From a virus, in the IMG/VR virus record IMGVR_UViG_3300042861_002114, positions 1 to 63,405 of that record: a stretch of 63,405 nt of DNA; one strand, given 5' to 3'. Shown here in pieces: positions 1 to 63,405 of the stretch. The stretch's first letter is position 1. Each line of letters begins with the position of its first letter. The notes beneath the pieces were generated by a model. That model had not been told where the DNA came from and ran no database searches. It saw only the letters and a list, made by a program, of their open reading frames with translations. The position numbers and the translations under genes are program-made.

Positions 1-2
1 GG

Positions 3-695
3 ATAAACCCAACAAAATCAAGCGATTTCCATAAAACTGTGTTTGGCGTTGGTATAGGAAATGTAACATGTCCTAGAGGGCCTAAAGATATAGGACGATA
101 CCCTGCTAACCTAATCCTTTCCTGCGGTGCTAATTGCAAAGGCGAGAATCATAGCCCTGATTGTCCGGTGACGGTTGTTGGGGAACAGAGTGGGATTTGT
201 ACGAGTGGAGAGAAACCGTCAATCGACAAGGTAACAAGAGGCACTTGTTACGGGAAACGCCAAAAAGGAAATATAAACCATTTTTCAAAAAGCATAGGCA
301 CGGCGGCAAGATTCTTCAAACAACTCCCCTTTGACCCCGAAACCATCCCTAGCGTCTATTACCAAGCCAAGGCATCCCCTAGTGATAGGTCAAACAGTGG
401 AGAGATTAAAAACACTCACCCAACGGTCAAGAGTCGTCACCTGATGAAATATTTAATAACTTTAATCACCCCTGAGAATGGAATAGTCTTAGATCCTTTT
501 TGTGGTAGTGGCACAACGGCTTTAGCTTGCAAAGAATTAGGACGTAATTATATCTGCATTGAAAAGGAAAAGGAGTATTTTGATATTGCTTGTGACAGAA
601 TTAACCAACCTAGGGAATACTCAGAATTAGAGATAGAAATTAAAGAATTAAATAAACCCGAATTTAAACAATTGAGTTTATTAGACTTAATTTGA
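3..695 (+). CDS. DNA adenine/cytosine-N4 methyltransferase, 3' part (5' end cut by window)
   Basis: The reading frame is open to the left window edge, so the gene starts upstream; the GTG at 39 is not a convincing start. Visible are the block GRYPANLILSC, a zinc-ribbon-like cysteine cluster, YQAKASPSDR, the HPTVK motif and the SAM-binding DPFCGSGTT motif, in the order typical of beta-class site-specific DNA methyltransferases (target-recognition part before motif I). The catalytic DPPY motif must lie outside the window. The last ~67 residues, ending QLSLLDLI, are almost the same as in the methyltransferase at 45883, so the two genes are paralogs or have exchanged 3' ends. Probable role: self-modification of phage DNA against host restriction. 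Confidence 0.85.
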   Translation: MNPTKSSDFHKTVFGVGIGNVTCPRGPKDIGRYPANLILSCGANCKGENHSPDCPVTVVGEQSGICTSGEKPSIDKVTRGTCYGKRQKGNINHFSKSIGTAARFFKQLPFDPETIPSVYYQAKASPSDRSNSGEIKNTHPTVKSRHLMKYLITLITPENGIVLDPFCGSGTTALACKELGRNYICIEKEKEYFDIACDRINQPREYSELEIEIKELNKPEFKQLSLLDLI

Positions 696-740
696 ATTGC
701 CCCAAAACTATTAAACATCCTTGCCCTAGTTAAACCAAAC

Positions 741-779
741 ATCAAAAAGGGTAGAGGTTAAATCTCTACCCTTTTTGAT
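741..779. terminator. Bidirectional Rho-independent terminator
   Basis: A perfect 16-bp inverted repeat (741-756 / 764-779) with a 7-nt loop, ending in T-rich sequence on both strands. It lies between the converging methyltransferase and tape measure genes and would stop transcription from both sides. Confidence 0.85.
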
Positions 780-920
780 TGGCGATAATTGATTATTTCC
801 TGCACAGCAAGCCGCAAGCTGTAAAAGTAAGTTCATTATCAGATTCTATACCCCCGAAAAGTTGTGAGTTCATCCGGCTTTCAGATCGCATTCCCTACAC
901 TTCCCAGTAAGATAGCTCCA

Positions 921-3900
921 CTAATTACGGGAGAGGTTAACCATTTGCTGAATAACATTTTCTAACCTCGGCTCCACTTGTTTCTTAATTGATTCCCCCA
1001 CTTTTTGATCGCCGTTTACGGTAATTGGGATATTTATTGTTGGAGAGATTGTCGTCTGCCCTTTCTCTGTGGCTTGTTGCAACGCCCGTAAGAAGTCTGG
1101 GGGGATACTAGGGGATAAAACGGGAGACAATGCGGATGGGAGTTTTAGAGGATCTGTTAATTGAGGAGAAGGTACTGATCCCCCTCCAAGTCCGCCAGTG
1201 AGTTTGTAGATTTCAGAAGATGCGCTACCTGTTGCACCAGAGAACTCCCCATCCCCTCTTATGCTCCGCATTGTTCCCTCTGCGGACATCCCTCCTGGCA
1301 ATCTTCTGCTCCCTTTTAATCCACTTTCTCTGAGGGCTTGCTCTCCCGTCGCTGCGGCTCGACCCGTTAGATCGCTTACACTGTCCACTCCAAACCTATC
1401 AAGCACACTGGCTTTAATATCTGCAAAACGCTGCCGTTTTAATGATCTGTTACTGGTGTTGTTGGCCAAGTCTACCTGTGCCGAGCGAATAGCCCCTTGA
1501 CTACGGAATTCCAACGCTTCTCTCTGGAGTTTGAAAACTTTTGACTGGTTAATGTCTTGTCTCCGTAATAAATCCAAGTTTTGCTCTTGGTAGCCAACGT
1601 TCTCTCCTGCTATATCTGCCGCTGTTTGCAGGTCGTCTAACTCTTCTGGGGTTGTTCTAGGATCTTTCTTGGCTGATTTAAGAGCATTATCAGCTTTTCT
1701 TTTTTCAACTTTCGCATCATTCAACGCCCTTCTAGCAGCTAGTTTGTCCCGTTCTATTTCAATACCTTTCATTAATTGTTGGGATATCAGGCTTTGTTTA
1801 TCAAATTCAGCTTGCTGGATTGCTGATTTTAATTTAATAGCCGAGATTAATTCAGCGAGTTGTTTTTTCTTCCGTTCAGAGCGTTCTCCTTGGACTAAAG
1901 CATCTAATTCCCCTGAGTAAAAGCTACTAGCCGCGTCAAACACCCCTTTTTGTGCGTCCTGTAATTCCGAACGCATTTGAAGGGCTTTATTGAGAATATC
2001 GAATTTCCGACTCTGATTATCTAGTTCGTTATTCTGGCGTTTAATAGTGTTCTCATAGGCCTGTGCTTCCTTGTTTAATCCTACTTCGTATTTCCTTACG
2101 ATTGCATCAATCAACTGCCCCTGAGCCTCAACCAACTGCAACTGGAGCTTGATTTTCTCGCCAGCATCCGTCTCTAAACTAATTTTGGTTTGTAATGTTC
2201 TAATGGCTTGCTGTGCTATTGTTAGATCATATTCTTCCCCAAAAATCTTCCCTTGGTTTAGCAGGGTTTTTAAGGCAATTATTTCCTTAGTATTCTTAAT
2301 TTCGGTTTCGGCAATCTCTAATGCTGCCCAGGCTTCTCGTTCTTCCCTGGTAGCTTCCTCTAGGGACAGCCTTAACTTGGCTTGTTTATTGACATCTTTT
2401 TCTCGGCTAAGTTGAAATTGCAACTCCTGAACTTTATCGGTAGCACTTGAAGCCCTTTCTAGCTCCCTGAGTGCGTTACCACTACTAATCTGCTTTTCTA
2501 TGCTTAATAATTGAGCATCATTCTCTTTGGCGATGTTCCCTAAAACGGTTTGAGTGTGAGCATCCCAGGCTTCCTTCTCGGTTTTCAACATCCCCAGGGA
2601 TTGTTGGAGTTGTTCTTGTCTTAGCTTTCTGATTTCAGTTTGTCTATTAGCCTCTAGTCGTGGGTCTGAGAGTGCGGGTTGAGCTTTTATTGCCTCTAGT
2701 TTTTTAAATGTGTTATTGTATTCAGACTCAAGAGTTTTGAGGTTGTTTTTAATATTTTCCTCGTCAATTAAGTTCCGATCACCTCCAAATTCATTAAACG
2801 ACTTCTGAACTTCATTTTGTCTAATTAGTTCAGCTTCTTTAACTAAATCAACAGTTTTTTTAAGTTGTTTTTCTAGTGTAGAAAGTTCTTGGTCGTAGCC
2901 ATCCTTGATTGTTTTTTGACGCTGAACTTGGAGTTTTCCGATTTCGGCGTTGACAGCTTCTCGACCTTCTTTGTCAGTATCCGCTAACTTCTTTAATTTG
3001 TTCTGTTGTTGCCTGATTTGTTCATCTAACCCCTTGATTTGTAATTGTGATTTTTGGCTATTGTAGTTTTCCTCTGTGGATAGTCCTTGAGCAAGATATC
3101 CCTCGATGATTGACTGTTGCTCCTGAAAGTTTTTAACCAGTTCCTCGTTTCGTTTAGATCGTTCCTCTGCAATGGCTTTAGTGATATCCGATTCTATTTT
3201 CTTAATTTCTTCCCCTGCTTTTCGGACTGCTTCAAGATTTCCAAAGGATTGTTGTTCAGACTGAATCCGTTGTTGTGCTGCCTTGCGTTCCTCTAATTCC
3301 TTAATTGTTAGTTCGGTGGTTAATCTCTCTGATTCTCTAGTTCCTATCTCCCCATTCTTTTGTTGAGACTCTATTTCGGCTTTTTGTTTTGCGATAGTAT
3401 CGGATCGCTTTTTGCTTTCCTGCTCAATGACTTTAGTAATTGTTTCCTGTGCTTTGCGTTGAACCTCTTGATCTAACCTTGTATCATGGGCTAATTGACG
3501 GAGTTTGCTAGTAACATCCCTATCAATCGTTTGCCCCATTTCTAATAGAGCCATGTTAAACTCAATAACCTCGGACGCTTTTTTCTTGAACACATCCTGA
3601 TCTCCAGATGGTTTTAGAATTGCATCCATAGCTTCATTTGCTTTTTTCTTTAACTGTTCTAACGCTGTTCCTAATACCATTAAATCTTTTGGGGCAATAA
3701 CCACGTTAGAGGAGGCTTGGGCTAATGCCGTTTTTAACTTTTCTAACTCGCCTATTTGAGATTGAATATTAGACTTGTTAGCATCCCCTTTGACCGTTCT
3801 TTCTTGTTCTTTTAGTGCAGCTATCTGATCCTCGATAAGTCCAATTCTTAGCCGTGCCTGTGTTTGCAATTGCCGATTTTTCCTGTATTCTCCATCCGTT

Positions 3901-5966
3901 AATCTAATACCTAATTTATCAGCTTCTTGTTGCTTTTTCTGAGCCACAGACAGTTTCTCAAGGGATTCAATAGCCAAATCCCCATATTCCTCTGTTCGGG
4001 TTGCTAGTTCGGTTGTTGCCTTCGTAGAATCGTTTAAGGATTGACTATAAAGAACGAGTCCAACCCCTCCCAAAACCGCAGCCACAGCCAATAAAGGTGC
4101 TAATAGTGCTGCGGTTGATAGTACCAATCCTTTTATTGCAACACCCAATCCTCCGACCGTCAAAGTCCCAGCAGCCGCAGCCGATGACAATCCCAACAAT
4201 GAACTCGCGGCACTCCCAGCACTTGCAGCCATCCCAGCCAAACCAAGGGAACTTAATACCCCCGACAAAACAAAAAATGCCGTGGTGGCACTACTTACAA
4301 CACCAGCCAATTGAATTTTAATGAAGGACAATATCGCAGGGATTAATTGGGCGCGGAAGGCGATCGCTAAACCAGTAACAACAACTGTTGAGGTAATTAA
4401 AGCGGACTGCCACGATCCAACCAGAATGTTGATAACCTCACCCAAACCCCCGGCAACCCCTCCGAGAACCTCCATCAAGGCTTTATTCTGAAGAATAAAT
4501 GTGTCAATTGCCTTAAACGCAGCAAAGGCGACAACCGCAACCCCGACACTCTTGAGGACATTCCCTAGTGCGGCGGCTGCAGCCGTGATTAGGGTCACAG
4601 ATCCGGGTATCAGTTGGAGATTGGCGAATAATCGCGCCACTCCTGTTGCACTAAAAACAGAAGCTCCCCCTAAACTTGTGAATGCTGCTGCCAATCCCCA
4701 CGCGTTCCTTGCTAATAACAGCAGTAGTTGCCCCACGCCCGGAAGGAGAATATTCCCCAAAACCCCGAAAGCGGAGGTAAGTAACTTGACCCCAAAAACG
4801 AGAGATTTAACCTGTAGAGCAACTACTAAAAACCCACTAGCTAGAGGTGCTATAGCCCCTGACAAAGCCGAAAATAGATTCAGTGCTGGACGCAACACCG
4901 CCATTGTGAATCCCAGCCCTTGATTCAGTGCCTCCAATGCGTTCGCCAGAGAGGTAAACAAAAATAGGGGGACATCTTTAAAAACCGTCACTACATCCCC
5001 CAAGACGGTTTTAAAAATAGATTGAAAAGCTAGACCCGCGCGAAGGATCTGATCTGTAACCTTCCCTGATTCGCCCACCAACATCTCAAGGTTCGTTTGT
5101 AAAAACTTATAGACTTCGTTTAGGGATTGAGTCAAAGGTGCTAATAGTTTTTCCCCCGATCTTTGTCCTATTAATTCAAACATCTCTTGAATGTTTGACG
5201 TTACCCCAGAAAAACTCTGTGCGGCTAATTTATTTCCAGCCCTAAACGCAGACAATCGTGTGGTTAATTCCTGAACTAAAGTCCCTTGAGCCTTCCACTT
5301 GGCAACCATCGTGTTAGTTATTCCTAACGATTTAGCCAAGATAGAATTCATGTCAATTGTTCCTAGGAAAATTGATTGAATCTCTTGTCTACTTTGATAT
5401 AAAGGAACCTGTAATGTCCCCAAAGCGGCTGCAAAGTCAATGGTTAGACTCCGGGCATCGCTTAGGGTAGCCCCGATAGGTGTAGCTCCTTGTGCGACCT
5501 GTTGAAATATTGGGATTAATTGCTTTGACGTGACCCCAACTAGATCAATAGAATCAATCCTTAACTGTCTAATCTGATCATTTATAGGTTGATTGAGAGC
5601 TAAGATAGCCTGGGTGGGATCTTTAATCTCAAACCCATTACTAATAATTTTTGAAGTTGCTGCCATCGTTGATGCGACCGATAGCAACTGCCCTTGTAGT
5701 TCGACAGTTTGTCCAATCAACAAATTAAACGGGCCGTTAGAAACCAACCCTCGAAGCGTTGACATCCCCTGCCCAAAGAATCCAATAACTGAGGTCGTCT
5801 GAACAATTGAGCTTGTCACTCCCCCAAAAGATTCACGGAATAAATCAAAAACCTGCAAAGGCTGACGTAGACCGAGGAGGCTTTCCCCTAGATCCCTGAT
5901 TACATCGACAGCCTGGCTGGCGTTTGCTGTAATCGTAATGGTAGTCCCGCCAAATCCTGCCACCAT
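921..5966 (-). CDS. Tail tape measure protein
   Basis: A 1681-residue protein, by far the longest in the window. The N-terminal ~350 residues resemble tape-measure starts (ASQAVDVIRDLGESLLGL). Residues ~370-660 hold several hydrophobic, Ala/Gly-rich segments that could insert in a membrane during DNA entry. Residues ~700-1480 are nearly continuous charged coiled coil (repeated EIxxQQK/ELEK blocks), and a Pro/Gly-rich C-terminal tail follows. Length, architecture and the chaperone-like gene immediately upstream identify it as the ruler for tail length and template for tube assembly; no lytic transglycosylase domain was recognised. The ATG at 5966 follows a GGGGGA-type ribosome site. The large ORFs on the opposite strand are shadows. 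Confidence 0.9.
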   Translation of the reverse strand: MVAGFGGTTITITANASQAVDVIRDLGESLLGLRQPLQVFDLFRESFGGVTSSIVQTTSVIGFFGQGMSTLRGLVSNGPFNLLIGQTVELQGQLLSVASTMAATSKIISNGFEIKDPTQAILALNQPINDQIRQLRIDSIDLVGVTSKQLIPIFQQVAQGATPIGATLSDARSLTIDFAAALGTLQVPLYQSRQEIQSIFLGTIDMNSILAKSLGITNTMVAKWKAQGTLVQELTTRLSAFRAGNKLAAQSFSGVTSNIQEMFELIGQRSGEKLLAPLTQSLNEVYKFLQTNLEMLVGESGKVTDQILRAGLAFQSIFKTVLGDVVTVFKDVPLFLFTSLANALEALNQGLGFTMAVLRPALNLFSALSGAIAPLASGFLVVALQVKSLVFGVKLLTSAFGVLGNILLPGVGQLLLLLARNAWGLAAAFTSLGGASVFSATGVARLFANLQLIPGSVTLITAAAAALGNVLKSVGVAVVAFAAFKAIDTFILQNKALMEVLGGVAGGLGEVINILVGSWQSALITSTVVVTGLAIAFRAQLIPAILSFIKIQLAGVVSSATTAFFVLSGVLSSLGLAGMAASAGSAASSLLGLSSAAAAGTLTVGGLGVAIKGLVLSTAALLAPLLAVAAVLGGVGLVLYSQSLNDSTKATTELATRTEEYGDLAIESLEKLSVAQKKQQEADKLGIRLTDGEYRKNRQLQTQARLRIGLIEDQIAALKEQERTVKGDANKSNIQSQIGELEKLKTALAQASSNVVIAPKDLMVLGTALEQLKKKANEAMDAILKPSGDQDVFKKKASEVIEFNMALLEMGQTIDRDVTSKLRQLAHDTRLDQEVQRKAQETITKVIEQESKKRSDTIAKQKAEIESQQKNGEIGTRESERLTTELTIKELEERKAAQQRIQSEQQSFGNLEAVRKAGEEIKKIESDITKAIAEERSKRNEELVKNFQEQQSIIEGYLAQGLSTEENYNSQKSQLQIKGLDEQIRQQQNKLKKLADTDKEGREAVNAEIGKLQVQRQKTIKDGYDQELSTLEKQLKKTVDLVKEAELIRQNEVQKSFNEFGGDRNLIDEENIKNNLKTLESEYNNTFKKLEAIKAQPALSDPRLEANRQTEIRKLRQEQLQQSLGMLKTEKEAWDAHTQTVLGNIAKENDAQLLSIEKQISSGNALRELERASSATDKVQELQFQLSREKDVNKQAKLRLSLEEATREEREAWAALEIAETEIKNTKEIIALKTLLNQGKIFGEEYDLTIAQQAIRTLQTKISLETDAGEKIKLQLQLVEAQGQLIDAIVRKYEVGLNKEAQAYENTIKRQNNELDNQSRKFDILNKALQMRSELQDAQKGVFDAASSFYSGELDALVQGERSERKKKQLAELISAIKLKSAIQQAEFDKQSLISQQLMKGIEIERDKLAARRALNDAKVEKRKADNALKSAKKDPRTTPEELDDLQTAADIAGENVGYQEQNLDLLRRQDINQSKVFKLQREALEFRSQGAIRSAQVDLANNTSNRSLKRQRFADIKASVLDRFGVDSVSDLTGRAAATGEQALRESGLKGSRRLPGGMSAEGTMRSIRGDGEFSGATGSASSEIYKLTGGLGGGSVPSPQLTDPLKLPSALSPVLSPSIPPDFLRALQQATEKGQTTISPTINIPITVNGDQKVGESIKKQVEPRLENVIQQMVNLSRN

Positions 5967-6060
5967 CTAAAAATCCCCCTTTTCCTTGCTATGATTAAGA
6001 GGCAGTTTTAATTAAATACTACGCATTGGTTTAATTGCATTGGTTTAATTGAATTGTAAC

Positions 6061-6092
6061 AATAAAACCCCAAGAATACCTGGGGCTTTATT
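6061..6092 (-). terminator. Rho-independent terminator upstream of the tape measure gene
   Basis: On the minus strand GCCCCA, an 8-nt loop, TGGGGT and then TTTATT form a hairpin with a U-rich tail. It lies between the chaperone-like gene and the tape measure gene, which implies partial termination and/or a separate promoter in 5967-6060, where TTGGTTTAATT-type sequence is repeated. Confidence 0.6.
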
Positions 6093-6115
6093 GTTCTCCC
6101 TACTTGTTAGGGAAA

Positions 6116-6640
6116 TTAATTGATTGGAAACGAAGACATCTCAGCGTTTAATTGCTCTATCTGCTGTTTGATTTCCCGAAACCGTGATTCATTCAAGGAC
6201 GAGGCGTTGTGGACATTCCCCTTAACAGACACTTGAATCCCCCCTAATAGTAAAGCAATCTTCTGATCTCCAAATTGTTTCCCAATCTGGTCTGCGGCTT
6301 GTTTCAATAGGGCAATCTTTTCTAGGATTTCAGTGGAGGATCTTTCTTCTGAAGGGAGAGCTTCAACTGCGGCAATCCGTTTGTCGATAACCGCCACTAC
6401 TAACTTTGCCACAAAATCGACAATTTGATAGGTGTCAATCAATGGGTAAATATATCCCTCTGAGGAGTAGAAGAAATGTTCGGGGATTGAGGGACAGACA
6501 GCTTTTAAGGTGTTGCTAATTTTATTAAGCGACTCCGCGCTAGTGAATCCATCTTTTGTGCCTTCTATAGCCCAATTCAACATAAAATCCACAGGTTTTT
6601 CCAGGGGATACTCAACACCGTCCAATACAATAGAAGCCAT
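6116..6640 (-). CDS. Putative tail assembly chaperone
   Basis: 174 residues, mostly helical, beginning ASIVLDGVEYPLEKP, with an acidic and glutamine-rich C-terminal helix. Its size, composition and place directly upstream of the tape measure gene fit the gpG/gpGT class of tail assembly chaperones, which coat the tape measure during assembly. I saw no clear programmed -1 frameshift extension, so only one chaperone form is predicted. Assignment rests mainly on synteny; no diagnostic motif was found. Confidence 0.5.
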   Translation of the reverse strand: MASIVLDGVEYPLEKPVDFMLNWAIEGTKDGFTSAESLNKISNTLKAVCPSIPEHFFYSSEGYIYPLIDTYQIVDFVAKLVVAVIDKRIAAVEALPSEERSSTEILEKIALLKQAADQIGKQFGDQKIALLLGGIQVSVKGNVHNASSLNESRFREIKQQIEQLNAEMSSFPIN

Positions 6641-6763
6641 ACATTTTAATCCTATAATTTCTTAACTATTCTATCAAAAAATTGGTATTATTGGAAAATT
6701 CAAACAATTCACCAGAAAGGATGTGAAATTAGTGGGCTGTTTATTCTGATTGACCTATTAATT

Positions 6764-8311
6764 TCAGTTCCCTTGCCTAACTACAGAATAGATAAAATCA
6801 AACATCTCTGGATCGTTCTTAGCTAGGTAAATGGGGTTTCTGTGCATTAATTCTAATCCCATAGACAAAACCTCTGTACTTGTCGCATTACTCCCGTACA
6901 CTTTCCCCATGTAAGGATGTATCCATTTATCAACCTTAGTAACTTCGTAATCTTCGTAATTAAGTTGTGGATGTGCATCTTTTAATTTTACTATCTCCTC
7001 TCCGGCAGTTCTTCTATTATAAAAATTAAGCACCTCTTTGTGTATTAAAGGGGAACGATCCTCTATCCAATGCCCAGCTTCATGTATTAATGTTGCTTTC
7101 TCCGTGGTTCCCATGTCGATAGTCCCCGTTTGCCAGCAACAGCTTCTTTGTCCTTGTTTTATTTCACGAATAGACAATGTACTGGTTAACCCTGGAATTT
7201 CAATCATTCGAGAAAGTTCTTCTATCCCATCCTGATATTCTTTTTTTCTCTTTTTATCTAAAACTGTATTGTTAGTATTGATTTTTGTGGGATTATCCAC
7301 ATAGATTAATTTTCTGGCTTCTTGAAGAATTGCCTTAATTCTTTCGTTCGTCTTGGCTCCAGTGTAGTATTCAATGTTTTCATTTGTTAAAAATTGAGCT
7401 ATAACCTTTTTAGGTAAAAATCGGGGTACGGGAGGGGAATTGTTTAAGTCTTCCTGTAATTTTAATAACTGCGCTCTTTTCCCTTGTGCTTCGATCATCA
7501 ATGCGTCTCGTCTTCCCTTCCGTTGTTCCAATAAAATATCTAATTCTGCATCTTTAGCCTCTTTCTCCTTTCTTTCTTTCTCCCATTTCGCTCTAATCTG
7601 ATCTGCTTTTATTCTAAGCTGTTCTGATATTGTTCTGAACTTCTCATCTACCTCATTAGCTTTTTTGAGACGTTCTTGTTCCTCTAGCATTACCTGTTTT
7701 TGTTTCTCTAGCTGTTTTTGTTTCTCTAGCTCTTTTTGACGATCATTGTATGGTTTAAGTAGTCGAGAGACTTCTCGGACTTTTTCTACAAGAAGAGCCT
7801 CTTCTTCTCTTTGTGTACTTGGATTTATTTCTAATAATTTGTCTGTATAATATCTTCTTAACTTAAATAGCTTGTCAATCCGTTCTTCCGAAAAACTATC
7901 GTCAGCATTGGCTCTGCAACTTTTCTTGATATTGATACAAATACTTCCACAATTATAGGAAGTTGGCTTTACACACTGGGCTTTCTCCCTTTTCGCTCCC
8001 CCTGCATCAATTCGGTAAGAATAACCTGCTGAGAAGTCTTCCCAATTCTTTAAATCAACACCCCGACTATCAATTCTAGGGGTGAATGGCTTATAAGTAA
8101 CAGACCGCTTGTTAATCTCAAAGGAAAACACACGAGATCTGGTTAAGTCCTTAAACCGCCCTGTTATCTTTTCATTTTCCAGGGTTCCAGGATCGAAATC
8201 TAGCACAATGACCGGAGCATTATAGGCAAAAGGCATTGACAAGATTTGACCTATTGCCAATCTCATTTGAGCTTCGGAAGGTGCCATGTTAGTGGCAAAA
8301 GATTGAACCAT
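6764..8311 (-). CDS. Polymorphic virion effector with zinc metallopeptidase module
   Basis: A 515-residue member of the seven-protein effector family. Residues ~10-110 are the shared N-terminal domain (core MPFAYNAPVIVLDF), followed by the C-x7-C-x3-C-x6-C motif at C113, C121, C125 and C132. Residues ~170-285 form a charged coiled coil. The C-terminal module carries HEAGH (410-414), the zincin HExxH zinc/catalytic motif, with E480 in STEVLSMG as a plausible third zinc ligand. R-x-D-S/A sites lie at 79-82 and 100-103. Cleavage of a host protein is inferred; the substrate is unknown. It lies between head-connector and tail-chaperone genes in the late operon, so it should be made with virion parts. 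A broken sister copy lies at 8621-8770. Confidence 0.75.
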   Translation of the reverse strand: MVQSFATNMAPSEAQMRLAIGQILSMPFAYNAPVIVLDFDPGTLENEKITGRFKDLTRSRVFSFEINKRSVTYKPFTPRIDSRGVDLKNWEDFSAGYSYRIDAGGAKREKAQCVKPTSYNCGSICINIKKSCRANADDSFSEERIDKLFKLRRYYTDKLLEINPSTQREEEALLVEKVREVSRLLKPYNDRQKELEKQKQLEKQKQVMLEEQERLKKANEVDEKFRTISEQLRIKADQIRAKWEKERKEKEAKDAELDILLEQRKGRRDALMIEAQGKRAQLLKLQEDLNNSPPVPRFLPKKVIAQFLTNENIEYYTGAKTNERIKAILQEARKLIYVDNPTKINTNNTVLDKKRKKEYQDGIEELSRMIEIPGLTSTLSIREIKQGQRSCCWQTGTIDMGTTEKATLIHEAGHWIEDRSPLIHKEVLNFYNRRTAGEEIVKLKDAHPQLNYEDYEVTKVDKWIHPYMGKVYGSNATSTEVLSMGLELMHRNPIYLAKNDPEMFDFIYSVVRQGN

Positions 8312-8319
8312 GATTTTAC

Positions 8320-8619
8320 TTAATAAACAATTTCAGACTCATCAACCACTTTCCCGTTAATTACCAAAGGAGGAGGAGCAATAGGTTGATCCATCACTGT
8401 CCCGTCAAAAGTCTTCGCCAGTTCTGTTGCAATCAACCAATCGGGGTCGGGAGTTGCAGGGGAATTAAGCCAGAAGAAAGGCGAGTCAGGGTCTATGGCT
8501 GCCAATTTCTCCATTGCTAAAACATTGTTCAGGATAGAGGCATAATGGGGCGTTGAGGATGTCCAAACTCCATTCTCAATAACTGCCACTACACCGTTGA
8601 TTTTGACGCGATAAGCCAT
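8320..8619 (-). CDS. Small accessory protein linked to the metallopeptidase effector
   Basis: 99 residues, beginning MAYRVKINGVVAVIENG; no known family recognised. The ATG at 8619 is 1 nt after the stop of the broken peptidase copy, whose tail supplies the AGAGG ribosome site. The stop is 8 nt before the intact peptidase effector start. In the ancestral order this gene therefore stood between two peptidase effectors. It may be a head or tail accessory (a WxxSxPHYASILN segment looks like a small structural protein) or a cognate partner of the effector; the sequence does not decide. Confidence 0.6.
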   Translation of the reverse strand: MAYRVKINGVVAVIENGVWTSSTPHYASILNNVLAMEKLAAIDPDSPFFWLNSPATPDPDWLIATELAKTFDGTVMDQPIAPPPLVINGKVVDESEIVY

Positions 8620-8620
8620 G

Positions 8621-8770
8621 TTAACCTCTTCTAACTACAGAATAAATAAAATCAAACATTTCAGGGTCATTTTTAGCAAGTGCAGATGGATTCCTATACA
8701 TTAATTCTAACCCCATTGAGAGGATTTCAGTGGAACCGTTGTCAGCAGAATCTTTGCCCATATAAGGCAC
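8621..8770 (-). pseudogene. 3' remnant of a second metallopeptidase effector
   Basis: Translates to 49 residues (PYMGKDSADN...STEILSMG...FDFIYSVVRRG, stop at 8621-8623) that match the last ~50 residues of the effector at 6764 (PYMGKVYGSN...STEVLSMG...FDFIYSVVRQGN), including the putative third zinc-ligand glutamate. HExxH and everything upstream are missing. At its 5' end it joins, out of frame, a short MKRPQC fragment (ATG at 8786) that resembles the conserved cysteine motif. Confidence 0.8.
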
Positions 8771-8815
8771 ACTGGGGCCTCTTCATTTTAAGATTTCACC
8801 ACCGTTCTAATTGGT

Positions 8816-9007
8816 TTACTTTGTCTTGATTTTTCTTTGAGGTACTCCAGATGTTTTATCGTTAGACTTGCCTTCTGCGTTTAACTTGCTTTTCAATGTT
8901 TTGAGTTTGCGAGATGGGGCAGCAGATATCCCGTATTCAAGTTCAAGATTATCAATTTCATCCATATCTATTAGGATTTCATCGTCTGTTTGAGGCTTGT
9001 TATTCAT
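8816..9007 (-). CDS. Small acidic/basic protein of the effector region
   Basis: 63 residues with an acidic N-terminal half (DEILIDMDEIDNLE) and a lysine-rich C-terminus ending RKIKTK. No family recognised. Its first five residues (MNNKP) and 46 nt of upstream DNA are identical to those of the effector at 9051, so its start was copied from, or to, that gene. A relic of its C-terminus (RRKINTKK) is visible at 13704-13740, which suggests that it once travelled as a unit with the effectors. It may be a loading or chaperone-like partner, or a fragment. Confidence 0.45.
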   Translation of the reverse strand: MNNKPQTDDEILIDMDEIDNLELEYGISAAPSRKLKTLKSKLNAEGKSNDKTSGVPQRKIKTK

Positions 9008-9042
9008 GTTCTTATCCTTAAATAGTGCCTATATTTTATCTT
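8997..9042. repeat. 46-bp direct repeat, copy 1 (effector 5' leader)
   Basis: Identical over 46 nt to 10435-10480. It covers the ribosome site (AAGGATAAGAAC before ATG), the start codon, the first codons and the upstream spacer of the 63-residue gene, and is the scar of a recombination or duplication between neighbouring cassettes. Confidence 0.9.
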
Positions 9043-9050
9043 ATTATATT

Positions 9051-10445
9051 TTATTCTAGTTTGGTTTTTTTCTCGTATTCCTTGACAAATGCCTTGGCTG
9101 ATTTTTCTGACAGATGAAAATATTCAAGTTCATATCCATATTTAGCACCTTTTTCAATTCGTTTTTTAAACCCAACTGACTCATAAAACGGCACAGCACT
9201 TTCTAATGACTCTAGTTTTATTTTCCCTTTAAATCCTCTTTTTACACTCTCTTGAATAGCATGATATATGATTTGTTTCCCCACTCCTTTTGTATTGGTT
9301 ATTATATTTGATGGATTAGTACCTAAAAATTCTATATACATAGATTCTTTAGATTTGTCATTTCCCGTAGTAAAGAAGCCTTGAGTTTTTCCAGATTCGT
9401 CCTTTAAAAAAAACGCATCTTGTAATCCTGCCTCGACTTCTGTTGCCCAAGCTAGACCCCCCGCCACAGCATTTGAGTCATCAACTAAATCTTTTTTTGC
9501 CTCCAGAACATCTCGCTCAATCACCTCATTGCCATACTTTATAAGTTTACCATACGGGGACTGCTTTAATGCTTCCCCCGTACTATCAACGTACTTACTG
9601 GATTTATTAATCCATTCTTTTGCCGTTTTCTTTATCTCTTTTACGGATGCAATGGAAGGCGTTAATTTACCAACTTTTCGCACTGGGGATTGCTGCTGTT
9701 TCTGTTTTTCTAGCTGTTTTTCTAGCTGTTTTTGTTTTTCTAGCTGTTTTTGTTTTTCTAGCTCTTTTTGTCTTTCTAGCTCTTTTTGTCTTTCTAGCTC
9801 CTTTTGTTTCTCTGGCTCTCTTTGTTTTTCTCTTACACCCCTGAGTGCAAGAGTAGTCACCTTATATTTTTTGAGAAGTTTAGCCTCCCTCTCCCTCTCT
9901 TTGTCAGGATTTAAACTATTTAATTGATCTAAATACAGTTTTTTTAACTTGAGTAACTTATCAATCCGTTCCTCCGAAAGTTCATCGTCAGCATTAGCAC
10001 TGCAATTTTTATTGATATTGATACAGATACTTCCACAATTATAGGATGTAGGCTTTACACACTGGGCTTTCTTCCTTTTTACTCCCCCTGTATCAAAACG
10101 ATAGGAATAACCTGCCGAGAAGTCTTCCCATGCCTCAACATTCAAACCCGTGCTGTCAATTCGTGCCACGAAGGGTCGAGCCACGAAGGGTCGAGCCACG
10201 AAGGGTTTATAAACAACCGACTTCCTGTTTATCTCAAAACTAAACACACGAGATCTAATGGCATCCTTAAACCGCCCTGTTATCTTATCGCCGTTACTAT
10301 CCCCTAAATCAAAATCAAGTACCACCACAGGCGAATTATAGGCAAATGGGAGCGATAACGTTTGAGCGATCGCGAGTTTCATTTGAGCCTCGGAAACCAT
10401 AGTATTTGGATTAATTTTCACTTCCATAGGAGGTTTGTTATTCAT
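9051..10445 (-). CDS. Polymorphic virion effector with GNAT acetyltransferase module
   Basis: 464 residues. The shared N-terminal domain (core LPFAYNSPVVVLDF) contains an in-frame triplication PFVAR at ~81-95. RIDS (95-98) and RFDT (116-119) are candidate processing sites, followed by the four-cysteine motif from C129. A linker of EKQKQL/ERQKEL hexapeptide repeats (~210-250) precedes a PVRKVGKLTPS joint and a C-terminal GNAT fold: NTKGVGKQIIYHA is the acetyl-CoA-binding motif A, and AVPFYESVGFKK is the terminal GNAT signature. It would transfer an acyl group to a host target after delivery; the target is unknown. The GNAT part is nearly identical to that of the next gene, showing recent module exchange. 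Confidence 0.75.
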   Translation of the reverse strand: MNNKPPMEVKINPNTMVSEAQMKLAIAQTLSLPFAYNSPVVVLDFDLGDSNGDKITGRFKDAIRSRVFSFEINRKSVVYKPFVARPFVARPFVARIDSTGLNVEAWEDFSAGYSYRFDTGGVKRKKAQCVKPTSYNCGSICININKNCSANADDELSEERIDKLLKLKKLYLDQLNSLNPDKEREREAKLLKKYKVTTLALRGVREKQREPEKQKELERQKELERQKELEKQKQLEKQKQLEKQLEKQKQQQSPVRKVGKLTPSIASVKEIKKTAKEWINKSSKYVDSTGEALKQSPYGKLIKYGNEVIERDVLEAKKDLVDDSNAVAGGLAWATEVEAGLQDAFFLKDESGKTQGFFTTGNDKSKESMYIEFLGTNPSNIITNTKGVGKQIIYHAIQESVKRGFKGKIKLESLESAVPFYESVGFKKRIEKGAKYGYELEYFHLSEKSAKAFVKEYEKKTKLE

Positions 10446-10480
10446 GTTCTTATCCTTAAATAGTGCCTATATTTTATCTT
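10435..10480. repeat. 46-bp direct repeat, copy 2
   Basis: Identical to 8997-9042. Here it also contains the stop codon of the effector at 10467, because the upstream gene runs into the shared leader. Confidence 0.9.
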
Positions 10481-12299
10481 GTTTTAGTTTTTTCTCGTAT
10501 TCCTTGACAAAGGCTTTAGCTGATTCTTCTGACAAATCGAAGTCCTCGGTGTATCCATCAACGCCTATTTTTGTTGTAAACCCAACTGACTCATAAAAAG
10601 GTTCTGCGGAGGATAACGCCTCTAGCTTTATTTTCCCTCTAAACCCTCGCTTCATACTCTCTTGAATAGCGTGGTATATGATTTGTTTCCCCACTCCTTT
10701 CGTATTAGTTATTATATTCGATGGATTAGTACCTAAAAATTCTATATACATAGATTCTTTAGATTTGTCATTTCCCGTAAGGAAAAAGCCTTGAGTTTTT
10801 CCAGATTCATCCTTCAAGAAAAACGTATCTTGTACTCCAGGCTCAGTTTCGCCAAGCTCAATTGATTCTGCTGTAACACCTAGCCCAAAAGTTACTGTCC
10901 TTGAGTCACCAACTAAACCTATTTTTTTCTCAAGAACCTTCCTTTCTATCTCTTGATTATTGCCATATTTTATGATTTCTCCAGGTGGAGACGCTTTTAA
11001 CACTTTCTTTGCAATAGTGAGGTACTTCTCTGATTTGTCAAGCCATTCTTCTGTCGTTTTTAGCATTTCCTCTATAGATGCAACAGAAGGAGTTAACTTA
11101 CCAACTTTTCGCACTGGAGGTTGTTGCTGTGCTTTAACTTCTTCCTGTTTAGCAGGTTTTTCTATTGGGGTGTCAACTTCCTCTACGTCTGCATAAATTA
11201 CACCGTCTTTTTCCGTGATACTCTTGACCTTGTGTCTGGCATCTTTTAGGACAACAACTTCATCTTGATTTGCGTAATAGGCTAAACTACGAACAGAAGC
11301 TCCGGTTTTATTCATACCTCTAATTACCACGGGTTGCGCCCCTTTCCCCCAAAACGAAGAAAAATCTTTGGCTATTTTTGGATCGGAACTCCAAGAGGAG
11401 TGGGCGGATTGATTGTCTAAAATACCGTCCTTGTCACCTTTCAACCACTCCAGTGCTTCTTCCCTGGAGGGCAAACTTATCCCTCTATGTATTTTTCCCT
11501 TGTATGGAGTTGAGCTTTTTACATAAGTGGCAACATCTTCTATTTGCTGATTAAATTTCCCTAACTTTTGCTCTCCTCTCATTTCGTCATTATCATTAGC
11601 CCATTCCGCAACGGAATCAACTATCCTTTGAGCCTCTTTCAAGGTTATTTGCTTTCCAGTCTTGGTTACTGCATCATAATATTCTTGTGCGTTTTTAGGT
11701 GCGCCATCGTGTGTTCCGTCACCAATTAAGCTAGTAGGTTGCTGTTTTTCAACTACGGGATTTGTTTTTTTGGGTTCTGGCTTTAATTCTGGAATTAAAA
11801 CAGGCGGTTTTTCCGCTTTGACTTTAGGAGTTGCTTCAACTGTTTTTGCATAATTTTTCCCGATTCCTTCTAAATTTTTAAGCCTATCTTTTATTGTGGG
11901 ATCATCAGTTTTAATCTTGCAGCTTTTCATGATGTTAATACAGGCTTTCCCACAGTTATAAGCTGTTGGCTTAACACACTGTGGCTTCTTATTACCTCCT
12001 ATCCCCGCATCTACCCGATAGGAGTAGCCACTAGAGAATTCCTCCCAGTCATCTACGCTATCCATCCGTCCTGGGGTGTAAGGTTTAAAAGTGACTGATT
12101 GCCCTTTGATATTAAATGAAAAAATACGGGGACGGGTTGCATCCTTGAATTTGCCTTCAAACTCCCCTTGATCATTTACCGAAAAATCCAATATCACCAC
12201 CGGAGCATTGTAGGCAAATGGTTGAGACAAAGTTTGGGCGATCGCCAACTTCATCTGTGGCTCGGTTGGCGTGGCATCTTTTCTAGTCGTTGAACTCAT
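10467..12299 (-). CDS. Polymorphic virion effector: ADP-ribosyltransferase plus GNAT
   Basis: 610 residues with two catalytic modules. The shared N-terminal domain (core PFAYNAPVVILDF) is followed by RMDS (78-81), RVDA (95-98) and cysteines C108, C116, C120, C127. Residues ~195-375 are an ADP-ribosyltransferase of the R-S-E class: R272 in HRGI, SSWSS at 301-305, and QDE at 345-347. Residues ~400-600 are a GNAT acetyltransferase (GVGKQIIYHA, EPFYESVGF) nearly identical to that of the 464-residue neighbour. In known virion ADP-ribosyltransferases such as T4 Alt the enzyme is injected to modify host transcription proteins; the same is inferred here. The stop at 10467 is followed closely by the next gene. 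Confidence 0.8.
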   Translation of the reverse strand: MSSTTRKDATPTEPQMKLAIAQTLSQPFAYNAPVVILDFSVNDQGEFEGKFKDATRPRIFSFNIKGQSVTFKPYTPGRMDSVDDWEEFSSGYSYRVDAGIGGNKKPQCVKPTAYNCGKACINIMKSCKIKTDDPTIKDRLKNLEGIGKNYAKTVEATPKVKAEKPPVLIPELKPEPKKTNPVVEKQQPTSLIGDGTHDGAPKNAQEYYDAVTKTGKQITLKEAQRIVDSVAEWANDNDEMRGEQKLGKFNQQIEDVATYVKSSTPYKGKIHRGISLPSREEALEWLKGDKDGILDNQSAHSSWSSDPKIAKDFSSFWGKGAQPVVIRGMNKTGASVRSLAYYANQDEVVVLKDARHKVKSITEKDGVIYADVEEVDTPIEKPAKQEEVKAQQQPPVRKVGKLTPSVASIEEMLKTTEEWLDKSEKYLTIAKKVLKASPPGEIIKYGNNQEIERKVLEKKIGLVGDSRTVTFGLGVTAESIELGETEPGVQDTFFLKDESGKTQGFFLTGNDKSKESMYIEFLGTNPSNIITNTKGVGKQIIYHAIQESMKRGFRGKIKLEALSSAEPFYESVGFTTKIGVDGYTEDFDLSEESAKAFVKEYEKKLKQDKI

Positions 12300-12310
12300 G
12301 GTTAAATCTC

Positions 12311-13585
12311 CTATACTTCCTCAGCTTCAACAATAATCCGTCCGTTTTCTTCTTTGACACTTTTAACTCGATGGCGAGTGTCTTTTAGCACCATAACTTC
12401 GTCTTCTTCTTTGATCCTGCTCAAATTCCTAATAGACACACCTGATTTATTAATGGTTTTAATGACGACGGGATACCTTTTTTCCTCAATAAAGAAATCG
12501 TCCGAAAAATTCTTTGCTGTTTTAAGGCTAGATGACCAAGAGGCGTGAGCACCTTGATTATCTAGCACCCCATCCTTGTCGCCTTTAGTCCAGTTTAAAG
12601 CCTCCTCTTTGGTTGCAAAATGAATCCCTCGGTAAACTTCGCCTTCGTATGGGGTTGAGTTTCTGACATAATTAGAGATCCGATTGGCATCTTCGTTTTC
12701 TTCCCCTGCTTTTTGATCGACTCGGATGTCAGTGGCATCCCTTGTCCATTTATAGATGGCTGTAGTGGTGGCTGCTGCCTCCTTCTTAGAAATATTTACC
12801 CCTGCTTTTTCCAGTGCTTCACGATATTCCTTGGGGGTTGAGGGCATGGATTCGTGGTCGCCCTTCCCTACTAAATTAAGGTTTTTAGGTTTTTCTTCGG
12901 GTTGTTTAAGGGTTTCTGTTTGATCTTCACTCTTTACAGCTATTTTAGCAGCTTTCTTCCCTTCTTCAAAGTCAGATTCTTTCTCTTTTTTGCTAGGGGG
13001 AATTTCCTTTATTGTTTCTGGGATTTTATCTATTTCTGGTGGTTTTTCTACCTCTTTCTTGGTTTTTGTAGTTGATTTAGGATTGGATTTCTTGGCTTCT
13101 TTAGCGTAATCAATACCAGCAGCTTTCAATTTCTCTAAACGATCCTTTGACTGATCGTCATCGGGGTTTGATTTACAATTATTATTAATATTTATACAGG
13201 CTTTCCCGCAATTATAAGCCGTTGGTTTAACGCATTGGGGTTTCTTTTTGTCTCCTGCCTTGCCTTTTGCCTTAACTCCTTTAGCTTTAGCATCAAAACG
13301 GAAGGAGTACCCTAAAGAAAACTCCTCCCATTGTTCTACTGCATCGCCCGAATCCATCCGTCCTGGGGTGTAAGGTTTGAAGTTAACGGTATTTCCATCT
13401 AACTCAAAATCAAACACCCTCGGACGGGCAGAATCCTTGAATCGCCCTGATATTTTACCCGTGTCATCTACCTTAAAGTCCAACACGTCCACTGGGGCGT
13501 TATAGGCAAAAGGAAGAGCAAGAGTCTGGGCGATCGCTGCTTGCATTTGTGCTTTTGTTGGGGCTGTTTTAGTCTCTATGCTCAT
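12311..13585 (-). CDS. Polymorphic virion effector with ADP-ribosyltransferase module
   Basis: 424 residues. Shared N-terminal domain, then RMDS (76-79), RFDA (96-99), the C-x7-C-x3-C-x6-C motif starting at C118, and a lysine/glutamate/proline-rich linker (~150-235). The C-terminal R-S-E ADP-ribosyltransferase shows R319 in YRGI, the S349-W350-S351 segment and EDE at 394-396, so the canonical ExE is intact. The start overlaps the stop of a 30-codon relic ORF by ATGA (13582-13585). The ART module is diverged from that of the 610-residue neighbour, unlike the near-identical GNAT modules, so it is older or under diversifying selection. Confidence 0.8.
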   Translation of the reverse strand: MSIETKTAPTKAQMQAAIAQTLALPFAYNAPVDVLDFKVDDTGKISGRFKDSARPRVFDFELDGNTVNFKPYTPGRMDSGDAVEQWEEFSLGYSFRFDAKAKGVKAKGKAGDKKKPQCVKPTAYNCGKACININNNCKSNPDDDQSKDRLEKLKAAGIDYAKEAKKSNPKSTTKTKKEVEKPPEIDKIPETIKEIPPSKKEKESDFEEGKKAAKIAVKSEDQTETLKQPEEKPKNLNLVGKGDHESMPSTPKEYREALEKAGVNISKKEAAATTTAIYKWTRDATDIRVDQKAGEENEDANRISNYVRNSTPYEGEVYRGIHFATKEEALNWTKGDKDGVLDNQGAHASWSSSLKTAKNFSDDFFIEEKRYPVVIKTINKSGVSIRNLSRIKEEDEVMVLKDTRHRVKSVKEENGRIIVEAEEV

Positions 13586-13760
13586 GTTTTTGTTCTTCCT
13601 TTTGCTTCAGAATTATCAAGACCTGTATTGCCGCAATTATAGGATGTTAGCTTTTCGCATTTGGGCTTCTTCATTTCAGAACATCACCATTAAGTTTATT
13701 GGGTTACTTTTTTGTATTGATTTTTCTTCGAGATAAAGCATAATTAATAGTAGGAATTAA
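13582..13760 (-). pseudogene. Relics of an effector cassette (small gene tail plus cysteine motif)
   Basis: Two fragments are readable. 13582-13674 is a 30-codon ORF with KPKCEKLTSYNCGN, matching the start of the conserved effector motif (KPKCGNTSYNCGKACI) and then breaking off. 13704-13760 reads ...ALSRRKINTKK-stop, matching the C-terminus of the 63-residue protein at 8816 (PQRKIKTK). The same order (small gene, short spacer, MKxPxC fragment) occurs at 8784-8830, so both junctions descend from one recombination event type. Confidence 0.7.
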
Positions 13761-13789
13761 CTATGTTTTATTTGGGATTGAGTCGTCGC

Positions 13790-15274
13790 TTAAATTTCTT
13801 CTACTTCGACATATATTGTGCCATCTTTTTTTGTGACATTCTTAACCTTATGTTTTGCACTTTTTGGTACAACAACTTCGGACACCCACTCATAACCCTC
13901 TGGGGTAAGGTTTTGAATAGATGCACCCGTTTTATTTATTGCCTTAAGCACAACACGTTGTCCAGCATCACCGGCTCCTCTAAAACCAGCAAATTTTTCG
14001 GCAGTCTTGGGATCAGTAGTCCATGAAGCATGGGCACCTTGATTGTCTAATACCCCATCTTTGTCCCCTTTTAGCCAATTCATAGCTTCATCTTCTGAAT
14101 CAAAATTCATCCCCCTCTGTATCTCTCCCTTGTATGGGGTCGAATTTGCAAGATATTTAGAAATTAAATTTGCTCCTACGTTTGGTCTATTTTCTTTTTG
14201 TGATCTTCTAATTGCTTCGGAATTATAAACCCACGATCTGACATATTTAACAGTCGCCTTAGCCTCGCCTTCTGTTATTTCAATTCCTTTCTTCCTGGCC
14301 ATCTCATAGTATTCTTGCGGGTTTTTAGGTGTACTTTCATGAGTCCCATCACCAATCAAATTTGTTAGCTCAGGCTTCTTGGTCTCTGGTTCAGGTTTTT
14401 TAGTTTCTTCCTTTGGTTTAGATGCTTCTTTCTTTGGTTTAGATGCTTCTTTCTCTGGAGATTGAGTGGAACTTGGCGCTGTCGTTTTTTGGGATTTTAT
14501 GTAGTTAGCAACACCATCTTTTATTTTTGATAATTGAGTGCCACTAACCCCGGCTTTCGTTGCAGCTTCTTCTAGTCTAAGAACACTAACTCCTGCTTTC
14601 TTTGCCAAACCTTCTATCTGAGCAATGGAAAGAGTTTTTGCTTTTTCTTTCGTCTGTTTTTCTGCTGGTTTTTTCGTTTCAGCATTAGGATCTGTTTTAG
14701 CTGTTTTAGTTACTTCTGATGCCTTGGGTTTTTCTGTTACTTTGGTTGTTTTTGCATAATCCTTCCCTACTTCCTTTAATTTACTAAGCCTCTCCTGTGA
14801 ATTACTATCTTCTGTGCTGGATTTGCAGCTATTCTTAATATTGATACAGGCTTTCCCACAGTTATAGGCTGTCGGCTTAACGCATTGAGGCTTTTTTTTG
14901 CCACCTACTCCCGCATCAACACGGAAGCCATACCCTGCTGAAAATGCCTCCCATTCTTGGACATCTTCTTCTGATTCTAAGCTGTCCATTTTGCCAGGTT
15001 TATAAGGCTTATAGGCTACGGACTCCCCATCTAGGGTAAAGGAAAACACCCGTGGACGTGCCGCATCTTTAAATACTCCGGTAATATTGCCATTCTCGGC
15101 AACATCAAATTTAAGCACAACAACTGGGGCGTTATAAACAAAATCCATTGACAAGGTTTGGGCAATAAGTAACCTCATTTGAGCTTCGGTTGGTGCAGTA
15201 CCTCCGCCACCATCCCCAACTAATACTTCATCTTCGTCAACACGGAACAAAGAACTTGGTTTTGTTTTTAACAT
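13790..15274 (-). CDS. Polymorphic virion effector with ADP-ribosyltransferase-like module
   Basis: 494 residues. An extra N-terminal segment with a Gly-rich stretch precedes the shared domain (core MDFVYNAPVVVLKF); then KMDS (95-98), RVDA (118-121), the four-cysteine motif, and a long Lys/Pro/Thr-rich linker with SKPKEE repeats. The C-terminal ADP-ribosyltransferase-like module has R387 (QRGM), S417-W418 and E466, but the residue two before the catalytic glutamate is V464 rather than E or Q (VSE). Activity or acceptor choice may therefore differ from its sisters. It is the first effector after the connector genes, separated from them by a tandem repeat. Confidence 0.75.
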   Translation of the reverse strand: MLKTKPSSLFRVDEDEVLVGDGGGGTAPTEAQMRLLIAQTLSMDFVYNAPVVVLKFDVAENGNITGVFKDAARPRVFSFTLDGESVAYKPYKPGKMDSLESEEDVQEWEAFSAGYGFRVDAGVGGKKKPQCVKPTAYNCGKACINIKNSCKSSTEDSNSQERLSKLKEVGKDYAKTTKVTEKPKASEVTKTAKTDPNAETKKPAEKQTKEKAKTLSIAQIEGLAKKAGVSVLRLEEAATKAGVSGTQLSKIKDGVANYIKSQKTTAPSSTQSPEKEASKPKKEASKPKEETKKPEPETKKPELTNLIGDGTHESTPKNPQEYYEMARKKGIEITEGEAKATVKYVRSWVYNSEAIRRSQKENRPNVGANLISKYLANSTPYKGEIQRGMNFDSEDEAMNWLKGDKDGVLDNQGAHASWTTDPKTAEKFAGFRGAGDAGQRVVLKAINKTGASIQNLTPEGYEWVSEVVVPKSAKHKVKNVTKKDGTIYVEVEEI

Positions 15275-15295
15275 GATTTTACCTTTTATAAATAG

Positions 15296-15365
15296 AAACC
15301 TTGTGAGTTAATCACAAGTAAAAACCTTGTGAGTCAATCACAAGTAAAAACCTTGTGAGCTAATC
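15296..15365. repeat. 26-bp tandem repeat (2.7 copies) across a stop codon
   Basis: Units at 15296-15321, 15322-15347 and the partial 15348-15365 contain ccttgtgagt-aatcacaagt. Each unit is itself an imperfect palindrome (CTTGTGA...TCACAAG). The array spans the 3' end and stop of the connector gene at 15338. Confidence 0.9.
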
Positions 15366-15757
15366 TTCTCAACTAACTCCATGTCCCACGTTACGATATT
15401 TTTAGTTAGTGAGACTAAGTTACAAACAACTCCATCGGGAGGGTAAAATGTGGTGTCTGCTCCGACAATATAGTCAACCCCCTCACCCTTCAATTGTTCT
15501 TCTAAATAACGCCGTGAAATCCCTTTGACGGAATAGGATTTAGTTATTCCCTCCACTGAGCTTAGATTTTCAATCCCTTCCTTACTCGGAAATTGATCTT
15601 GAATAACCGGAGATGGGGTAATCTCCAGATACTCGTAATCATTGCCCAATCTTGTGCGAACGACAAGGCTTCGAATATTGGGATTGCCAAATCCCCCCGC
15701 GAGAGGGGAGATCCGGTCTCTTAGGGCTATCATTTGCTCAACAAAGGATTGACTCAT
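15338..15757 (-). CDS. Putative head-tail connector / neck protein
   Basis: 139 residues, not matched to a family by eye. It is the last gene of the tightly packed connector block: its ATG at 15757 overlaps the upstream TGA (ATGA), so translation is probably coupled. Place between the DUF4054-like adaptor and the tail genes suggests a neck or tail-terminator role. The 3' end lies in the 26-bp tandem repeat and the final residues (SSQGFYL) are encoded by repeat sequence. Confidence 0.5.
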   Translation of the reverse strand: MSQSFVEQMIALRDRISPLAGGFGNPNIRSLVVRTRLGNDYEYLEITPSPVIQDQFPSKEGIENLSSVEGITKSYSVKGISRRYLEEQLKGEGVDYIVGADTTFYPPDGVVCNLVSLTKNIVTWDMELVEKISSQGFYL

Positions 15758-15939
15758 TTCTTCTCTTTGGGAGTATAAGCAGCCTGTGGGTGGTCTGGCT
15801 TGTCTAACTTCTTATTGATTTCCTGTAACTCAACATAAATTGCTGCCATTGCTTGCAGTTCTGGCGAGGCAGGAGCCGCTATTCCAGCAGAAGTAACTCG
15901 ACCATTATCAACGGTGAAATCAGGGAACTGTACTTTCAT
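15754..15939 (-). CDS. Small connector-block protein
   Basis: 61 residues starting MKVQFPDFTV. The ATG at 15939 overlaps the stop of the preceding DUF4054-like gene (ATGA), and its own stop overlaps the next start the same way, which argues for this start rather than a longer TTG start at 16014. The C-terminus is Lys/Pro-rich. Function unknown; co-translation with connectors suggests a small head-tail junction component. Confidence 0.6.
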   Translation of the reverse strand: MKVQFPDFTVDNGRVTSAGIAAPASPELQAMAAIYVELQEINKKLDKPDHPQAAYTPKEKK

Positions 15940-16271
15940 AAAACTAAAATAGGGGGAGTGAAGATAGTATTGCGGAGGTGGATATATTGCCTCCCGTAAG
16001 TTGTCAAAGACCAATCGTTCTCGGAGCCAGAAGGGGTAGAACTTCCTTGCCCGGATGCGATTCCCGTGACACTAGAGGCAATATCCGCCTGTTGAAACCA
16101 ATCAATGCTGATTCGATGGGCAGCAATCAACATAATTCCATCCGTTCTCTTGGGATCTGCCCAACCAGCACAGTAATTATTCTCGGCAAAGTTTAAACTG
16201 TATTGAATCACAGAAGATTCGACTACAGCGAACTGAGGATAAACCGCTAAAAAATCGGAAGGGAGAACCAT
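15936..16271 (-). CDS. DUF4054-like head-tail adaptor
   Basis: 111 residues beginning MVLPSDFLAVYPQF, with AAHRISIDWFQ and GSENDWSLTTYGRQYIHL. This is the usual pattern of DUF4054 phage proteins: an acidic N-terminal helix followed by an 'S-x-x-x-T-x-Y-G-x-x-Y' C-terminal part. They belong to the connector/adaptor group acting between portal and tail. It lies just downstream of the capsid genes, as in other phages with DUF1073 portals and DUF2184 capsids. Confidence 0.7.
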   Translation of the reverse strand: MVLPSDFLAVYPQFAVVESSVIQYSLNFAENNYCAGWADPKRTDGIMLIAAHRISIDWFQQADIASSVTGIASGQGSSTPSGSENDWSLTTYGRQYIHLRNTIFTPPILVL

Positions 16272-16274
16272 TTA

Positions 16275-16754
16275 TTACCCACGGATGTTCATAGTATTGA
16301 CCGATTTGATATTCTTGACTTGCTCCGCTATTGCCTTAGAAATAGCGGGACGATCTTCTCTTTTCTCGGATCGTTCTAGCCAATCAATATCACTAGAATT
16401 GCGAATTAGATCCAGAGCATCTTTTTCAATATAATCAAGGGTTGTTTCAGTAGGAAACTTCCCTTCCTCTAGGGTGGGAGAGATTACTCTGAATGCTCCG
16501 CAATTAACAAGTTGCAATCCGAGGGGATGCCGAACAATATAGTCATAGTCCTCGTCGGGAAGCTCCAAATTAGTCCCAGGCAGAATCCAACTCCCCCGTG
16601 TTTCCACCGCATCCAACGAGGTTTTTTTGGTTCCCCCACGAGTAATAGGACGGGAGAAACGGATCGGCGAAGTGATAGCCTCCACTGATATTCCATAGGG
16701 AATGCGTGGATTGTGAGGATTTAGCTTTGGGTCAAAGATGATAGTTTTAGACAT
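16275..16754 (-). CDS. Hypothetical head-region protein
   Basis: 159 residues, starting MSKTIIFDPKLNPHNP; no known motif recognised. It starts 3 nt after the major capsid gene stop and ends 3 nt before the DUF4054-like gene, so it belongs to the head/connector operon. It may be a connector or capsid-associated protein. Confidence 0.6.
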   Translation of the reverse strand: MSKTIIFDPKLNPHNPRIPYGISVEAITSPIRFSRPITRGGTKKTSLDAVETRGSWILPGTNLELPDEDYDYIVRHPLGLQLVNCGAFRVISPTLEEGKFPTETTLDYIEKDALDLIRNSSDIDWLERSEKREDRPAISKAIAEQVKNIKSVNTMNIRG

Positions 16755-16756
16755 TT

Positions 16757-17710
16757 TTATTCGGGTAATACTACAATGTGCATGGAGAATGGGCGTTTGA
16801 GGTCAATTCCCCCAAACTTAAACTTGGCACCACGCCAGAAAGAATCAACACCAATGGGACGAGTATCAGTCCACTTTAATGGTTGATAAATCTTAGCAGA
16901 GACTTTTTTGGGATCTCGACGGAAAGCCTGAATAAAGCGGGTAGGAGCCAAACCAATCGACTCTAAATATTCGGGAGCCATCTCGGACACCACGCCGACT
17001 TCTTTGATGTTGGAGTTGACTTTTAAGAAGTGTTCTAACACTGTGCGATCTAAGGCAGATGTGCCAATTTGAATGATATCCGAGGAGAGGTGTTCGTAAG
17101 TTTCCGAATCCATCAGCAAAGTGTCAGGCTTCTCTCGATTATTGGTCAACCGAGTCGGAGCATTAACACAATCATTTAACACACTCAGCTTTTGCTGTGA
17201 TGTTGCAGACCCGTTTAAAGGGAAGGGAGCATAAGACCGCAGGGCTTGGGGGTGATTTAGAAACCCTGGCATCCCTGTTTCTAAATCACCGTTTGCCACC
17301 AACTGATTGATTTTTTGTTGTGCGGCTTCTTGAATTGTCCAGATTTTGTCCTCCTCAATGCTCTCGCCCATTCGACTGACAGCCGCGATATCATCCTCGG
17401 AAACGCTATAACCTTGTCCCCATTTATGGATCGGCATCTTCATCTCGCCATAGACCAGTTCCACTTCGGGAAGGTCTGTGGTGTAGTTTCGGATTAATTT
17501 GAACTGCCCGACGTGACGGAGCCACCGATATCCCCAGGTTTTTGCCCAGGGCTTGTTTTGGATGTTGAGAGGGCAAATGACTCCAGCAGCGAAAGGATAG
17601 TCCGCAAGATCGAACTCCTTATCTACTTGAGCTTCTAAGTCCATCAGGGTGCCAAAGAACGTCCCGATTTCATCAGCATCCAACCTTGTAGTCCCGGAAA
17701 AGTTCATCAT
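16757..17710 (-). CDS. Major capsid protein (DUF2184-like)
   Basis: 317 residues. Segments such as KTWGYRWLRH, GYSVSEDDIAAVSR, AAQQKINQLVANGD and GMPGFLNHP match the HK97-fold DUF2184 capsid family (E-loop and P-domain helices). It follows the cement-like and protease/scaffold genes in the standard order. Near the N-terminus TTRLDADE contains an R-x-D-A tetrapeptide (9-12), a candidate site for removal of a very short propeptide by the phage protease. The start has two adjacent ATGs (17708-17710 and next); the outer one is annotated. Confidence 0.85.
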   Translation of the reverse strand: MMNFSGTTRLDADEIGTFFGTLMDLEAQVDKEFDLADYPFAAGVICPLNIQNKPWAKTWGYRWLRHVGQFKLIRNYTTDLPEVELVYGEMKMPIHKWGQGYSVSEDDIAAVSRMGESIEEDKIWTIQEAAQQKINQLVANGDLETGMPGFLNHPQALRSYAPFPLNGSATSQQKLSVLNDCVNAPTRLTNNREKPDTLLMDSETYEHLSSDIIQIGTSALDRTVLEHFLKVNSNIKEVGVVSEMAPEYLESIGLAPTRFIQAFRRDPKKVSAKIYQPLKWTDTRPIGVDSFWRGAKFKFGGIDLKRPFSMHIVVLPE

Positions 17711-17729
17711 AGTTTAAGTTCTTTCTATA

Positions 17730-18560
17730 TTAAGGAACATTGAAGCCGATTAAAACGCACACCGCGCCAGTGCTAGTGACCACAGGGGAACATTTGAACT
17801 CAGCCTTCGCGGAGATATTAATTGTACCACTTGTCACTTTTGTTGCTTTCCCCTCGTGTCCCGCAGCAACAGAGACGTAGACGGCATCATTGATTGTGAT
17901 ATCCGTCTCAACACATTCAACCCAGATCCCTGACGATTCCCCTGTCCGGTCAACCACGTCCATCACATCCTGATAGGGGTAAGTTGTCCCACTATAGTTT
18001 GCACCTTGATAAATCAAAGGTTGCATTTCGATGTCTTTGACGATTCGAGTAATCCCTAGGATTACGTCACTGGTAGCAGTAGGAAGTCCTGCAACTTTGG
18101 GGTCGGTTTCGGTGTTTGCTCTGGCAACAAACCGACCGAATGGTACGGGGAGAGGAATAATCATCGCCGTGGTTACAGTTGCCGTTAAACTAGCACCAGT
18201 AACTACCAGGATGTTCTCGATACCATATTCCAGTGCCGTGAATAGCACGTTATTCCCACTAACACTTGCAATCCCCCGTCGCCCAAAAGCAGGGTTTACT
18301 CGGATTGCATTCAATAAACCAGCTTGCAGTTCCGCTTGAGTGGCACTAGCATCGGTTGTAAAACGTGCCGTGCCTAGTCCGTTGTTTAACCTGACGGTAT
18401 ATACAGTGCTAGAAGCAGGGGAGGCAGGAATCGCCAGAGTCCAGACCTCTTTAACAGCATTCTTTACAGAAACAAGGGCTTTGACTCTCGGAAAATTAAT
18501 AGATCCCTCGCCCATGCCAGGAGTCGCCCGATCAAATTGAAGATTGTAGTTGTACCGCAT
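17730..18560 (-). CDS. Capsid cement / decoration-like protein
   Basis: 276 residues, rich in beta-strand-forming and small residues, with a C-terminal part resembling DUF2190/structural-cement proteins (EMQPLIYQGANYSGTTYP, GIWVECVETDITINDAVYV, AKTEF-like hydrophobic repeats). It sits between the protease/scaffold and capsid genes, the usual place for a protein binding capsid threefold or centre positions. The start overlaps the protease stop by 1 nt (TAATG). An insert at ~50-140 looks like an added Ig-like or decoration domain. Confidence 0.65.
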   Translation of the reverse strand: MRYNYNLQFDRATPGMGEGSINFPRVKALVSVKNAVKEVWTLAIPASPASSTVYTVRLNNGLGTARFTTDASATQAELQAGLLNAIRVNPAFGRRGIASVSGNNVLFTALEYGIENILVVTGASLTATVTTAMIIPLPVPFGRFVARANTETDPKVAGLPTATSDVILGITRIVKDIEMQPLIYQGANYSGTTYPYQDVMDVVDRTGESSGIWVECVETDITINDAVYVSVAAGHEGKATKVTSGTINISAKAEFKCSPVVTSTGAVCVLIGFNVP

Positions 18561-20140
18561 TATCTAGTAACCCCCATGCGTGTTTTTCCTATCGTTAAAG
18601 GCTGCTTATAGGCGTGCACCCGTCGTCTTTCCCCTTCGGTGAGTTCATCTCCGTGGGTAGATTGAGCAGGTCTTTTGAGCATCGAATCAAGGCGATGGGA
18701 GAACTCCTCTGAGTCTCCATCGTCTCCATCGTCTCTATCTTCTTCCTCCTCGTCATCCCCTTCTTCTTTATCACCTGGATCGGTGGGGGAAGAATTACGA
18801 TTCTCCTGAACGTAGGCAAAAACCCCGTCTACATAAGAATCGGATCGGAACGTCAAGTCCATATTGGGTTCGATTTCAGCTAACAAAGTGCGTTTGATGT
18901 CGCTAGTAGAGAAGCTACTATCAAACCGAGCGTCAGAGAACCCTGGCAACAAACTGTCGGCTTCCTTCCATATCGCCAAAAGATCCCCGACCGAATCACC
19001 CCGACAAGCACTCTCATCTTCGTCGTTGCTATCAACACGAGGCTTGGACTTTTTTTTCTTTTTGGAAGTCGTAGTTTCTTCTTCCTCTGCAACATCCCAT
19101 TCTTCCATCATTTCTTCTTCTTCATTGTCCTCCTCTTCCATCATTTCTTCATCTTCGGGAACGGGAGGCATCATTTTCTTTTTGCCTCCATCAACGCGGA
19201 CGTACTGCCCCATGTCATTCCGGTAATAACCTAATTCACCAAGGACATTATCGGCATTGTCTACGATGATCTCTAGGTTATCTAACCGGAACTGGTAATT
19301 TTCCCGTGCGGCTTCTAGCTTCCGGTTCTCCCGACTCGTAGTATCAAACCGTGTAACAAGCGAATCGTGGCGTTCCTTTAATTCTTTCAATTCACGGAAT
19401 CGAGTACCGCTAATGGAAGCGAAAGATTCAGGGATTCCTGAATACTCAACTCCATCGCATCTAACTATTGCCATACGCTGTTCATTATCTCCATTATCAT
19501 TGGTTTTGTTAGGGTTGCTAGGGTTTTCGATGACTTGCCCTGCGACAGCTTGCCCTGCGACAGCTTGTCCTGCGACAGCTTGCCCTGCGACAGCTTGTCC
19601 AATCCCCGCAGCACTATCTAATCGGAGGCGAACATCTCCCCCTGCCCTTCCTCGGCTCGTCAAAGCCAAATGGTTGGCACGGACATTAATCTGTTCCCTG
19701 TCATAGTGTTGCCCATTCCACACCCCTTCCCCTTGCTTGATGTCGCAGGTATATCCAGCAGATAGTTGTTCCTTTTCCCTTGCATCAATTAGGGCGATCG
19801 CCTTAGCATCAAAAAACGACACCAAGCCTTTGATCACCCCTTCAGTCTTGTCATAATAAGCAGAAGAATCAGTCATCCCTACCGTGTAATCCTTGTAGCT
19901 TTCGCTATTAAGAAGTCCAACATAGGGATGTTCTATCACCAGGGGGAGGAGTTTGAAACTCTCTACTGTGGCCAGTTCTGCATTGGTTTCCGGTCTCCTG
20001 AGTTCGTGGACTATGGAGCCATCAGGCTGACGATACTCCAACACCCCGTCACAACAAAAAGACCCCTCACAATGGAGACGACCATCCTCAGTTCTTATTA
20101 CCCTAAATTTAGTTGGAGCATCGAGCCTGATTTCAACCAT
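18560..20140 (-). CDS. Prohead maturation protease fused to scaffold (DUF2213-like)
   Basis: 526 residues. Residues ~1-170 match DUF2213-type phage proteases: T-x-E-G-x-x-x-C-x-G start region, LPLVIEHPYV with the conserved HP, and SAGYTCDI. After this come four in-frame AVAGQ repeats (~182-202), a charged scaffold region with coiled coil and Glu/Lys-rich stretches, and a basic C-terminus. R-x-D-[S/A/T] occurs at 5, 173, 257, 264, 368, 405, 432 and 483, so the scaffold could be cut into pieces, the 173 site separating protease from scaffold. It is the first gene of the capsid operon, 75 nt downstream of the late promoter element. Confidence 0.8.
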   Translation of the reverse strand: MVEIRLDAPTKFRVIRTEDGRLHCEGSFCCDGVLEYRQPDGSIVHELRRPETNAELATVESFKLLPLVIEHPYVGLLNSESYKDYTVGMTDSSAYYDKTEGVIKGLVSFFDAKAIALIDAREKEQLSAGYTCDIKQGEGVWNGQHYDREQINVRANHLALTSRGRAGGDVRLRLDSAAGIGQAVAGQAVAGQAVAGQAVAGQVIENPSNPNKTNDNGDNEQRMAIVRCDGVEYSGIPESFASISGTRFRELKELKERHDSLVTRFDTTSRENRKLEAARENYQFRLDNLEIIVDNADNVLGELGYYRNDMGQYVRVDGGKKKMMPPVPEDEEMMEEEDNEEEEMMEEWDVAEEEETTTSKKKKKSKPRVDSNDEDESACRGDSVGDLLAIWKEADSLLPGFSDARFDSSFSTSDIKRTLLAEIEPNMDLTFRSDSYVDGVFAYVQENRNSSPTDPGDKEEGDDEEEEDRDDGDDGDSEEFSHRLDSMLKRPAQSTHGDELTEGERRRVHAYKQPLTIGKTRMGVTR

Positions 20141-20214
20141 TTCTCAATACAAAAAACAAATAATTCTTTTTAAAGAATAACGCACCCTATCAGTCATTTA
20201 AAGAGGGTGCAAAA

Positions 20215-20237
20215 AAATAATTTCTATACAAGAAAAT
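20215..20237 (-). promoter_or_regulatory. Late operon promoter/operator element, copy 1
   Basis: A 23-bp sequence containing TTTCT-n5-AGAAA, identical to 28269-28291. In both places it ends exactly 75 nt upstream of the first gene of a minus-strand virion operon (start codons 20140 and 28194). It is likely the binding site of a phage late regulator or RNA polymerase factor. Confidence 0.7.
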
Positions 20238-20272
20238 AGACTAAAATTAAATCAATGATTTAGATATAAATA

Positions 20273-20647
20273 ATGACTATTACAAAAAGAGAGTACCCTT
20301 CTAAGAAAACGTTAGGATCTGGTGCATTGGCTCCCTATCGCGCTCTCGGTCGGTCAATTCGACGGGATCTTATAAATGCAAATCTTGGGATGATGGAATT
20401 TAGCGAGAAAAGTGGGTGGGATTGGCAGACAATTCGACGGATTTTAATGGGGGAGCGGCGGACGGATTTTATAGAACTGTTGATTATCGCTTCGTTAATT
20501 TCTGAGGATCAATCGGAAACGGAAAGACTGATCCTCACCTGGACGAAGGAAACTTTGAAAATCATCGAGGAAGGAATCCCCCAAGAAATTAACCCAGGTC
20601 TTGTCGATAATCTTGTCGAGATTAACGAAGAGAACCCTTTAGAATAG
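20273..20647 (+). CDS. Small HTH (XRE-like) regulator
   Basis: 124 residues. RALGRSIRRDLINANLG... followed by FSEKSGWDWQTIRRILMGER resembles the helix-turn-helix of XRE-type DNA-binding proteins, with a helical tail. It is the only plus-strand gene inside the minus-strand late block and is divergent from the capsid operon, sharing the 20141-20272 region with the 23-bp late element. It could therefore control that operon. Its 3' end overlaps the converging gpG-like gene by 26 nt. Confidence 0.6.
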   Translation: MTITKREYPSKKTLGSGALAPYRALGRSIRRDLINANLGMMEFSEKSGWDWQTIRRILMGERRTDFIELLIIASLISEDQSETERLILTWTKETLKIIEEGIPQEINPGLVDNLVEINEENPLE

Positions 20648-21041
20648 CAATAATCTCCTGACGATTCCGTTGGCTTACTCCTAAAAATTGACGTTTAGGT
20701 ATTTTCTTGGTGCCCTTTTGCAAATAGGAGCCATAGGGCAATGGAGTCCCTACCTCAACCCTTCCTTTTTCAATCCGATATCGAATAGAAGATCGCAACA
20801 ATCCTTGGCGTTGTAGTATTTGCATAATAAAACCCCGACTAGCCTTGTATTTAAGGGTTGATGGGGCTAGGTGTTCCCATTTCTCCCCGTAAGGACTCTG
20901 TTCCTTTTGAAAGTTCTCGTCGGTTGATGCCACCATAAACTGCCCGACTTTATGCAGTTCAGGTGTGAGGTTCTGAAACTTTCTGATTAATTTATTGAGG
21001 TAATTTTGGACTTGGTTAGCAACGAATTTTAGGGATAGCAT
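20622..21041 (-). CDS. Tail completion / virion morphogenesis protein (gpG-like)
   Basis: 139 residues. The block FQKEQSPYGEKWEHLAPSTL, then GLLRSSIRY...VGTPLPYGSYLQKGTKKIP and PKRQFLG, is the signature of the phage virion morphogenesis/tail completion family (Mu gpG-like, Phage_tail_S). Such proteins cap or complete tails before joining to heads. The 49 nt covering its start codon and upstream region are duplicated at 23117-23165, on the far side of the adjacent effector gene. Confidence 0.8.
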   Translation of the reverse strand: MLSLKFVANQVQNYLNKLIRKFQNLTPELHKVGQFMVASTDENFQKEQSPYGEKWEHLAPSTLKYKASRGFIMQILQRQGLLRSSIRYRIEKGRVEVGTPLPYGSYLQKGTKKIPKRQFLGVSQRNRQEIIAILKGSLR

Positions 21042-21063
21042 AGGGTTAAAAGTAGAATATATC
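21015..21063. repeat. 49-bp direct repeat, copy 1 (start of gpG-like gene)
   Basis: 44 of 49 positions match 23117-23165. It covers the first nine codons and the upstream region of the gpG-like gene. With the second copy it brackets the 510-residue effector, as expected if an effector cassette was inserted at this start by duplication-based recombination. Confidence 0.85.
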
Positions 21064-21103
21064 TGACTTCAGTATAACGAAACAAAAAAGGAGGCTTTAA
21101 CAC

Positions 21104-21232
21104 ATGGAAACGCCCGAAACATCTACTAACCTTGATATCGCTCCCATTGAACCTTTATTGTTTTATTGTTTTCTGAAGTTGAGTGGTTTCTGGCTTTATG
21201 TCATTCGGGGAGCTATCAGAAGCAGGGGTTAA
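21104..21232 (+). CDS. Small hydrophobic protein (uncertain)
   Basis: 42 codons, METPETSTNL...FYCFLKLSGFWLYVIRGAI, with a strong AAGGAGG ribosome site 9 nt before the ATG. One possible membrane segment lies in the middle. It is on the opposite strand to the surrounding late genes, so it may be a true small gene or the start of a decayed one. No family recognised. Confidence 0.4.
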   Translation: METPETSTNLDIAPIEPLLFYCFLKLSGFWLYVIRGAIRSRG

Positions 21233-21236
21233 GTTT

Positions 21237-21604
21237 TCATGGGTTGGGGGGGTTTGCTTTTGCCTCTTTATGTTTATCAATTATGGCTTTAAAAGATTGC
21301 TTTAGATCGTTTTCATTCATCCCTACACCATTCAAAGTAAATGTAGTGGGAATTAAAAATTCAGGGAGATCGGAACCGTCGCCTTTTTAACCTGTTGCTT
21401 TGTTTTCGGATCGTTAATGTGTCTCCGAAAAACAGAGTTATGAGCTTCGTTGATGCTTTTCAAGATTTCATTACCCACTACATTTATCCGTTTAGCCATA
21501 TCCTTTGTTTCTTGACTAAATTGATCTTCACTAAATTGATCTTTTGGCTTTTTTGTGTTTGTCAATTTGCTCCTGTAAAATCTCCCTGGTTTTTTCAACC
21601 CCAA
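21237..21604 (-). pseudogene. Frame-disrupted 3' extension of the 510-residue effector
   Basis: Beyond the stop of the effector at 21531, protein-like sequence continues in other frames. After an A6 run at the effector end, the +1 frame reads DQFSEDQFSQETKDMAKRIN... to 21353; a further shift reads SDLPEFLIPTTFTLNGVGMN...IIDKHKEAKANPPNP to the stop at 21237. A 15-bp tandem duplication (DQFSE/DQFSQ) lies at the first break. The ancestral effector was probably ~95 residues longer. Programmed frameshifting at the A run is possible but less likely, given two separate breaks. Confidence 0.55.
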
Positions 21605-23063
21605 CAGTATTAGCCATTCCCTTTACTTTGGACTCTAAAAAAGCAGGGTAAGTTTCAACTTTATCTTGAGATAAAAAGGTCTTAACCTCCTTTAATTTTA
21701 TGTTTGCATTATTCAGTTGTCGATTTAACTCCTTTTTGTCTTTTGGGGATAATTCTGTTTTTAACTTTGACTCTAACGCACTAACACTGGACTCTAAAGA
21801 GTTAATATCAAAAGACGCTTTTAAACCTTCAATTAGCTGATTTGTTCTATTAATCTCATAATTTTGATAGACTTTTGCTTGCTCCTCATTCGTCTTTCTC
21901 ATCATCTCCATCTGTTTATTACGTTCTTCTTTATTCTTTTCCTCCTGGGCTTTTCTATCTATGTCGGCTTGCTGTTTTTTCTTAGCTTCTTCCTCTCTGA
22001 ACCTTTGCATACCAGCCTCAATTTCAGCGTTGGCTTTAGCTCGTTTTTCCTCTGTGATTTTGTTTTTTGCATCCCGTTTAGCCCTCAAATCAGATGATCT
22101 GGCATCATCCATTAAGCTCTTAGCTTTTACGATTTTCTTCTCTATTCCCGAAACTTTTGTTAAATCTTTTTCGTTCCAATTAATACCGGATCGATTCAAT
22201 TCAACCAATGCTTTTTGAGCCTGAGTTTCGCTATCAAAATCACCCAACGATATGCCACTATTAACATGAGTAATGCTATAGGTATTGAACAAAGATCCTT
22301 TATTTGAATTAATCCCCAATCCGTTGCCATAAACAGTCCCTTTGACCGTCTCATCCCCTGATCGGGTTTTAATTAGATATTCCCCATCTTCACCCTTGAG
22401 TTTTTGGGATTCGGTTTCTAGCCATTCGTCATACTGTTTTGTCCCAGTTCTGGGCTTGGGTGGTTTCGGTGTCAGCTTGTTATTCTCCTGTCTCTTAGCC
22501 GAATCATCTTGAGCCTCCTTAAACCCTGCTGGTTTTGGGGTTAGTTTATTGTTTTTTTGTTTCTTGGTCGGATCATCCTGAGCCTCCTTAAACCCTCCCG
22601 CCATAGCTTTAACTTTGTCCAGCTTTTCCTGGGAAGGTTTATCAGGGGGGTCTGACTTGCAGTTCTTATTTAAGCTAATACAAGCCTTCCCGCAGTTATA
22701 GGAGGTATTGCCACACTTAGGTTTTTCCTTCCTCTTGGTTTTAACTGCGTCATACCGATAGGTGTACCCTTTAGAAAATTCTTCCCACACCACTGGATCG
22801 ATATCCGCGCTGTCTATTCTTTTCCAGGTAAATGGCTTAAAATTTATGGAGTCATCAATCTCAAATTCAAATATACGGAGTCGGGAAGCATCCTTAAATC
22901 TACCCTTGATCACATTCCCGTTACCTACCTCAAAATCTAGGACAATTACGGGGGAGTTGTAGGCAAATGGAAGTGATAGGACTTGCGCGATCGCTAACTT
23001 CATCTGAACTTCGGTGGGAGCCATGTTAGATTGGTTTGCTTTGATGACGGGAGTTGTAATCAT
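21531..23063 (-). CDS. Polymorphic virion effector, C-terminus unclassified and probably truncated
   Basis: 510 residues. Shared N-terminal domain (core LPFAYNSPVIVLDF), RIDS (82-85), RYDA (103-106) and the shorter cysteine motif C-x6-C-x3-C-x6-C (KCGNTSYNCGKACI...C), which it shares only with the 1148-residue member. Then follow duplicated KPAGFKEAQDD segments, a ~60-residue domain (GEDGEYLIKTRSGDETVKGT...) and a long charged coiled coil. No catalytic motif recognised. The reading frame seems broken near the 3' end (see 21237-21604), so the present protein may lack its toxic tip. Flanked by 49-bp direct repeats. Confidence 0.7.
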   Translation of the reverse strand: MITTPVIKANQSNMAPTEVQMKLAIAQVLSLPFAYNSPVIVLDFEVGNGNVIKGRFKDASRLRIFEFEIDDSINFKPFTWKRIDSADIDPVVWEEFSKGYTYRYDAVKTKRKEKPKCGNTSYNCGKACISLNKNCKSDPPDKPSQEKLDKVKAMAGGFKEAQDDPTKKQKNNKLTPKPAGFKEAQDDSAKRQENNKLTPKPPKPRTGTKQYDEWLETESQKLKGEDGEYLIKTRSGDETVKGTVYGNGLGINSNKGSLFNTYSITHVNSGISLGDFDSETQAQKALVELNRSGINWNEKDLTKVSGIEKKIVKAKSLMDDARSSDLRAKRDAKNKITEEKRAKANAEIEAGMQRFREEEAKKKQQADIDRKAQEEKNKEERNKQMEMMRKTNEEQAKVYQNYEINRTNQLIEGLKASFDINSLESSVSALESKLKTELSPKDKKELNRQLNNANIKLKEVKTFLSQDKVETYPAFLESKVKGMANTVGVEKTREILQEQIDKHKKAKRSI

Positions 23064-23116
23064 AATATGAATTAATTTAATTTGCTAATCTTCTTAGTTT
23101 ACCAATCTTTGGAGCC

Positions 23117-23165
23117 GTTAGCAACGAATTTTAGAGTTAGCATGGGGTTAAGAGTAGCATATATC
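23117..23165. repeat. 49-bp direct repeat, copy 2 (gpG-start relic)
   Basis: Contains an ATG followed by LTLKFVAN, matching the gpG-like start (LSLKFVAN), and then runs into an unrelated sequence and a stop. It is thus a nine-codon relic of the gpG gene, upstream of the inserted effector. Confidence 0.85.
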
Positions 23166-23195
23166 CCATACTAACCTGTTAAACAAATTTGATGT

Positions 23196-23723
23196 TTAGC
23201 CCTCTAATAAAAACTGCTCTTGTTCCCTGATCACTCTCCAATCATCGTTATTTGCATTGAGGGCTTCTTGTAAGTCTTCCATAGTCCATTTACTATAGTG
23301 GACTATTTTCTCCAACAGAAAGTCCAACGATTGCCGGGTGAAGACTTTTTCCAATATGTCATCCAACCCCGTCTCGGCAAACGCAGCCAACAAAATAATG
23401 GAATCTTGATTATTGTTAACTACCGCATCCCATGTGATTAACTTCGTAAAGTCTCTGGATGAGATAGTCTTGCTTCGTGTCGCACCTCTGGCTATCTTAA
23501 CCTCAGTGTCTTTTGTGCGACCTGTGAAACCCATACCCTGTAGCTCTTTGAGGGCTTTAGACTCCGTTTTCTGCAACCTGCCCAAATACTCTTTACCGTG
23601 TCCAATAGCAATACTCGCACCACCGATTCCGATCCGTTTCTCCCCATCTGGGAACAAATAACAGTCAATACTTCTGTTGCCTAATACCATTTCGGCACGG
23701 ATTGATCGTATAATGTCTGACAT
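23196..23723 (-). CDS. KilA/antirepressor-like protein, copy 1
   Basis: 175 residues, clearly paralogous to the 172-residue protein at 46817: shared pattern ...YxxPDGExRxGxxGAxIAxGxGKxxxGxL...KALxxxGFTG...TxSxxDFxKLI...A..., and C-terminal W...EQExFLL. The layout (DNA-binding-like N-terminal half and helical tail) recalls cyanobacterial/phage antirepressor-like proteins, but no motif proves it. An SD AAGGAGA precedes the ATG. A strong leader hairpin (23758-23789) with the CTCGCGGT element is shared with the paralog, pointing to post-transcriptional or attenuator control. Confidence 0.5.
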   Translation of the reverse strand: MSDIIRSIRAEMVLGNRSIDCYLFPDGEKRIGIGGASIAIGHGKEYLGRLQKTESKALKELQGMGFTGRTKDTEVKIARGATRSKTISSRDFTKLITWDAVVNNNQDSIILLAAFAETGLDDILEKVFTRQSLDFLLEKIVHYSKWTMEDLQEALNANNDDWRVIREQEQFLLEG

Positions 23724-23757
23724 AGTGAACCATCTCCTTGAAAGTGTTGGTTTACAA

Positions 23758-23789
23758 GCCTCTCGTAGTGCGTAAACACCGCGAGAGGC
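23758..23789 (-). promoter_or_regulatory. Leader hairpin of the KilA-like gene, copy 1
   Basis: GCCTCTCG / CGAGAGGC form a perfect 8-bp stem with a 16-nt loop, 35-66 nt upstream of the ATG. The 5' side carries CTCGCGGT, also present at the same place in the leader of the paralog at 46817. Candidate RNA regulatory element. Confidence 0.6.
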
Positions 23790-23850
23790 AATTATTATTA
23801 AATTATATCATTTTTACTTTGGACAAAACACAGGATAAATTTGTCCTTGA

Positions 23851-26800
23851 TTAAATTTCTTCGGTTTCTACATATAATATGCCATCTTTCTCGGTAACAC
23901 TCTTGACTTTATGTCTGGCATCTTTTGCGACAAGTATCTCGGCTTCGCTCTCTTTGTAATGACTTAGTTTTTCAATGGACGCACCCGTTTTATTGACCGA
24001 ACTAACAATAACGCCCGCCAATTTTTTATTAGCTTTACGCATCATGGGGTTTGTATATACCCAGGCAACGGTTTCTTTGGAAGTCCATGAAGCATGAGCA
24101 TTTTGATTATCTAATACCCTATTTTCGTCCCCTTTAATCCATTCCATTGCCTCCTCTCTGCTATCAAAAACTATCCCCCTGTGAATATCGCCCTTATAAG
24201 GTGTTGAGTTCCTTACATAATCAGAAATAAGCTCTGCTTTCTTGTTGGACTTCCCTTTTTTTTGATCATTCCGAATATCACTGGAGTTACGAGACCAGCC
24301 AGAAACAGCAGCAACGGTATCCTCAGCCTCTTTCATGGTCATTGCTTTCCCAGTTTTTACCGCCGCATCATAGTATTCCTGAGCATTTTTAGGGGTTCCT
24401 TCGTGGGTTCCATCTCCTATTAATTTAGGAGCATCTTTGACGATTTCTTCTTTCGGAACCAGAGGCGATTCTTGCTCTTGCGATCGCACCTCTTGAACTT
24501 TTATTGTTTTCTGTTTTACTGCCTTTTGTTTTACTGACTTTTGTTTTACTGCTTTCTGGGATTGGGGGGCATCAGGCTTTAAGTCGTTGGGGGAACTATC
24601 GGAATCATCTACTTTGTAACGTTTACCATCTCGGATGACGTGGGTAACTGTATCAAGGGCAAGGGATGGCTCATTTTTATAAGGTTTCCCCATATACTCG
24701 CCCTGGACTCTTGTTTTAACATTCTTGACATTAACTTTTAGAACTTCGCCACCGTCAACAATTCGATAACCCGCAGGGGAACTTCCTCCCATCATAGAAT
24801 AAGTGCTTTCTTTAACTAGCAATTTATCCCCCTGAGTTAGTGTCTGTTTTAATTCCTTACTAGGAATATTACCAGACAGAGGGGGAGGTAATTCCATAGA
24901 CTTCATTACGGTTTTTAATTTGTCATAATCCATTTTATAGTCTGGACTATCATAATATTCATGCTCTTTGTAGCCTTTTTGTTTTAGTTTATCAAGAATA
25001 TAAACCCCTGCTTCTGATTCTGTTTCATAATCACCTGCTTTTGCCTTTTGCCGTCTCTCGTTTATGAAGTTTTCGGCATCAATAACGGGCTTATATTTAT
25101 CAATTTGCTTTTGATAATAGTCTCCCATTCCTTTTGGGACTGTCTCAGAAGCTATCGCAGTTAAATACTCGTTATAATTCTTTCTCTCGAAGTCACCTAT
25201 ACCGCCTCTGAGTGCCGATGACAAAGCCTCCTCTGTTCCTTTTGGATCTTTAGAACTGGCAATAATATCCTTGTATTGTTGATCAACCGATTTAACAGGG
25301 GGTTTGTCAGTCTTGGTTTTAGCGATCGCTCTTTGTGCTACAGCAGGAATAGAGGCTGGCTTGGGTTCTGATAAAACAGATTCCGTTCCTCTCGATTCTC
25401 TTAACGCCTTAATTTCACCATCCAAGGAAGTTGCCCGACTTTCAGCATCTTTAATTTTGGTCTGTAATTTAGCTATTTCGCCCTTAGCGCGATATGAAGA
25501 CTCCACAGCCTTTTTATCGTCTGCCAAATCTCTAATATCTTTGTTGATCTCATTAATCCTTGTCGGGATGGATACTGTCCTTTCTGGGAGATTAGATACT
25601 GGATTTCTGACTTCTATCATGTCATTCGGGTTTCGCATCGTAAGGAGCCTAAGCTCATTATAATTATTGTCAATCGCCGTTTCACGAAATTGTTTTGAAT
25701 TATTTAATATCACAGCCTCGTTATAAGATTTTTCTTGTTTTAGGCTATTTAACTCTTTTTGTACCCGTTGTTTTTTATCAAATAATTCATAGTCCTTAGC
25801 AACGGTTTTGTTAATTCGTTGCATGATTGGTCTAAAGTTGGGGTGAGCTTTTTCTAAGTTTTCTTGTGTTAACGGGTTGAGACTATCTGCTTTATTAAGA
25901 ATCCTAGAAATAGATCCCGTAATCTTTTTGAATTCAACATTGCCACCACTACCTAATCTATCTAAATTATCCGTCATTTCCTCCCATTCATTTAAGTTGA
26001 TATCTTTAGGAATCCCTTCCCCTGATTCTAATTTACTTACAACTTGCTTCCACTGCTCAAGATTTTTTGAGACGGCTTCTTTATCTTTTGATGCAATATT
26101 TGCCCGTGATTCTCTTGCTAAACCAACAATATCAAGTGTCTTGTTAGATTCTGATTTAGCGATCGCACCCTTAACCCCTGTTGAATTTGGGGATGGTTTG
26201 GGGTCTTCAGGTAGTGATAGACCTTTCCTTCTGCTTGACTCCTGAGCCCTTTCTTCAATCCGAGTATTTTCAAATTCTTCTGTAATTTTCTTTCTAGTCT
26301 CAGGGTCTAGTTTTCTAAGTCCTTTCTCTGTAACATTTTTAGATTCTAAAAAGTCAGACCATTTTTTGTCAGCATTAATTGTTGTTTGACTTGGTTCTTT
26401 TTTCTGATCTTTTAGTTGACCGCCTGACGAATTAATTTTAATTTGTTTCCCATTATTTAAAAGGTCGTTAATTCTTCCCCCTAATTCTTTGTCAACAGAT
26501 ACAGCATTAGACCCTCCTAGTCCAACAGCTTCTCTAAGTCCGTTAATTCTAGCTACAGCAGTGGCGTGGGGGATTTGATATAAATTAGCGATAGACCGAG
26601 ATGATAAACCTTCTGCTTCATTTTTTAGTCCGTTTTGATACTGGTGGTATTTTTGATAAGCTGTTTCTGCTAAACTTTTATTCAACTCATTTTCCGCGAT
26701 AGCTTTCTTTAGTGTATCGCGCATTTTATCTTCGTTCGCTAGTGTCGGTTTTGTTTCCGGTGGTTTTGGCGTTAATTTATTATCTTCTTGCTTCTTGATT

Positions 26801-27297
26801 GGATCATCCTGAACGGCTTTAAATTTCCCTGCTGCGGCTCTGAGTTTATCGACTTTTTCTTGGGAGGGTTTATCCGGTATATCTGATTTGCAGTTTTTAT
26901 TCAACCCAATACAGGCTTTGCCACAATTGTAGGAGGTATTGCCACACTTAGGTTTTTCCTTCCTAACGGTCTTAGCTACATCGAATCGGTAGCAATACCC
27001 CTTTGAGTAGTCCTCCCACGCCACGGGGTCAACGTCGAGGCTGTCCGTTCGTTTCCAGGTAAACGGTTTGAAGGTAATGGAATCCCCGATTTCAAACTCA
27101 AAAACACGGGATCTAATGGCGTCCTTAAACCGTCCTTTAATGATGTTTTTGTTGCCTACTTCAAAATCCAGAACGATAACCGGAGAGTTGTAGGCAAATG
27201 GCATCGACAAGACTTGAGAAATACCAAGTTTCATCTGCACTTCTGTTGGGGCAGCATCAAAGCTAGGGGGATTTTGACGGTTTAAGGTAGTGACCAT
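23851..27297 (-). CDS. Giant polymorphic virion effector with C-terminal ADP-ribosyltransferase
   Basis: 1148 residues, the longest family member. Shared N-terminal domain (core MPFAYNSPVIVLDF), RTDS (83-86), RFDV (104-107) and the C-x6-C-x3-C-x6-C motif. A helical region ~180-280 is followed by ~500 residues of charged coiled coil and a ~80-residue beta-rich domain (~860-940, MMGGSSPAGYRIVDGGEVLKV). The C-terminal ~200 residues are an R-S-E ADP-ribosyltransferase: R1040 (HRGI), S1070 (ASWTS), and the intact ExE at 1118-1120 (EAE). VKQKA/VKQKS repeats (~965-985) form the linker. Size suggests that it must unfold to leave the head. It lies first in the effector series after the late promoter at 28269. 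Confidence 0.8.
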   Translation of the reverse strand: MVTTLNRQNPPSFDAAPTEVQMKLGISQVLSMPFAYNSPVIVLDFEVGNKNIIKGRFKDAIRSRVFEFEIGDSITFKPFTWKRTDSLDVDPVAWEDYSKGYCYRFDVAKTVRKEKPKCGNTSYNCGKACIGLNKNCKSDIPDKPSQEKVDKLRAAAGKFKAVQDDPIKKQEDNKLTPKPPETKPTLANEDKMRDTLKKAIAENELNKSLAETAYQKYHQYQNGLKNEAEGLSSRSIANLYQIPHATAVARINGLREAVGLGGSNAVSVDKELGGRINDLLNNGKQIKINSSGGQLKDQKKEPSQTTINADKKWSDFLESKNVTEKGLRKLDPETRKKITEEFENTRIEERAQESSRRKGLSLPEDPKPSPNSTGVKGAIAKSESNKTLDIVGLARESRANIASKDKEAVSKNLEQWKQVVSKLESGEGIPKDINLNEWEEMTDNLDRLGSGGNVEFKKITGSISRILNKADSLNPLTQENLEKAHPNFRPIMQRINKTVAKDYELFDKKQRVQKELNSLKQEKSYNEAVILNNSKQFRETAIDNNYNELRLLTMRNPNDMIEVRNPVSNLPERTVSIPTRINEINKDIRDLADDKKAVESSYRAKGEIAKLQTKIKDAESRATSLDGEIKALRESRGTESVLSEPKPASIPAVAQRAIAKTKTDKPPVKSVDQQYKDIIASSKDPKGTEEALSSALRGGIGDFERKNYNEYLTAIASETVPKGMGDYYQKQIDKYKPVIDAENFINERRQKAKAGDYETESEAGVYILDKLKQKGYKEHEYYDSPDYKMDYDKLKTVMKSMELPPPLSGNIPSKELKQTLTQGDKLLVKESTYSMMGGSSPAGYRIVDGGEVLKVNVKNVKTRVQGEYMGKPYKNEPSLALDTVTHVIRDGKRYKVDDSDSSPNDLKPDAPQSQKAVKQKSVKQKAVKQKTIKVQEVRSQEQESPLVPKEEIVKDAPKLIGDGTHEGTPKNAQEYYDAAVKTGKAMTMKEAEDTVAAVSGWSRNSSDIRNDQKKGKSNKKAELISDYVRNSTPYKGDIHRGIVFDSREEAMEWIKGDENRVLDNQNAHASWTSKETVAWVYTNPMMRKANKKLAGVIVSSVNKTGASIEKLSHYKESEAEILVAKDARHKVKSVTEKDGILYVETEEI

Positions 27298-27349
27298 TGT
27301 TTTTGAGAATAGATTTACCGAGTCTTTCTGTACGGGTGCAGGTCGGGGT

Positions 27350-27574
27350 TTACCAGTCTTCCGGCCCTTGAGCTACAAAACGTTTGGCACGTTCGCGTTT
27401 TTCCTCTTCTGTCAAATCGTCATAACTTCTTTTTGGATATTTCTTAGCCATTCTTTCATCAAATTCCTGCAATGTCTCCCCTTCCCCTAAAGCATCCTCA
27501 TCTTCGGATACAACAGCAGGAGGAACGGTTTTAATTTTCTTTTGTCCTTCAACAGCAGTTTTTTTGGCTTTCAT
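27350..27574 (-). CDS. Small charged protein upstream of the giant effector
   Basis: 74 residues, MKAKKTAVEGQKKIK then acidic and helical (EFDERMAKKYPKRSYDDLTEEEKRE). No family recognised. It ends 52 nt before the giant effector start. Like the 63-residue gene at 8816 it is a small, highly charged protein directly upstream of an effector, but the two sequences are not clearly related. A loading factor or scaffold-like role is possible. Confidence 0.55.
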   Translation of the reverse strand: MKAKKTAVEGQKKIKTVPPAVVSEDEDALGEGETLQEFDERMAKKYPKRSYDDLTEEEKRERAKRFVAQGPEDW

Positions 27575-27624
27575 AATTGATTTTCGTTTTTAATGCTAAT
27601 AGGTCTATTATACTTTGTTTTTGC

Positions 27625-27738
27625 TTAATTAAGTTTACTTCTACCAATATCAAAATGTGCTTGGGCGATCGCTAACTTCACCTGGATTTCTGTTGGCGGA
27701 GCATCGAATCTTAATTTTGTCCATAAAGTACAGATGTC
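27625..27738 (-). pseudogene. N-terminal relic of an effector
   Basis: Reads ...KLRFDAPPTEIQVKLAIAQAHFD before a stop at 27625, matching effector N-termini (FDAAPTEVQMKLGISQV). There is no start codon in frame and nothing of the remaining domain. It includes a HIP1 octamer at the same codons (LAIAQ) as intact members. Confidence 0.75.
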
Positions 27739-27801
27739 ATCTTTTATACATAAATCTTAGGGGTTACTACCTAAGCCTTGATTGACTTAGATAGTATAAA
27801 A

Positions 27802-28194
27802 TTAAATGTAAACACGGGAAGCAAACTCTAGCTCAATCGTGTCAAACAAGGTTTTCCCTGACACGGTAATTGGGGCAGTGGGTGTCACTTTTCGCAAGTA
27901 AGCACTATAAATAATATAGTTTGCAAAAGCCATGTTCGCACCGACTGGCTGATTGTCGATTAATTTTTGGACGTTTTGGGTTCTTTCGGATTCAAACGTA
28001 TCAAGATCATCGTCAACAGCACCCTGAATTGTTAGCGTCACGGATTTCTTTACAAGAGGGATAACCGCTATATCTCCCCCTTGATTTAATTTAACCTCAA
28101 GAGTTTCGTCGTCCCCGAACGAGATGTCTTCAGGCTTGAAGGCGTAATCCTTCCCGGCTCTTGTAATCTTGAAAAAACTAACAGGAATTGGCAT
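27802..28194 (-). CDS. Putative tail tube or head-tail protein
   Basis: 130 residues starting MPIPVSFFKITRAGKDYAF. The ATG at 28194 has an AGAAGGG ribosome site and is chosen over a GTG at 28224. Predicted beta-rich, with alternating hydrophobic strands (VKKSVTLTIQGAV, TLFDTIELEF), as in small tube or baseplate-like proteins, but no family was proven. It is the first gene after the 28269 late promoter element, which places it with virion genes. Confidence 0.5.
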   Translation of the reverse strand: MPIPVSFFKITRAGKDYAFKPEDISFGDDETLEVKLNQGGDIAVIPLVKKSVTLTIQGAVDDDLDTFESERTQNVQKLIDNQPVGANMAFANYIIYSAYLRKVTPTAPITVSGKTLFDTIELEFASRVYI

Positions 28195-28268
28195 GATAAA
28201 ACCCTTCTGATCAGAAGTTATCACTATAATTTTAAGGTTGGATTCTTATAGATCAACGGGACTTTGTA

Positions 28269-28291
28269 AAATAATTTCTATACAAGAAAAT
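28269..28291 (-). promoter_or_regulatory. Late operon promoter/operator element, copy 2
   Basis: Identical 23 nt to 20215-20237, with the TTTCT-n5-AGAAA inverted repeat; it ends 75 nt before the ATG at 28194, exactly the spacing of copy 1. Confidence 0.7.
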
Positions 28292-28608
28292 CACACCTTT
28301 TTTATTTCATTGATTTCTTAGTGAATAGACGGGAGGCAGCCCGTTTCAGTGGGCCTGGGTATCATTATGCCAAATCCTTACACATCAAGCCATTGTGAGG
28401 CTATTGTATCGTTCTACATTGGATACTGAGTCATCCATATAAAAGGACGGGGTTTTAAAGAAATATTCCAGGGATTCTCAAAAAGGGAGATGCAAATAGT
28501 CTGGTTTTACCATTCCCGACTACCTGATCTTTATTCAAAATCTGTCCAAATTTACCCTGAGCTACCTTCGCCCGATCTCACTTCTCCCTCAAGGTTGACT
28601 CTAATTTT

Positions 28609-28960
28609 TTTTGGTGTGACAGGTCATATCAAAATAAATTGTTTGGTGATGTGAGATTTTTTTGCCCTTAAAAATTCAGTGTGATCGGACACAACAGTTG
28701 CTATATACCCATACCCCAATACAACTCAGTAACTACATAGCGTTATAACCATATAGCTACTTGGTTATTTAGTAAAACATTCAAAAAATTGCTGTAATCT
28801 TTATGGGGGGCTTTATCTAGCCATTATAAAGGAATTCTTAAAATGGTATCAAGCTATGATACAAACAACGAGATAATGGCTGTCACACCAAAACATAATA
28901 GAAGATTAATACAAAACACTGTGATCAAAATTCAGTGTGATCAAATTCAGTGTGATCACA
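28609..28960. promoter_or_regulatory. Regulatory cassette A with TTCAGTGTGA repeats
   Basis: This ~900-bp gene-free region (28225-29099) contains ATTCAGTGTGATC at 28674, 28930 and 28945, the palindrome TGTGATCACA at 28951-28960, CACTGTGATC at 28917, and GTATCA-n5-TGATAC at 28846-28862. The block 28846-28940 matches 50287-50380 in reverse orientation with the same order of elements. It lies between divergent operons. Candidates are a replication origin with iterons or an operator region for a master regulator. The rest of the gap shows no gene. Confidence 0.65.
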
Positions 28961-29099
28961 GGTTAAGGTTATATTTTGGAAAGACAAATATACAGGGTCA
29001 CTAAAATGAGTGTGTAGCCTTTAAAGAAGAACACTCTCCTCCAGTAGATATAATGGCGGATTTTTTTTTTGAGGGAGGGAGGGGCCGGATTTTGCTATA

Positions 29100-29510
29100 A
29101 TGAAAACCCAGAGAGAAAGAATCTTTCCGGGGTGTCCCACAATCAAAAATAAAATCATGCCCCCGTCTCTAATCTCATCAAATCCACCGTGTCCGCATTG
29201 TGGATCTCTAAAACTGGAAGAGCAGAAAACCAAACCCCCTTATTACAAGAAACTGGTCTGCTTGGATTGTGACCAATTTGTGCGGTGGATACCTCGTCCA
29301 CAGGGAGTTGAGAAAACCCAGGAGGTACTCAACCAACTAGAATCAATTGAGAGGGCAAAACTAAGCCCGTGGCAGCGTGAGTTTGTAGAGAAGATGGTAG
29401 AAGTATGCAACGAAGCATTAGAGGCGGAGAAAGCCGTAAAATTGACCCCTCGACAAATTGATCAAATTGCCGAGTTATCCTTCCGAGTGGATTCTATGTT
29501 GAGAAGATAG
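29100..29510 (+). CDS. Zinc-ribbon protein
   Basis: 136 residues. CPHCGS and CLDC form a four-cysteine zinc ribbon with the FVRWIPRPQ continuation, as in a small family common in cyanobacteria and their phages. The C-terminal half is helical and ends SFRVDSMLRR, strikingly like HRLDSMLKR in the scaffold. A TATAAT overlaps the first ATG, so the start at 29157 (MPPSLISSNPPCPHCG) is an alternative. It is likely a nucleic-acid-binding or accessory protein. Confidence 0.6.
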   Translation: MKTQRERIFPGCPTIKNKIMPPSLISSNPPCPHCGSLKLEEQKTKPPYYKKLVCLDCDQFVRWIPRPQGVEKTQEVLNQLESIERAKLSPWQREFVEKMVEVCNEALEAEKAVKLTPRQIDQIAELSFRVDSMLRR

Positions 29511-29633
29511 CTACTAAGTCGCAAATCTTGATAAGTGGCGATCGCTAAATCTATCTAAAAACACGGGACAACGATTAGTTTTGGTAGTGTCATCCAAGTG
29601 CCAATTGTTACCGAGTTACCTTGACCCATACAT

Positions 29634-29656
29634 AGATTTACGTAGCCCGTAAATCT
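29634..29656. other. 9-bp inverted repeat in a gene-free gap
   Basis: AGATTTACG-tagcc-CGTAAATCT lies between the converging zinc-ribbon and portal genes (29511-29758). It is probably a weak terminator or protein site; nothing else was seen in this gap. Confidence 0.4.
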
Positions 29657-29758
29657 GGAACTGACAAAGATTTCTTGTGACGGTTTAGACAACTTAGTCA
29701 ACCCTAGTAAAATAAAATAGGTTGGCTAATTTGTATTCAGAAACTAATTAATTTTAAA

Positions 29759-31753
29759 CTAATCTAATTGAGCTTGGACATTGATTCTATTTGCTATATC
29801 TGTTAATATCTTTCCTTGATAAACTTCGTCAACTTCCTCTGAGTCTTCTACATCTTGGCGATATTGGTTTAACTCCGTAGGATCGCACTTCTCTACTCCC
29901 CCAAAACGATCTAATCCGGCATGGTAGTAATAGCAATCGCGCACTTCTTTTGGGGAATCAAAACCCAAAAAATACTTTGTTTCGTCAATCTCCCCTGTTG
30001 CTGTGTTAAGTTGCCGAACCTTCCAGAGACTTGGTGAGTTCGGGTTTTTGATGTAAACGTCGATTGCTTTCGCGTCCTCCGCGTGTCCGTAGCTGCGTCT
30101 AATATGCCCATACCCTGCCTTCATTGTTTTGTTATAGCGAAGATCCCCTTTGTCGTGAGTGACCCCAATAGATAGCCCGTGCCAATTAAGAACCCGTTTT
30201 ATTGGGGTGTAAGCAGCACTGTCCATTTGAGTTATAGGTTCTTCTTCAACAGGAGCAGGTTCTTCGGTGGGTGGGGCAGCTTCCTCTCCTCCTAACGCCC
30301 CCAGATCAAAACCACCGAGGGAGTTTGCTTGTTCTTCTGCTTTCTTCCTGGCTTCTTCCCATGCTTTTTGATCAATATTAAACTCTGGCCACCAATCGGA
30401 GTTAGAAGGTACTGTCCGAGCTTCGTTGGGCGTAATAAATCCGGCTTGAATCCCTGAAGCTAAGGCTTGAATATCAGATAAGCGTCCAGAGCGAAGATCC
30501 TCAATGGTCATTCTCAAAATTGAGGGATACTGCCTTTGATAGTCGTCGGGGATTTTGCCTTTTGTGGGGCCGTCTTTGGCTAAGAAGATATAGCGATCAA
30601 GAATAGCCGCACTAGGATCTAAATTCTCTCCCTGGTACTCTGCTACCGAGTTAGCGTAGTTTATTTGGGTTTCCTTGCCATCACGCCCTAACCCCCCAGG
30701 GCTTTCCCCCCAAACTATCGTGTGAGGCATTCCAGAGGCCCCCGTGACCCCATCCTTTTGTACTTGCACAAGTGAATCCATCCCGGCGAGGGGACGGGCG
30801 TTCCAGTTGAATTGTTCACGGGAGTCATGGAGAACCATGCCATATAAATCAAACATTAATCGAATTGATTTCATGGTTTGCTTAATAGCTGCAATACTTT
30901 CTTCATCAGATGCCATCATCAGTTCCCGTAGCCCTTCAAAAGAATGCTGTAAAACCGATTGGGTTTTAATCAATTCGCCTACTGCATTGAGTCCATTTGT
31001 ATAGTTTTTGTAATACTTCCAAACCTCGTCAAAGACACTCAACCCCCATCCATTATTGTAAGAAATCATCCAATCATCAGGCATTAATGCCCCATTAAAC
31101 CGGAGGATTCGAGACCGATGAATAAGGCGATCATCTTGCTTAGAGTTTGTTTCGTTAAACAGTAATTTTTGTTTTATTTGTTGGTCAATTGTTAGGATTT
31201 CATAATGTTCAATATCATCAAGGTCAAATATACTCGCAGCCGTTCTCACCGAAGGAGCAACTTGCCATCGGTGACGAACAATTAACCCAGAAATTGATTT
31301 AATCTTGCCTTCGTTAACAGGTTCGGAATAATGTCTCCCGTCATTAATCTTGAGAATAATAACTGTCCCGCCGTGAGAACGAGAGAACTGTAAGGCTTTT
31401 CTAAATTGTGATCTAGTTTTTAGTCTTTCGTGATAAGCATAGTAATCGCGGACTAATTTAGAACCCACCTTACTAGAGAAATCATCCCCCAAGGATAACT
31501 GCCACATCTTTTGGGTTGACGAAGATGGAAGGCTCCACGCTATCCGCTTTAAGATCGCGTCCGCCAAGCAATTCTCGACCTGTTGCTGGGAGAAAGGTTG
31601 GATTCTTCCCGTTACAGGGAGAGGATTTCGCATCGAATTTGCGTCGGCACTCTCCGCCAACGCTTGCATCATGACGCGAGAGTCTTCCCGATAACGGTTC
31701 GCAATCTCTGTGGTGGTTTCTTTTTTTGTTGTCTCGGATGATTGGGCGGTCAT
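29759..31753 (-). CDS. Portal protein (DUF1073-like) with C-terminal pyrophosphatase-like domain
   Basis: 664 residues. Residues ~20-490 have portal features of the DUF1073 group (RNPLPVTGRIQPFSQQQVE, RSHGGTVIILKINDG, SGMPHTIVWGESPGGLGRDG, LASGIQAGFITPNEAR). A Pro/Glu/Ala linker and QMDSAA (509-514) precede a compact domain (~519-615) with GYGHIRRSYGHAEDAKAIDVYI, LNTATGEIDETKYFLGF and SPKEVRDCYYYHAG. That pattern matches the inorganic-pyrophosphatase-like (InPase) domain of phage polyproteins. The portal forms the DNA channel; the extra domain may be cut off at QMDS. The last residues (QAQLD) also resemble the site. Confidence 0.8.
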   Translation of the reverse strand: MTAQSSETTKKETTTEIANRYREDSRVMMQALAESADANSMRNPLPVTGRIQPFSQQQVENCLADAILKRIAWSLPSSSTQKMWQLSLGDDFSSKVGSKLVRDYYAYHERLKTRSQFRKALQFSRSHGGTVIILKINDGRHYSEPVNEGKIKSISGLIVRHRWQVAPSVRTAASIFDLDDIEHYEILTIDQQIKQKLLFNETNSKQDDRLIHRSRILRFNGALMPDDWMISYNNGWGLSVFDEVWKYYKNYTNGLNAVGELIKTQSVLQHSFEGLRELMMASDEESIAAIKQTMKSIRLMFDLYGMVLHDSREQFNWNARPLAGMDSLVQVQKDGVTGASGMPHTIVWGESPGGLGRDGKETQINYANSVAEYQGENLDPSAAILDRYIFLAKDGPTKGKIPDDYQRQYPSILRMTIEDLRSGRLSDIQALASGIQAGFITPNEARTVPSNSDWWPEFNIDQKAWEEARKKAEEQANSLGGFDLGALGGEEAAPPTEEPAPVEEEPITQMDSAAYTPIKRVLNWHGLSIGVTHDKGDLRYNKTMKAGYGHIRRSYGHAEDAKAIDVYIKNPNSPSLWKVRQLNTATGEIDETKYFLGFDSPKEVRDCYYYHAGLDRFGGVEKCDPTELNQYRQDVEDSEEVDEVYQGKILTDIANRINVQAQLD

Positions 31754-31811
31754 TTTATATTAAAGTTATTGGTATTTTTTTGCAGAATTATCTTCAATTT
31801 TAAGGCATAAT

Positions 31812-31817
31812 TATAAT
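31812..31817 (+). promoter_or_regulatory. Possible -10 element of the plus-strand structural operon
   Basis: TATAAT, 29 nt upstream of the ATG at 31846, in the AT-rich divergent region 31754-31845. No good -35 at normal spacing, so an activator may be needed. Confidence 0.35.
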
Positions 31818-31845
31818 ATTGTTAATTTATATTTAATCTCAAAAC

Positions 31846-32502
31846 ATGACTTCTTCAATTGGCTCAATCAGCTATCCCGCTTCCCAACCCGACCTGGTAG
31901 TGACAATCCCCTTCAAAAAGGTGCGGAAACAAATTACCGAAGGGGGAGTAGTAAAAGATGTGTTAGAAGCCTGGGCAGATTTTGGTGGTGCGGTATCTCA
32001 AGTGAATACCATCACCATCACAGCCGGGAGTACGGGAAATGATTACTTGATAGGCATCAGTGATGGGACAAACGACGCTATTGTCTCCTATGTTCAACAA
32101 TCGGGAGATACTGCCACCGTAATTGCAGCAAGACTTTTAGAGGAGATTAATGGGGTTCCTTCCGCATCTGCTTTGGTTTCGGGAACGGCATCGGCCAACG
32201 TTTTAACCCTTACCTCTGACTTACCTGGGGTAACAATTACTTACGATGTAAGTGGGTCTACCACACCCGGAAATATTGTTGTGGCTCAAACTACAGCAGC
32301 TTCGGGAACCGCAAAAATGCGAAAAATAGGAGAGATAAAAACGTACTTCATTCTCCCTGTTGGTGGGCGGAATATTGCCGTGGTTTCACAAGTCGTTTTT
32401 TATGATGGTGCGAATCCTCCTGTTATTGTACGAACAGGCGCCGAAGCCAGCGCAAATCACCCCACAAGCATGGAGGCGATCTCCGCTTCTGTTAATGGGT
32501 AA
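31846..32502 (+). CDS. Virion surface or tail protein with Ig-like composition
   Basis: 218 residues, Thr/Ser/Ala/Val-rich and beta-stranded (TITITAGSTGNDYLIGISDG, SGTASANVLTLTSDLPGVTI). The central part resembles small repeat domains seen in phage decoration and tail proteins, and has the same style as the insert in the cement-like protein at 17730 (both with a 'TATVIAARLLEEIN'/'QAELQAGLLNAIR' helix). It is the first gene of the plus-strand structural block. Exact role unknown; a tail tube or decoration protein is plausible. Confidence 0.5.
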   Translation: MTSSIGSISYPASQPDLVVTIPFKKVRKQITEGGVVKDVLEAWADFGGAVSQVNTITITAGSTGNDYLIGISDGTNDAIVSYVQQSGDTATVIAARLLEEINGVPSASALVSGTASANVLTLTSDLPGVTITYDVSGSTTPGNIVVAQTTAASGTAKMRKIGEIKTYFILPVGGRNIAVVSQVVFYDGANPPVIVRTGAEASANHPTSMEAISASVNG

Positions 32503-33136
32503 AGTTTGCCGAGCTTGGGTAAAAGAATCAGGAGGCGAGTTGTACACCCCTCCTGATTTGGTGCTACCTTCTTCCATCAAGGTTGACGAAGAAAAAATCG
32601 AATTAAAATTAGCTGGTCATCCATTAGTTGCGGCATTGTGCAGAAAAAAACGATGGGCAATTACTCCCGAATTTCCAGACTTTACGCTCTTAGAGGCGAG
32701 GCTATCGGGGAATAGTGGGCAATTATCCCTCTCTGGTAATGCTTCAAAATACGATATTAAAATCCCTAAGCCAGATAGCGAGGCGATCGCTTATTACTTC
32801 CCAAACGCCGATAATAAATCGCCTCTAACAGTAGAATTAGTGGACAGGATTACGGGTCAATCTCAAATCGTGGTTGAAGAAGGTGGGAAAATCTATGCTT
32901 CTCCTAATCTTTCTGGGCAAACTGTAAAAATTAGAACGCAGGTGATTTACCATGAAGCGACACAAGAGCTACAGGAACCCATAGAAAAGTTAGATGCTCA
33001 TCTTGTCTTCAAAGAAGGGGAATCCTTAGATCGAAGATGGCGATATTTGGAGTTAAAACAATGTGAATTCGAGCCATTGTTTGGCAATAGAATCAAGTTA
33101 GTTAATTGGCAAGGTAGTCGGGAGGAGTGGCTTTAA
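32495..33136 (+). CDS. Hypothetical structural-block protein
   Basis: 213 residues from ATG 32495, which overlaps the preceding stop (ATGGGTAA) and is preferred to an upstream start that would overlap 140 nt. Beta-rich (LSGNSGQLSLSGNASKYDIKIPKP). No family recognised. It is translationally coupled to both neighbours. Confidence 0.55.
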   Translation: MGKVCRAWVKESGGELYTPPDLVLPSSIKVDEEKIELKLAGHPLVAALCRKKRWAITPEFPDFTLLEARLSGNSGQLSLSGNASKYDIKIPKPDSEAIAYYFPNADNKSPLTVELVDRITGQSQIVVEEGGKIYASPNLSGQTVKIRTQVIYHEATQELQEPIEKLDAHLVFKEGESLDRRWRYLELKQCEFEPLFGNRIKLVNWQGSREEWL

Positions 33137-33786
33137 TGTTACACTTCCGATTAAATTATCAGACTGGGGATTTCGTCTTGGTTTTCCCTGTGCCTATTAG
33201 AGAGTCTAGGAAACTATCTGCATATCTTTTAGACTTACGAAAGTCCATTGCAGGGCTTCACATTTACCCAGAGGAAATGGATGATTACCTTTTCCCTCGG
33301 TTTCGTTATCATTATTTAAAAATAGCCCATTTTTTTGAGTTTGATCCTGACCAATTAACTCAAGAATCACGCCATCATTTTTTTATAGCAACGGAGCCAA
33401 TCACCTATCGTGGGCAGCTAATCCCAGGTTTAAGTTTACTAGAACAATTATTAGGTTATAAATATCCCGAAGAGGGAACAGACCCCAAGGTACTTCCCCA
33501 GGAACCCATTACAACGGGAGATTTAGCACTTGATATTATCGCGGATGCTATCTTAATATTTAAAGTGGGAGGACTTGAGAATCATTACTCTTTAGACGAT
33601 CTGGCAAAGCTGTGTAAACAAGCAAATGATAGACTAAAACAGGCGGAGGAGTTAGCAAAAGGGGAAACAACGGGTGGGGATGAAAACTTGGAAAACGAAC
33701 CACTAGAGGATGATTTTGTTAAGGATAGGTCTAGGTTGTATAACTGGTTAATTAATTTAGGGGTAACTGTTCCTATGGAGTTTTAG
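33136..33786 (+). CDS. Hypothetical structural-block protein
   Basis: 216 residues starting MLHFRLNYQTGDFVLVFP. The ATG overlaps the upstream stop (TAATG) and has a strong GGGAGGAG ribosome site. Acidic C-terminal half. Not recognised; its position upstream of the terminase might suit a small terminase or packaging accessory, but no HTH was seen. Confidence 0.55.
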   Translation: MLHFRLNYQTGDFVLVFPVPIRESRKLSAYLLDLRKSIAGLHIYPEEMDDYLFPRFRYHYLKIAHFFEFDPDQLTQESRHHFFIATEPITYRGQLIPGLSLLEQLLGYKYPEEGTDPKVLPQEPITTGDLALDIIADAILIFKVGGLENHYSLDDLAKLCKQANDRLKQAEELAKGETTGGDENLENEPLEDDFVKDRSRLYNWLINLGVTVPMEF

Positions 33787-33801
33787 GTACGGAGTTTTAA
33801 A

Positions 33802-33915
33802 ATGGAAAGAATTGTTATATATCGTGAAACCAGACCATCTCCAAAGGGACGTATAAAAATTAAAATCACAATTGGTTACACAGGGAGGATGGGTGACAAA
33901 ACAAAGACAACATAG
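33802..33915 (+). CDS. Possible 37-residue basic peptide
   Basis: MERIVIYRETRPSPKGRIKI...; very basic; overlaps the terminase start by 23 nt in another frame and carries the terminase ribosome site. It could be a leader peptide coupling terminase translation, or chance. Confidence 0.3.
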   Translation: MERIVIYRETRPSPKGRIKIKITIGYTGRMGDKTKTT

Positions 33916-35500
33916 TGGCTATCCTTCGATCTTGGATAAGTTAGGATTTGTGGGGCAAAGTATCGCAAACTGGAACCCCTGGGAACCCAAGAGTGAACCG
34001 CAAAAAATGGCTCTGTCTTCTCCTGCTGACATTATCGGGTTTGGAGGGAGTGCAGGTGGGGGGAAAACCGCAATTATTCAGATTATGGCGGTGACACAAC
34101 ACCGGAAATCAATTGTTTTCCGACGAGAGTATCCTCGATTGCTGGATATTATCGAAAAATCACGACTACTGTTGCGGGGTAGTGGCGCTACTTACAACAG
34201 TAACGAAAAGCTATGGAGGAAGATACCAGGAGGGAGAACTCTAAAGTTTGGCGCGGCGCAGCATGAAAGTGATATTGAAAATTGGCGAGGGATTGAGCAT
34301 GATCTCAAGGCAATAGACGAGGTGACAGAGTTCTCCCTTGAGCAATTCCTCTTTTTAACGGGTTGGTGCAGAAGTCCAGATCCCCATCAGAAATGTAGGG
34401 TAATTTTTACTTTTAACCCACCTAGCCAGGTAAGTGGGCGATGGATTATCGGGTATCTTGCTCCCTGGCTTGATCCAAAATACGAATCTCAAACAGGGAG
34501 ACACCTTGCCGAACCAGGTGAGTTACGTTGGTTTGTGGGGGTGAACGGGAAAGACCAAGAAGTAGATGTTGATAGTTTTTATCTCACGATTGGCAAGGAA
34601 ATCCACGAGGTTTCTTCTCTTGATCCTGTAAAGGTTGAAGGAAAACTCTATTATCCCAAACCCAAGAAGATCAGAATCGGAGATGAAGACTTAGAACCTC
34701 GTTCCCGCACATTTATTCGCGCGACACTAGACGATAATCCCTTCCTGAGAGATTCAGGGTATAGAGGGGTACTACAATCTCTCCCTGAACCTTTGCGATC
34801 GCAACTTCTCTATGGTGATATGACTATCGAGCCAGAGTCAGACCCCTATCAAGTTATTCCTGGGGATTGGGTCACTTTGGCAATGCAGCGATGGGTTGAC
34901 TATCCTCAAGTCTTAAAAATGTCCCATATTGGCGTGGATGTGGCACGGGGTGGGATAGATAAGACAGTATTGGCTTTACGATGGGATAACTGGCTAGATA
35001 AACTCAGGGAATTTGATGGAAGCCAGACCCCAGACAGCAATATTGTCGCACAGCAGATTGCCTCCTGCATAGCAAACACTGGAGTAAAGGTACAAATTGA
35101 CGTGATTGGGGTGGGTGCTGCGGTTCACGATACCTGCCGGGGGATGAAAATGCACGTTATTCCCTTGAAAGGAAGTGAAGCCGCGAAGGATGGGAACGGC
35201 GAGTATTTAAAGGACAAAAGTGGGCTCTTAACCTTTGCCAATATGCGGACTTATTGGTATTGGAATCTGCGAGACTTATTAGATCCCAAGAATCAAATCC
35301 CGATCTCCTTACCTCCCGACGATCAATTAAAAGAAGAACTCTGTGCCTTCCGGTGGTGGGAAAGCGGGAAAACAATCATGATTACCAAAAAAGATGATAT
35401 TAAAAGCATTATCGGGCGATCGCCTAACCTAGCCGATGCGGTATGCTATGCGTTCGCCAAAACTTACCGAGAAGGATTAGCCGATTGGATGAAAAAATAG
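33893..35500 (+). CDS. terL: Terminase large subunit
   Basis: 535 residues from the GTG at 33893, which has a GGGAGG ribosome site; an upstream TTG at 33872 is less likely. Walker A GGSAGGGKT (51-59) and Walker B LKAIDEV (catalytic E143) form the packaging ATPase, and TFNPP is the coupling motif. The C-terminal nuclease shows HIGVDVARGGIDKT, a second acidic strand (VQIDVIG) and NLADAVCYA with the final metal-binding Asp. It cuts concatemers and pumps DNA into the prohead through the portal. No small subunit was identified with confidence. The last codons (DWMKK-stop) lie in a tandem repeat. Confidence 0.92.
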   Translation: MTKQRQHSGYPSILDKLGFVGQSIANWNPWEPKSEPQKMALSSPADIIGFGGSAGGGKTAIIQIMAVTQHRKSIVFRREYPRLLDIIEKSRLLLRGSGATYNSNEKLWRKIPGGRTLKFGAAQHESDIENWRGIEHDLKAIDEVTEFSLEQFLFLTGWCRSPDPHQKCRVIFTFNPPSQVSGRWIIGYLAPWLDPKYESQTGRHLAEPGELRWFVGVNGKDQEVDVDSFYLTIGKEIHEVSSLDPVKVEGKLYYPKPKKIRIGDEDLEPRSRTFIRATLDDNPFLRDSGYRGVLQSLPEPLRSQLLYGDMTIEPESDPYQVIPGDWVTLAMQRWVDYPQVLKMSHIGVDVARGGIDKTVLALRWDNWLDKLREFDGSQTPDSNIVAQQIASCIANTGVKVQIDVIGVGAAVHDTCRGMKMHVIPLKGSEAAKDGNGEYLKDKSGLLTFANMRTYWYWNLRDLLDPKNQIPISLPPDDQLKEELCAFRWWESGKTIMITKKDDIKSIIGRSPNLADAVCYAFAKTYREGLADWMKK

Positions 35501-35571
35501 GTTCATAACCCAATTGGATGAAAAAATAGGTTCATAACCCAATTGGATGAAAAAATAGGTTCATAACCCAA
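35485..35571. repeat. 29-bp tandem repeat (3 copies) across the terminase stop codon
   Basis: Three perfect copies of a unit beginning TTGGATGAAAAAATAGG. Copy 1 encodes the last terminase residues and stop. Copy 3 supplies the stop codon of the converging gene at 35561. Contains repeated TAG and TAA stops. Confidence 0.95.
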
Positions 35572-35977
35572 TAAAACAGTCAATTTGAAACGTGGAGATT
35601 GCTACCCAAAGCCGAGAAGAAGTCTGTTGCACCGTTGTAGCGTTAACTTCCCCTTTTAGCTGTACCTTTGCAGTTGAAAGCTCTAGCGCTCTAACAACCT
35701 CCTCGTTAATGGAGAATATCCCGTGTCTGGCATAGATAGCCTCGGTTGCCTTTTCGATCTCCGCATTTAAACGGGAGCTACAACCCATCGAAATCATCAC
35801 GTTCCCCGTGAGAGATCCTAGATCGGATGTGTACCAATCTATCGCACCCGTCCGTTCCCCTACCATTAAGTCCCGCCCAAAGTCGAGGTCTTTTAAATAG
35901 AATGCTTTAAGAAATGCTTGCTCAACTTGAGGGACAAACAATTCTATGGTCTGTTTTAATTCTTGGCGATAATTCAT
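35561..35977 (-). CDS. Hypothetical protein converging on the terminase
   Basis: 138 residues, MNYRQELKQTIELFVPQVEQAF..., with alternating beta-strands. No family recognised. It is the only minus-strand gene in the 31.8-45.7 kb block and its stop lies in repeat copy 3. Its start region is divergent from the tail gene at 36008. It may be a tail or head protein relocated by rearrangement. Confidence 0.5.
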   Translation of the reverse strand: MNYRQELKQTIELFVPQVEQAFLKAFYLKDLDFGRDLMVGERTGAIDWYTSDLGSLTGNVMISMGCSSRLNAEIEKATEAIYARHGIFSINEEVVRALELSTAKVQLKGEVNATTVQQTSSRLWVAISTFQIDCFIGL

Positions 35978-36007
35978 GCAATAATATTGTTATTAGTCTT
36001 TAATTTT

Positions 36008-36727
36008 ATGTTCACCCTCTCTAATTCTAACCTACCTGAAACAATCCTGAGTCCATTCAATCTATTGGCTCCTATTTTGTCTGCACAAGGAAGTCAGGTA
36101 TTAGCTCCTTTGTTTCAAACTAAAACATTTCATAAATATCCTGGCGTTAACCCTTCCCCAATAGAGCTAACAACCCCTGATGCCATCTTTACCCTCTATA
36201 AAATAGACCTGCCTTTTTTAGCCGTCTTGCGAGTCGGGATAAACAATTTCATTCAAACTACTAACCCAGATAAATTGACTGGGCAGAGATTCTATTTAGA
36301 GAATACCACCGTCTATTTTGCGACCAATACCGTCCCCGATAGTATTAATTTAACCGTACAATTTAACGCGCCTATCCCCAGGGTAATGTGTGAGTTGATA
36401 GTATCTGTTCCCTTGGGAATGATTGTATCTAAAGTTTTAAATAGAGGTGTCCCTCTTAGTTTTGGACAAGTAGGAGAGCGAATTGTGATCGATTGCTCTG
36501 ATTCCTGCTGCCGGATTAGAGGAGGGGAAACTTTAGAGATGACAGGGCAATATACCGCACCCCAGAAGTTGATTGGTCAACTCAACGTCTTTGATATTGG
36601 GGAGGACTTAGGGTTTATCGACTATGTAGAATGGAGAGGTAGACGGTTTGTTGAACCGCAGGGGGAATTTGCTCCTGGTCAGTTTTTCTGGGATGAGGCC
36701 ATTCAATCTTTGAAATTAATCACTTAA
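36008..36727 (+). CDS. Tail protein (distal-tail-like, tentative)
   Basis: 239 residues from ATG 36008; a longer start would overlap the divergent gene. Beta-rich, with the strand pairs VDYVEW-type and a CSDSCC cysteine cluster. It directly precedes the large tail hub candidate by 4 nt, the usual place of a distal tail protein, but no motif confirms this. Confidence 0.45.
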   Translation: MFTLSNSNLPETILSPFNLLAPILSAQGSQVLAPLFQTKTFHKYPGVNPSPIELTTPDAIFTLYKIDLPFLAVLRVGINNFIQTTNPDKLTGQRFYLENTTVYFATNTVPDSINLTVQFNAPIPRVMCELIVSVPLGMIVSKVLNRGVPLSFGQVGERIVIDCSDSCCRIRGGETLEMTGQYTAPQKLIGQLNVFDIGEDLGFIDYVEWRGRRFVEPQGEFAPGQFFWDEAIQSLKLIT

Positions 36728-36731
36728 TATT

Positions 36732-39176
36732 ATGCCTATTGTTTCCCGTCGATTGTTTAAAAATAACATTGTCAAAAACCCTCCTAGCCTTCCAGTTCCG
36801 ATAAAACTGGGATCATTAACTGTTACAAAGAGCTTCCAAGATCATCCCAGTGCCTCAATTACCTATGAAGGGATTTTAGAAGAGGATATTAGTAGTTACG
36901 AACAGGTTTATGAACCTTCTAGGAGTACAAGAATCAGTATAGACGGGATTCCATTTAGGGTCGCTCCCGATGGAGGCTATAGCTATGAAAGAACTGGATA
37001 TTTATATAAAGGAACCAAAAAAATAAATGTTTATACCGTTTCAATTAACCTAGAAGGATGGTGGAAGGTTTATTGTTCACGGTCGGTGAAAATTAAGCCT
37101 TTGGTTAATATGGCTACAGGGACATTATCAGCGAGTCGGTTGGCATCCAAAGCAGGTGTCAATCTGTCTGGCGGGTTTGACATCTTCCTCGATGAAGTTG
37201 GTGAAGACTCCGTGATGTCTCTGGATGATGTATTGGAGGAATATGCCTTAGTAAAGGGCTGTTACGTCCATTATGGGCAGTTTGTTGCGTTAAAAGACAT
37301 CAATTCCGGATCTTCTTATAGTTTTAGTTGGGAAGAACAACTATCGGACGGTTCTAACCAGCTAGGAGTTGCACCCTATTACAATGGAGCCGCGTTAACC
37401 TGGACTCCAAGGGAAAGCAACAAAGAGCAAGTTGACCCGAATGCACCCCCCGAATTCAAGGAAAAAGAACCCGAAATTAAAACTGAATATGAATATGACC
37501 AAGACGTAACAAACCCACCTAAAGGAACGTCCATTCTAAGGAGTTTAGATAGCAACTTAGACCAATCTGGCCCCAAGAAAGTTAAGAGGACAACCGACTC
37601 AATTGACGGACAAACAGACAGAGAGGTTATTGAAACATGGGGGTTTGCTTATTACTTAAAAGATTTTGTGGAAACGCCCTATGGATTGATAATTTATAAT
37701 CCGGCAAACTTCTGGAAGCTAATCGAATATCAGGAAACTCGTTATTATTATCAGGAGGTGGTTTCACCGATTTACACACTTGCTAAACCTCAAAACACAC
37801 AAGAAATAAAGTATGAATTAGTTGTGCATCCAGATTATGAAGATTATGTAGAAAGTGTGGGGTTTGATGGGATTAAGTTTAAGGCTTCAAAGGCTAAATA
37901 TTTAACAAGTATTGTCACGTCTGGATGGAAATTAAGCCGATTTCAACAAGAAGAAATAGGAGGAGACACCGATACCCGTGAGATGATTTTTGTTGGTGGG
38001 GAAGGAATGATAGAAGAAATGGAACCGGGATGGGTTTATGTTGGCCCACCAGGTCAAGAAAGAATAGAGTGGGGGCTGGTCAAGACAGGAAGGCTACTCC
38101 CTGATCCTTGGTGGAAAGTAGTTAAATTTCAAAGAATAAACAGGTGGGATGAAACTAAGTTTTATCTAAAATCAATGCGCGCAGACTATGAACAGGATGC
38201 AGTTCCCTACAGCATTGAGTGGGTTTTTTGGGATGAAATGGATGAGCAGATGCAGCGAATGATGTTCTCAAAAGTTACACCCCCAGTAGAGGGTTCTAAT
38301 CAAAGGTTGAAAGTGGGCTTAATTACTGCCGACATGGATTTTGTAGAGCCAATGCTGGTGTGGACAGAATCTAGGCAAGCGTCTTCGATTGCAACAATGG
38401 CTCACCCTGACTCAACCGAAGAAGATCCCCTCCCCGCTTTGGTGGCGGGTGAGGAGAGCTATTATCAATCAATTTGGACTAAAAAGAACGACGAATATTC
38501 AACCGAGAAGATAGTGGAATTAACCGCATCGGGAGCCGGGTTTGTTGATGGGGTTGAGAATATTCGATATCGAGAGATCCAAGGGAGGCCACCAGAAGCT
38601 CAATACAGGAAAACAACATGGGAGCAACAACAACCAAAACCGCCACTAAGTAGGGTTATAACAAGTAGGGTTACAAAACGATACTTTGTCTATTCTGATT
38701 CAATCCCTGAGTGGGCATCAGAAGGGGGAGAAAGTCTAAGTTTTGGGGCTGCCTCTACACTTAGTCAAGCAGAAAAAGCCGCCAAAACTCAACTTACAAT
38801 TAACACCCTTCAAAGTACCCAAGAAACCCGGACAGTTAGCTGGCACTTCCCGAACATTGAAGGGGGAGATTTTTGCACTTTCAGTGGGGATAGATTTCGG
38901 GGGAGATTTAGAGTCTTATCGGCTTCCTACACACTGGAATATGACGGAAGCCAAAATGCCTATGGACTAGATCCAATCTGCAAAACGGATGGAACAAAGT
39001 TGACACTGGGATTGTGGGACAGTCGCTCTATTCGTGTTGAGACAAGAAAAGATATTGTTCCGTCTAGCGAAGGTTCGGATAACAACCAAGGAGAAGATCC
39101 AAAAGTAGACAATAATGCCACTATAATTACTTTAGGAGGGGTTTTGCCCTCAACTGTCCCCGCTCGGAGAAATTAA
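36732..39176 (+). CDS. Tail hub / baseplate-like protein
   Basis: 814 residues. The N-terminal 230 residues (PLVNMATGTLSASRLASKAG, ...EYALVKGCYVHYGQFVALKD) look like the beta-barrel and joining domains of gp27/tail-hub proteins. A variable middle and a C-terminal domain with WHFPNIEGGDFCTFSGDRF and RFRVLSASYTLEYDG follow, typical of hub proteins returning to a beta-sandwich. It would form the tail tip through which DNA and any virion effectors leave. No peptidoglycan hydrolase motif was seen. Confidence 0.65.
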   Translation: MPIVSRRLFKNNIVKNPPSLPVPIKLGSLTVTKSFQDHPSASITYEGILEEDISSYEQVYEPSRSTRISIDGIPFRVAPDGGYSYERTGYLYKGTKKINVYTVSINLEGWWKVYCSRSVKIKPLVNMATGTLSASRLASKAGVNLSGGFDIFLDEVGEDSVMSLDDVLEEYALVKGCYVHYGQFVALKDINSGSSYSFSWEEQLSDGSNQLGVAPYYNGAALTWTPRESNKEQVDPNAPPEFKEKEPEIKTEYEYDQDVTNPPKGTSILRSLDSNLDQSGPKKVKRTTDSIDGQTDREVIETWGFAYYLKDFVETPYGLIIYNPANFWKLIEYQETRYYYQEVVSPIYTLAKPQNTQEIKYELVVHPDYEDYVESVGFDGIKFKASKAKYLTSIVTSGWKLSRFQQEEIGGDTDTREMIFVGGEGMIEEMEPGWVYVGPPGQERIEWGLVKTGRLLPDPWWKVVKFQRINRWDETKFYLKSMRADYEQDAVPYSIEWVFWDEMDEQMQRMMFSKVTPPVEGSNQRLKVGLITADMDFVEPMLVWTESRQASSIATMAHPDSTEEDPLPALVAGEESYYQSIWTKKNDEYSTEKIVELTASGAGFVDGVENIRYREIQGRPPEAQYRKTTWEQQQPKPPLSRVITSRVTKRYFVYSDSIPEWASEGGESLSFGAASTLSQAEKAAKTQLTINTLQSTQETRTVSWHFPNIEGGDFCTFSGDRFRGRFRVLSASYTLEYDGSQNAYGLDPICKTDGTKLTLGLWDSRSIRVETRKDIVPSSEGSDNNQGEDPKVDNNATIITLGGVLPSTVPARRN

Positions 39177-39178
39177 GA

Positions 39179-39352
39179 ATGTCATCCCCAAAAGAAAGAG
39201 AATTAGCAGCTAAATTACTTAAAATATTATCTGATGGACAACCAACTTGGAATGTTTCAGGAAGTTCCATTACGGGCAGATATAGAGGGAAAACAGTAAC
39301 AGCAACAAACCAAACCAGAACATTAAGGGAATCAGTAGCATGGCGACGGTAA
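39179..39352 (+). CDS. Small tail-region protein
   Basis: 57 residues, MSSPKERELAAKLLKILSDG then basic; the ATG is 2 nt after the hub stop. The 3' end overlaps the next gene by 13 nt. Helical N-terminus; function unknown. Confidence 0.55.
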   Translation: MSSPKERELAAKLLKILSDGQPTWNVSGSSITGRYRGKTVTATNQTRTLRESVAWRR

Positions 39353-39546
39353 ATCAAATCGCATCTCAGACTTTAAGTAGATTAAATGGTCTTAACAAGT
39401 CAGTGTTAATTGGCAAGGCTTACCCCCTAGGGAGTAGTGGATCTGTATTCTCTGGGATGGGTAAAAGTTTTGTAGCTAAAGGTGTGGTTACTGGTAATGC
39501 GATCGCCTTTAAACACAATGGAAAATGGCAAGTTGTACAAGGTTAA
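39340..39546 (+). CDS. Small tail-region protein
   Basis: 68 residues, MATVNQIASQTLSRLNGLNK..., Gly/Ser-rich in the middle, ending KWQVVQG. Overlaps the previous gene by 13 nt. The stop codon lies in the first unit of a 16-bp tandem array. Function unknown. Confidence 0.55.
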   Translation: MATVNQIASQTLSRLNGLNKSVLIGKAYPLGSSGSVFSGMGKSFVAKGVVTGNAIAFKHNGKWQVVQG

Positions 39547-39675
39547 ATGAGTACAAGGTTAAATGAGTACAAGGTTAAATGAGTACAAGGTTAAATGAGT
39601 ACAAGATTAAATGAGTACAAGGTTAAATGAGTACAAGGTTAAATGAGTACAAGGTTAAATGAGTACAAGGTTAAA
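39535..39675. repeat. 16-bp tandem array (8 copies plus partial)
   Basis: Units starting at 39535 and every 16 nt have the form GTACAAGGTTAAATGA; the fifth has one substitution (AAGATT). Each unit contains an AAGG ribosome-like site and overlapping stop/start codons TAAATGA. The array ends in AAGGTTAAAATATG, the real start of the next gene. Confidence 0.95.
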
Positions 39676-39677
39676 AT

Positions 39678-41405
39678 ATGCTGACTTACGCTGGTATTCC
39701 CTCTCAAATTCCTGCTCCGGTTGTCTCGGTAATTTCGGGAAGCCTAACGGGTTCGGTAGCAGGATCTCTATATTGGCAGATGCGGAACCGCCAAGGATTT
39801 AACCTGTATTCCCCACCAACAGCCATTAGTTTAACAACGGGTCAAGGCGTGACTGTAATTGTGCCTGACTGTAATTGTGATGGGTATGATCCGGTCTCCT
39901 ATGTGTTGTCATTCTCCCCGACAAATACCTATTTAGCTGCTTACGTGATCGCTACTTACTCGGCTTCAGACACCCTACCTGGGACGCTAACAATTAACAA
40001 AAATGAATATTTTGTCACTCAAAGAAGTGTGGCAAATACATCCCAAATCCCTGCCAACAAAATCAATGGAATGCGGGTTTACGTTGACGAATGGGGGGAA
40101 ATCAGAGAATGGCAAGACGGTCAGTGGTTAAAAGTTTATCCCCAGGAATTCCAAACTTTAATTACATCGACTCGCTCGGTAAACGGCTGTGATAGGTTGC
40201 TTTCTGAGTTCACGGATGAGCAAAAAGAAATTATTATCCGTCCCGATTATGCGGTTGACAGAAGTTACTCGGAACCCGTCAAGTTTTGGCTCAGGAATGA
40301 AACAACATCTCCCTATTTTGCAGGGAGATCCATATCCGTAGGGATATCGTGGGGAGATACGGACTTAACTGATCTGTTTTTTGGTGCGGGTGCGGTCAAT
40401 TTGACATTTTTAGGATACGTTAACTTAACTAATGGATCTCTGGACACCTCCGCGTCAGGCGGTGGGGAAATGACGGGGATTAATCAAAGAATTACTTATA
40501 CCAACAACAATTCGGGATTGATCTTAGAGAAAGATTTACCACCAGGATATGCCTATCTAGTTGCTGTCGAGATTCAGGTTGACGTGGCAAGTTTAGGGGG
40601 GAGAGTAGCCGAGAATGCTCAGATAGAGGTCAGCTTGTCAATTGGGGAACGGGTTGGCTACTATTCGGGTGTAGCTGCAATCATTGGCAATTTAATTAGT
40701 GCGGGGTTGGATCTACGTCGAATTGTCCCTGACACGGGTTTAAGCGCGATCGCCTTATCGGGATCGGGAATTGTCAATGGGCGATCATTTATTGGAGTAG
40801 GAGAGCGTGGGGTCTTTGGTTTAGTTGCCAACGCTGCCAATCAAATCGTTGCTATTAACGGGAATGGGACTTGTTTAGCAGTTTCGGGGTTAGGAACAGG
40901 TCAAGTATTGAGGGCTAAAGTCGGGACATTAAATGGTTGTGGAAAAGCAATTGTGGCAGGGAGTGTAACGTTAAGCCCTTCAAAACAATTGGAGATTAAA
41001 CTAACGCATCCCACAAATATCAGATCCGACTATCTTGATGTTATTGCAGGAAATTCAAAAGGGAATTTCAATGCAACAGATATATGGATCTGGATAGGGG
41101 GAAATAAGTTTAGCACTCCAGTGCAGCTAGGCGAAGCAACTCAAACTATTGTCTTAACTGGATCAGGAGGAGAGGCAACTACTGTTCCTGATTCGGAACT
41201 GGGATTGTACAGCCCTGTAATTAACTCTGTAGCTGCCGTCAATGGGGCTTCAGGCTTCGCTAGTGGGAATTATTTGATCACAGTCGCATATTACTACACA
41301 AACACTGTGACAGCCATTTCTCACCAAGGGATTTTAGAGATGGATTCTGATATTTTGAGTTTTATTGAAAACTCGGCTAAAAAATATGCCTTAGTCTTGG
41401 GATAA
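39678..41405 (+). CDS. Large beta-rich tail/fibre protein
   Basis: 575 residues. The N-terminal 160 residues resemble a fibronectin/Ig-like module (GSLYWQMRNRQGFNLYSPP, SYVLSFSPTN); later parts are Gly/Ser/Val-rich beta structure. Located between the hub and the fibre gene, it is likely a tail-tip or fibre-anchoring protein. Translation start has an AAGG site at the end of the tandem array. The 3' end lies in a 31-bp tandem repeat. Confidence 0.6.
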   Translation: MLTYAGIPSQIPAPVVSVISGSLTGSVAGSLYWQMRNRQGFNLYSPPTAISLTTGQGVTVIVPDCNCDGYDPVSYVLSFSPTNTYLAAYVIATYSASDTLPGTLTINKNEYFVTQRSVANTSQIPANKINGMRVYVDEWGEIREWQDGQWLKVYPQEFQTLITSTRSVNGCDRLLSEFTDEQKEIIIRPDYAVDRSYSEPVKFWLRNETTSPYFAGRSISVGISWGDTDLTDLFFGAGAVNLTFLGYVNLTNGSLDTSASGGGEMTGINQRITYTNNNSGLILEKDLPPGYAYLVAVEIQVDVASLGGRVAENAQIEVSLSIGERVGYYSGVAAIIGNLISAGLDLRRIVPDTGLSAIALSGSGIVNGRSFIGVGERGVFGLVANAANQIVAINGNGTCLAVSGLGTGQVLRAKVGTLNGCGKAIVAGSVTLSPSKQLEIKLTHPTNIRSDYLDVIAGNSKGNFNATDIWIWIGGNKFSTPVQLGEATQTIVLTGSGGEATTVPDSELGLYSPVINSVAAVNGASGFASGNYLITVAYYYTNTVTAISHQGILEMDSDILSFIENSAKKYALVLG

Positions 41406-41460
41406 TTTTAAAAATTATGCCTTAGTCTTGGGATAATTTTAAAAATTATGCTTTTAGTCC
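41385..41460. repeat. 31-bp tandem repeat (2 copies plus partial) across a stop codon
   Basis: Units 41385-41415 and 41416-41446, then a diverged partial copy. The first unit encodes the last residues (YALVLG-stop) of the 575-residue protein; the later copies are noncoding. Confidence 0.9.
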
Positions 41461-41541
41461 TAGGGTGAATTTTCTTAAATTAAAAATGCAATCAATAAAA
41501 GAGGGGTTAAAATTAATTATAAATCCTTCTATTTTTGAAAG

Positions 41542-41976
41542 ATGCCTGATATTAGTACACAGCAAACGGAGGCGGCTGCTTTAATTAAAGAGCAAATAGA
41601 AGCCCTGGAGAACCCGGCACAGACACTTCCCTACTGGGAGATTTATCGTGCTATCTCAAACGACGGGGGATCTGCGGAAGCAACACTTGGTGCGATCAAC
41701 GCCAAACTTCCATCTTTATCAAGTGGTAGAGTCCCAGTCTCTTTACCAACAATAACCGCCGGGTTAGATTGTAGATTACTAACAACAAATACAACAATTG
41801 CAACTGGTAGTTATTTCATTTATTTAAAGGTACTCGTAGGAGATGTAACTATTAATGGATTAACATTTTCATCCGGTGAAAATCTAAACTTTGAAGCCAT
41901 TAATAATGTTCTATATCCTGCTGTTGAGTTGGTAATTCCTAGTGGTAAATCAATTAGATTAGTGAGAGGATATTAA
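41542..41976 (+). CDS. Fibre-region protein
   Basis: 144 residues. N-terminal helix (TEAAALIKEQIEALENPAQ), then beta-strands ending IPSGKSIRLVRGY. Directly upstream (1 nt) of the tail fibre gene; probably a fibre connector or small tail-tip protein. No family recognised. Confidence 0.55.
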   Translation: MPDISTQQTEAAALIKEQIEALENPAQTLPYWEIYRAISNDGGSAEATLGAINAKLPSLSSGRVPVSLPTITAGLDCRLLTTNTTIATGSYFIYLKVLVGDVTINGLTFSSGENLNFEAINNVLYPAVELVIPSGKSIRLVRGY

Positions 41977-41977
41977 A

Positions 41978-43453
41978 ATGGGAATGTTTTCGGATATTGA
42001 TTATTCTTTGATTGTTTTGCAATTAGAGAAAGCAATGGCTAATGGTGTGGCTACCTTGGATTCAAATACCAAGGTTCCTAAAGCTCAGATTAGTTTAACC
42101 GCTTCTGATGTTGGTGCGATCGCATCTACTGGCAACGAAGTTTTAACAAGTTTAAACGCCGCGTCTGGCACAATTTCATCTGGGCTTTTACCGTCTTATG
42201 TTGATGATGTCCTGAGTTATACAAACCTTGCCGGGTTCCCAGGTACGGGTGAAACTGGAAAGATTTACGTTGATGAAACGACTAATAAAGTTTACCGATG
42301 GTCGGGTTCTGTTTATGTTGAGATATCGAGTTCTGCTACTGCGGGAGAGGCTTTAAAACTAACCACGCCACGGACAATTACAACAACGGGGGATGCTAGT
42401 TATTCAGTATCTTTTGATGGTTCAGCCAATGTTACAAGTGCGATAACACTGGCAACGGTCAATAGTAATGCTGGTTCTTTCGGTAGTGCTAGTTCAATTC
42501 CTGCTATTACTGTCAATGCTAAGGGTCAAGTAACTGCGGTTTCAACTAACAGTATCGGCAACGAATTAATTGCTATTCAATCGTTATCCGACACCCCAGG
42601 ATTCCTAAAAAAAACAGGGGATGGGACTTATTCTATTGATGTTGGTAATTATCTACCCTTATCAGCAGGTGGTAATGTCGGTATTGGAACTGCTAGTCCA
42701 GATACTAAACTTCATATTTTACATACTTCTACAGAAGACCTATCTACAAATCCAAACTGGCCATCAGGAACATTAAAATTAGAAGATAATAGTGCATTTG
42801 ATTCTGGTAGAGGGCCATCTATAACTTTTTATAAAAAGAGAGATTCTGCTGGTAATCAATCTGTCGCAGCTAGCATAACAGCAACTGGTGTACAGTATTC
42901 CGAGAAACTTCAATTTTATGTTGGGTCAGCGAGTACCTTAGGTTCTTCACCTAAAATGACTATACAGGTTGATGGTAATATTGGTATTGGATTATTAAAT
43001 CCATCAACAAAGTTGCAAGTTGCGGGTACTATTACCACAACAGATATGATTGTGTCTGCTGCAACACCTTCAACCTCTCCCACTACGGGAGCAAGTAGAG
43101 TTACAGGCGGTCAAGGGGTTCAGGGAAATCAGTATGTTGGTGGGTTTAGTTCTTTAGGAGGTGACGCAAATCATCCTGCTATTAAGATTAAAGTTTTAAC
43201 GGGAACTACGGCATCAATTCAGGGCGCTACTGTCACCATTGCTCATGGAGTAGATAGTAACAAAATCCTGTCTGTTTCAGTTCTAGTTGAATGGCAAGGG
43301 CAATGTTATCTTCCAAATTCCCACAATATTGCTCCAGGGTATTACTTTGATTTTTTTAGTGATACCCAAAGCGTTTACATTGTCAACAACGCTAATAGCA
43401 GTTACCATATTCTGTCCAGACCAGTTAAAATAACATTAATTTACACGGCATAA
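41978..43453 (+). CDS. Tail fibre protein
   Basis: 491 residues. Contains the fibre signature GNVGIGTASPDTKLHI at ~226-241 and a second NIGIGLLNPSTKLQV, typical of trimeric fibre shafts, plus ANVTSAITLATVNSNAG-type beta repeats. The C-terminal ~90 residues (AHGVDSNKILSVSVLVEW...PVKITLIYTA) look like a globular receptor-binding tip. It should recognise the host cell surface. Confidence 0.85.
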   Translation: MGMFSDIDYSLIVLQLEKAMANGVATLDSNTKVPKAQISLTASDVGAIASTGNEVLTSLNAASGTISSGLLPSYVDDVLSYTNLAGFPGTGETGKIYVDETTNKVYRWSGSVYVEISSSATAGEALKLTTPRTITTTGDASYSVSFDGSANVTSAITLATVNSNAGSFGSASSIPAITVNAKGQVTAVSTNSIGNELIAIQSLSDTPGFLKKTGDGTYSIDVGNYLPLSAGGNVGIGTASPDTKLHILHTSTEDLSTNPNWPSGTLKLEDNSAFDSGRGPSITFYKKRDSAGNQSVAASITATGVQYSEKLQFYVGSASTLGSSPKMTIQVDGNIGIGLLNPSTKLQVAGTITTTDMIVSAATPSTSPTTGASRVTGGQGVQGNQYVGGFSSLGGDANHPAIKIKVLTGTTASIQGATVTIAHGVDSNKILSVSVLVEWQGQCYLPNSHNIAPGYYFDFFSDTQSVYIVNNANSSYHILSRPVKITLIYTA

Positions 43454-43457
43454 AATC

Positions 43458-43793
43458 ATGGCTATTGAGAAAAAAGACCATTTTTTTGTATTGCAAAGCC
43501 AACAGATTCCCGTGAGTGGGATTTTGTTGGACGTTGCAATTGAATTGTGCCACCAGTATTCAATTGTCAATCTTGAGACTGGAGAAGTATTAGGAACAAG
43601 CCCAGGTGAAGGTATCTTAAATTTGGGAACACCCAGTGAATTAGAAGTCGAGTTTCCTGGATTTTCAGAGCGGATGGAATGGATAAAAATTGCTTTGGTT
43701 ACTAAGGCAATGGGAATAATAGCCACCAGAAAAGCGGCAGAACTAGCTGCAATTGAAGCGTCAAAAAACAACCCATTAACACCAATAGAATGA
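43458..43793 (+). CDS. Small fibre-associated protein
   Basis: 111 residues, MAIEKKDHFFVLQSQQIPVSG..., with an alanine-rich C-terminal helix. Next to the fibre gene; may be a fibre assembly factor or a tail component. Its stop overlaps the next start (ATGA). Confidence 0.5.
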   Translation: MAIEKKDHFFVLQSQQIPVSGILLDVAIELCHQYSIVNLETGEVLGTSPGEGILNLGTPSELEVEFPGFSERMEWIKIALVTKAMGIIATRKAAELAAIEASKNNPLTPIE

Positions 43794-44149
43794 TATCAAT
43801 ATCAATTTTTTCACTCCCGTTTAATCAATCCGGTTATGCCTTCCTGCTTTTCTTTGCCGGACTGATTTCTATTATTAATGGATTTTCCTTGATATTTGAT
43901 AACCGAAAGTTGAATCAATACTTGTCATCTACTCTGTTGATAAATAACGGATTGATGTTATTGTTTGACAGCTTTAACAAGATAGGTTATGACAAGTTTG
44001 ATAATATGAAAATATCAACTTTAATAATTCAAATTATTATAAGTTTTTTATCGCTATTCCTTGTATTGGGGCATCACTATGAACGTAGCAAAAAACTCAA
44101 AGAGCGAAAAAAAGAGGGTGAGTCTTACGATTTTAGAAAGAGGGGGTAA
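43790..44149 (+). CDS. Small membrane protein (possible holin-type)
   Basis: 119 residues with three predicted membrane segments (YAFLLFFAGLISIINGFSL, STLLINNGLMLLF, TLIIQIIISFLSLFLVL) and a strongly basic tail (RSKKLKERKKEGE). Position after the fibre gene and shape fit a holin or antiholin, but no family was recognised and no endolysin is adjacent. Confidence 0.5.
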   Translation: MISISIFSLPFNQSGYAFLLFFAGLISIINGFSLIFDNRKLNQYLSSTLLINNGLMLLFDSFNKIGYDKFDNMKISTLIIQIIISFLSLFLVLGHHYERSKKLKERKKEGESYDFRKRG

Positions 44150-44159
44150 ATATTGCAAT

Positions 44160-44591
44160 ATGCCACGCCCTGTTTTTAGAATTAAATATATAGTTCAGGC
44201 ATTATTTTTTAATCATCATTTCCTGGTGATGATTCTGGTCGGATTGTTTGGAATGATTTTTACCCCATTAGAAACATCTATTGGATGGATAAATGAGAGT
44301 ATTGATTTTTTAAACGCTATCACCCTTGGGGTGGGGATTGGCGGGATAATTTGTTGGTGTTTCGTCTACAAGTTCAAGAAAGAGTTTAGTAGTGAAATTA
44401 GCTCCTCTGTTTGGACTGCTTGCTATATTCTTTTAAATATCTGCCACATCCTTTCAGTATTGTTTATAGTAGTTTTCTTTTTGTCTGTAGGAATCAAGCA
44501 AAATGGCAGTATATCTTCCTTAGCTTGCGGGGTGTTTTCTTCAATGCTTGCAGAGATTATGTTATCAATTAAATATGCCTACAAAAGTTAA
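44160..44591 (+). CDS. Membrane protein with about four transmembrane segments
   Basis: 143 residues from ATG 44160; an in-frame TTG at 44061 would lengthen it but overlap the upstream gene by 89 nt. Hydrophobic segments include FLVMILVGLFGMIFTPL, AITLGVGIGGIICWCFV and ILSVLFIVVFFLSVG. Unknown family; candidate lysis or superinfection-exclusion protein. Confidence 0.5.
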   Translation: MPRPVFRIKYIVQALFFNHHFLVMILVGLFGMIFTPLETSIGWINESIDFLNAITLGVGIGGIICWCFVYKFKKEFSSEISSSVWTACYILLNICHILSVLFIVVFFLSVGIKQNGSISSLACGVFSSMLAEIMLSIKYAYKS

Positions 44592-44608
44592 TTACCCTCG
44601 TAATCAAA

Positions 44609-45055
44609 ATGTTGATGTCTTTTTTTCATGTTATTCTCCAATCAAATACAACAACAGCTACTACAGACCAAACGATTCAATCAGTATTTGGTTTGATTAC
44701 CGTTCTGTTGGGTGGTAGTAGTGTAATTGGTATTGCTATCAATAGAATTTTTGATACCAAAAACATCAAGGTTATAGTTGAATTACAAAGTGAGATTAAA
44801 AGCCTTCAGAGGGAGGCTAATTATAGGGAGAATGATTTAAACAGGCTTGAGGTTGAAAACAACGAACTCAGGGAAAAGATAGCCGCGCTACAGGAGAAAA
44901 CTAACTCTAATTTTTCTGAACAATTAGTAAACATTCAAGAAAAATATCAACACTTAGCTTCAGAACATCAAAAAGCTATTGCAATAATAAAGAAGCTAAA
45001 AGGGGTATCTACCAATGCAAGTAATTCAAACACTAACGACGGCAATCAAACCTGA
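44609..45055 (+). CDS. Membrane-anchored coiled-coil protein (spanin/holin-like position)
   Basis: 148 residues. One N-terminal membrane segment (VFGLITVLLGGSSVIGIAI) and a long coiled coil (VELQSEIKSLQREANYRENDL..., ~50-130). This shape is common for inner-membrane spanins or for phage holin-adjacent proteins; no lipobox or outer-membrane partner was found. An unusual hairpin follows. Confidence 0.5.
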   Translation: MLMSFFHVILQSNTTTATTDQTIQSVFGLITVLLGGSSVIGIAINRIFDTKNIKVIVELQSEIKSLQREANYRENDLNRLEVENNELREKIAALQEKTNSNFSEQLVNIQEKYQHLASEHQKAIAIIKKLKGVSTNASNSNTNDGNQT

Positions 45056-45056
45056 G

Positions 45057-45088
45057 ACAATCTCTTGCCCGGGAGGGCATTAGATTGT
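45057..45088. terminator. Hairpin after the membrane-protein cluster
   Basis: ACAATCT / AGATTGT outer stem (45057-45063, 45082-45088) and TGCCC / GGGCA inner stem (45066-45070, 45075-45079). The T tract after it is short (ATTT), so it may be a weak terminator or RNA-stabilising structure. Confidence 0.5.
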
Positions 45089-45127
45089 ATTTAATGCAAC
45101 ACCAACACAACCCAGTCCCTTTTTATC

Positions 45128-45367
45128 ATGAATAATTCAACTAAAATTAAACTGATTGCATTGGATCGTGAAGTTACCGTATCCGAGGAAACTTTCACGA
45201 TTAAGGAATTGAAAGTTAAGTATCCTAAACAATGGCTACAATCTCAGAGTGATTATCCTGTTTTCATTAATTCGTGCATGGACAAATGGATATCAGAACA
45301 GGTAAAATTACAGGTAGAATTACAGGTAGAATTGAAGTGGAATGTTGTTACTTTTGAGGTGGAATGA
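45128..45367 (+). CDS. Small hypothetical protein
   Basis: 79 residues, MNNSTKIKLIALDREVTVSEET..., with an in-frame 12-nt duplication (LQVELQVELK). The stop overlaps the next ATG. Not recognised. Confidence 0.5.
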   Translation: MNNSTKIKLIALDREVTVSEETFTIKELKVKYPKQWLQSQSDYPVFINSCMDKWISEQVKLQVELQVELKWNVVTFEVE

Positions 45368-45753
45368 TGGATGCGGAAGCATTAAAAAATTTAATAACCG
45401 AGTACGAGAATGCTACGGATTCAGGGTACAAGATGAGGTTGGCTAATCAGATGAACGACATTATAAAAAAAGATATCTGGGAACTTCAAGGGAAAATTAG
45501 AGAGGAAATGATGTTGCGAATGCAAACAAAAACAGAACAATTAAATAATCTAATAGCCAAAACAACGGGAGAAAATACCAACTATGGTTATTGGTATATT
45601 GAGTTCAGAAGTCGGTCTGGGTGGTGGGCGGTTTCTGATATCCCTGTTAGTTTTGGAGAGAATGGAACATACCTCGGTAAGTCTTATATTGATGCTGTCA
45701 GGTCAATTAAAGATTTATTTCCAGAAAGAAAACCTTTGAATAGGGTGCTATAA
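45364..45753 (+). CDS. Small hypothetical protein
   Basis: 129 residues; helical N-terminal half (YKMRLANQMNDIIKKDIW) and a C-terminal part with WYIEFRSRSGWWAVSD. ATGA-type coupling with the previous gene. Not recognised. Confidence 0.5.
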   Translation: MMDAEALKNLITEYENATDSGYKMRLANQMNDIIKKDIWELQGKIREEMMLRMQTKTEQLNNLIAKTTGENTNYGYWYIEFRSRSGWWAVSDIPVSFGENGTYLGKSYIDAVRSIKDLFPERKPLNRVL

Positions 45754-45823
45754 TAATGATGCACACTGATTAAAATTGGACGATACTAACCCAGGAATCT
45801 TGTTGATTATTGGGTTATTTTTA

Positions 45824-45853
45824 TTGGTGAAGATATTGGGTTTGTATTATAAT
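45824..45853 (+). promoter_or_regulatory. Sigma70-like promoter of the methyltransferase gene
   Basis: TTGGTG (45824-45829), 18-nt spacer, TATAAT (45848-45853), 30 nt upstream of the ATG at 45883. Confidence 0.55.
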
Positions 45854-45882
45854 ATTAATAGGTAATATTAGTTATTAATAGA

Positions 45883-46719
45883 ATGTTAAATCAAATTATT
45901 CATGGGGATTGTTTTGAAGTTTTAAAGGATATTCCTGATAATTCTATAGATGCTGTGATAACTGACCCGCCTTATTTAACGACTAACTTACATTTTGACC
46001 AAGCAAATTATGACATTGATAGTCTTTTAAGTTTATTACTATTAAAACTAAAAGATACTGGGCAAATAGCTACATTTGGATCTATAGAATTGTTAGCAAA
46101 GTTCTCATTAGTATTTCCTATAAGATGGACTGGAGTATGGTTAAAACCAAATCACGGGTTCAGAAGTTACAACGCAAAGAAACCACCCTCAAAAATGGAA
46201 ATATATGCGGTGCTTGCTCATCCCAACTATCAAGTAAGTGAGATTACCTTTAACAAGATAATAAAAGATGGGGAACCCTACGAGAAGAAAAGCCCTGGAA
46301 TAAAAAGAAGTTCATGGGGCGGTCAATTGACGATGGGGAACCCTGACGGATTTGTTGAGATAAATCTAGGAACAAGACATCAAACCGATGTTATTGAGGC
46401 TCCTAACAAGCCCTACATGAAGATTTCCGAACGGTCAGAACATCCCACTCAAAAACCAATAAAAGTTTTTTCAACACTTATTCAGTGGATAACAAACCCT
46501 GGGGACGTGGTAATAGATCCCTTTTGCGGTAGTGGCACGACGGCAGTAGCCTGCAAAGAATTAAACCGTAACTACATCTGCATTGAAAAGGAAAAGGAAT
46601 ATTTTGATATAGCTTGTGATCGCATCTCCCAGCCTAGGGAATATTCAGAAACAGAATTAGAAATTATAGAATTAAAACAACCGGAATTTAAACAATTAAG
46701 TTTATTGGATTTGATTTAA
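45883..46719 (+). CDS. Site-specific DNA methyltransferase (N6-adenine/N4-cytosine, beta class)
   Basis: 278 residues, complete. Catalytic DPPY (28-31), the HPTQKP block, and the SAM-binding DPFCGSGTT (212-220) occur in beta-class order. The C-terminal ~65 residues, ending QLSLLDLI, are nearly identical to the gene at the left window edge, while upstream parts differ, suggesting 3'-end exchange and a separate target specificity. It probably protects phage DNA or marks it for regulation. Own promoter at 45824. Confidence 0.9.
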   Translation: MLNQIIHGDCFEVLKDIPDNSIDAVITDPPYLTTNLHFDQANYDIDSLLSLLLLKLKDTGQIATFGSIELLAKFSLVFPIRWTGVWLKPNHGFRSYNAKKPPSKMEIYAVLAHPNYQVSEITFNKIIKDGEPYEKKSPGIKRSSWGGQLTMGNPDGFVEINLGTRHQTDVIEAPNKPYMKISERSEHPTQKPIKVFSTLIQWITNPGDVVIDPFCGSGTTAVACKELNRNYICIEKEKEYFDIACDRISQPREYSETELEIIELKQPEFKQLSLLDLI

Positions 46720-46759
46720 GGATTTGGACATCCCTAATAAATAGGATACAATTAATAAA

Positions 46760-46789
46760 TCCCCTCGCGGTACGGAAATACCCAGGGGA
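46760..46789 (+). promoter_or_regulatory. Leader hairpin of the KilA-like gene, copy 2
   Basis: TCCCCT / AGGGGA stem (46760-46765, 46784-46789) with CTCGCGGT beginning in the 5' arm, like the leader at 23758-23789. It lies 28-57 nt upstream of the ATG. Confidence 0.6.
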
Positions 46790-46816
46790 GGTAACTATTA
46801 ATTAGGAAATAGCCAC

Positions 46817-47335
46817 ATGAATAATATTATCAGAGCCGAGCGTGCAACTGTCAAGTTTTGTGAGGGTGTTGAAGTTGATGGGTATAGATTACCCGATGGA
46901 GAGTTTAGGGTTGGGAAGGTCGGAGCCGCGATCGCCGTGGGGTACGGAAAAGACTGGGTAGGACAACTCAAGGGAAAACCGCTAAAAGCCTTGCAGGATA
47001 AGGGGTTCACCGGGTCTGAAAAACCTGTGCAGCTAAACTCTATCAATGGCGGTGGGACTGAAGCAAAAACACTTAGTCTCCTTGACTTCAGAAAATTAAT
47101 TGTTTTTGCAGCAAAGAAGGAAAGACCTGAAGCCGAGGCGTTACTGGATGCCATTGTCGATGTGTCCCTTGAGGATTATTTTAGAATAGCGTTTGGACAG
47201 CAAACATTAACCCTAGAGGAAAAGCGCGACAAATTTTTCAAAGCCTATTCAGCGACCATTGACTGGCTCACAGAAGACCGATCTGACTGGGAATTGATAG
47301 CTGAACAGGAATTATTTTTACTGAGTCTAAATTAA
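46817..47335 (+). CDS. KilA/antirepressor-like protein, copy 2
   Basis: 172 residues; paralog of 23196-23723 (shared YRLPDGEFRVGKVGAAIAVG-like core, KALQDKGFTG, LDFRKLI, EQELFLL). It is followed directly by a strong terminator, so it forms a single-gene unit with its own leader element. Role uncertain: DNA-binding or antirepressor-like by resemblance only. Confidence 0.55.
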   Translation: MNNIIRAERATVKFCEGVEVDGYRLPDGEFRVGKVGAAIAVGYGKDWVGQLKGKPLKALQDKGFTGSEKPVQLNSINGGGTEAKTLSLLDFRKLIVFAAKKERPEAEALLDAIVDVSLEDYFRIAFGQQTLTLEEKRDKFFKAYSATIDWLTEDRSDWELIAEQELFLLSLN

Positions 47336-47341
47336 ACTAAA

Positions 47342-47372
47342 AAGCCCTCCACGAGTTAAAAATGGAGGGCTT
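47342..47372. terminator. Bidirectional Rho-independent terminator
   Basis: A perfect 10-bp stem (AAGCCCTCCA / TGGAGGGCTT) with A-rich and T-rich flanks between the converging KilA-like gene and the minus-strand zinc-finger gene. Confidence 0.8.
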
Positions 47373-47376
47373 CTCT

Positions 47377-47553
47377 CTATCTGTATTTGTGATTTTTTCT
47401 AGCCTTGCGACTAGGACTATGCTCTCGATGTTTTTTGCAATATCCCGAACGGTTTTGAGTGGAAAGTGGGATATTACACACCTGGCATTTCTTGATTGTC
47501 TTAATTGGGAAATCGACCTTGGAGAATTTCCAGATCCTCCTTTGTGTCTTCAA
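47377..47553 (-). CDS. Small zinc-finger protein
   Basis: Up to 58 residues. KCQVCNIPLSTQNRSGYCKKH shows four zinc-binding positions (C-x2-C...C-x3-H) and a basic tail, like small phage/HNH-associated zinc fingers. Start uncertain: a TTG near 47553 or an internal start; any start overlaps the upstream gene. DNA binding is likely. Confidence 0.5.
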   Translation of the reverse strand: MKTQRRIWKFSKVDFPIKTIKKCQVCNIPLSTQNRSGYCKKHREHSPSRKARKNHKYR

Positions 47554-47854
47554 AGCAATGTTCAACTTTGAAGACTTCCTTGTGATAATCCGTTAACTCC
47601 CCATAGCACGGGCTATCACAAAACTTGACTGCATCTTCAAAAGTCCATTTCCCCATGCGTTTCTCGCGGCTTCCCATTCTTTCGGATGTATGTTCACGGA
47701 CTGACGGCCCCCCATAGCCACCACTCGCTCCTGTCACAAAACAGGCGACCGAGTTGGCGAAAGCTGCATGATGTTGATTGGGTGCGTCGGGGTGATTGAC
47801 TTTTCCTAATTCAAACGCTTGTTTTAAGATTTCCGAGTAATTATCAATATTCAT
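47501..47854 (-). CDS. Hypothetical protein
   Basis: 117 residues, MNIDNYSEILKQAFELGKVN, with NQHHAAFANSVACFVTGASGGYGG and a C-terminal acidic helix; several Cys residues. No family recognised. It lies in the minus-strand unit downstream of the PcfJ-like gene. Confidence 0.5.
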   Translation of the reverse strand: MNIDNYSEILKQAFELGKVNHPDAPNQHHAAFANSVACFVTGASGGYGGPSVREHTSERMGSREKRMGKWTFEDAVKFCDSPCYGELTDYHKEVFKVEHCFEDTKEDLEILQGRFPN

Positions 47855-47868
47855 GGTGGTTTCCTTTG

Positions 47869-47964
47869 TTAATTGAATTTACGGAGTAAATAGGCTGCAA
47901 GAATGCCGCATCCGATACCAAGGAGGGATTCGAGAACGATTAAAATGATTTGTTGAGATTCCAT
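47869..47964 (-). CDS. Small single-pass membrane peptide
   Basis: 31 residues, MESQQIILIVLESLLGIGCG..., one membrane helix and a basic end (RKFN). AAAGGAT ribosome site. Located between the PcfJ-like and the 117-residue genes. Confidence 0.5.
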   Translation of the reverse strand: MESQQIILIVLESLLGIGCGILAAYLLRKFN

Positions 47965-47995
47965 GTTTTTATCCTTTTTAGCCTGTCATCTGTAC

Positions 47996-48033
47996 AACGG
48001 GGCTAATCCCAATCTGCAATGGTTAGCCCCGTT
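47996..48033. terminator. Hairpin downstream of the PcfJ-like gene
   Basis: AACGGGGCTAA / TTAGCCCCGTT, 11-bp stem with a 16-nt loop, immediately after the PcfJ-like stop. Only a weak T tract on the minus strand. Confidence 0.6.
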
Positions 48034-48037
48034 TTGA

Positions 48038-50005
48038 CTACCATCTTTGAGCGGAGTGAAAATTATAAAGATTCGCGTCGCCCAATGTCCGTAAAATAGA
48101 CGTTCTTAATGCTGATGGGGGTTCACTATTTCGATACCCGTAGAACTGTTGGCAACCATAGAATTTCCCGCTAGGAGTCATCTCAATTGTATGAGTCACC
48201 CGCCCCTGCTCCCGAACTGCAAGGATGATAGAGCGACCGGAGTTAACAGCTTGACCATAGCCTCCTATGCAGTGGCTCAACTGCTCACCCCATAGCTTGA
48301 GTTGGGCATTACAGGTTGGGATTTCCAGTTCCCATGAACCGTCAACAGCACAGAGTCCTTGAACCCGTTTGAAGTCAGGGTTGATTTTTAACTCATAGTC
48401 CGGTTGACGGCGGACATATTCTTTAGCTAGTGTTTCGTGAACAGTCAACCAACACCGCACCCGTCCCAATTCCGGTGCGCCCGTTCCGTCTTTATTAAGT
48501 TGATTCCACAAATAGCCCGCATCACGGACTAAATTGGAATCAACGTTATTTACTTCACCACGGACTTTAAAAGTCGTGGTTTGTAGCATCCGTAATGCCA
48601 CTTCAGAAGACAGCGATTTCAAGAAGGGGATTGCATCCTCCTGAAACCCGATAACTAAATCTTCCTGAAGATTCAGGTATTTTTGCAACAGGTCGGCGTT
48701 GCCATTAACCAGCACCATCGCCCATTTACGGGGTGTGGGGGAGCTATTTTGGAAGGCTTTGACTGTAGCCTTTCCTGTTGTACCGAATAGGTGTTCACAG
48801 GCTTTTGCAGGTGATAGAAAATCAATTAACCCCAGTAGTAGTTGGTCTTGGTTTTTTGACCATTTAAGGTCATTCCAGGGAAGTGCTTCATGGGGAAGTT
48901 CTAAAGCAACTTCTAAAAGGGTTTGGCAGTACGATTTGATTGCATAATCACGGGAATAGTTGTCCCGATAATTTTTGCAACCCATGATATAGGGCAATAA
49001 TTGACCGAAGTTCATCTGTTCAAACTCGCGGAATTTCAGCCAAAACTCACTTGTTAAATTCTGACGATTCCAATGTTGCCACTCATGGCCGTGAAAAAAT
49101 GACCAACCTGCGCGGTCATCCCCCACGATTTCATCCCATGCAAATTTAGCTAACAGGCGAGATTTGACTGACATCCGTCCAACCCGTTCGGCAATCCCCT
49201 TGGGAAGATTGCCACACCATTTCCAGGCGCGGGCGCAGTGCTTTAACCGCCAGATATTCCCGATCCGGTCGGAATGAACCTCAAAAGCATCAGCGTTAAC
49301 CATTGCCTTTTTGACCCACAATGGCAGTCGGTTGTAGTTTGGCGTTGTGGCAATTTGTAGAACTTTTTCTTGGTTGACTTGATAGCAGCTACGCCATGAC
49401 CGCTTGGCGTTCATCACTTCTTTATAGAGGTTCAGGAATCGTTCGGCTTGCCATGCGTACCGAATACCCAGACTTAGCAGCATTCCGGTATCTACACTGA
49501 ATCGCTTTTCGGCGTTTTTCTCGTTATAGTTGTTCCAACGATCATATAATCGGCTTACAGGTTTCCAAATACCGTCTTCAGTCAGGTATTTTTCATATCC
49601 CAAACCACATAGCGTCAAGTCTTCAGTATGGGACTTCGCCCAATAGCGCAACTCCTTTGTTGCAGCCCAATCTTTTCGGGCTTGGGTCATGTCAAATTGC
49701 TTGTCTTGTTTTTCGGCTTCTATAACTTGGTAGGCTAAAAAGCGTGCACCTTTCGATTTCCCTTCAATTAATTGTTCAAAACTTTTTGTGTCAAAATCTT
49801 TTGACTCCCATCGAAAATTTGGTGCGGTAAAGAGTGATTGTATATATTCAACCTCCTCGAATGTTAATTCGCGGGTGTTGGTATTGAAGATGATTTCTAG
49901 TTGACCCGCGACTAGATCAACGCCTTCCTCAAACATTGCCTCTTGTAGAGTAGAAGCGTTACGGACTCGGACGGCCAATGGAATGCGTTTGTTATTTAAT
50001 GACAT
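48038..50005 (-). CDS. PcfJ-like domain protein
   Basis: 655 residues. The C-terminal ~80 residues carry the PcfJ signature: LSHCIGGYG (576-584), SIILAVRE, THTIEM, and a Q-Q-x-x-G-x-x-N-like QQFYGYRN. PcfJ is known from conjugative plasmid operons and also occurs in phages and integrated elements; its biochemical role is unknown. The N-terminal ~500 residues are tryptophan-rich and helical, with no known domain. Divergent from the thymidylate kinase across regulatory cassette B. Confidence 0.75.
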   Translation of the reverse strand: MSLNNKRIPLAVRVRNASTLQEAMFEEGVDLVAGQLEIIFNTNTRELTFEEVEYIQSLFTAPNFRWESKDFDTKSFEQLIEGKSKGARFLAYQVIEAEKQDKQFDMTQARKDWAATKELRYWAKSHTEDLTLCGLGYEKYLTEDGIWKPVSRLYDRWNNYNEKNAEKRFSVDTGMLLSLGIRYAWQAERFLNLYKEVMNAKRSWRSCYQVNQEKVLQIATTPNYNRLPLWVKKAMVNADAFEVHSDRIGNIWRLKHCARAWKWCGNLPKGIAERVGRMSVKSRLLAKFAWDEIVGDDRAGWSFFHGHEWQHWNRQNLTSEFWLKFREFEQMNFGQLLPYIMGCKNYRDNYSRDYAIKSYCQTLLEVALELPHEALPWNDLKWSKNQDQLLLGLIDFLSPAKACEHLFGTTGKATVKAFQNSSPTPRKWAMVLVNGNADLLQKYLNLQEDLVIGFQEDAIPFLKSLSSEVALRMLQTTTFKVRGEVNNVDSNLVRDAGYLWNQLNKDGTGAPELGRVRCWLTVHETLAKEYVRRQPDYELKINPDFKRVQGLCAVDGSWELEIPTCNAQLKLWGEQLSHCIGGYGQAVNSGRSIILAVREQGRVTHTIEMTPSGKFYGCQQFYGYRNSEPPSALRTSILRTLGDANLYNFHSAQRW

Positions 50006-50224
50006 GATAAGATCCTCTTAGTGATGTTCACTCAAGGGTAGAGTTTGATTTGCGGTCGGCTCTGCCCTTGCCTTATTTCTCAATATACCCCCCACTTCTT
50101 AAAATGTCAAGCGTTTTCTGAAAATATTTTTTTAGGCAAAATAGGAGCAAAAGTTAGCAAGCCCAAATTAAACTCAAAATCTTCCCGATTTGTGGAGGGT
50201 TTTGAGTTTTGCTGCGATCGCCCC

Positions 50225-50380
50225 TGTCACACTGAATCCCGAAACCCCGATGCTGTATAATTTATGGGGATGTCACACTGAATTTCTTATACACTGAATC
50301 TTGATCACAGTGTTTTTTATTAATCTTCTATTATGTTTTAGTGTGACAAAGAGGATTCGTTAAAAGTATCACCATGATAC
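50225..50380. promoter_or_regulatory. Regulatory cassette B with TTCAGTGTGA repeats
   Basis: An inverted copy of the 28846-28940 cassette, in the 400-bp gap 50006-50408. GTATCA-CCA-TGATAC lies at 50366-50380, the CACTGTGATCAAxATTCAG block at ~50288-50312, and TGTCACACTGAAT-type sites at 50225 and 50271. It lies between divergent PcfJ-like and tmk genes, so it probably drives or represses both. Confidence 0.65.
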
Positions 50381-50408
50381 AGTTTATTTTATTTTACCCC
50401 TTGACAAA

Positions 50409-51032
50409 ATGACAAACACCACCCCTTTATTTGTAGCTTTTGAAGGAATTGATGGCTCTGGAAAAACAGAGCAACTTGGACAAGTGGCAAAACATCTGAC
50501 GGAACATTCGGGCTTGAAGGTTTTAAACACCAGGGAACCTTGGGGGGATGATGCACGGATTAGGATAAAAAACACAGATTTACCCCCATTGGATCAGATC
50601 CAGTTGATTGCCGAGGATAGAAAAGCTCATTGCAATTGGCTTAGAGAAGTTTGGGGCGACTATGACCTGATCCTTTGTGACCGATTCACAGCCTCCACGT
50701 TAGCCTACCAGGGCTATGGAGAAGGGCTTGAGATAGAAGGCTTGATAAGGGTAAATGAAACGGCCACACAGGGCTTAAAACCCGACCTCGTTCTATTGTT
50801 AGACTGCCCCGTAAACGTCTCGGCCAATCGGCTGAATAGATCCCTTGATAAAATAGAAAAAAATATCCATTTTCTAAACAGAGTGCGGTTCGGGTACTTG
50901 GCTCTCGCCCATCGGTTTAATTATCAAATCATTGATGCAAGCAAAAACAAGGGCAATGTTTTTACCGATGTCCTAATATCCTTATCAAAGCTAATGAAGT
51001 CGTCATGGGGTGACCAACACCCGATATGGTGA
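50409..51032 (+). CDS. tmk: Thymidylate kinase
   Basis: 207 residues. P-loop GIDGSGKT (13-20), the TREP-like NTREPWGDD, and DRFTASTLAYQGYG (the DR[YF]xxSxxAYQG motif) identify dTMP kinase, which makes dTDP for DNA synthesis. It starts the plus-strand side of cassette B. The LID region is short. The stop overlaps the start of the truncated relative at 51026. Confidence 0.93.
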   Translation: MTNTTPLFVAFEGIDGSGKTEQLGQVAKHLTEHSGLKVLNTREPWGDDARIRIKNTDLPPLDQIQLIAEDRKAHCNWLREVWGDYDLILCDRFTASTLAYQGYGEGLEIEGLIRVNETATQGLKPDLVLLLDCPVNVSANRLNRSLDKIEKNIHFLNRVRFGYLALAHRFNYQIIDASKNKGNVFTDVLISLSKLMKSSWGDQHPIW

Positions 51033-51256
51033 TTATTTTCGATCTACAAATTCGGGCGGTGGTGGCGAGATTAGAGAATAGACCCCTTGATGCAATTGAA
51101 AGAAATATCTTGTTTTTGGAGAGGGTGCGATGGGGATATTTGGACATTGCCAAAAGATACAAATACCACCTTGTTAATTCCAATCAGTCATCTGAGTTGG
51201 TGTTTAACAAGGTGGTAAGTCAGGTTTTGGAAATTGAGAGCTTAGCTGTAGGTTGA
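51026..51256 (+). CDS. Truncated thymidylate-kinase-like protein
   Basis: 76 residues. LENRPLDAIERNILFLERVRWGYLDIA matches LNRSLDKIEKNIHFLNRVRFGYLALA in the C-terminal part of the kinase just upstream, but the P-loop and substrate region are missing. The ATG lies inside the tmk 3' end (ATGGTGA), so translation is coupled. It may be a partial gene duplication kept as a regulatory or dimer partner, or decaying. Confidence 0.65.
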   Translation: MVIIFDLQIRAVVARLENRPLDAIERNILFLERVRWGYLDIAKRYKYHLVNSNQSSELVFNKVVSQVLEIESLAVG

Positions 51257-51272
51257 GTTGTTTTTGTGTTAA

Positions 51273-52253
51273 TCAGTCAATACAGGCACATTTTCTTGAT
51301 GCCTGTTTGTTGTCAATAATTAATTGTTCTAAGGTAGTTAAATCGTCAATATCAGACCATCTCCAGTGACGACCCAAACCAACAAATTGATTTTCCTTTT
51401 TGTTAAAATTCTCCTCCATAAAACAAGCTGCATCATATAGTTCAGGATGGTTTTGTTTTAGATCCTGAACTTCCTTTATTTTGCGGTTTGGGCAAAAAAA
51501 ACAACTTGACTTAGGTGGCACTCCTAGGTTAATAGTTTTAATCAAGGCAATACAATTTTCTTGAGTAATCTCCCAATCTATTAAAGGATATTCGTATCTG
51601 TAGATATCATCATCATACGGATTCTTTTTGCTATTAAGTAGTCGAGAAACCTCGTTATAATGATATCCTATGAATTTTCTGATTTTTGTCTCACCAATAA
51701 TATCGGTATAATGATTACCAACATAAAGATTTTGTGGTTCTATTTTCCATGTAATTGAACATTCACCCCTGTTAAATGTCCGAGATGGGAGTGTTTTCAA
51801 TGTCAAGCATTTCTCATAAAGGCTGGAATATTCAAAATACTGACTGCCATTTGATAGCAAACCCAGATATATAGACAAGAGAAACCATTCGAGGGATTTG
51901 TAACTCATCTTCCAGTTTACAATTATTGATTTTCTCGCTCGGGTTGGCTCGGTTTTTTGCTTCCGAACTTTGGTTACTTCTGGAAAGCTATTGGATTTTA
52001 ACCAATCAGAAAAAGTGTTTACCCAGTCGTAGGTTTCAGGGAGTTCCCCCCCCGTGTCAGCAAACAAGATTAAATCGGGTTTAATCCCTTTCAACACCAT
52101 TGCAATTAACATGGCGGTGCTATTGGTTCCCCCACCATAGGAAACTATAATAGGAGAGTTTGGATCGGGTGCGGGTCTATTCTTTAAAATCCAAATAGGA
52201 TCTTTAGCTTGAGTATCAACATGATCACCAAATAAATCCAATTGAGTTGTCAT
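51273..52253 (-). CDS. PAPS-reductase-family protein (PP-loop)
   Basis: 326 residues. SYGGGTNST (38-46) is the PP-loop (ATP pyrophosphatase) motif. A C-terminal C-x2-C (PPKSSCFFCP) recalls phage and DndC-like members, which use it for adenylation/sulfur or nucleotide chemistry rather than sulfate reduction. N-terminal MTTQLDLFGD is typical of phage forms. Possible roles are DNA backbone/base modification or tRNA thiolation; not decided by sequence. Last gene of the minus-strand unit from 55731. Confidence 0.75.
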   Translation of the reverse strand: MTTQLDLFGDHVDTQAKDPIWILKNRPAPDPNSPIIVSYGGGTNSTAMLIAMVLKGIKPDLILFADTGGELPETYDWVNTFSDWLKSNSFPEVTKVRKQKTEPTRARKSIIVNWKMSYKSLEWFLLSIYLGLLSNGSQYFEYSSLYEKCLTLKTLPSRTFNRGECSITWKIEPQNLYVGNHYTDIIGETKIRKFIGYHYNEVSRLLNSKKNPYDDDIYRYEYPLIDWEITQENCIALIKTINLGVPPKSSCFFCPNRKIKEVQDLKQNHPELYDAACFMEENFNKKENQFVGLGRHWRWSDIDDLTTLEQLIIDNKQASRKCACID

Positions 52254-52319
52254 ATTTCCACTTGCCCTCTGTATCCTTATATTTATAACTCTACTCCAGT
52301 TATCCTAAAATATCAACCC

Positions 52320-52511
52320 TCACTCAACTTTTTTGTAAAGAATTATGTCGCCCGTTGCGATCGCCTCCAAAAATTCAGTCCATGCGGGTTCTGCTGATTC
52401 CCGTCTCCAATACCGATAACCCATACCGATGACGAGGGTTTTCAACTTCTCCCTGTCTTCTGGCTTGAGCTTGGCCTTGATTCCTTGCCTGTTTTCTCGG
52501 GGTCGTGTCAT
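52320..52511 (-). CDS. Small basic hypothetical protein
   Basis: 63 residues, MTRPRENRQGIKAKLKPEDREKLKTL... No family recognised. Between the PAPS-reductase-like gene and the terminator at 52608. Confidence 0.45.
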   Translation of the reverse strand: MTRPRENRQGIKAKLKPEDREKLKTLVIGMGYRYWRRESAEPAWTEFLEAIATGDIILYKKVE

Positions 52512-52607
52512 AAGAATGATCCTATATAACTATCCACCAGTTATAACAGATTTATTTCCAGATGGTAAATAATTCTGGCAACGACGGGCGGTGGATCGTG
52601 GATCTAA

Positions 52608-52639
52608 AAAAGCCGAATCCCTTACAGAATCCGGCTTTT
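52608..52639. terminator. Rho-independent terminator
   Basis: AAAAGCCG / CGGCTTTT stem (52608-52615, 52632-52639) with flanking A and T tracts; ends the small-gene unit at 52695-53161. Confidence 0.7.
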
Positions 52640-52694
52640 ACCCTTATATAGTAGGACTTTTGGGAGTTTGGGAACTTGAGATCCCAATTGTTGA

Positions 52695-52952
52695 TCAATC
52701 AAAAGCCCCTGATTCCCAATATTGTTTCGCAGCTTCCCACTGTTCAGAAGTAGCAGCGACATGAACCTGATGCCCAATATCACTCTTGGCTTTATGATGG
52801 TAGGCGATACAATTAGTCGGAAACCAAGTATCTGCATATTCCGCCATAATTTGAATAACCTCTAGCCCGAACCCGTGGGGGTCATACGATACTTTATTGT
52901 CTGCTTTTCCTTTAGACTGAAAAAATCGAGCGTGTAGTAGTTTCTCATTCAT
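52695..52952 (-). CDS. Small hypothetical protein
   Basis: 85 residues from ATG 52952 (MNEKLLHARFFQSKG), which overlaps the upstream stop by ATGA; a longer start at 52985 is less likely. Contains CIAYHHKAKSDIG. Not recognised. Confidence 0.55.
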   Translation of the reverse strand: MNEKLLHARFFQSKGKADNKVSYDPHGFGLEVIQIMAEYADTWFPTNCIAYHHKAKSDIGHQVHVAATSEQWEAAKQYWESGAFD

Positions 52953-53161
52953 AAAGTTTCTACTTCCACAACTTGCGCTTTCCATCCCTTACGAGTCAAT
53001 GACAGGGCATCTCTCGCCGCAACTTCGTTATCTTTGTATGTGATAAATTCGTCATCAGGATGGACGGCAATAAAGTCCGCGCCCGTACCTCCTGCATACA
53101 AACCTTCTGTGACTTGATCGTTGTAACGATTCCATAGCTTCACCGCAAATTTTAGTGCCAT
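52949..53161 (-). CDS. Small hypothetical protein
   Basis: 70 residues, MALKFAVKLWNRYNDQ..., ending KAQVVEVETL. Co-translated with the following gene through ATGA. Not recognised. Confidence 0.55.
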   Translation of the reverse strand: MALKFAVKLWNRYNDQVTEGLYAGGTGADFIAVHPDDEFITYKDNEVAARDALSLTRKGWKAQVVEVETL

Positions 53162-53222
53162 TGTTTTGTCCTTATATCATCAACTTTTGCGCGGATTTAA
53201 GGCGTCGCGCCCAGCCTAAAGA

Positions 53223-53732
53223 CTAACGTTTGATTTTGACTGGCTCCCCTTGCTGAGAATCCCATTCCCACCCTTTTTCCAAAAGAATCAGATCCGGATC
53301 TAGTTGATAACGCCCATCTCGAAGCTGGAGCCATTTAAGTTCCATACCTTCATAAATAGGTTTATCTCGACCGTCATACTCAGTCCCCGATTCGTCTATC
53401 CAGTCCCCGCAAGCTAAATGCCATGAGCTACATAATTTCGATCCCTCACGAGGATGGAGACTCAAAAGTTCGTCATCCTCTTTGAAGAAGATATTTATTG
53501 GGTTTTGTTTTGTCCCTTCTATTTCCATTGGTGCGTCCCAAATTGTTAACTGTATTGGTTTCTCCACAATCTCCACCGCTTTCAAGGATTCCAGCCGACC
53601 CTCAAGTTGAGTCAATTCAAAAGCCCACTTCCGAATTAGGCTTCGGACGCGGGCAAACTTGACTATCAAGCTATTTAATTGATCAATCCGTTTTTGGATT
53701 TGGTTTTTAGTAGAGATTGTGGAGTTTTTCAT
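53223..53732 (-). CDS. Hypothetical protein with N-terminal coiled coil
   Basis: 169 residues. Residues ~1-55 form a coiled coil (QIQKRIDQLNSLIVKFARV...); the C-terminal part has CSSWHLACGDWIDESGTEYDG. Not recognised. Confidence 0.5.
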   Translation of the reverse strand: MKNSTISTKNQIQKRIDQLNSLIVKFARVRSLIRKWAFELTQLEGRLESLKAVEIVEKPIQLTIWDAPMEIEGTKQNPINIFFKEDDELLSLHPREGSKLCSSWHLACGDWIDESGTEYDGRDKPIYEGMELKWLQLRDGRYQLDPDLILLEKGWEWDSQQGEPVKIKR

Positions 53733-53806
53733 ATTTTACGCCCGATTTGACGGCGGCGTCCCTGCTTTGTGTTCTATATTAAATATTGTAGCTACAAAAT
53801 CAAAAT

Positions 53807-53962
53807 ATGTCAACCCCTAAATCAAAAAAACTTTTTAACCGCCCAACCGTTGTCAGGGTGAGGCTTTCAGAAGTTGAGAGGGAGAGGATAGAGGCGATCG
53901 CATCCTCAAGAAATCTATCCCTCTCGGAATTGATAAGGTATTGGATTAATAATGAAGGGTGA
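53807..53962 (+). CDS. Ribbon-helix-helix (CopG-like) regulator
   Basis: 51 residues. TVVRVRLSEVERERIEAIAS and RNLSLSELIRYWI give the ribbon strand, first helix, loop and second helix of an RHH DNA-binding protein. On the plus strand inside a minus-strand gene group, in an otherwise empty 240-bp gap. It may control nearby genes. Confidence 0.7.
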   Translation: MSTPKSKKLFNRPTVVRVRLSEVERERIEAIASSRNLSLSELIRYWINNEG

Positions 53963-53970
53963 CGAGATCA

Positions 53971-54372
53971 CTATATCTTGATAATCTCAATCTCGACACA
54001 AAGGGCTTTTAATCTCTCAAAAGCCACCACCGGATCGGCTTCAAAATCAACTGGACTAGATCCGGTCATCGGAGCGTCAGACACCGCCCCTAATGGCTCG
54101 AAAGCACGGGATTTATTATTCCAAAAAAACACCCTGTTAATACGTCGCTCTATTGCTTCCGGTGTTTCGAGAAAACAATAGATAAGTCCTGTGACAATAG
54201 CCTGCCTGACATCGGTTCTGAATCGCCTTTTATCGAGTTTAATTGTCCATAATTCAGATAGAAGTTCCTCGTCGGTTTCTACATCATACCAGAGACACTC
54301 ACAAGAGAATGTGTGGAGGTCGTTGGCATGAATTTTTTGGGCGGGTTGAAATCCTTTTTTAGTTGTCTTCAT
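53971..54372 (-). CDS. Hypothetical protein
   Basis: 133 residues, MKTTKKGFQPAQKIHANDLHTF..., acidic C-terminus. Its 5' end overlaps the C5 methyltransferase stop by 14 nt. Not recognised. Confidence 0.5.
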   Translation of the reverse strand: MKTTKKGFQPAQKIHANDLHTFSCECLWYDVETDEELLSELWTIKLDKRRFRTDVRQAIVTGLIYCFLETPEAIERRINRVFFWNNKSRAFEPLGAVSDAPMTGSSPVDFEADPVVAFERLKALCVEIEIIKI

Positions 54373-55405
54373 AAAGATTAATTGATTTTAAGATTGCCAG
54401 ACCTAACTCTTTCGCCAACAACGGCGGCACGGCATTTCCGATTATTTGTTGACTTAAAGATTTGGATTCTGGGAATTTGTAATCATCGGGAAAAGTTTGC
54501 AGCCGTGCCGTCGCTTTTTGACTAATCCGTTTGATTTGACTTCCCTGTACGATGTCCGCCCAATGGGTCGAAACACCCGCCATAGCTCGAATTGTTGGAC
54601 AAGGCTTGTTTTGTGGAGTCGGTAAAATGTTCTTAATACAGGCTCCCGCACGGGGGATTAATAGGATGGGAGAATGGGAATTACAGTGACCCCCTACGAT
54701 AGTAAAACTTGGATCGTTTGACTCCCGAACTGTAGCCTGTCTAATGAGTTGTTTACCAATATCAATCAAGGCTTTTTCTGGCAAATATCCCAATTCATTC
54801 AATCGCTTAATCTGCCAGTCCGCAAGCTCACAATCCTGCATTTCTGGGATTAAATCACTAATGGCTTGATACCATCCCTTTTTAGGTTTTGATTCAGGAA
54901 AATAAGGGAGGGGTTCTGAATTTTTAACTGCCCACATAATCAACCGTTTCCGGTTTTGGGGAACCCCGTGATCCGCCGCGTCTAAAATTAACCAATGATA
55001 GCGATATCCGTTACGGATCAATGATTGTAGGATTTTCTCAAAAGTTGGTGATTTTGAATATCCTGGGACGTTTTCGAGAATCACCCATCGAGGGGATAAT
55101 GAGGCAATATAATCACAACAATAAAGCCCCGCATCTTTATCTTTGTGGTCAGGAATATCACCCCGCCGTGCGTTGCTGTATTGTTGGCATGGGGGACTCA
55201 TCCAAAGCAGATCAACAGGTTCTAAATGGCGAGGACTAGCTGACCCGACACATTGATTAACTATCTTGGTATTAGGGAAATTTAATCGCGCTACTTCTGC
55301 AATTTTAGGATCTCTTTCAATTCCCCATAAAGACTTAAACCCTGCGGCCTCTAATCCTTTGCCAGCCCCACCACCGCCCATGAATAATTCACCGCAAGTG
55401 TACAT
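54359..55405 (-). CDS. C5-cytosine DNA methyltransferase
   Basis: 348 residues. Motif I-like FMGGGGAGKGLEAAG, catalytic SPPCQQYS (C73), ENVPG (111-115), VPQNRKR (149-155) and C-terminal QIIGNAVPP (motif X) are all present, so the enzyme should be active. The first motif is glycine-rich rather than the usual FSGxGG. Modifies cytosines in phage DNA, possibly as protection from restriction. Follows an HTH gene by 2 nt. Confidence 0.93.
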   Translation of the reverse strand: MYTCGELFMGGGGAGKGLEAAGFKSLWGIERDPKIAEVARLNFPNTKIVNQCVGSASPRHLEPVDLLWMSPPCQQYSNARRGDIPDHKDKDAGLYCCDYIASLSPRWVILENVPGYSKSPTFEKILQSLIRNGYRYHWLILDAADHGVPQNRKRLIMWAVKNSEPLPYFPESKPKKGWYQAISDLIPEMQDCELADWQIKRLNELGYLPEKALIDIGKQLIRQATVRESNDPSFTIVGGHCNSHSPILLIPRAGACIKNILPTPQNKPCPTIRAMAGVSTHWADIVQGSQIKRISQKATARLQTFPDDYKFPESKSLSQQIIGNAVPPLLAKELGLAILKSINLYEDN

Positions 55406-55407
55406 AT

Positions 55408-55731
55408 CTATATTCCAGTGAGTTTATTTTGCATCCCAGGAGCGAGTAGAATCACCTGAGCGTATCTAAGAGCGATACTTTTATCCTGATATTGGCGATA
55501 AAGTTGGCCGAAGAACTTTCGGTTTTTACTTGGTAAAAACCCTCTGATACTTCTTAGAGGCAAGGAATATACCCAGTCTTGATAGGATTCGCTATTAATT
55601 AATAGCGAATCCTTTTTCCATCGGGAAACCGTGTCTTCTGGGATATTTAGTTCCATTGCTATTTTGTTTTGCTTCACCCCTTTTTTCAAAAGCTCTAGGG
55701 CTTTCTGTTTTGTCTCTGCGGGATAGGTCAA
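55408..55731 (-). CDS. HTH protein (transposase/terminase-small-like helix-turn-helix)
   Basis: 107 residues. KQKALELLKKGVKQNKIAMELNIPEDTVSRW is an HTH of the transposase/small-terminase type. First gene of the minus-strand modification unit and divergent from an XRE regulator. Possible transcription regulator; a small terminase is an alternative, but it is far from terL. Confidence 0.55.
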   Translation of the reverse strand: MTYPAETKQKALELLKKGVKQNKIAMELNIPEDTVSRWKKDSLLINSESYQDWVYSLPLRSIRGFLPSKNRKFFGQLYRQYQDKSIALRYAQVILLAPGMQNKLTGI

Positions 55732-55765
55732 ATTCCCTCCTTTTTTATGCTATGGTGGTTTAATG

Positions 55766-55790
55766 AATCTATCACTGAGAGTAATAGATT
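55766..55790. promoter_or_regulatory. Divergent operator
   Basis: AATCTAT-n11-ATAGATT inverted repeat between the two divergent HTH genes (55732-55817); candidate operator for one of them. Confidence 0.5.
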
Positions 55791-55817
55791 TTTATTCACA
55801 AGTCAAGAGGATGTTTT

Positions 55818-56099
55818 ATGATTCCTAGTGTTCCTTACGATCGCGTTGCCTCAATATCCTGGGATAAGCAAGCAGGAGAGAGGCTGAAGAAGCTGCGGAA
55901 CAATAAACGGTATTCTCGTGGCTGCTTGGCAAGACTTACCCAAGATTGCGACCAAAGGTTATCCGAGGCTTATATCCAAAAGGTTGAGGACGGGAGGGCA
56001 AAAACAATCCGACGCGCGAAGCTAGAAACGTTATTATCCCTACTGGATTCGGATATCCAGGCTGTTTTCCCTGGCGGAGACAATAAAAAGTTTTCCTAG
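55818..56099 (+). CDS. XRE-family regulator
   Basis: 93 residues. ERLKKLRNNKRYSRGCLARL...YIQKVEDGRAK is a Cro/C1-type HTH. Divergent from an HTH gene across a palindromic operator, the layout of a small genetic switch. Confidence 0.65.
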   Translation: MIPSVPYDRVASISWDKQAGERLKKLRNNKRYSRGCLARLTQDCDQRLSEAYIQKVEDGRAKTIRRAKLETLLSLLDSDIQAVFPGGDNKKFS

Positions 56100-56158
56100 C
56101 CGCTTGACTTTTATTACTGCAAGTAGTAAATTGGTAATAAGCACTGGATAACAAAATT

Positions 56159-56551
56159 ATGATCGCACAGCAGCCAAAGACGTTTGAGTCGGAAGAAGAT
56201 TTTGAGGAAGTGGAGATAGGAGTGGTAGACCTCCTTCCAACGCCTTTAAAAAAAGAGGAAAAAGACAGTATTTCAATCTCTATAGAGGACTTGAAATCAT
56301 GGCTGGCTTGTGGCATCCTGCCTAAAACAGCCTATGTTTATCTGATGCTTCTGATTAAGTTTGATGGGGCTACGAATGTGGACATCAGGGCGCTTGCCAA
56401 CTCTCTGAGTTGCGCTGTCTCAATCGACGAAGAGAAAACAAAGATAATAAATTTCAGTGAGGAAGAAACCCTTTCTGAAATTGCAAAACTGAATAAAAAA
56501 GGTGCGCTGTCTATTAAGCAAACAGCAATCCAATTGCATCTAAATTTATAG
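56159..56551 (+). CDS. Hypothetical regulator-like protein
   Basis: 130 residues; acidic start, then segments LLIKFDGATNVDIRALANSLSC that look like a winged or phage helix-turn-helix. Next to replication genes. Not proven. Confidence 0.45.
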   Translation: MIAQQPKTFESEEDFEEVEIGVVDLLPTPLKKEEKDSISISIEDLKSWLACGILPKTAYVYLMLLIKFDGATNVDIRALANSLSCAVSIDEEKTKIINFSEEETLSEIAKLNKKGALSIKQTAIQLHLNL

Positions 56552-56561
56552 GCTTGTGTTC

Positions 56562-56612
56562 CCCCACGGCTTCACGGTGCGATAGTGAGGCAGTGGGGAG
56601 GCGTAATCTCCC
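56562..56612 (+). promoter_or_regulatory. Leader with alternative hairpins before the SSB-like gene
   Basis: CCCCAC (56562-56567) pairs with GTGGGG (56593-56598); the GGGAG part can instead pair with CTCCC just downstream. The two structures compete, so translation or transcription of the SSB-like gene may be controlled. Confidence 0.4.
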
Positions 56613-56640
56613 AATCAACGTAAACATTCTGTAAAAAAAT

Positions 56641-57648
56641 ATGACAAGTAATTCAATGCCCGAAGTTATTGTTGTTAACTTCGACGATGACGACAAGTTT
56701 GGAGTCCTCTACGCCAAGGATTATGTTCCTGGCTACAACAAAATCGGTCTGGAAGACCTCTCCGACGAAGATTTCCAAGACGATGAGGCTTTATTCTTAA
56801 CTTGCCTAACGTGTTTAGCCGATGGGAAAGATTTAGATCTCAAAGATGTTATCTCCGTCAAGGCAACTGAATCAGGTATGGTAGACCGAATCTACACCCC
56901 TGCGATGTTCGCTTCAGAAGGTGGCGAAGGGTTGGTTATTCGTGCGGGATCGAATCTATTCCCCGTGACTCAAAACGGACGCACTTTCACTTGCGGTGAA
57001 ATGCAAGGGGAAATCGAAAGCTACTCGGTTAAGTACGGGGACAAAGAGTACAAAGTCCCTCGGATTGATTTTGTCGCACCAAAAGGAGGCTTGATTTTCT
57101 CCCTCCGTGTCTTTGGTAAAGATGAGACGGTGAACGGGGATTCCCTTAAGCACCGTGCGCGAGCCGGTGGGGCGATCGCTGGCTACCTTCGGGAAGCCAA
57201 AGGGGGAAACTACCAGGTGGTAAAACCCACCGAACTGCCAGAGGGGGAATACTTGGTGACTGGGATTGATCAAAAAGAACACCCTGAATATGGTACAGGG
57301 TATTTTGTTGCCCTCGACGGTGGAAAGGCTTTATATGCCAACTTCGGCATGAAGAAGCAGCTTAAATCCTCGTTCAACAGCTTCTCGAGTTGCTTGGCAG
57401 GTGGTCGCCCGGTGACTTTAACGATCGCAAATATCCGCGAATCCAAGAACGGGAAACTCACTTGCGATGCAGTGTTTCGCAATCGCGCACCCCACACCTC
57501 AAATATGTTTAAGCAGGGGTTTGTGGCAAAAGAACTCCCTGGGGCGGCCGTGGATTCTACAGAAACTTCCCGTCCTAAAGAGAAAGGAATGAAATCGGCA
57601 GAGCCAGATAAGACAGAAGGTGGTCAATACGATCCTCTGCCTTTCTAA
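56641..57648 (+). CDS. SSB-like protein with DPLPF tail
   Basis: 335 residues. No classical OB-fold motif is visible by eye, but the protein ends GGQYDPLPF, the acidic-aromatic tail used by bacterial SSB to bind partner enzymes. A low-complexity spacer (STETSRPKEKGMKSAEPDK) precedes the tail, as in SSBs. Gene order (upstream of the sliding clamp) also fits single-stranded DNA binding in phage replication. Family unproven. Confidence 0.55.
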   Translation: MTSNSMPEVIVVNFDDDDKFGVLYAKDYVPGYNKIGLEDLSDEDFQDDEALFLTCLTCLADGKDLDLKDVISVKATESGMVDRIYTPAMFASEGGEGLVIRAGSNLFPVTQNGRTFTCGEMQGEIESYSVKYGDKEYKVPRIDFVAPKGGLIFSLRVFGKDETVNGDSLKHRARAGGAIAGYLREAKGGNYQVVKPTELPEGEYLVTGIDQKEHPEYGTGYFVALDGGKALYANFGMKKQLKSSFNSFSSCLAGGRPVTLTIANIRESKNGKLTCDAVFRNRAPHTSNMFKQGFVAKELPGAAVDSTETSRPKEKGMKSAEPDKTEGGQYDPLPF

Positions 57649-57692
57649 CGATTTCTATTGATACCTATCAGGAATTGAAACTAATCAACTAA

Positions 57693-57724
57693 ATCAAACC
57701 GGGATAAATAAATCTCGGTTTGAT
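57693..57724 (+). terminator. Hairpin between SSB-like and clamp genes
   Basis: ATCAAACCG / CGGTTTGAT stem (57693-57701, 57716-57724), 8 nt of T-rich sequence follows; may act as a terminator or as an mRNA processing barrier. Confidence 0.5.
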
Positions 57725-57748
57725 TCAACCTACAAATTCACTAAACCA

Positions 57749-58969
57749 ATGAAATTGACTGTAGATACAAAAGCCTTGTCCGATGCCCTTGATTGGGCAA
57801 ACAAGGCGATTCCTCAAAAGCCTAATCATCCCATCCTGGCTAACTTCAAAATTGAAGCGGGTGATAGCAATTTAGAGGTTACGGGGTTTGACCTCTCAAT
57901 GGCTATTAAAGCCACGGTAGAAGCAAATGTTGACAGATGTGGCAGTGTTACGATTCCTGCCAAGTTGTTCACGGAGACAATCAAACACCTCCCCAACGGA
58001 GAGCTAACACTTGAAGTGGACAACGAGACAAATGACGTTAAGATAATTTCCAGTGGCAAATACAACTTGCGGGGATTAAGCACAGAAGAATACCCCGAAA
58101 TCCCCTTGCTTGAAGCTAACAATAGCCTTGAGATTTCGGTAGAGAATCTTCTTCAAGGAAGTAAAACAATCTCCACCGTGTCTACTGATGATACAAAACA
58201 GGTGTTGTGTGGGGTTGATCTAAAGTTCTCAGATAAGGGAATCAAGTTTGCAGCAACAAACGGACACTTGTTGATGGTAATTGAAGTCGAAAACGAGGAT
58301 TTTGAAGGGGATGAATCGGAAATTCAGGAGATTATCATTCCTGGTCGGGCTTTCCGAGAGGTTAAAAAGATGATCACAAAATTCAAAGAGAAAAGGGATG
58401 ATGATACTCCCGTTTTGGTTGGATTTGATGACCGGATTATTATTTTTTCCTATAAGAATCAGCAAGTCCAATGCCGGAAATTAGACGGGGCTTTCCCCGC
58501 TTACGAACAGCTAATCCCTAAAAACCACGCCACTTTGGTAACGGTTGATCGGCGAACCTTTATTGGTTCCCTGGAACGGATGGAGATAATTGCAAAACAG
58601 AAAAATCACATCGTGTGTTGCGACTTTGATGCCGAAGCACAGCAAATTAAACTATCGGTAGAAGCCGCCGACGTAGGCAAAGCAGAGGAGTATATCCCTG
58701 CACAAATATCAGTCAAGGAGCCTATTGCATCCGATGACGACGAAAACGATGACGGGGATGATAAAGAATCCTTTGCCACGATAAACGCAGTTAAAGAGCC
58801 AATTACAGTCGCTTTCAACTGCGCTTATATCATTGAGGGCTTGGAAGAAATGGAAACCAGTGAAGTCCAAATAAAGATCCAAGAGTCTACCATCGCACCA
58901 ATTATCATCTCGCCATTAGGGGGAATTAAGATGACATTTCTTCTAATGCCAGTCAATCTTCGGAAGTAA
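57749..58969 (+). CDS. dnaN: DNA polymerase III sliding clamp (beta)
   Basis: 406 residues, the length of a full three-domain beta clamp. LSDALDWANKAIPQKPNHPIL, DLSMAIKATVEA, IPAKLFTETIKHLP and the C-terminal IAPIIISPLG...FLLMPVNL match DnaN. An acidic insert (SDDDENDDGDD) in the third domain is unusual. The phage would use its own clamp with host polymerase III or with a phage polymerase outside the window. Linked to the SSB-like gene. Confidence 0.9.
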   Translation: MKLTVDTKALSDALDWANKAIPQKPNHPILANFKIEAGDSNLEVTGFDLSMAIKATVEANVDRCGSVTIPAKLFTETIKHLPNGELTLEVDNETNDVKIISSGKYNLRGLSTEEYPEIPLLEANNSLEISVENLLQGSKTISTVSTDDTKQVLCGVDLKFSDKGIKFAATNGHLLMVIEVENEDFEGDESEIQEIIIPGRAFREVKKMITKFKEKRDDDTPVLVGFDDRIIIFSYKNQQVQCRKLDGAFPAYEQLIPKNHATLVTVDRRTFIGSLERMEIIAKQKNHIVCCDFDAEAQQIKLSVEAADVGKAEEYIPAQISVKEPIASDDDENDDGDDKESFATINAVKEPITVAFNCAYIIEGLEEMETSEVQIKIQESTIAPIIISPLGGIKMTFLLMPVNLRK

Positions 58970-58988
58970 AGCCAAAATATAGATACAA

Positions 58989-59008
58989 TCCTCCTCATCT
59001 GGGGAGGA
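58989..59008 (+). terminator. Short hairpin after dnaN
   Basis: TCCTCC / GGAGGA stem in the 57-nt gap before the next gene. Weak terminator or ribosome-site-masking hairpin. Confidence 0.35.
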
Positions 59009-59025
59009 CTTAGATAGAGAAAACA

Positions 59026-59262
59026 ATGGCAAACAAAAGATATAGTCACCCATATCTAACCAAGGATTTTCTAACACGGAATCCTTTTAATTATTGCCTA
59101 AACTGCGGAGGGATCTTGGGAAATATTAGACCGGATTTGAAGAATGCAAGACAGGTTTGGCTCGTCCCTTGGGGGTCAAACAAGGTCGTGTTAAACGGCT
59201 ACACCCATATTATTTGCCCACATCAAAGAGATCAACAAAATGACTCAATTAATGTCCGCTAA
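59026..59262 (+). CDS. Small cysteine protein upstream of nrdB
   Basis: 78 residues, MANKRYSHPYLTKDF..., with CLNCGG and ICPHQRD giving C-x2-C and C-x-H positions, so possible zinc ribbon. Overlaps nrdB by 23 nt. May be a redox or regulatory partner. Confidence 0.45.
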   Translation: MANKRYSHPYLTKDFLTRNPFNYCLNCGGILGNIRPDLKNARQVWLVPWGSNKVVLNGYTHIICPHQRDQQNDSINVR

Positions 59263-60286
59263 CCCGATTTTTAATCCAAACGGAAACGACGATGTTGCCC
59301 ACAGAACGATTTGGTTTGGGGAAACCACAAACTTAATGCAATTGAATGATGTCCGCTATTCTTGGGCGGTTGGTTTATATAAGCAAATGAGAGAGAACTT
59401 CTGGGTCGCCGAGCGATTGGATATTACCCAGGACGTGACAGATTACGCGAACCTAACTCTTAATGAACGCAATGTTTATGATGGGATTTTAAGCTATTTA
59501 ACGTTCTTGGATTCCATTCAAACCTGTAATATTCCCCACCTTAAAAGTTGCGTCACAGCCCCAGAAATCAGCCTGTGCATGGCAGAGCAAAACTCCCAGG
59601 AGGCGTTACACTCCCAGTCCTATTCGTACATGATCGAAACGATTATTCCATCGGATCGAAGAACATCTGTTTATGAGTTTTGGAGAACAGATGAAGTCTT
59701 ACGCGATCGCTGTGAATTTATTGCAGGAATTTATCAGAACTTCATGGATAATTCCACGCCAGAGAATTATTTTGTCGCTTTGTTAGCCGATTATATGTTA
59801 GAGGGGATTTACTTCTACAATGGTTTTATCGCTTACTACAATTTCGCTTCCCGTCAATTAATGCCGGGATCTGCTGATATCTTCAAAATGATTAACCGTG
59901 ACGAATTAAGTCATGTTCGGTTATTCCAGAAATTGATTCCTGAAGCTATGCAATTGTTTCCTCATTCCGTTGACCAGATTTACGAAATGTTTGGCACGGC
60001 TGTCGAGCATGAGTGTAAATGGACTAATCATATTGTGGGAAATAATATTTTAGGAATCACGGAATATAGTACGGAACAATACACCAAATATCTAGCCAAT
60101 ATTCGGTTACGTTCTATCGGTTTAGAGCCCCTTTATCCCGATAAAAAGTACAGTAAAAGTCCCTATACCCATTTAGAACGCTTCTCTGATACTAAAAAAG
60201 AAGGACACACCAAAGCTAACTTCTTTGAGGCGACCGTGACAAGTTATGTGATGTCCTCCGGCGTTGACGGGTGGGACGAGATTTAG
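59240..60286 (+). CDS. nrdB: Ribonucleotide reductase beta subunit (class I)
   Basis: 348 residues. All iron ligands and the radical tyrosine are present: D91 (TFLDSIQT), E121 and H124 (EALH), Y128, E188 (MLEGIYFY), and E222/H225 (RDELSH). It makes the tyrosyl radical for reduction of ribonucleotides. No alpha subunit gene lies in the window, so nrdA must be elsewhere or from the host. Start at 59240 or at the second ATG (59252). Confidence 0.95.
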   Translation: MTQLMSANPIFNPNGNDDVAHRTIWFGETTNLMQLNDVRYSWAVGLYKQMRENFWVAERLDITQDVTDYANLTLNERNVYDGILSYLTFLDSIQTCNIPHLKSCVTAPEISLCMAEQNSQEALHSQSYSYMIETIIPSDRRTSVYEFWRTDEVLRDRCEFIAGIYQNFMDNSTPENYFVALLADYMLEGIYFYNGFIAYYNFASRQLMPGSADIFKMINRDELSHVRLFQKLIPEAMQLFPHSVDQIYEMFGTAVEHECKWTNHIVGNNILGITEYSTEQYTKYLANIRLRSIGLEPLYPDKKYSKSPYTHLERFSDTKKEGHTKANFFEATVTSYVMSSGVDGWDEI

Positions 60287-60307
60287 GCATTAATCTCTAT
60301 AACTCCC

Positions 60308-60340
60308 AAAGAAGCTCACTCTACCTAGTGGGCTTTTCTT
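60308..60340. terminator. Bidirectional terminator after nrdB
   Basis: AAAGAAGCTCACT (60308-60320) pairs with AGTGGGCTTTTCTT (60327-60340); T-rich on both strands. Ends nrdB and the converging RHH-like gene. Confidence 0.65.
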
Positions 60341-60575
60341 GATCGTCATCTGAATCATCGACAATCTTTTTAATAAATTCCTCAATAGTTAATCCTTCAT
60401 CCTCAGACCGAGACTTTAACATCGCCACAATTTGTTGGTCGTTTGCTTCTATTCGAGCCTGTAATACGTTACCCGCCAAGGTTGTGGGTGCTACACCCTT
60501 GAGTGCTGCCCATTCCCTTAATCGCTTATTATGCCACGCAGGGATCTTAATCGTAATTCTATACCTTTTGTCCAT
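60321..60575 (-). CDS. RHH-like regulator
   Basis: 84 residues, MDKRYRITIKIPAWHNKRLREWAALKG..., with a ribbon strand and two helices, and an acidic tail with a second helix-rich part. Likely DNA-binding; on the opposite strand to nrdB. Antitoxin-type function possible but no toxin is adjacent. Confidence 0.55.
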   Translation of the reverse strand: MDKRYRITIKIPAWHNKRLREWAALKGVAPTTLAGNVLQARIEANDQQIVAMLKSRSEDEGLTIEEFIKKIVDDSDDDQEKPTR

Positions 60576-60631
60576 TGTTTTTTTATGTCGTTTAGCATAT
60601 AATCAGCATAACATTAACACAAATACTGAAA

Positions 60632-60662
60632 GGGGCTGACCGGATATCAGCCGATCAGCCCC
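60632..60662 (+). promoter_or_regulatory. Leader hairpin before the small HTH-like gene
   Basis: GGGGCTGA / TCAGCCCC stem (60632-60639, 60655-60662) with internal CGG repeats, between the divergent RHH-like and 60701 genes. Operator or RNA structure. Confidence 0.4.
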
Positions 60663-60700
60663 ACCCCAACCCATTCTTTAACCCAGTTGAGGCTATTACA

Positions 60701-60898
60701 ATGTTTGCACAAAAAGAACTATCTGTAGATGAATTTCGTTTACTTACCGGAAAATCCATCAACCAAATTTCATTGTTAACAGGAGCCGACCCTGACACGG
60801 TAAAAAATCACCGTCGCAAAGGCTACGACCCTAAACCCCAATACGTTCAATTTCGTCGCCACTTAGGTTTGTTAGCACAATCAGAGGGAAAAATATAA
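60701..60898 (+). CDS. Small HTH-like protein
   Basis: 65 residues; LTGKSINQISLLTGADPDTVKNH is HTH-like. The stop overlaps the next start (TAATG). Function not known. Confidence 0.45.
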   Translation: MFAQKELSVDEFRLLTGKSINQISLLTGADPDTVKNHRRKGYDPKPQYVQFRRHLGLLAQSEGKI

Positions 60899-61101
60899 TG
60901 GACAATTATTCACACTCTCAAGAAGTCCATCACCTAAAAGGGGAAATAAAATTAGGGCAAAAGGTTAATGGTCAATACTGTATTACAACGATTAATCAAG
61001 ATAATACCTTTGTGGACTTATGGGTTGACCGAGATGTATTGAAACGATTTTGCAAACACACGCTTTATGTTATGGAATGGCAAGAAAAGAATAATCAGTA
61101 G
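60898..61101 (+). CDS. Small hypothetical protein
   Basis: 67 residues, MDNYSHSQEVHHLKGEIKLG..., two Cys near the centre. Coupled to the preceding gene by a 1-nt overlap. Not recognised. Confidence 0.5.
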   Translation: MDNYSHSQEVHHLKGEIKLGQKVNGQYCITTINQDNTFVDLWVDRDVLKRFCKHTLYVMEWQEKNNQ

Positions 61102-61136
61102 TGGCAAATTCCACCCCAGATGTATTTTCCCCTATG

Positions 61137-61154
61137 CCCACCCTTTGCGGTGGG
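61137..61154 (+). terminator. Rho-independent terminator
   Basis: CCCACC-ctttgc-GGTGGG followed by TTTATTATT; ends the 60701-61101 pair. Confidence 0.8.
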
Positions 61155-61224
61155 TTTATTATTGGTACATCAGGTTAAATCAAGCCTGAGTCAATCTAAG
61201 AAGGAGAGGTGTACTAAACCATGA

Positions 61225-61695
61225 ATGGCTAATTTTGAGACAAGGAAAGGGGGAACCCGAAAGATGATACACCTCAAAGACGAAGACGCTTTACAGCCTT
61301 TTTCCTCAGAGGAAATCCAGTTAATCTTTAAAGTTTCTCACCAGACTATTGCCGAACGCAAAGGGATATTGGGGATTAAAAGAAAACCTGTAGGATGGGC
61401 AGAATTAAACGTTTTATACCTCCTACATATTTTTGTTAGTTCCAAATACCCACACCATACCTACTATCAGTTCCAAAGCCTCTATCACCACTGTTTAAAC
61501 AACGGTTTATCTATCGAGATAGAAGTTTTCCAGAAGATGTTAATGCTAAACACAACACAACTATTTAAGGAGTTTAAAGTCGATGTCCTATCAAGAATCT
61601 CAAGCTACCGACAACACAACGGAACAGGAACTTACCGAGTTATATCAGAACTCACGGAAACCCCAAACCCAGACGGAACAACCGAAACAGCCTAA
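61225..61695 (+). CDS. Hypothetical protein with HTH-like segment
   Basis: 156 residues. SSEEIQLIFKVSHQTIAERKG resembles HTH of a MerR or phage type, followed by hydrophobic helical part. The start could also be the ATG at 61264. Its last ~37 codons overlap the next gene in another frame. Confidence 0.5.
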   Translation: MANFETRKGGTRKMIHLKDEDALQPFSSEEIQLIFKVSHQTIAERKGILGIKRKPVGWAELNVLYLLHIFVSSKYPHHTYYQFQSLYHHCLNNGLSIEIEVFQKMLMLNTTQLFKEFKVDVLSRISSYRQHNGTGTYRVISELTETPNPDGTTETA

Positions 61696-62089
61696 ATCAG
61701 CTATCACCAAAGGGAGTACAACAGATCAACTCAATGATGCAGTTGTTAAGACCCAAAAGAAAGCTAAAGATAACGCGATCGTTAACACTAAAGCCGTTAT
61801 TGTTGCGGGTCAAAACTCCGGGCGGGAAGATGCTAAACTATTTAAAAAAGCAAAACAATTGGCTTTCTTAAATGAAATTGCAGACGATGAAATCGAGTCT
61901 GCTAAGGCTTTATTGGTTGGGATTCCTGAGTATAAGAATGCAATTGATCAAGCGTCCGGGTGTGAGTTGGAAAACCTCTTAGACTTTGATCAAGAAATCT
62001 CAATTGAGGCTTTAGAACAGCAACTTAACGAAGCTGTGGGAAAGTCCAAAAAATCCCAGTTAGTTGTCAGAAGTTTTTTCGGAGAATAA
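61583..62089 (+). CDS. Hypothetical charged protein, overlapping gene
   Basis: 168 residues with an AAGGAG ribosome site 9 nt before the ATG. Charged, Gln-rich N-terminal third, then helical repeats (AKQLAFLNEIADDEIESAKALL). Overlaps the previous gene by 113 nt. Not recognised. Confidence 0.5.
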   Translation: MSYQESQATDNTTEQELTELYQNSRKPQTQTEQPKQPKSAITKGSTTDQLNDAVVKTQKKAKDNAIVNTKAVIVAGQNSGREDAKLFKKAKQLAFLNEIADDEIESAKALLVGIPEYKNAIDQASGCELENLLDFDQEISIEALEQQLNEAVGKSKKSQLVVRSFFGE

Positions 62090-62190
62090 ACGAACTAGAA
62101 ACACGGGTTGAGAGAATAGAAGTTATCCTAAAAATCCCTCAACCCAAGGAAATCAGTCAACAATTAGAATTATTAATGGGAGGGTTTTAA

Positions 62191-62277
62191 GTGGGAATCG
62201 TTATCGACTTGGTTAATCTATTTGGAGTTTACTGCTCACATAACGTCATGCCCTTTTTAATGGGAGGTTGTTTCTAA
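62191..62277 (+). CDS. Possible small peptide
   Basis: 28 residues from a GTG preceded by GGGAGG; hydrophobic with two Cys (MGIVIDLVNLFGVYCSHNVM...). Its stop overlaps the next ATG (TAATG), supporting translation. In the preceding gap 62090-62190 a coiled-coil-like reading NELETRVERIEVIL in one frame has no clear start. Confidence 0.35.
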   Translation: MGIVIDLVNLFGVYCSHNVMPFLMGGCF

Positions 62278-62402
62278 TGAATACTATTTATTATTTAACA
62301 GCATTCTTTATTGGGTTTTTAATATTTAGCAATCAAGTAGTTTTTAGTCGAATCAGGGAACAGTCCCAAAACTATCAATATGAAAATCCCAGAACCCGTT
62401 AA
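62277..62402 (+). CDS. Small membrane protein
   Basis: 41 residues with one N-terminal membrane helix (YYLTAFFIGFLIFSNQVV) and a polar tail. The start overlaps the preceding stop and the end overlaps the next gene by 23 nt. Not recognised. Confidence 0.5.
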   Translation: MNTIYYLTAFFIGFLIFSNQVVFSRIREQSQNYQYENPRTR

Positions 62403-62805
62403 GGCGATCATGGTTGGAACCGTGATTGGTGGCATTAGTTCAGTCCTGTTATCCCTAACATTAGAACCGGAAATATCAGAGGTTAGAATGATGCAATATG
62501 GGGGGTTTATCGGATTAGTAGCTAGTTCCACAACTACTGCACTCTTGGCTATCACAACCCGCAATAACACCCAATCAAACAAGGAAACAAGCCCCAACAG
62601 ATCAGACACAAAACCAGACTTTAACCTTGTGTTGGGTGAACTGATCCAAAGAGCAACCGAGAATCACCTGAATTGCCTTCAGCCTGGGAGTCCTGAATAC
62701 TTTGAAGCCCTTGAACTCTATGGAAAGGTACTTTCGCCCGAAAACACCACTCCAAACACTAACACCCAGAAAACCAAAACCTCACACCATGCACAGGGAG
62801 ATTGA
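62380..62805 (+). CDS. Two-pass membrane protein
   Basis: 141 residues; two hydrophobic segments (AIMVGTVIGGISSVLLSL and YGGFIGLVASSTTTALLAI), then a soluble helical tail with FNLVLGELIQRATENHL. Not recognised; part of a membrane-protein run continuing over the right edge. Confidence 0.5.
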   Translation: MKIPEPVKAIMVGTVIGGISSVLLSLTLEPEISEVRMMQYGGFIGLVASSTTTALLAITTRNNTQSNKETSPNRSDTKPDFNLVLGELIQRATENHLNCLQPGSPEYFEALELYGKVLSPENTTPNTNTQKTKTSHHAQGD

Positions 62806-62810
62806 TATAG

Positions 62811-63405
62811 ATGTTAGACAGTTTACAGCCTAGTGATGACTTACCAGCTTTTAGTGGGGATTCAGAAGCCACTCAGAGGGAACCTAGAAAGCCTAATAAA
62901 ACACGAAAACGAGTAGCGGTTTTACTAACAGTTATTGCAGTTTGTAGCTTTATTACCTTAGTCGGGAATAAATCAGGAATTATCAAGAAGTTTGCTCCTA
63001 ACGTTCCCGTAGCTGAAAGTGCCGAAGTTCAGCAAATGACGGTAGAACCAACAGGGGAAACCTCGACCGAAGCTAATGATAATTCTGGAGAATTTCAACC
63101 ATCCCCTGACTTAGAAATGGCACGAAATGAGCTATTAGATAAGTCATTAAACGAGGTAGGTTTTCAAGTTAACAACTTGAGTGAAGCGGTAGCAGAAACA
63201 TTCCTGTTGCAAGCTCGTTCTGAGATTGAAAAAAAACCCGTTTCTATTGAGTTGTTCTTAATTCAAAAGATTAATTTCCTAGCAAATAAACTTGATAAAG
63301 CTACGCTAGAGGGAGAATTTAACGGCTCCCCAAAGGAACGTCAAAAGGCGGCTGATCTATTGTTTGAGGTTTGGGGAAATCTTTTGGCACTAAAACGCCA
63401 TTGGG
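62811..63405 (+). CDS. Membrane-anchored protein, 5' part (3' end cut by window)
   Basis: At least 198 residues, open to the right edge. AGGGAG ribosome site. Basic patch (EPRKPNKTRKR) followed by one membrane segment (VAVLLTVIAVCSFITLVG) and a periplasmic-like acidic, helical domain. Bitopic inner-membrane topology; no family recognised. Confidence 0.6.
   Translation, partial: MLDSLQPSDDLPAFSGDSEATQREPRKPNKTRKRVAVLLTVIAVCSFITLVGNKSGIIKKFAPNVPVAESAEVQQMTVEPTGETSTEANDNSGEFQPSPDLEMARNELLDKSLNEVGFQVNNLSEAVAETFLLQARSEIEKKPVSIELFLIQKINFLANKLDKATLEGEFNGSPKERQKAADLLFEVWGNLLALKRHW

What the first reader, a model, noticed from the sequence alone, without database searches (positions are those of the whole stretch)
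6764..27297. Seven-member polymorphic effector family inside the virion operons
Seven proteins share one N-terminal domain (core FAYNxPVxVLxF, then WEEFSxGYxYR) and a C-x6/7-C-x3-C-x6-C motif, but end in different enzymes: HExxH peptidase (6764), GNAT (9051), ART+GNAT (10467), ART (12311, 13790, 23851) and an unclassified coiled coil (21531). Modules are shuffled: the GNAT parts of 9051 and 10467 are almost identical while upstream parts differ. The genes sit among capsid, connector and tail genes, so the products are probably loaded in the head and delivered with DNA, like T4 Alt, but as an exchangeable set on a common loading domain. Sequence shows the paralogy and catalytic motifs; injection is inference.
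Basis: partly seen in the sequence, partly recalled or inferred. Interest (0 to 1): 0.92.

Follow-up and report, generated by a model that had tools for sequence, protein, structure and literature searches.

The report
Cleavable-tag effector set in cyanophage virions
A Planktothrix phage carries seven related proteins, each a shared front end joined to a different enzyme-like part, and the front end bears what look like cutting sites for the phage's own capsid protease, which suggests a swappable set of enzymes packed into the virus particle and sent into the host.

Summary
Seven same-strand proteins share a ~110-residue domain plus a four-cysteine (Cys4) motif (44-78% pairwise identity), then diverge: ADP-ribosyltransferase (ART), GNAT, HExxH zincin, or unassigned. 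Fold comparison supports ART and GNAT well, the zincin weakly. One claim was overstated: the two GNATs are 71% identical.

The window is a relative of Planktothrix phage PaV-LD. In five related contigs the slot of gene 10467 keeps 89-99% of its N-domain but ends in ART+GNAT, three ARTs, one ART or nothing.

New here: R-x-D-[S/A] is enriched only in virion-block proteins (24 seen, 3.6 expected; elsewhere 2 against 2.9). It occurs eight times in the protease/scaffold, at the capsid protein's N-terminus, and at least once in each shared domain. I infer that it is the prohead-protease cut site. In Aphanizomenon phage CL131 and relatives, the unit site-Cys4-cargo repeats 2-5 times inside large proteins, with alpha/beta-hydrolase cargo.

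Best reading: head-loaded, protease-trimmed, exchangeable effectors. Packaging, cleavage and injection are inferred; no proteomics table could be read. It works like T4-type internal proteins, MuF toxins and polyvalent proteins, but fails defining features of the last two. New variant of a known kind.

The parts
6764..8311 (-). family protein 1: N-domain + Cys4 (about 7841-8311), coiled region, HExxH zincin (about 6767-7399)
9051..10445 (-). family protein 2: N-domain + Cys4 (about 9936-10445), charged repeat linker, GNAT (about 9054-9683)
10467..12299 (-). family protein 3: N-domain + Cys4 (about 11853-12299), ART (about 11175-11735), GNAT (about 10470-11114)
12311..13585 (-). family protein 4: N-domain + Cys4 (about 13106-13585), ART (about 12314-12880)
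13790..15274 (-). family protein 5: N-domain + Cys4 (about 14753-15274), ART (about 13793-14365)
21531..23063 (-). family protein 6: N-domain + Cys4 (about 22587-23063), unassigned C-part with a coiled region
23851..27297 (-). family protein 7: N-domain + Cys4 (about 26818-27297), long unassigned middle, ART (about 23854-24429)
18560..20140 (-). DUF2213 head maturation protease with acidic scaffold-like tail; eight R-x-D-[S/A] copies
16757..17710 (-). major capsid protein with R-L-D-A at residues 9-12 (about 17675-17686)
29759..31753 (-). portal protein with C-terminal InPase domain; R-E-D-S at residue 22

Best explanation
The seven proteins are effectors that the phage packs into its head and delivers to the host with its DNA. 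Each is made as a precursor: a shared N-domain, predicted prohead-protease sites of the form R-x-D-[S/A], a Cys4 knuckle, and one or more enzyme modules. The N-domain would bring the precursor into the prohead; the DUF2213 protease that trims scaffold and capsid protein would cut at the shared sites and leave Cys4-tagged enzymes in the head. The enzymes (ART, GNAT, zincin) would then modify host proteins early in infection, and modules are swapped between phages under host pressure. Shown: paralogy, module swapping, conserved catalytic residues, motif enrichment. Inferred: that the motif is the cut site, packaging, injection, host targets.
For: Shared domain in seven genes. PHROG 'minor head protein' for 7 of 7. 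R-x-D-[S/A]: window virion block 24 in 19 proteins against 3.57 expected, reached in 0 of 500 shuffles; other 39 ORFs 2 against 2.9; 8 of 8 control motifs not enriched. PaV-LD: 23 in 20 block proteins against 3.7 (maximum of 300 shuffles 11), 0 in 59 others against 4.6 (79 of 142 CDS tested). Eight copies in the protease/scaffold, capsid protein position 9 here (RLDA), in PaV-LD and in CL131 (RMDA). Family: 154 sites in 14,558 residues of shared part, 8 in 40,979 residues of C-terminal parts. Same-slot module change. ART R, S, S/T and E in 34 of 34 distinct domains. CL131 group: site within 30 residues upstream of Cys4 in 13 of 17 contexts, background 7.1%. A C-terminal module found in this slot elsewhere (L041) matches the end of portal proteins (phrog_21, E 3.3e-57).
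Against: No virion proteomics was readable. 20 of 103 family ORFs carry Cys4 and an enzyme without the N-domain. Only 4 of the seven have the exact motif on both sides of WEEFSxGY; the others have one exact copy and a near variant. The family sites are paralogous, so they are not independent counts. In two of three other DUF2213 phages looked at, the capsid protein N-terminus lacks the motif. Two ORFs outside the block have it. The N-domain fold stayed unpredicted.
Confidence: 0.62

Rival explanations
1. R-x-D-[S/A] is a docking motif for the scaffold or capsid, not a cut site. The proteins are still head-loaded, but as full-length proteins.
For: The same motif enrichment fits. P1 Hdf is a head protein that is not cut (passage).
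Against: Eight copies are spread through the protease/scaffold tail, including the border of the protease domain at residue 173, which is what a scaffold chopped by its protease would show; the motif is nearly absent from the enzyme parts (8 in 40,979 residues).
Confidence: 0.15
2. The proteins are MuF-like polymorphic toxins that act in competition between lysogens and their neighbours, with immunity proteins, rather than helpers of infection.
For: Conserved front end, variable enzymatic C-termini including ART and metallopeptidase, as described for MuF toxins (passages of PMC5576092). PaV-LD carries an integrase gene.
Against: No MuF domain in any of the seven. No room for an immunity gene directly after 10467 (21 nt) or 12311 (11 nt). 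Up to seven per genome.
Confidence: 0.1
3. The enzymes are late-expressed and act inside the producing cell or on assembly; they are not delivered.
For: They sit in the late block; Cys4-zincin members without the N-domain exist.
Against: The shared motif with scaffold and capsid protein and the label minor head protein point to the particle.
Confidence: 0.1

Closest known systems
T4 internal head proteins and Alt
   Same: ARTs of R-S-E type carried in the head and injected; T4 propeptides target proteins to the prohead core (passages)
   Different: here a ~110-residue shared domain plus Cys4 instead of a short targeting sequence (recalled to be about 10 residues), and up to seven proteins with exchangeable enzymes
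SPN3US/phiKZ ejection proteins (paralogue family A, gp53/gp54)
   Same: paralogous head proteins with long N-terminal propeptides (125 and 137 residues) cut at more than one site by the prohead protease, with serine favoured after the cut (passages of PMC10052503)
   Different: no sequence relation was tested; here a different protease family (DUF2213) and predicted enzymatic, swapped C-termini
MuF polymorphic toxins (PMC5576092)
   Same: phage head-associated front end with variable toxin-like C-termini
   Different: no MuF domain; several genes per genome; immunity genes not evident
Polyvalent proteins (PMC5512222)
   Same: virion-associated effectors with several unlike domains; portal fused to InPase also occurs there
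   Different: their ARTs are of H-Y-D type while these are R-S-E; one enzyme set per gene on a repeated tag; processing assigned there to MPTases, here inferred for the prohead protease
P1 DarA/Hdf/DdrB system
   Same: internal proteins co-injected with DNA; DarA loses about 9 kDa to the prohead protease (passages of PMC12810830)
   Different: P1 proteins are not a set built on one shared tag as far as the passages say

Membership tests
MuF polymorphic toxins | Phage_Mu_F domain (PF04233) | tested here: not met
   no such hit at E <= 0.1 in any of the seven; it is present in the CL131 portal fusion
MuF polymorphic toxins | small ORF (immunity gene) directly downstream | tested here: inconclusive
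   no room after 10467 and 12311; a 63-aa ORF at 8816-9007 follows 9051; a 204-nt gap follows 13790; no immunity function tested
MuF polymorphic toxins | conserved N-part with variable C-terminal enzyme | tested here: met
Polyvalent proteins | two or more unlike effector domains in one polypeptide | tested here: inconclusive
   met by 10467 (ART+GNAT) and by the CL131-group large proteins in part; not seen in the other six window proteins
Polyvalent proteins | ART of the H-Y-D clade | tested here: not met
   R-S-[S/T]-E in 34 of 34 distinct ART domains; definition from section 9 of PMC5512222
Polyvalent proteins | packaged and injected | not testable with these tools
   no proteomics readable
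ADP-ribosyltransferases, R-S-E type | ART fold with R, S-x-[S/T] and E residues | tested here: met
   fold Z 15.4 for 10467; residues 34 of 34; the residue two before E is E in 20 of 34
GNAT acetyltransferases | GNAT fold | tested here: met
   Z 12.6, rmsd 3.0, 165 aligned; Pfam hits just under cut-off
Zincin metallopeptidases | HExxH with zincin fold | tested here: inconclusive
   H, E, H invariant in 14 of 14 aligned rows; fold Z 9.0 but no Foldseek hit at E <= 0.001
Prohead-protease-trimmed internal head proteins | cut by the prohead protease at its consensus site | not testable with these tools
   a shared candidate site was found; cutting not shown

The most novel reading that the evidence does not exclude
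A general cargo system of cyanophages: a cleavable tag (prohead-protease site plus Cys4 knuckle) that can be put before any effector, used either as one gene per effector (PaV-LD group) or as a polyprotein with several site-Cys4-effector units (CL131 group) that the prohead protease cuts into separate head-loaded effectors.
Probability: 0.35. Interest if true: 0.85.

Novelty: new variant of a known kind. Interest (0 to 1): 0.72.

Why it matters
If true, it gives a readable code for phage head cargo: proteins with the site and the Cys4 motif could be listed as delivered effectors from sequence alone. It would link scaffold proteolysis with effector release, explain how one phage can carry many exchangeable host-modifying enzymes, and offer a candidate cut site for DUF2213 proteases, whose relatives occur in 1010 of the 50,697 phage records searched. 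It also offers a candidate tag for loading chosen proteins into phage heads.

Tried and rejected
Rejected: MuF membership (no PF04233); chance origin; 'almost identical' GNATs (71%). A cellular or prophage source: two scans of genome contigs with short patterns matched 55 and 81 stretches, none confirmed; this shows only that no close relative was reached. Solved structures by sequence: nothing convincing for the shared domain or the L041 module. NCBIfam: 0 hits for 8 of 8 proteins. A distant Cys4 match in Synechococcus phage S-CBWM1 has E 3 and was not followed beyond its gene table. The PaV-LD proteomics paper (Gao 2012) is not held; I recall that it reports thirteen structural proteins by mass spectrometry but not which ORFs. 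CL131 has 23 proteins found by LC-MS/MS, 13 with PaV-LD homologues (section 10 of PMC6293099); the table naming them could not be opened.

Results against my reading: the two N-domain-like groups of CL131 relatives do not match each other (probability 0.2%), and the gp045 group matches the window domain weakly without Cys4 (29.7%; 40 column shuffles reached at most 4.4%). Et88 and Meifeng capsid proteins lack an N-terminal site. K-x-D-[S/A] is not enriched in the window block (5 seen, 6.9 expected), yet (part) and 92 counted K as well as R. The architecture label is clustered on the N-domain tree (16 changes; shuffled mean 39.0), so swapping is repeated but not free.

Papers: no paper describing this family appeared in the listings; most of those papers were seen as listings only. 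Passages only: PMC5576092, PMC9503650, PMC10052503, PMC12810830, PMC10343443, PMC9958718, PMC9096620, PMC9229316. PMC5512222: abstract, outline, passages, sections 9 and 32. PMC6293099: section 10 and passages.

Full report
What is there. The window is a 63,405-base virus record related to Planktothrix phage PaV-LD (87% identity over 53% of the first 25 kb). Seven minus-strand genes share an N-terminal domain and a Cys4 motif; identity over the shared part is 44-78% for the 21 pairs. Their C-terminal parts differ: zincin (6764), GNAT (9051), ART+GNAT (10467), ART (12311, 13790, 23851), unassigned (21531). The ART and GNAT folds are supported for 10467; the zincin fold is weaker. In the ARTs R, S, S/T and E are kept in 34 of 34 distinct domains taken from the window and relatives, so they look catalytically intact.

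Relatives. Two scans of viral contigs gave 10 and 40 loci. A profile of the domain, whose 12 rows include the seven and five PaV-LD sequences, found 185 ORFs, 110 distinct; after dropping loci that are copies of the window or of PaV-LD, 103 remained. Their architectures: N-domain with no recognised enzyme 32, N+ART 16, N+two ARTs 11, N+three ARTs 2, N+zincin 7, N+GNAT 5, N+ART+GNAT 3, Cys4+zincin 16, Cys4+ART 4, and 7 short or partial ones. All 8 records searched whole hold members, 2 to 10 matches each, fragments included.

Swapping. In the slot of 10467, N-domains of five other contigs are 154/156, 148/156, 152/156, 139/156 and 147/151 identical to the window's, yet the enzymes are three ARTs, ART+GNAT, ART+GNAT, one ART and none; their ARTs are only about 50-58% identical to the window's. 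At 12311 one contig has a 167/168 N-domain and two ARTs instead of one. At 21531 an N-domain of 158/159 identity leads to a C-part without a match beyond the first ~30 residues; that other module matches the C-terminal end of portal proteins (phrog_21, E 3.3e-57). A block of the 23851 C-part is 60% identical over 279 residues to a block of PaV-LD ORF065, which belongs to a different slot. On a tree of 73 N-domains (65 different; rows open at the 3' end or lacking much of the domain were dropped) the seven architecture labels need at least 16 changes, against a minimum of 6 and 39 for shuffled labels.

The motif. R-x-D-[S/A] stood out when the seven were read beside the protease. Each of the seven has at least one exact copy in the shared part; 4 of 7 have it on both sides of WEEFSxGY, the others a near variant on one side. 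The DUF2213 protease has eight (0.5 expected), one near its N-terminus, one at the end of the protease domain, six in the acidic tail; the capsid protein has RLDA at residue 9. In the window, 19 virion-block proteins hold 24 copies against 3.57 expected (0 of 500 shuffles) and 39 other ORFs hold 2 against 2.90; I chose these 58 of the 132 listed ORFs by hand. Eight control motifs showed no enrichment. In PaV-LD 20 block proteins hold 23 against 3.7 and 59 others hold 0 against 4.6; 79 of 142 CDS were tested. Of the 24 in the window 13 are in the family, which is paralogous, and 11 are not. The motif was found first in this window and then tested, so PaV-LD (a close relative) and CL131 (a distant one) are the fairer tests: CL131 has RMDA at capsid residue 9 and six [RK]-x-D-[S/A] in its protease. 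Among other DUF2213 phages, Rtp has RYDS at protease residue 5 and KFDA at capsid residue 4; Et88 and Meifeng have RSDS or RSDA at residue 19 of a small protein next to the capsid gene but nothing at the capsid N-terminus.

The CL131 group. Searches with CL131 gp044 and gp045 gave further contigs. In these and CL131, proteins of about 800 to 2,223 residues carry 2-5 Cys4 motifs each; in CL131 gp048 lies next to the tape-measure gene. Of 17 distinct Cys4 contexts with 40 residues upstream, 13 have [RK]-x-D-[S/A] within 30 residues before the first cysteine, against 7.1% of random windows of the same proteins; in the PaV-LD group 14 of 19 against 10.4%. One internal segment is homologous to the window's N-domain without the cysteines (profile probability 93%, E 2.9e-7; 40 column shuffles at most 3.9%; 97% with the cysteines). 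Pfam finds alpha/beta hydrolases above cut-off in 3 of 4 of these large proteins scanned, and a sub-threshold HipA-like kinase in one.

Mechanism. The simplest account is a precursor whose shared domain enters the prohead and whose sites are cut by the same protease that removes scaffold and capsid propeptides, leaving Cys4-tagged enzymes in the head. Precedents are passages on SPN3US gp53/gp54 and P1 DarA. Cutting, packaging, injection and targets are not shown. Twenty family ORFs have Cys4 and an enzyme but no N-domain, so either Cys4 is enough or those proteins act otherwise; GenBank calls one of them (ORF081R) a virion structural protein, on a basis I could not see.

Comparison. It is like MuF toxins and polyvalent proteins in strategy, but the seven lack MuF and the ARTs are R-S-E instead of H-Y-D. 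I rate it a new variant of a known kind, with the polyprotein/cleavable-tag reading as the bold case.

Noticed in passing
window 29759-31753 (-): The portal protein ends in an InPase domain (PF18823, E 3.2e-26); the CL131 portal has InPase and MuF.
   Followed up: partly
L012 4798-5274: In one contig the slot of 10467 holds a 159-residue ORF that is N-domain and Cys4 with almost nothing after it, like an empty cassette.
   Followed up: no
L001 (PaV-LD), around record positions 53649-53738 and 55536-55628: Fragments of the N-domain in another frame lie just before ORF079 and ORF080, so some copies look degraded.
   Followed up: no
window 29100-29510 (+): A 136-residue ORF with cysteine pairs ends in FRVDSMLRR, similar to HRLDSMLKR near the end of the protease protein.
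   Followed up: no
window 51273-52253, 54359-55405, 59240-60286: PAPS reductase-like, DNA methyltransferase and ribonucleotide reductase small subunit genes.
   Followed up: no
L021 39276-39956 (CL131 gp044): Cys4 followed by a part containing HNHP, with distant matches in gut phages (E 3e-16 at best) and no Pfam hit within E 0.05.
   Followed up: partly
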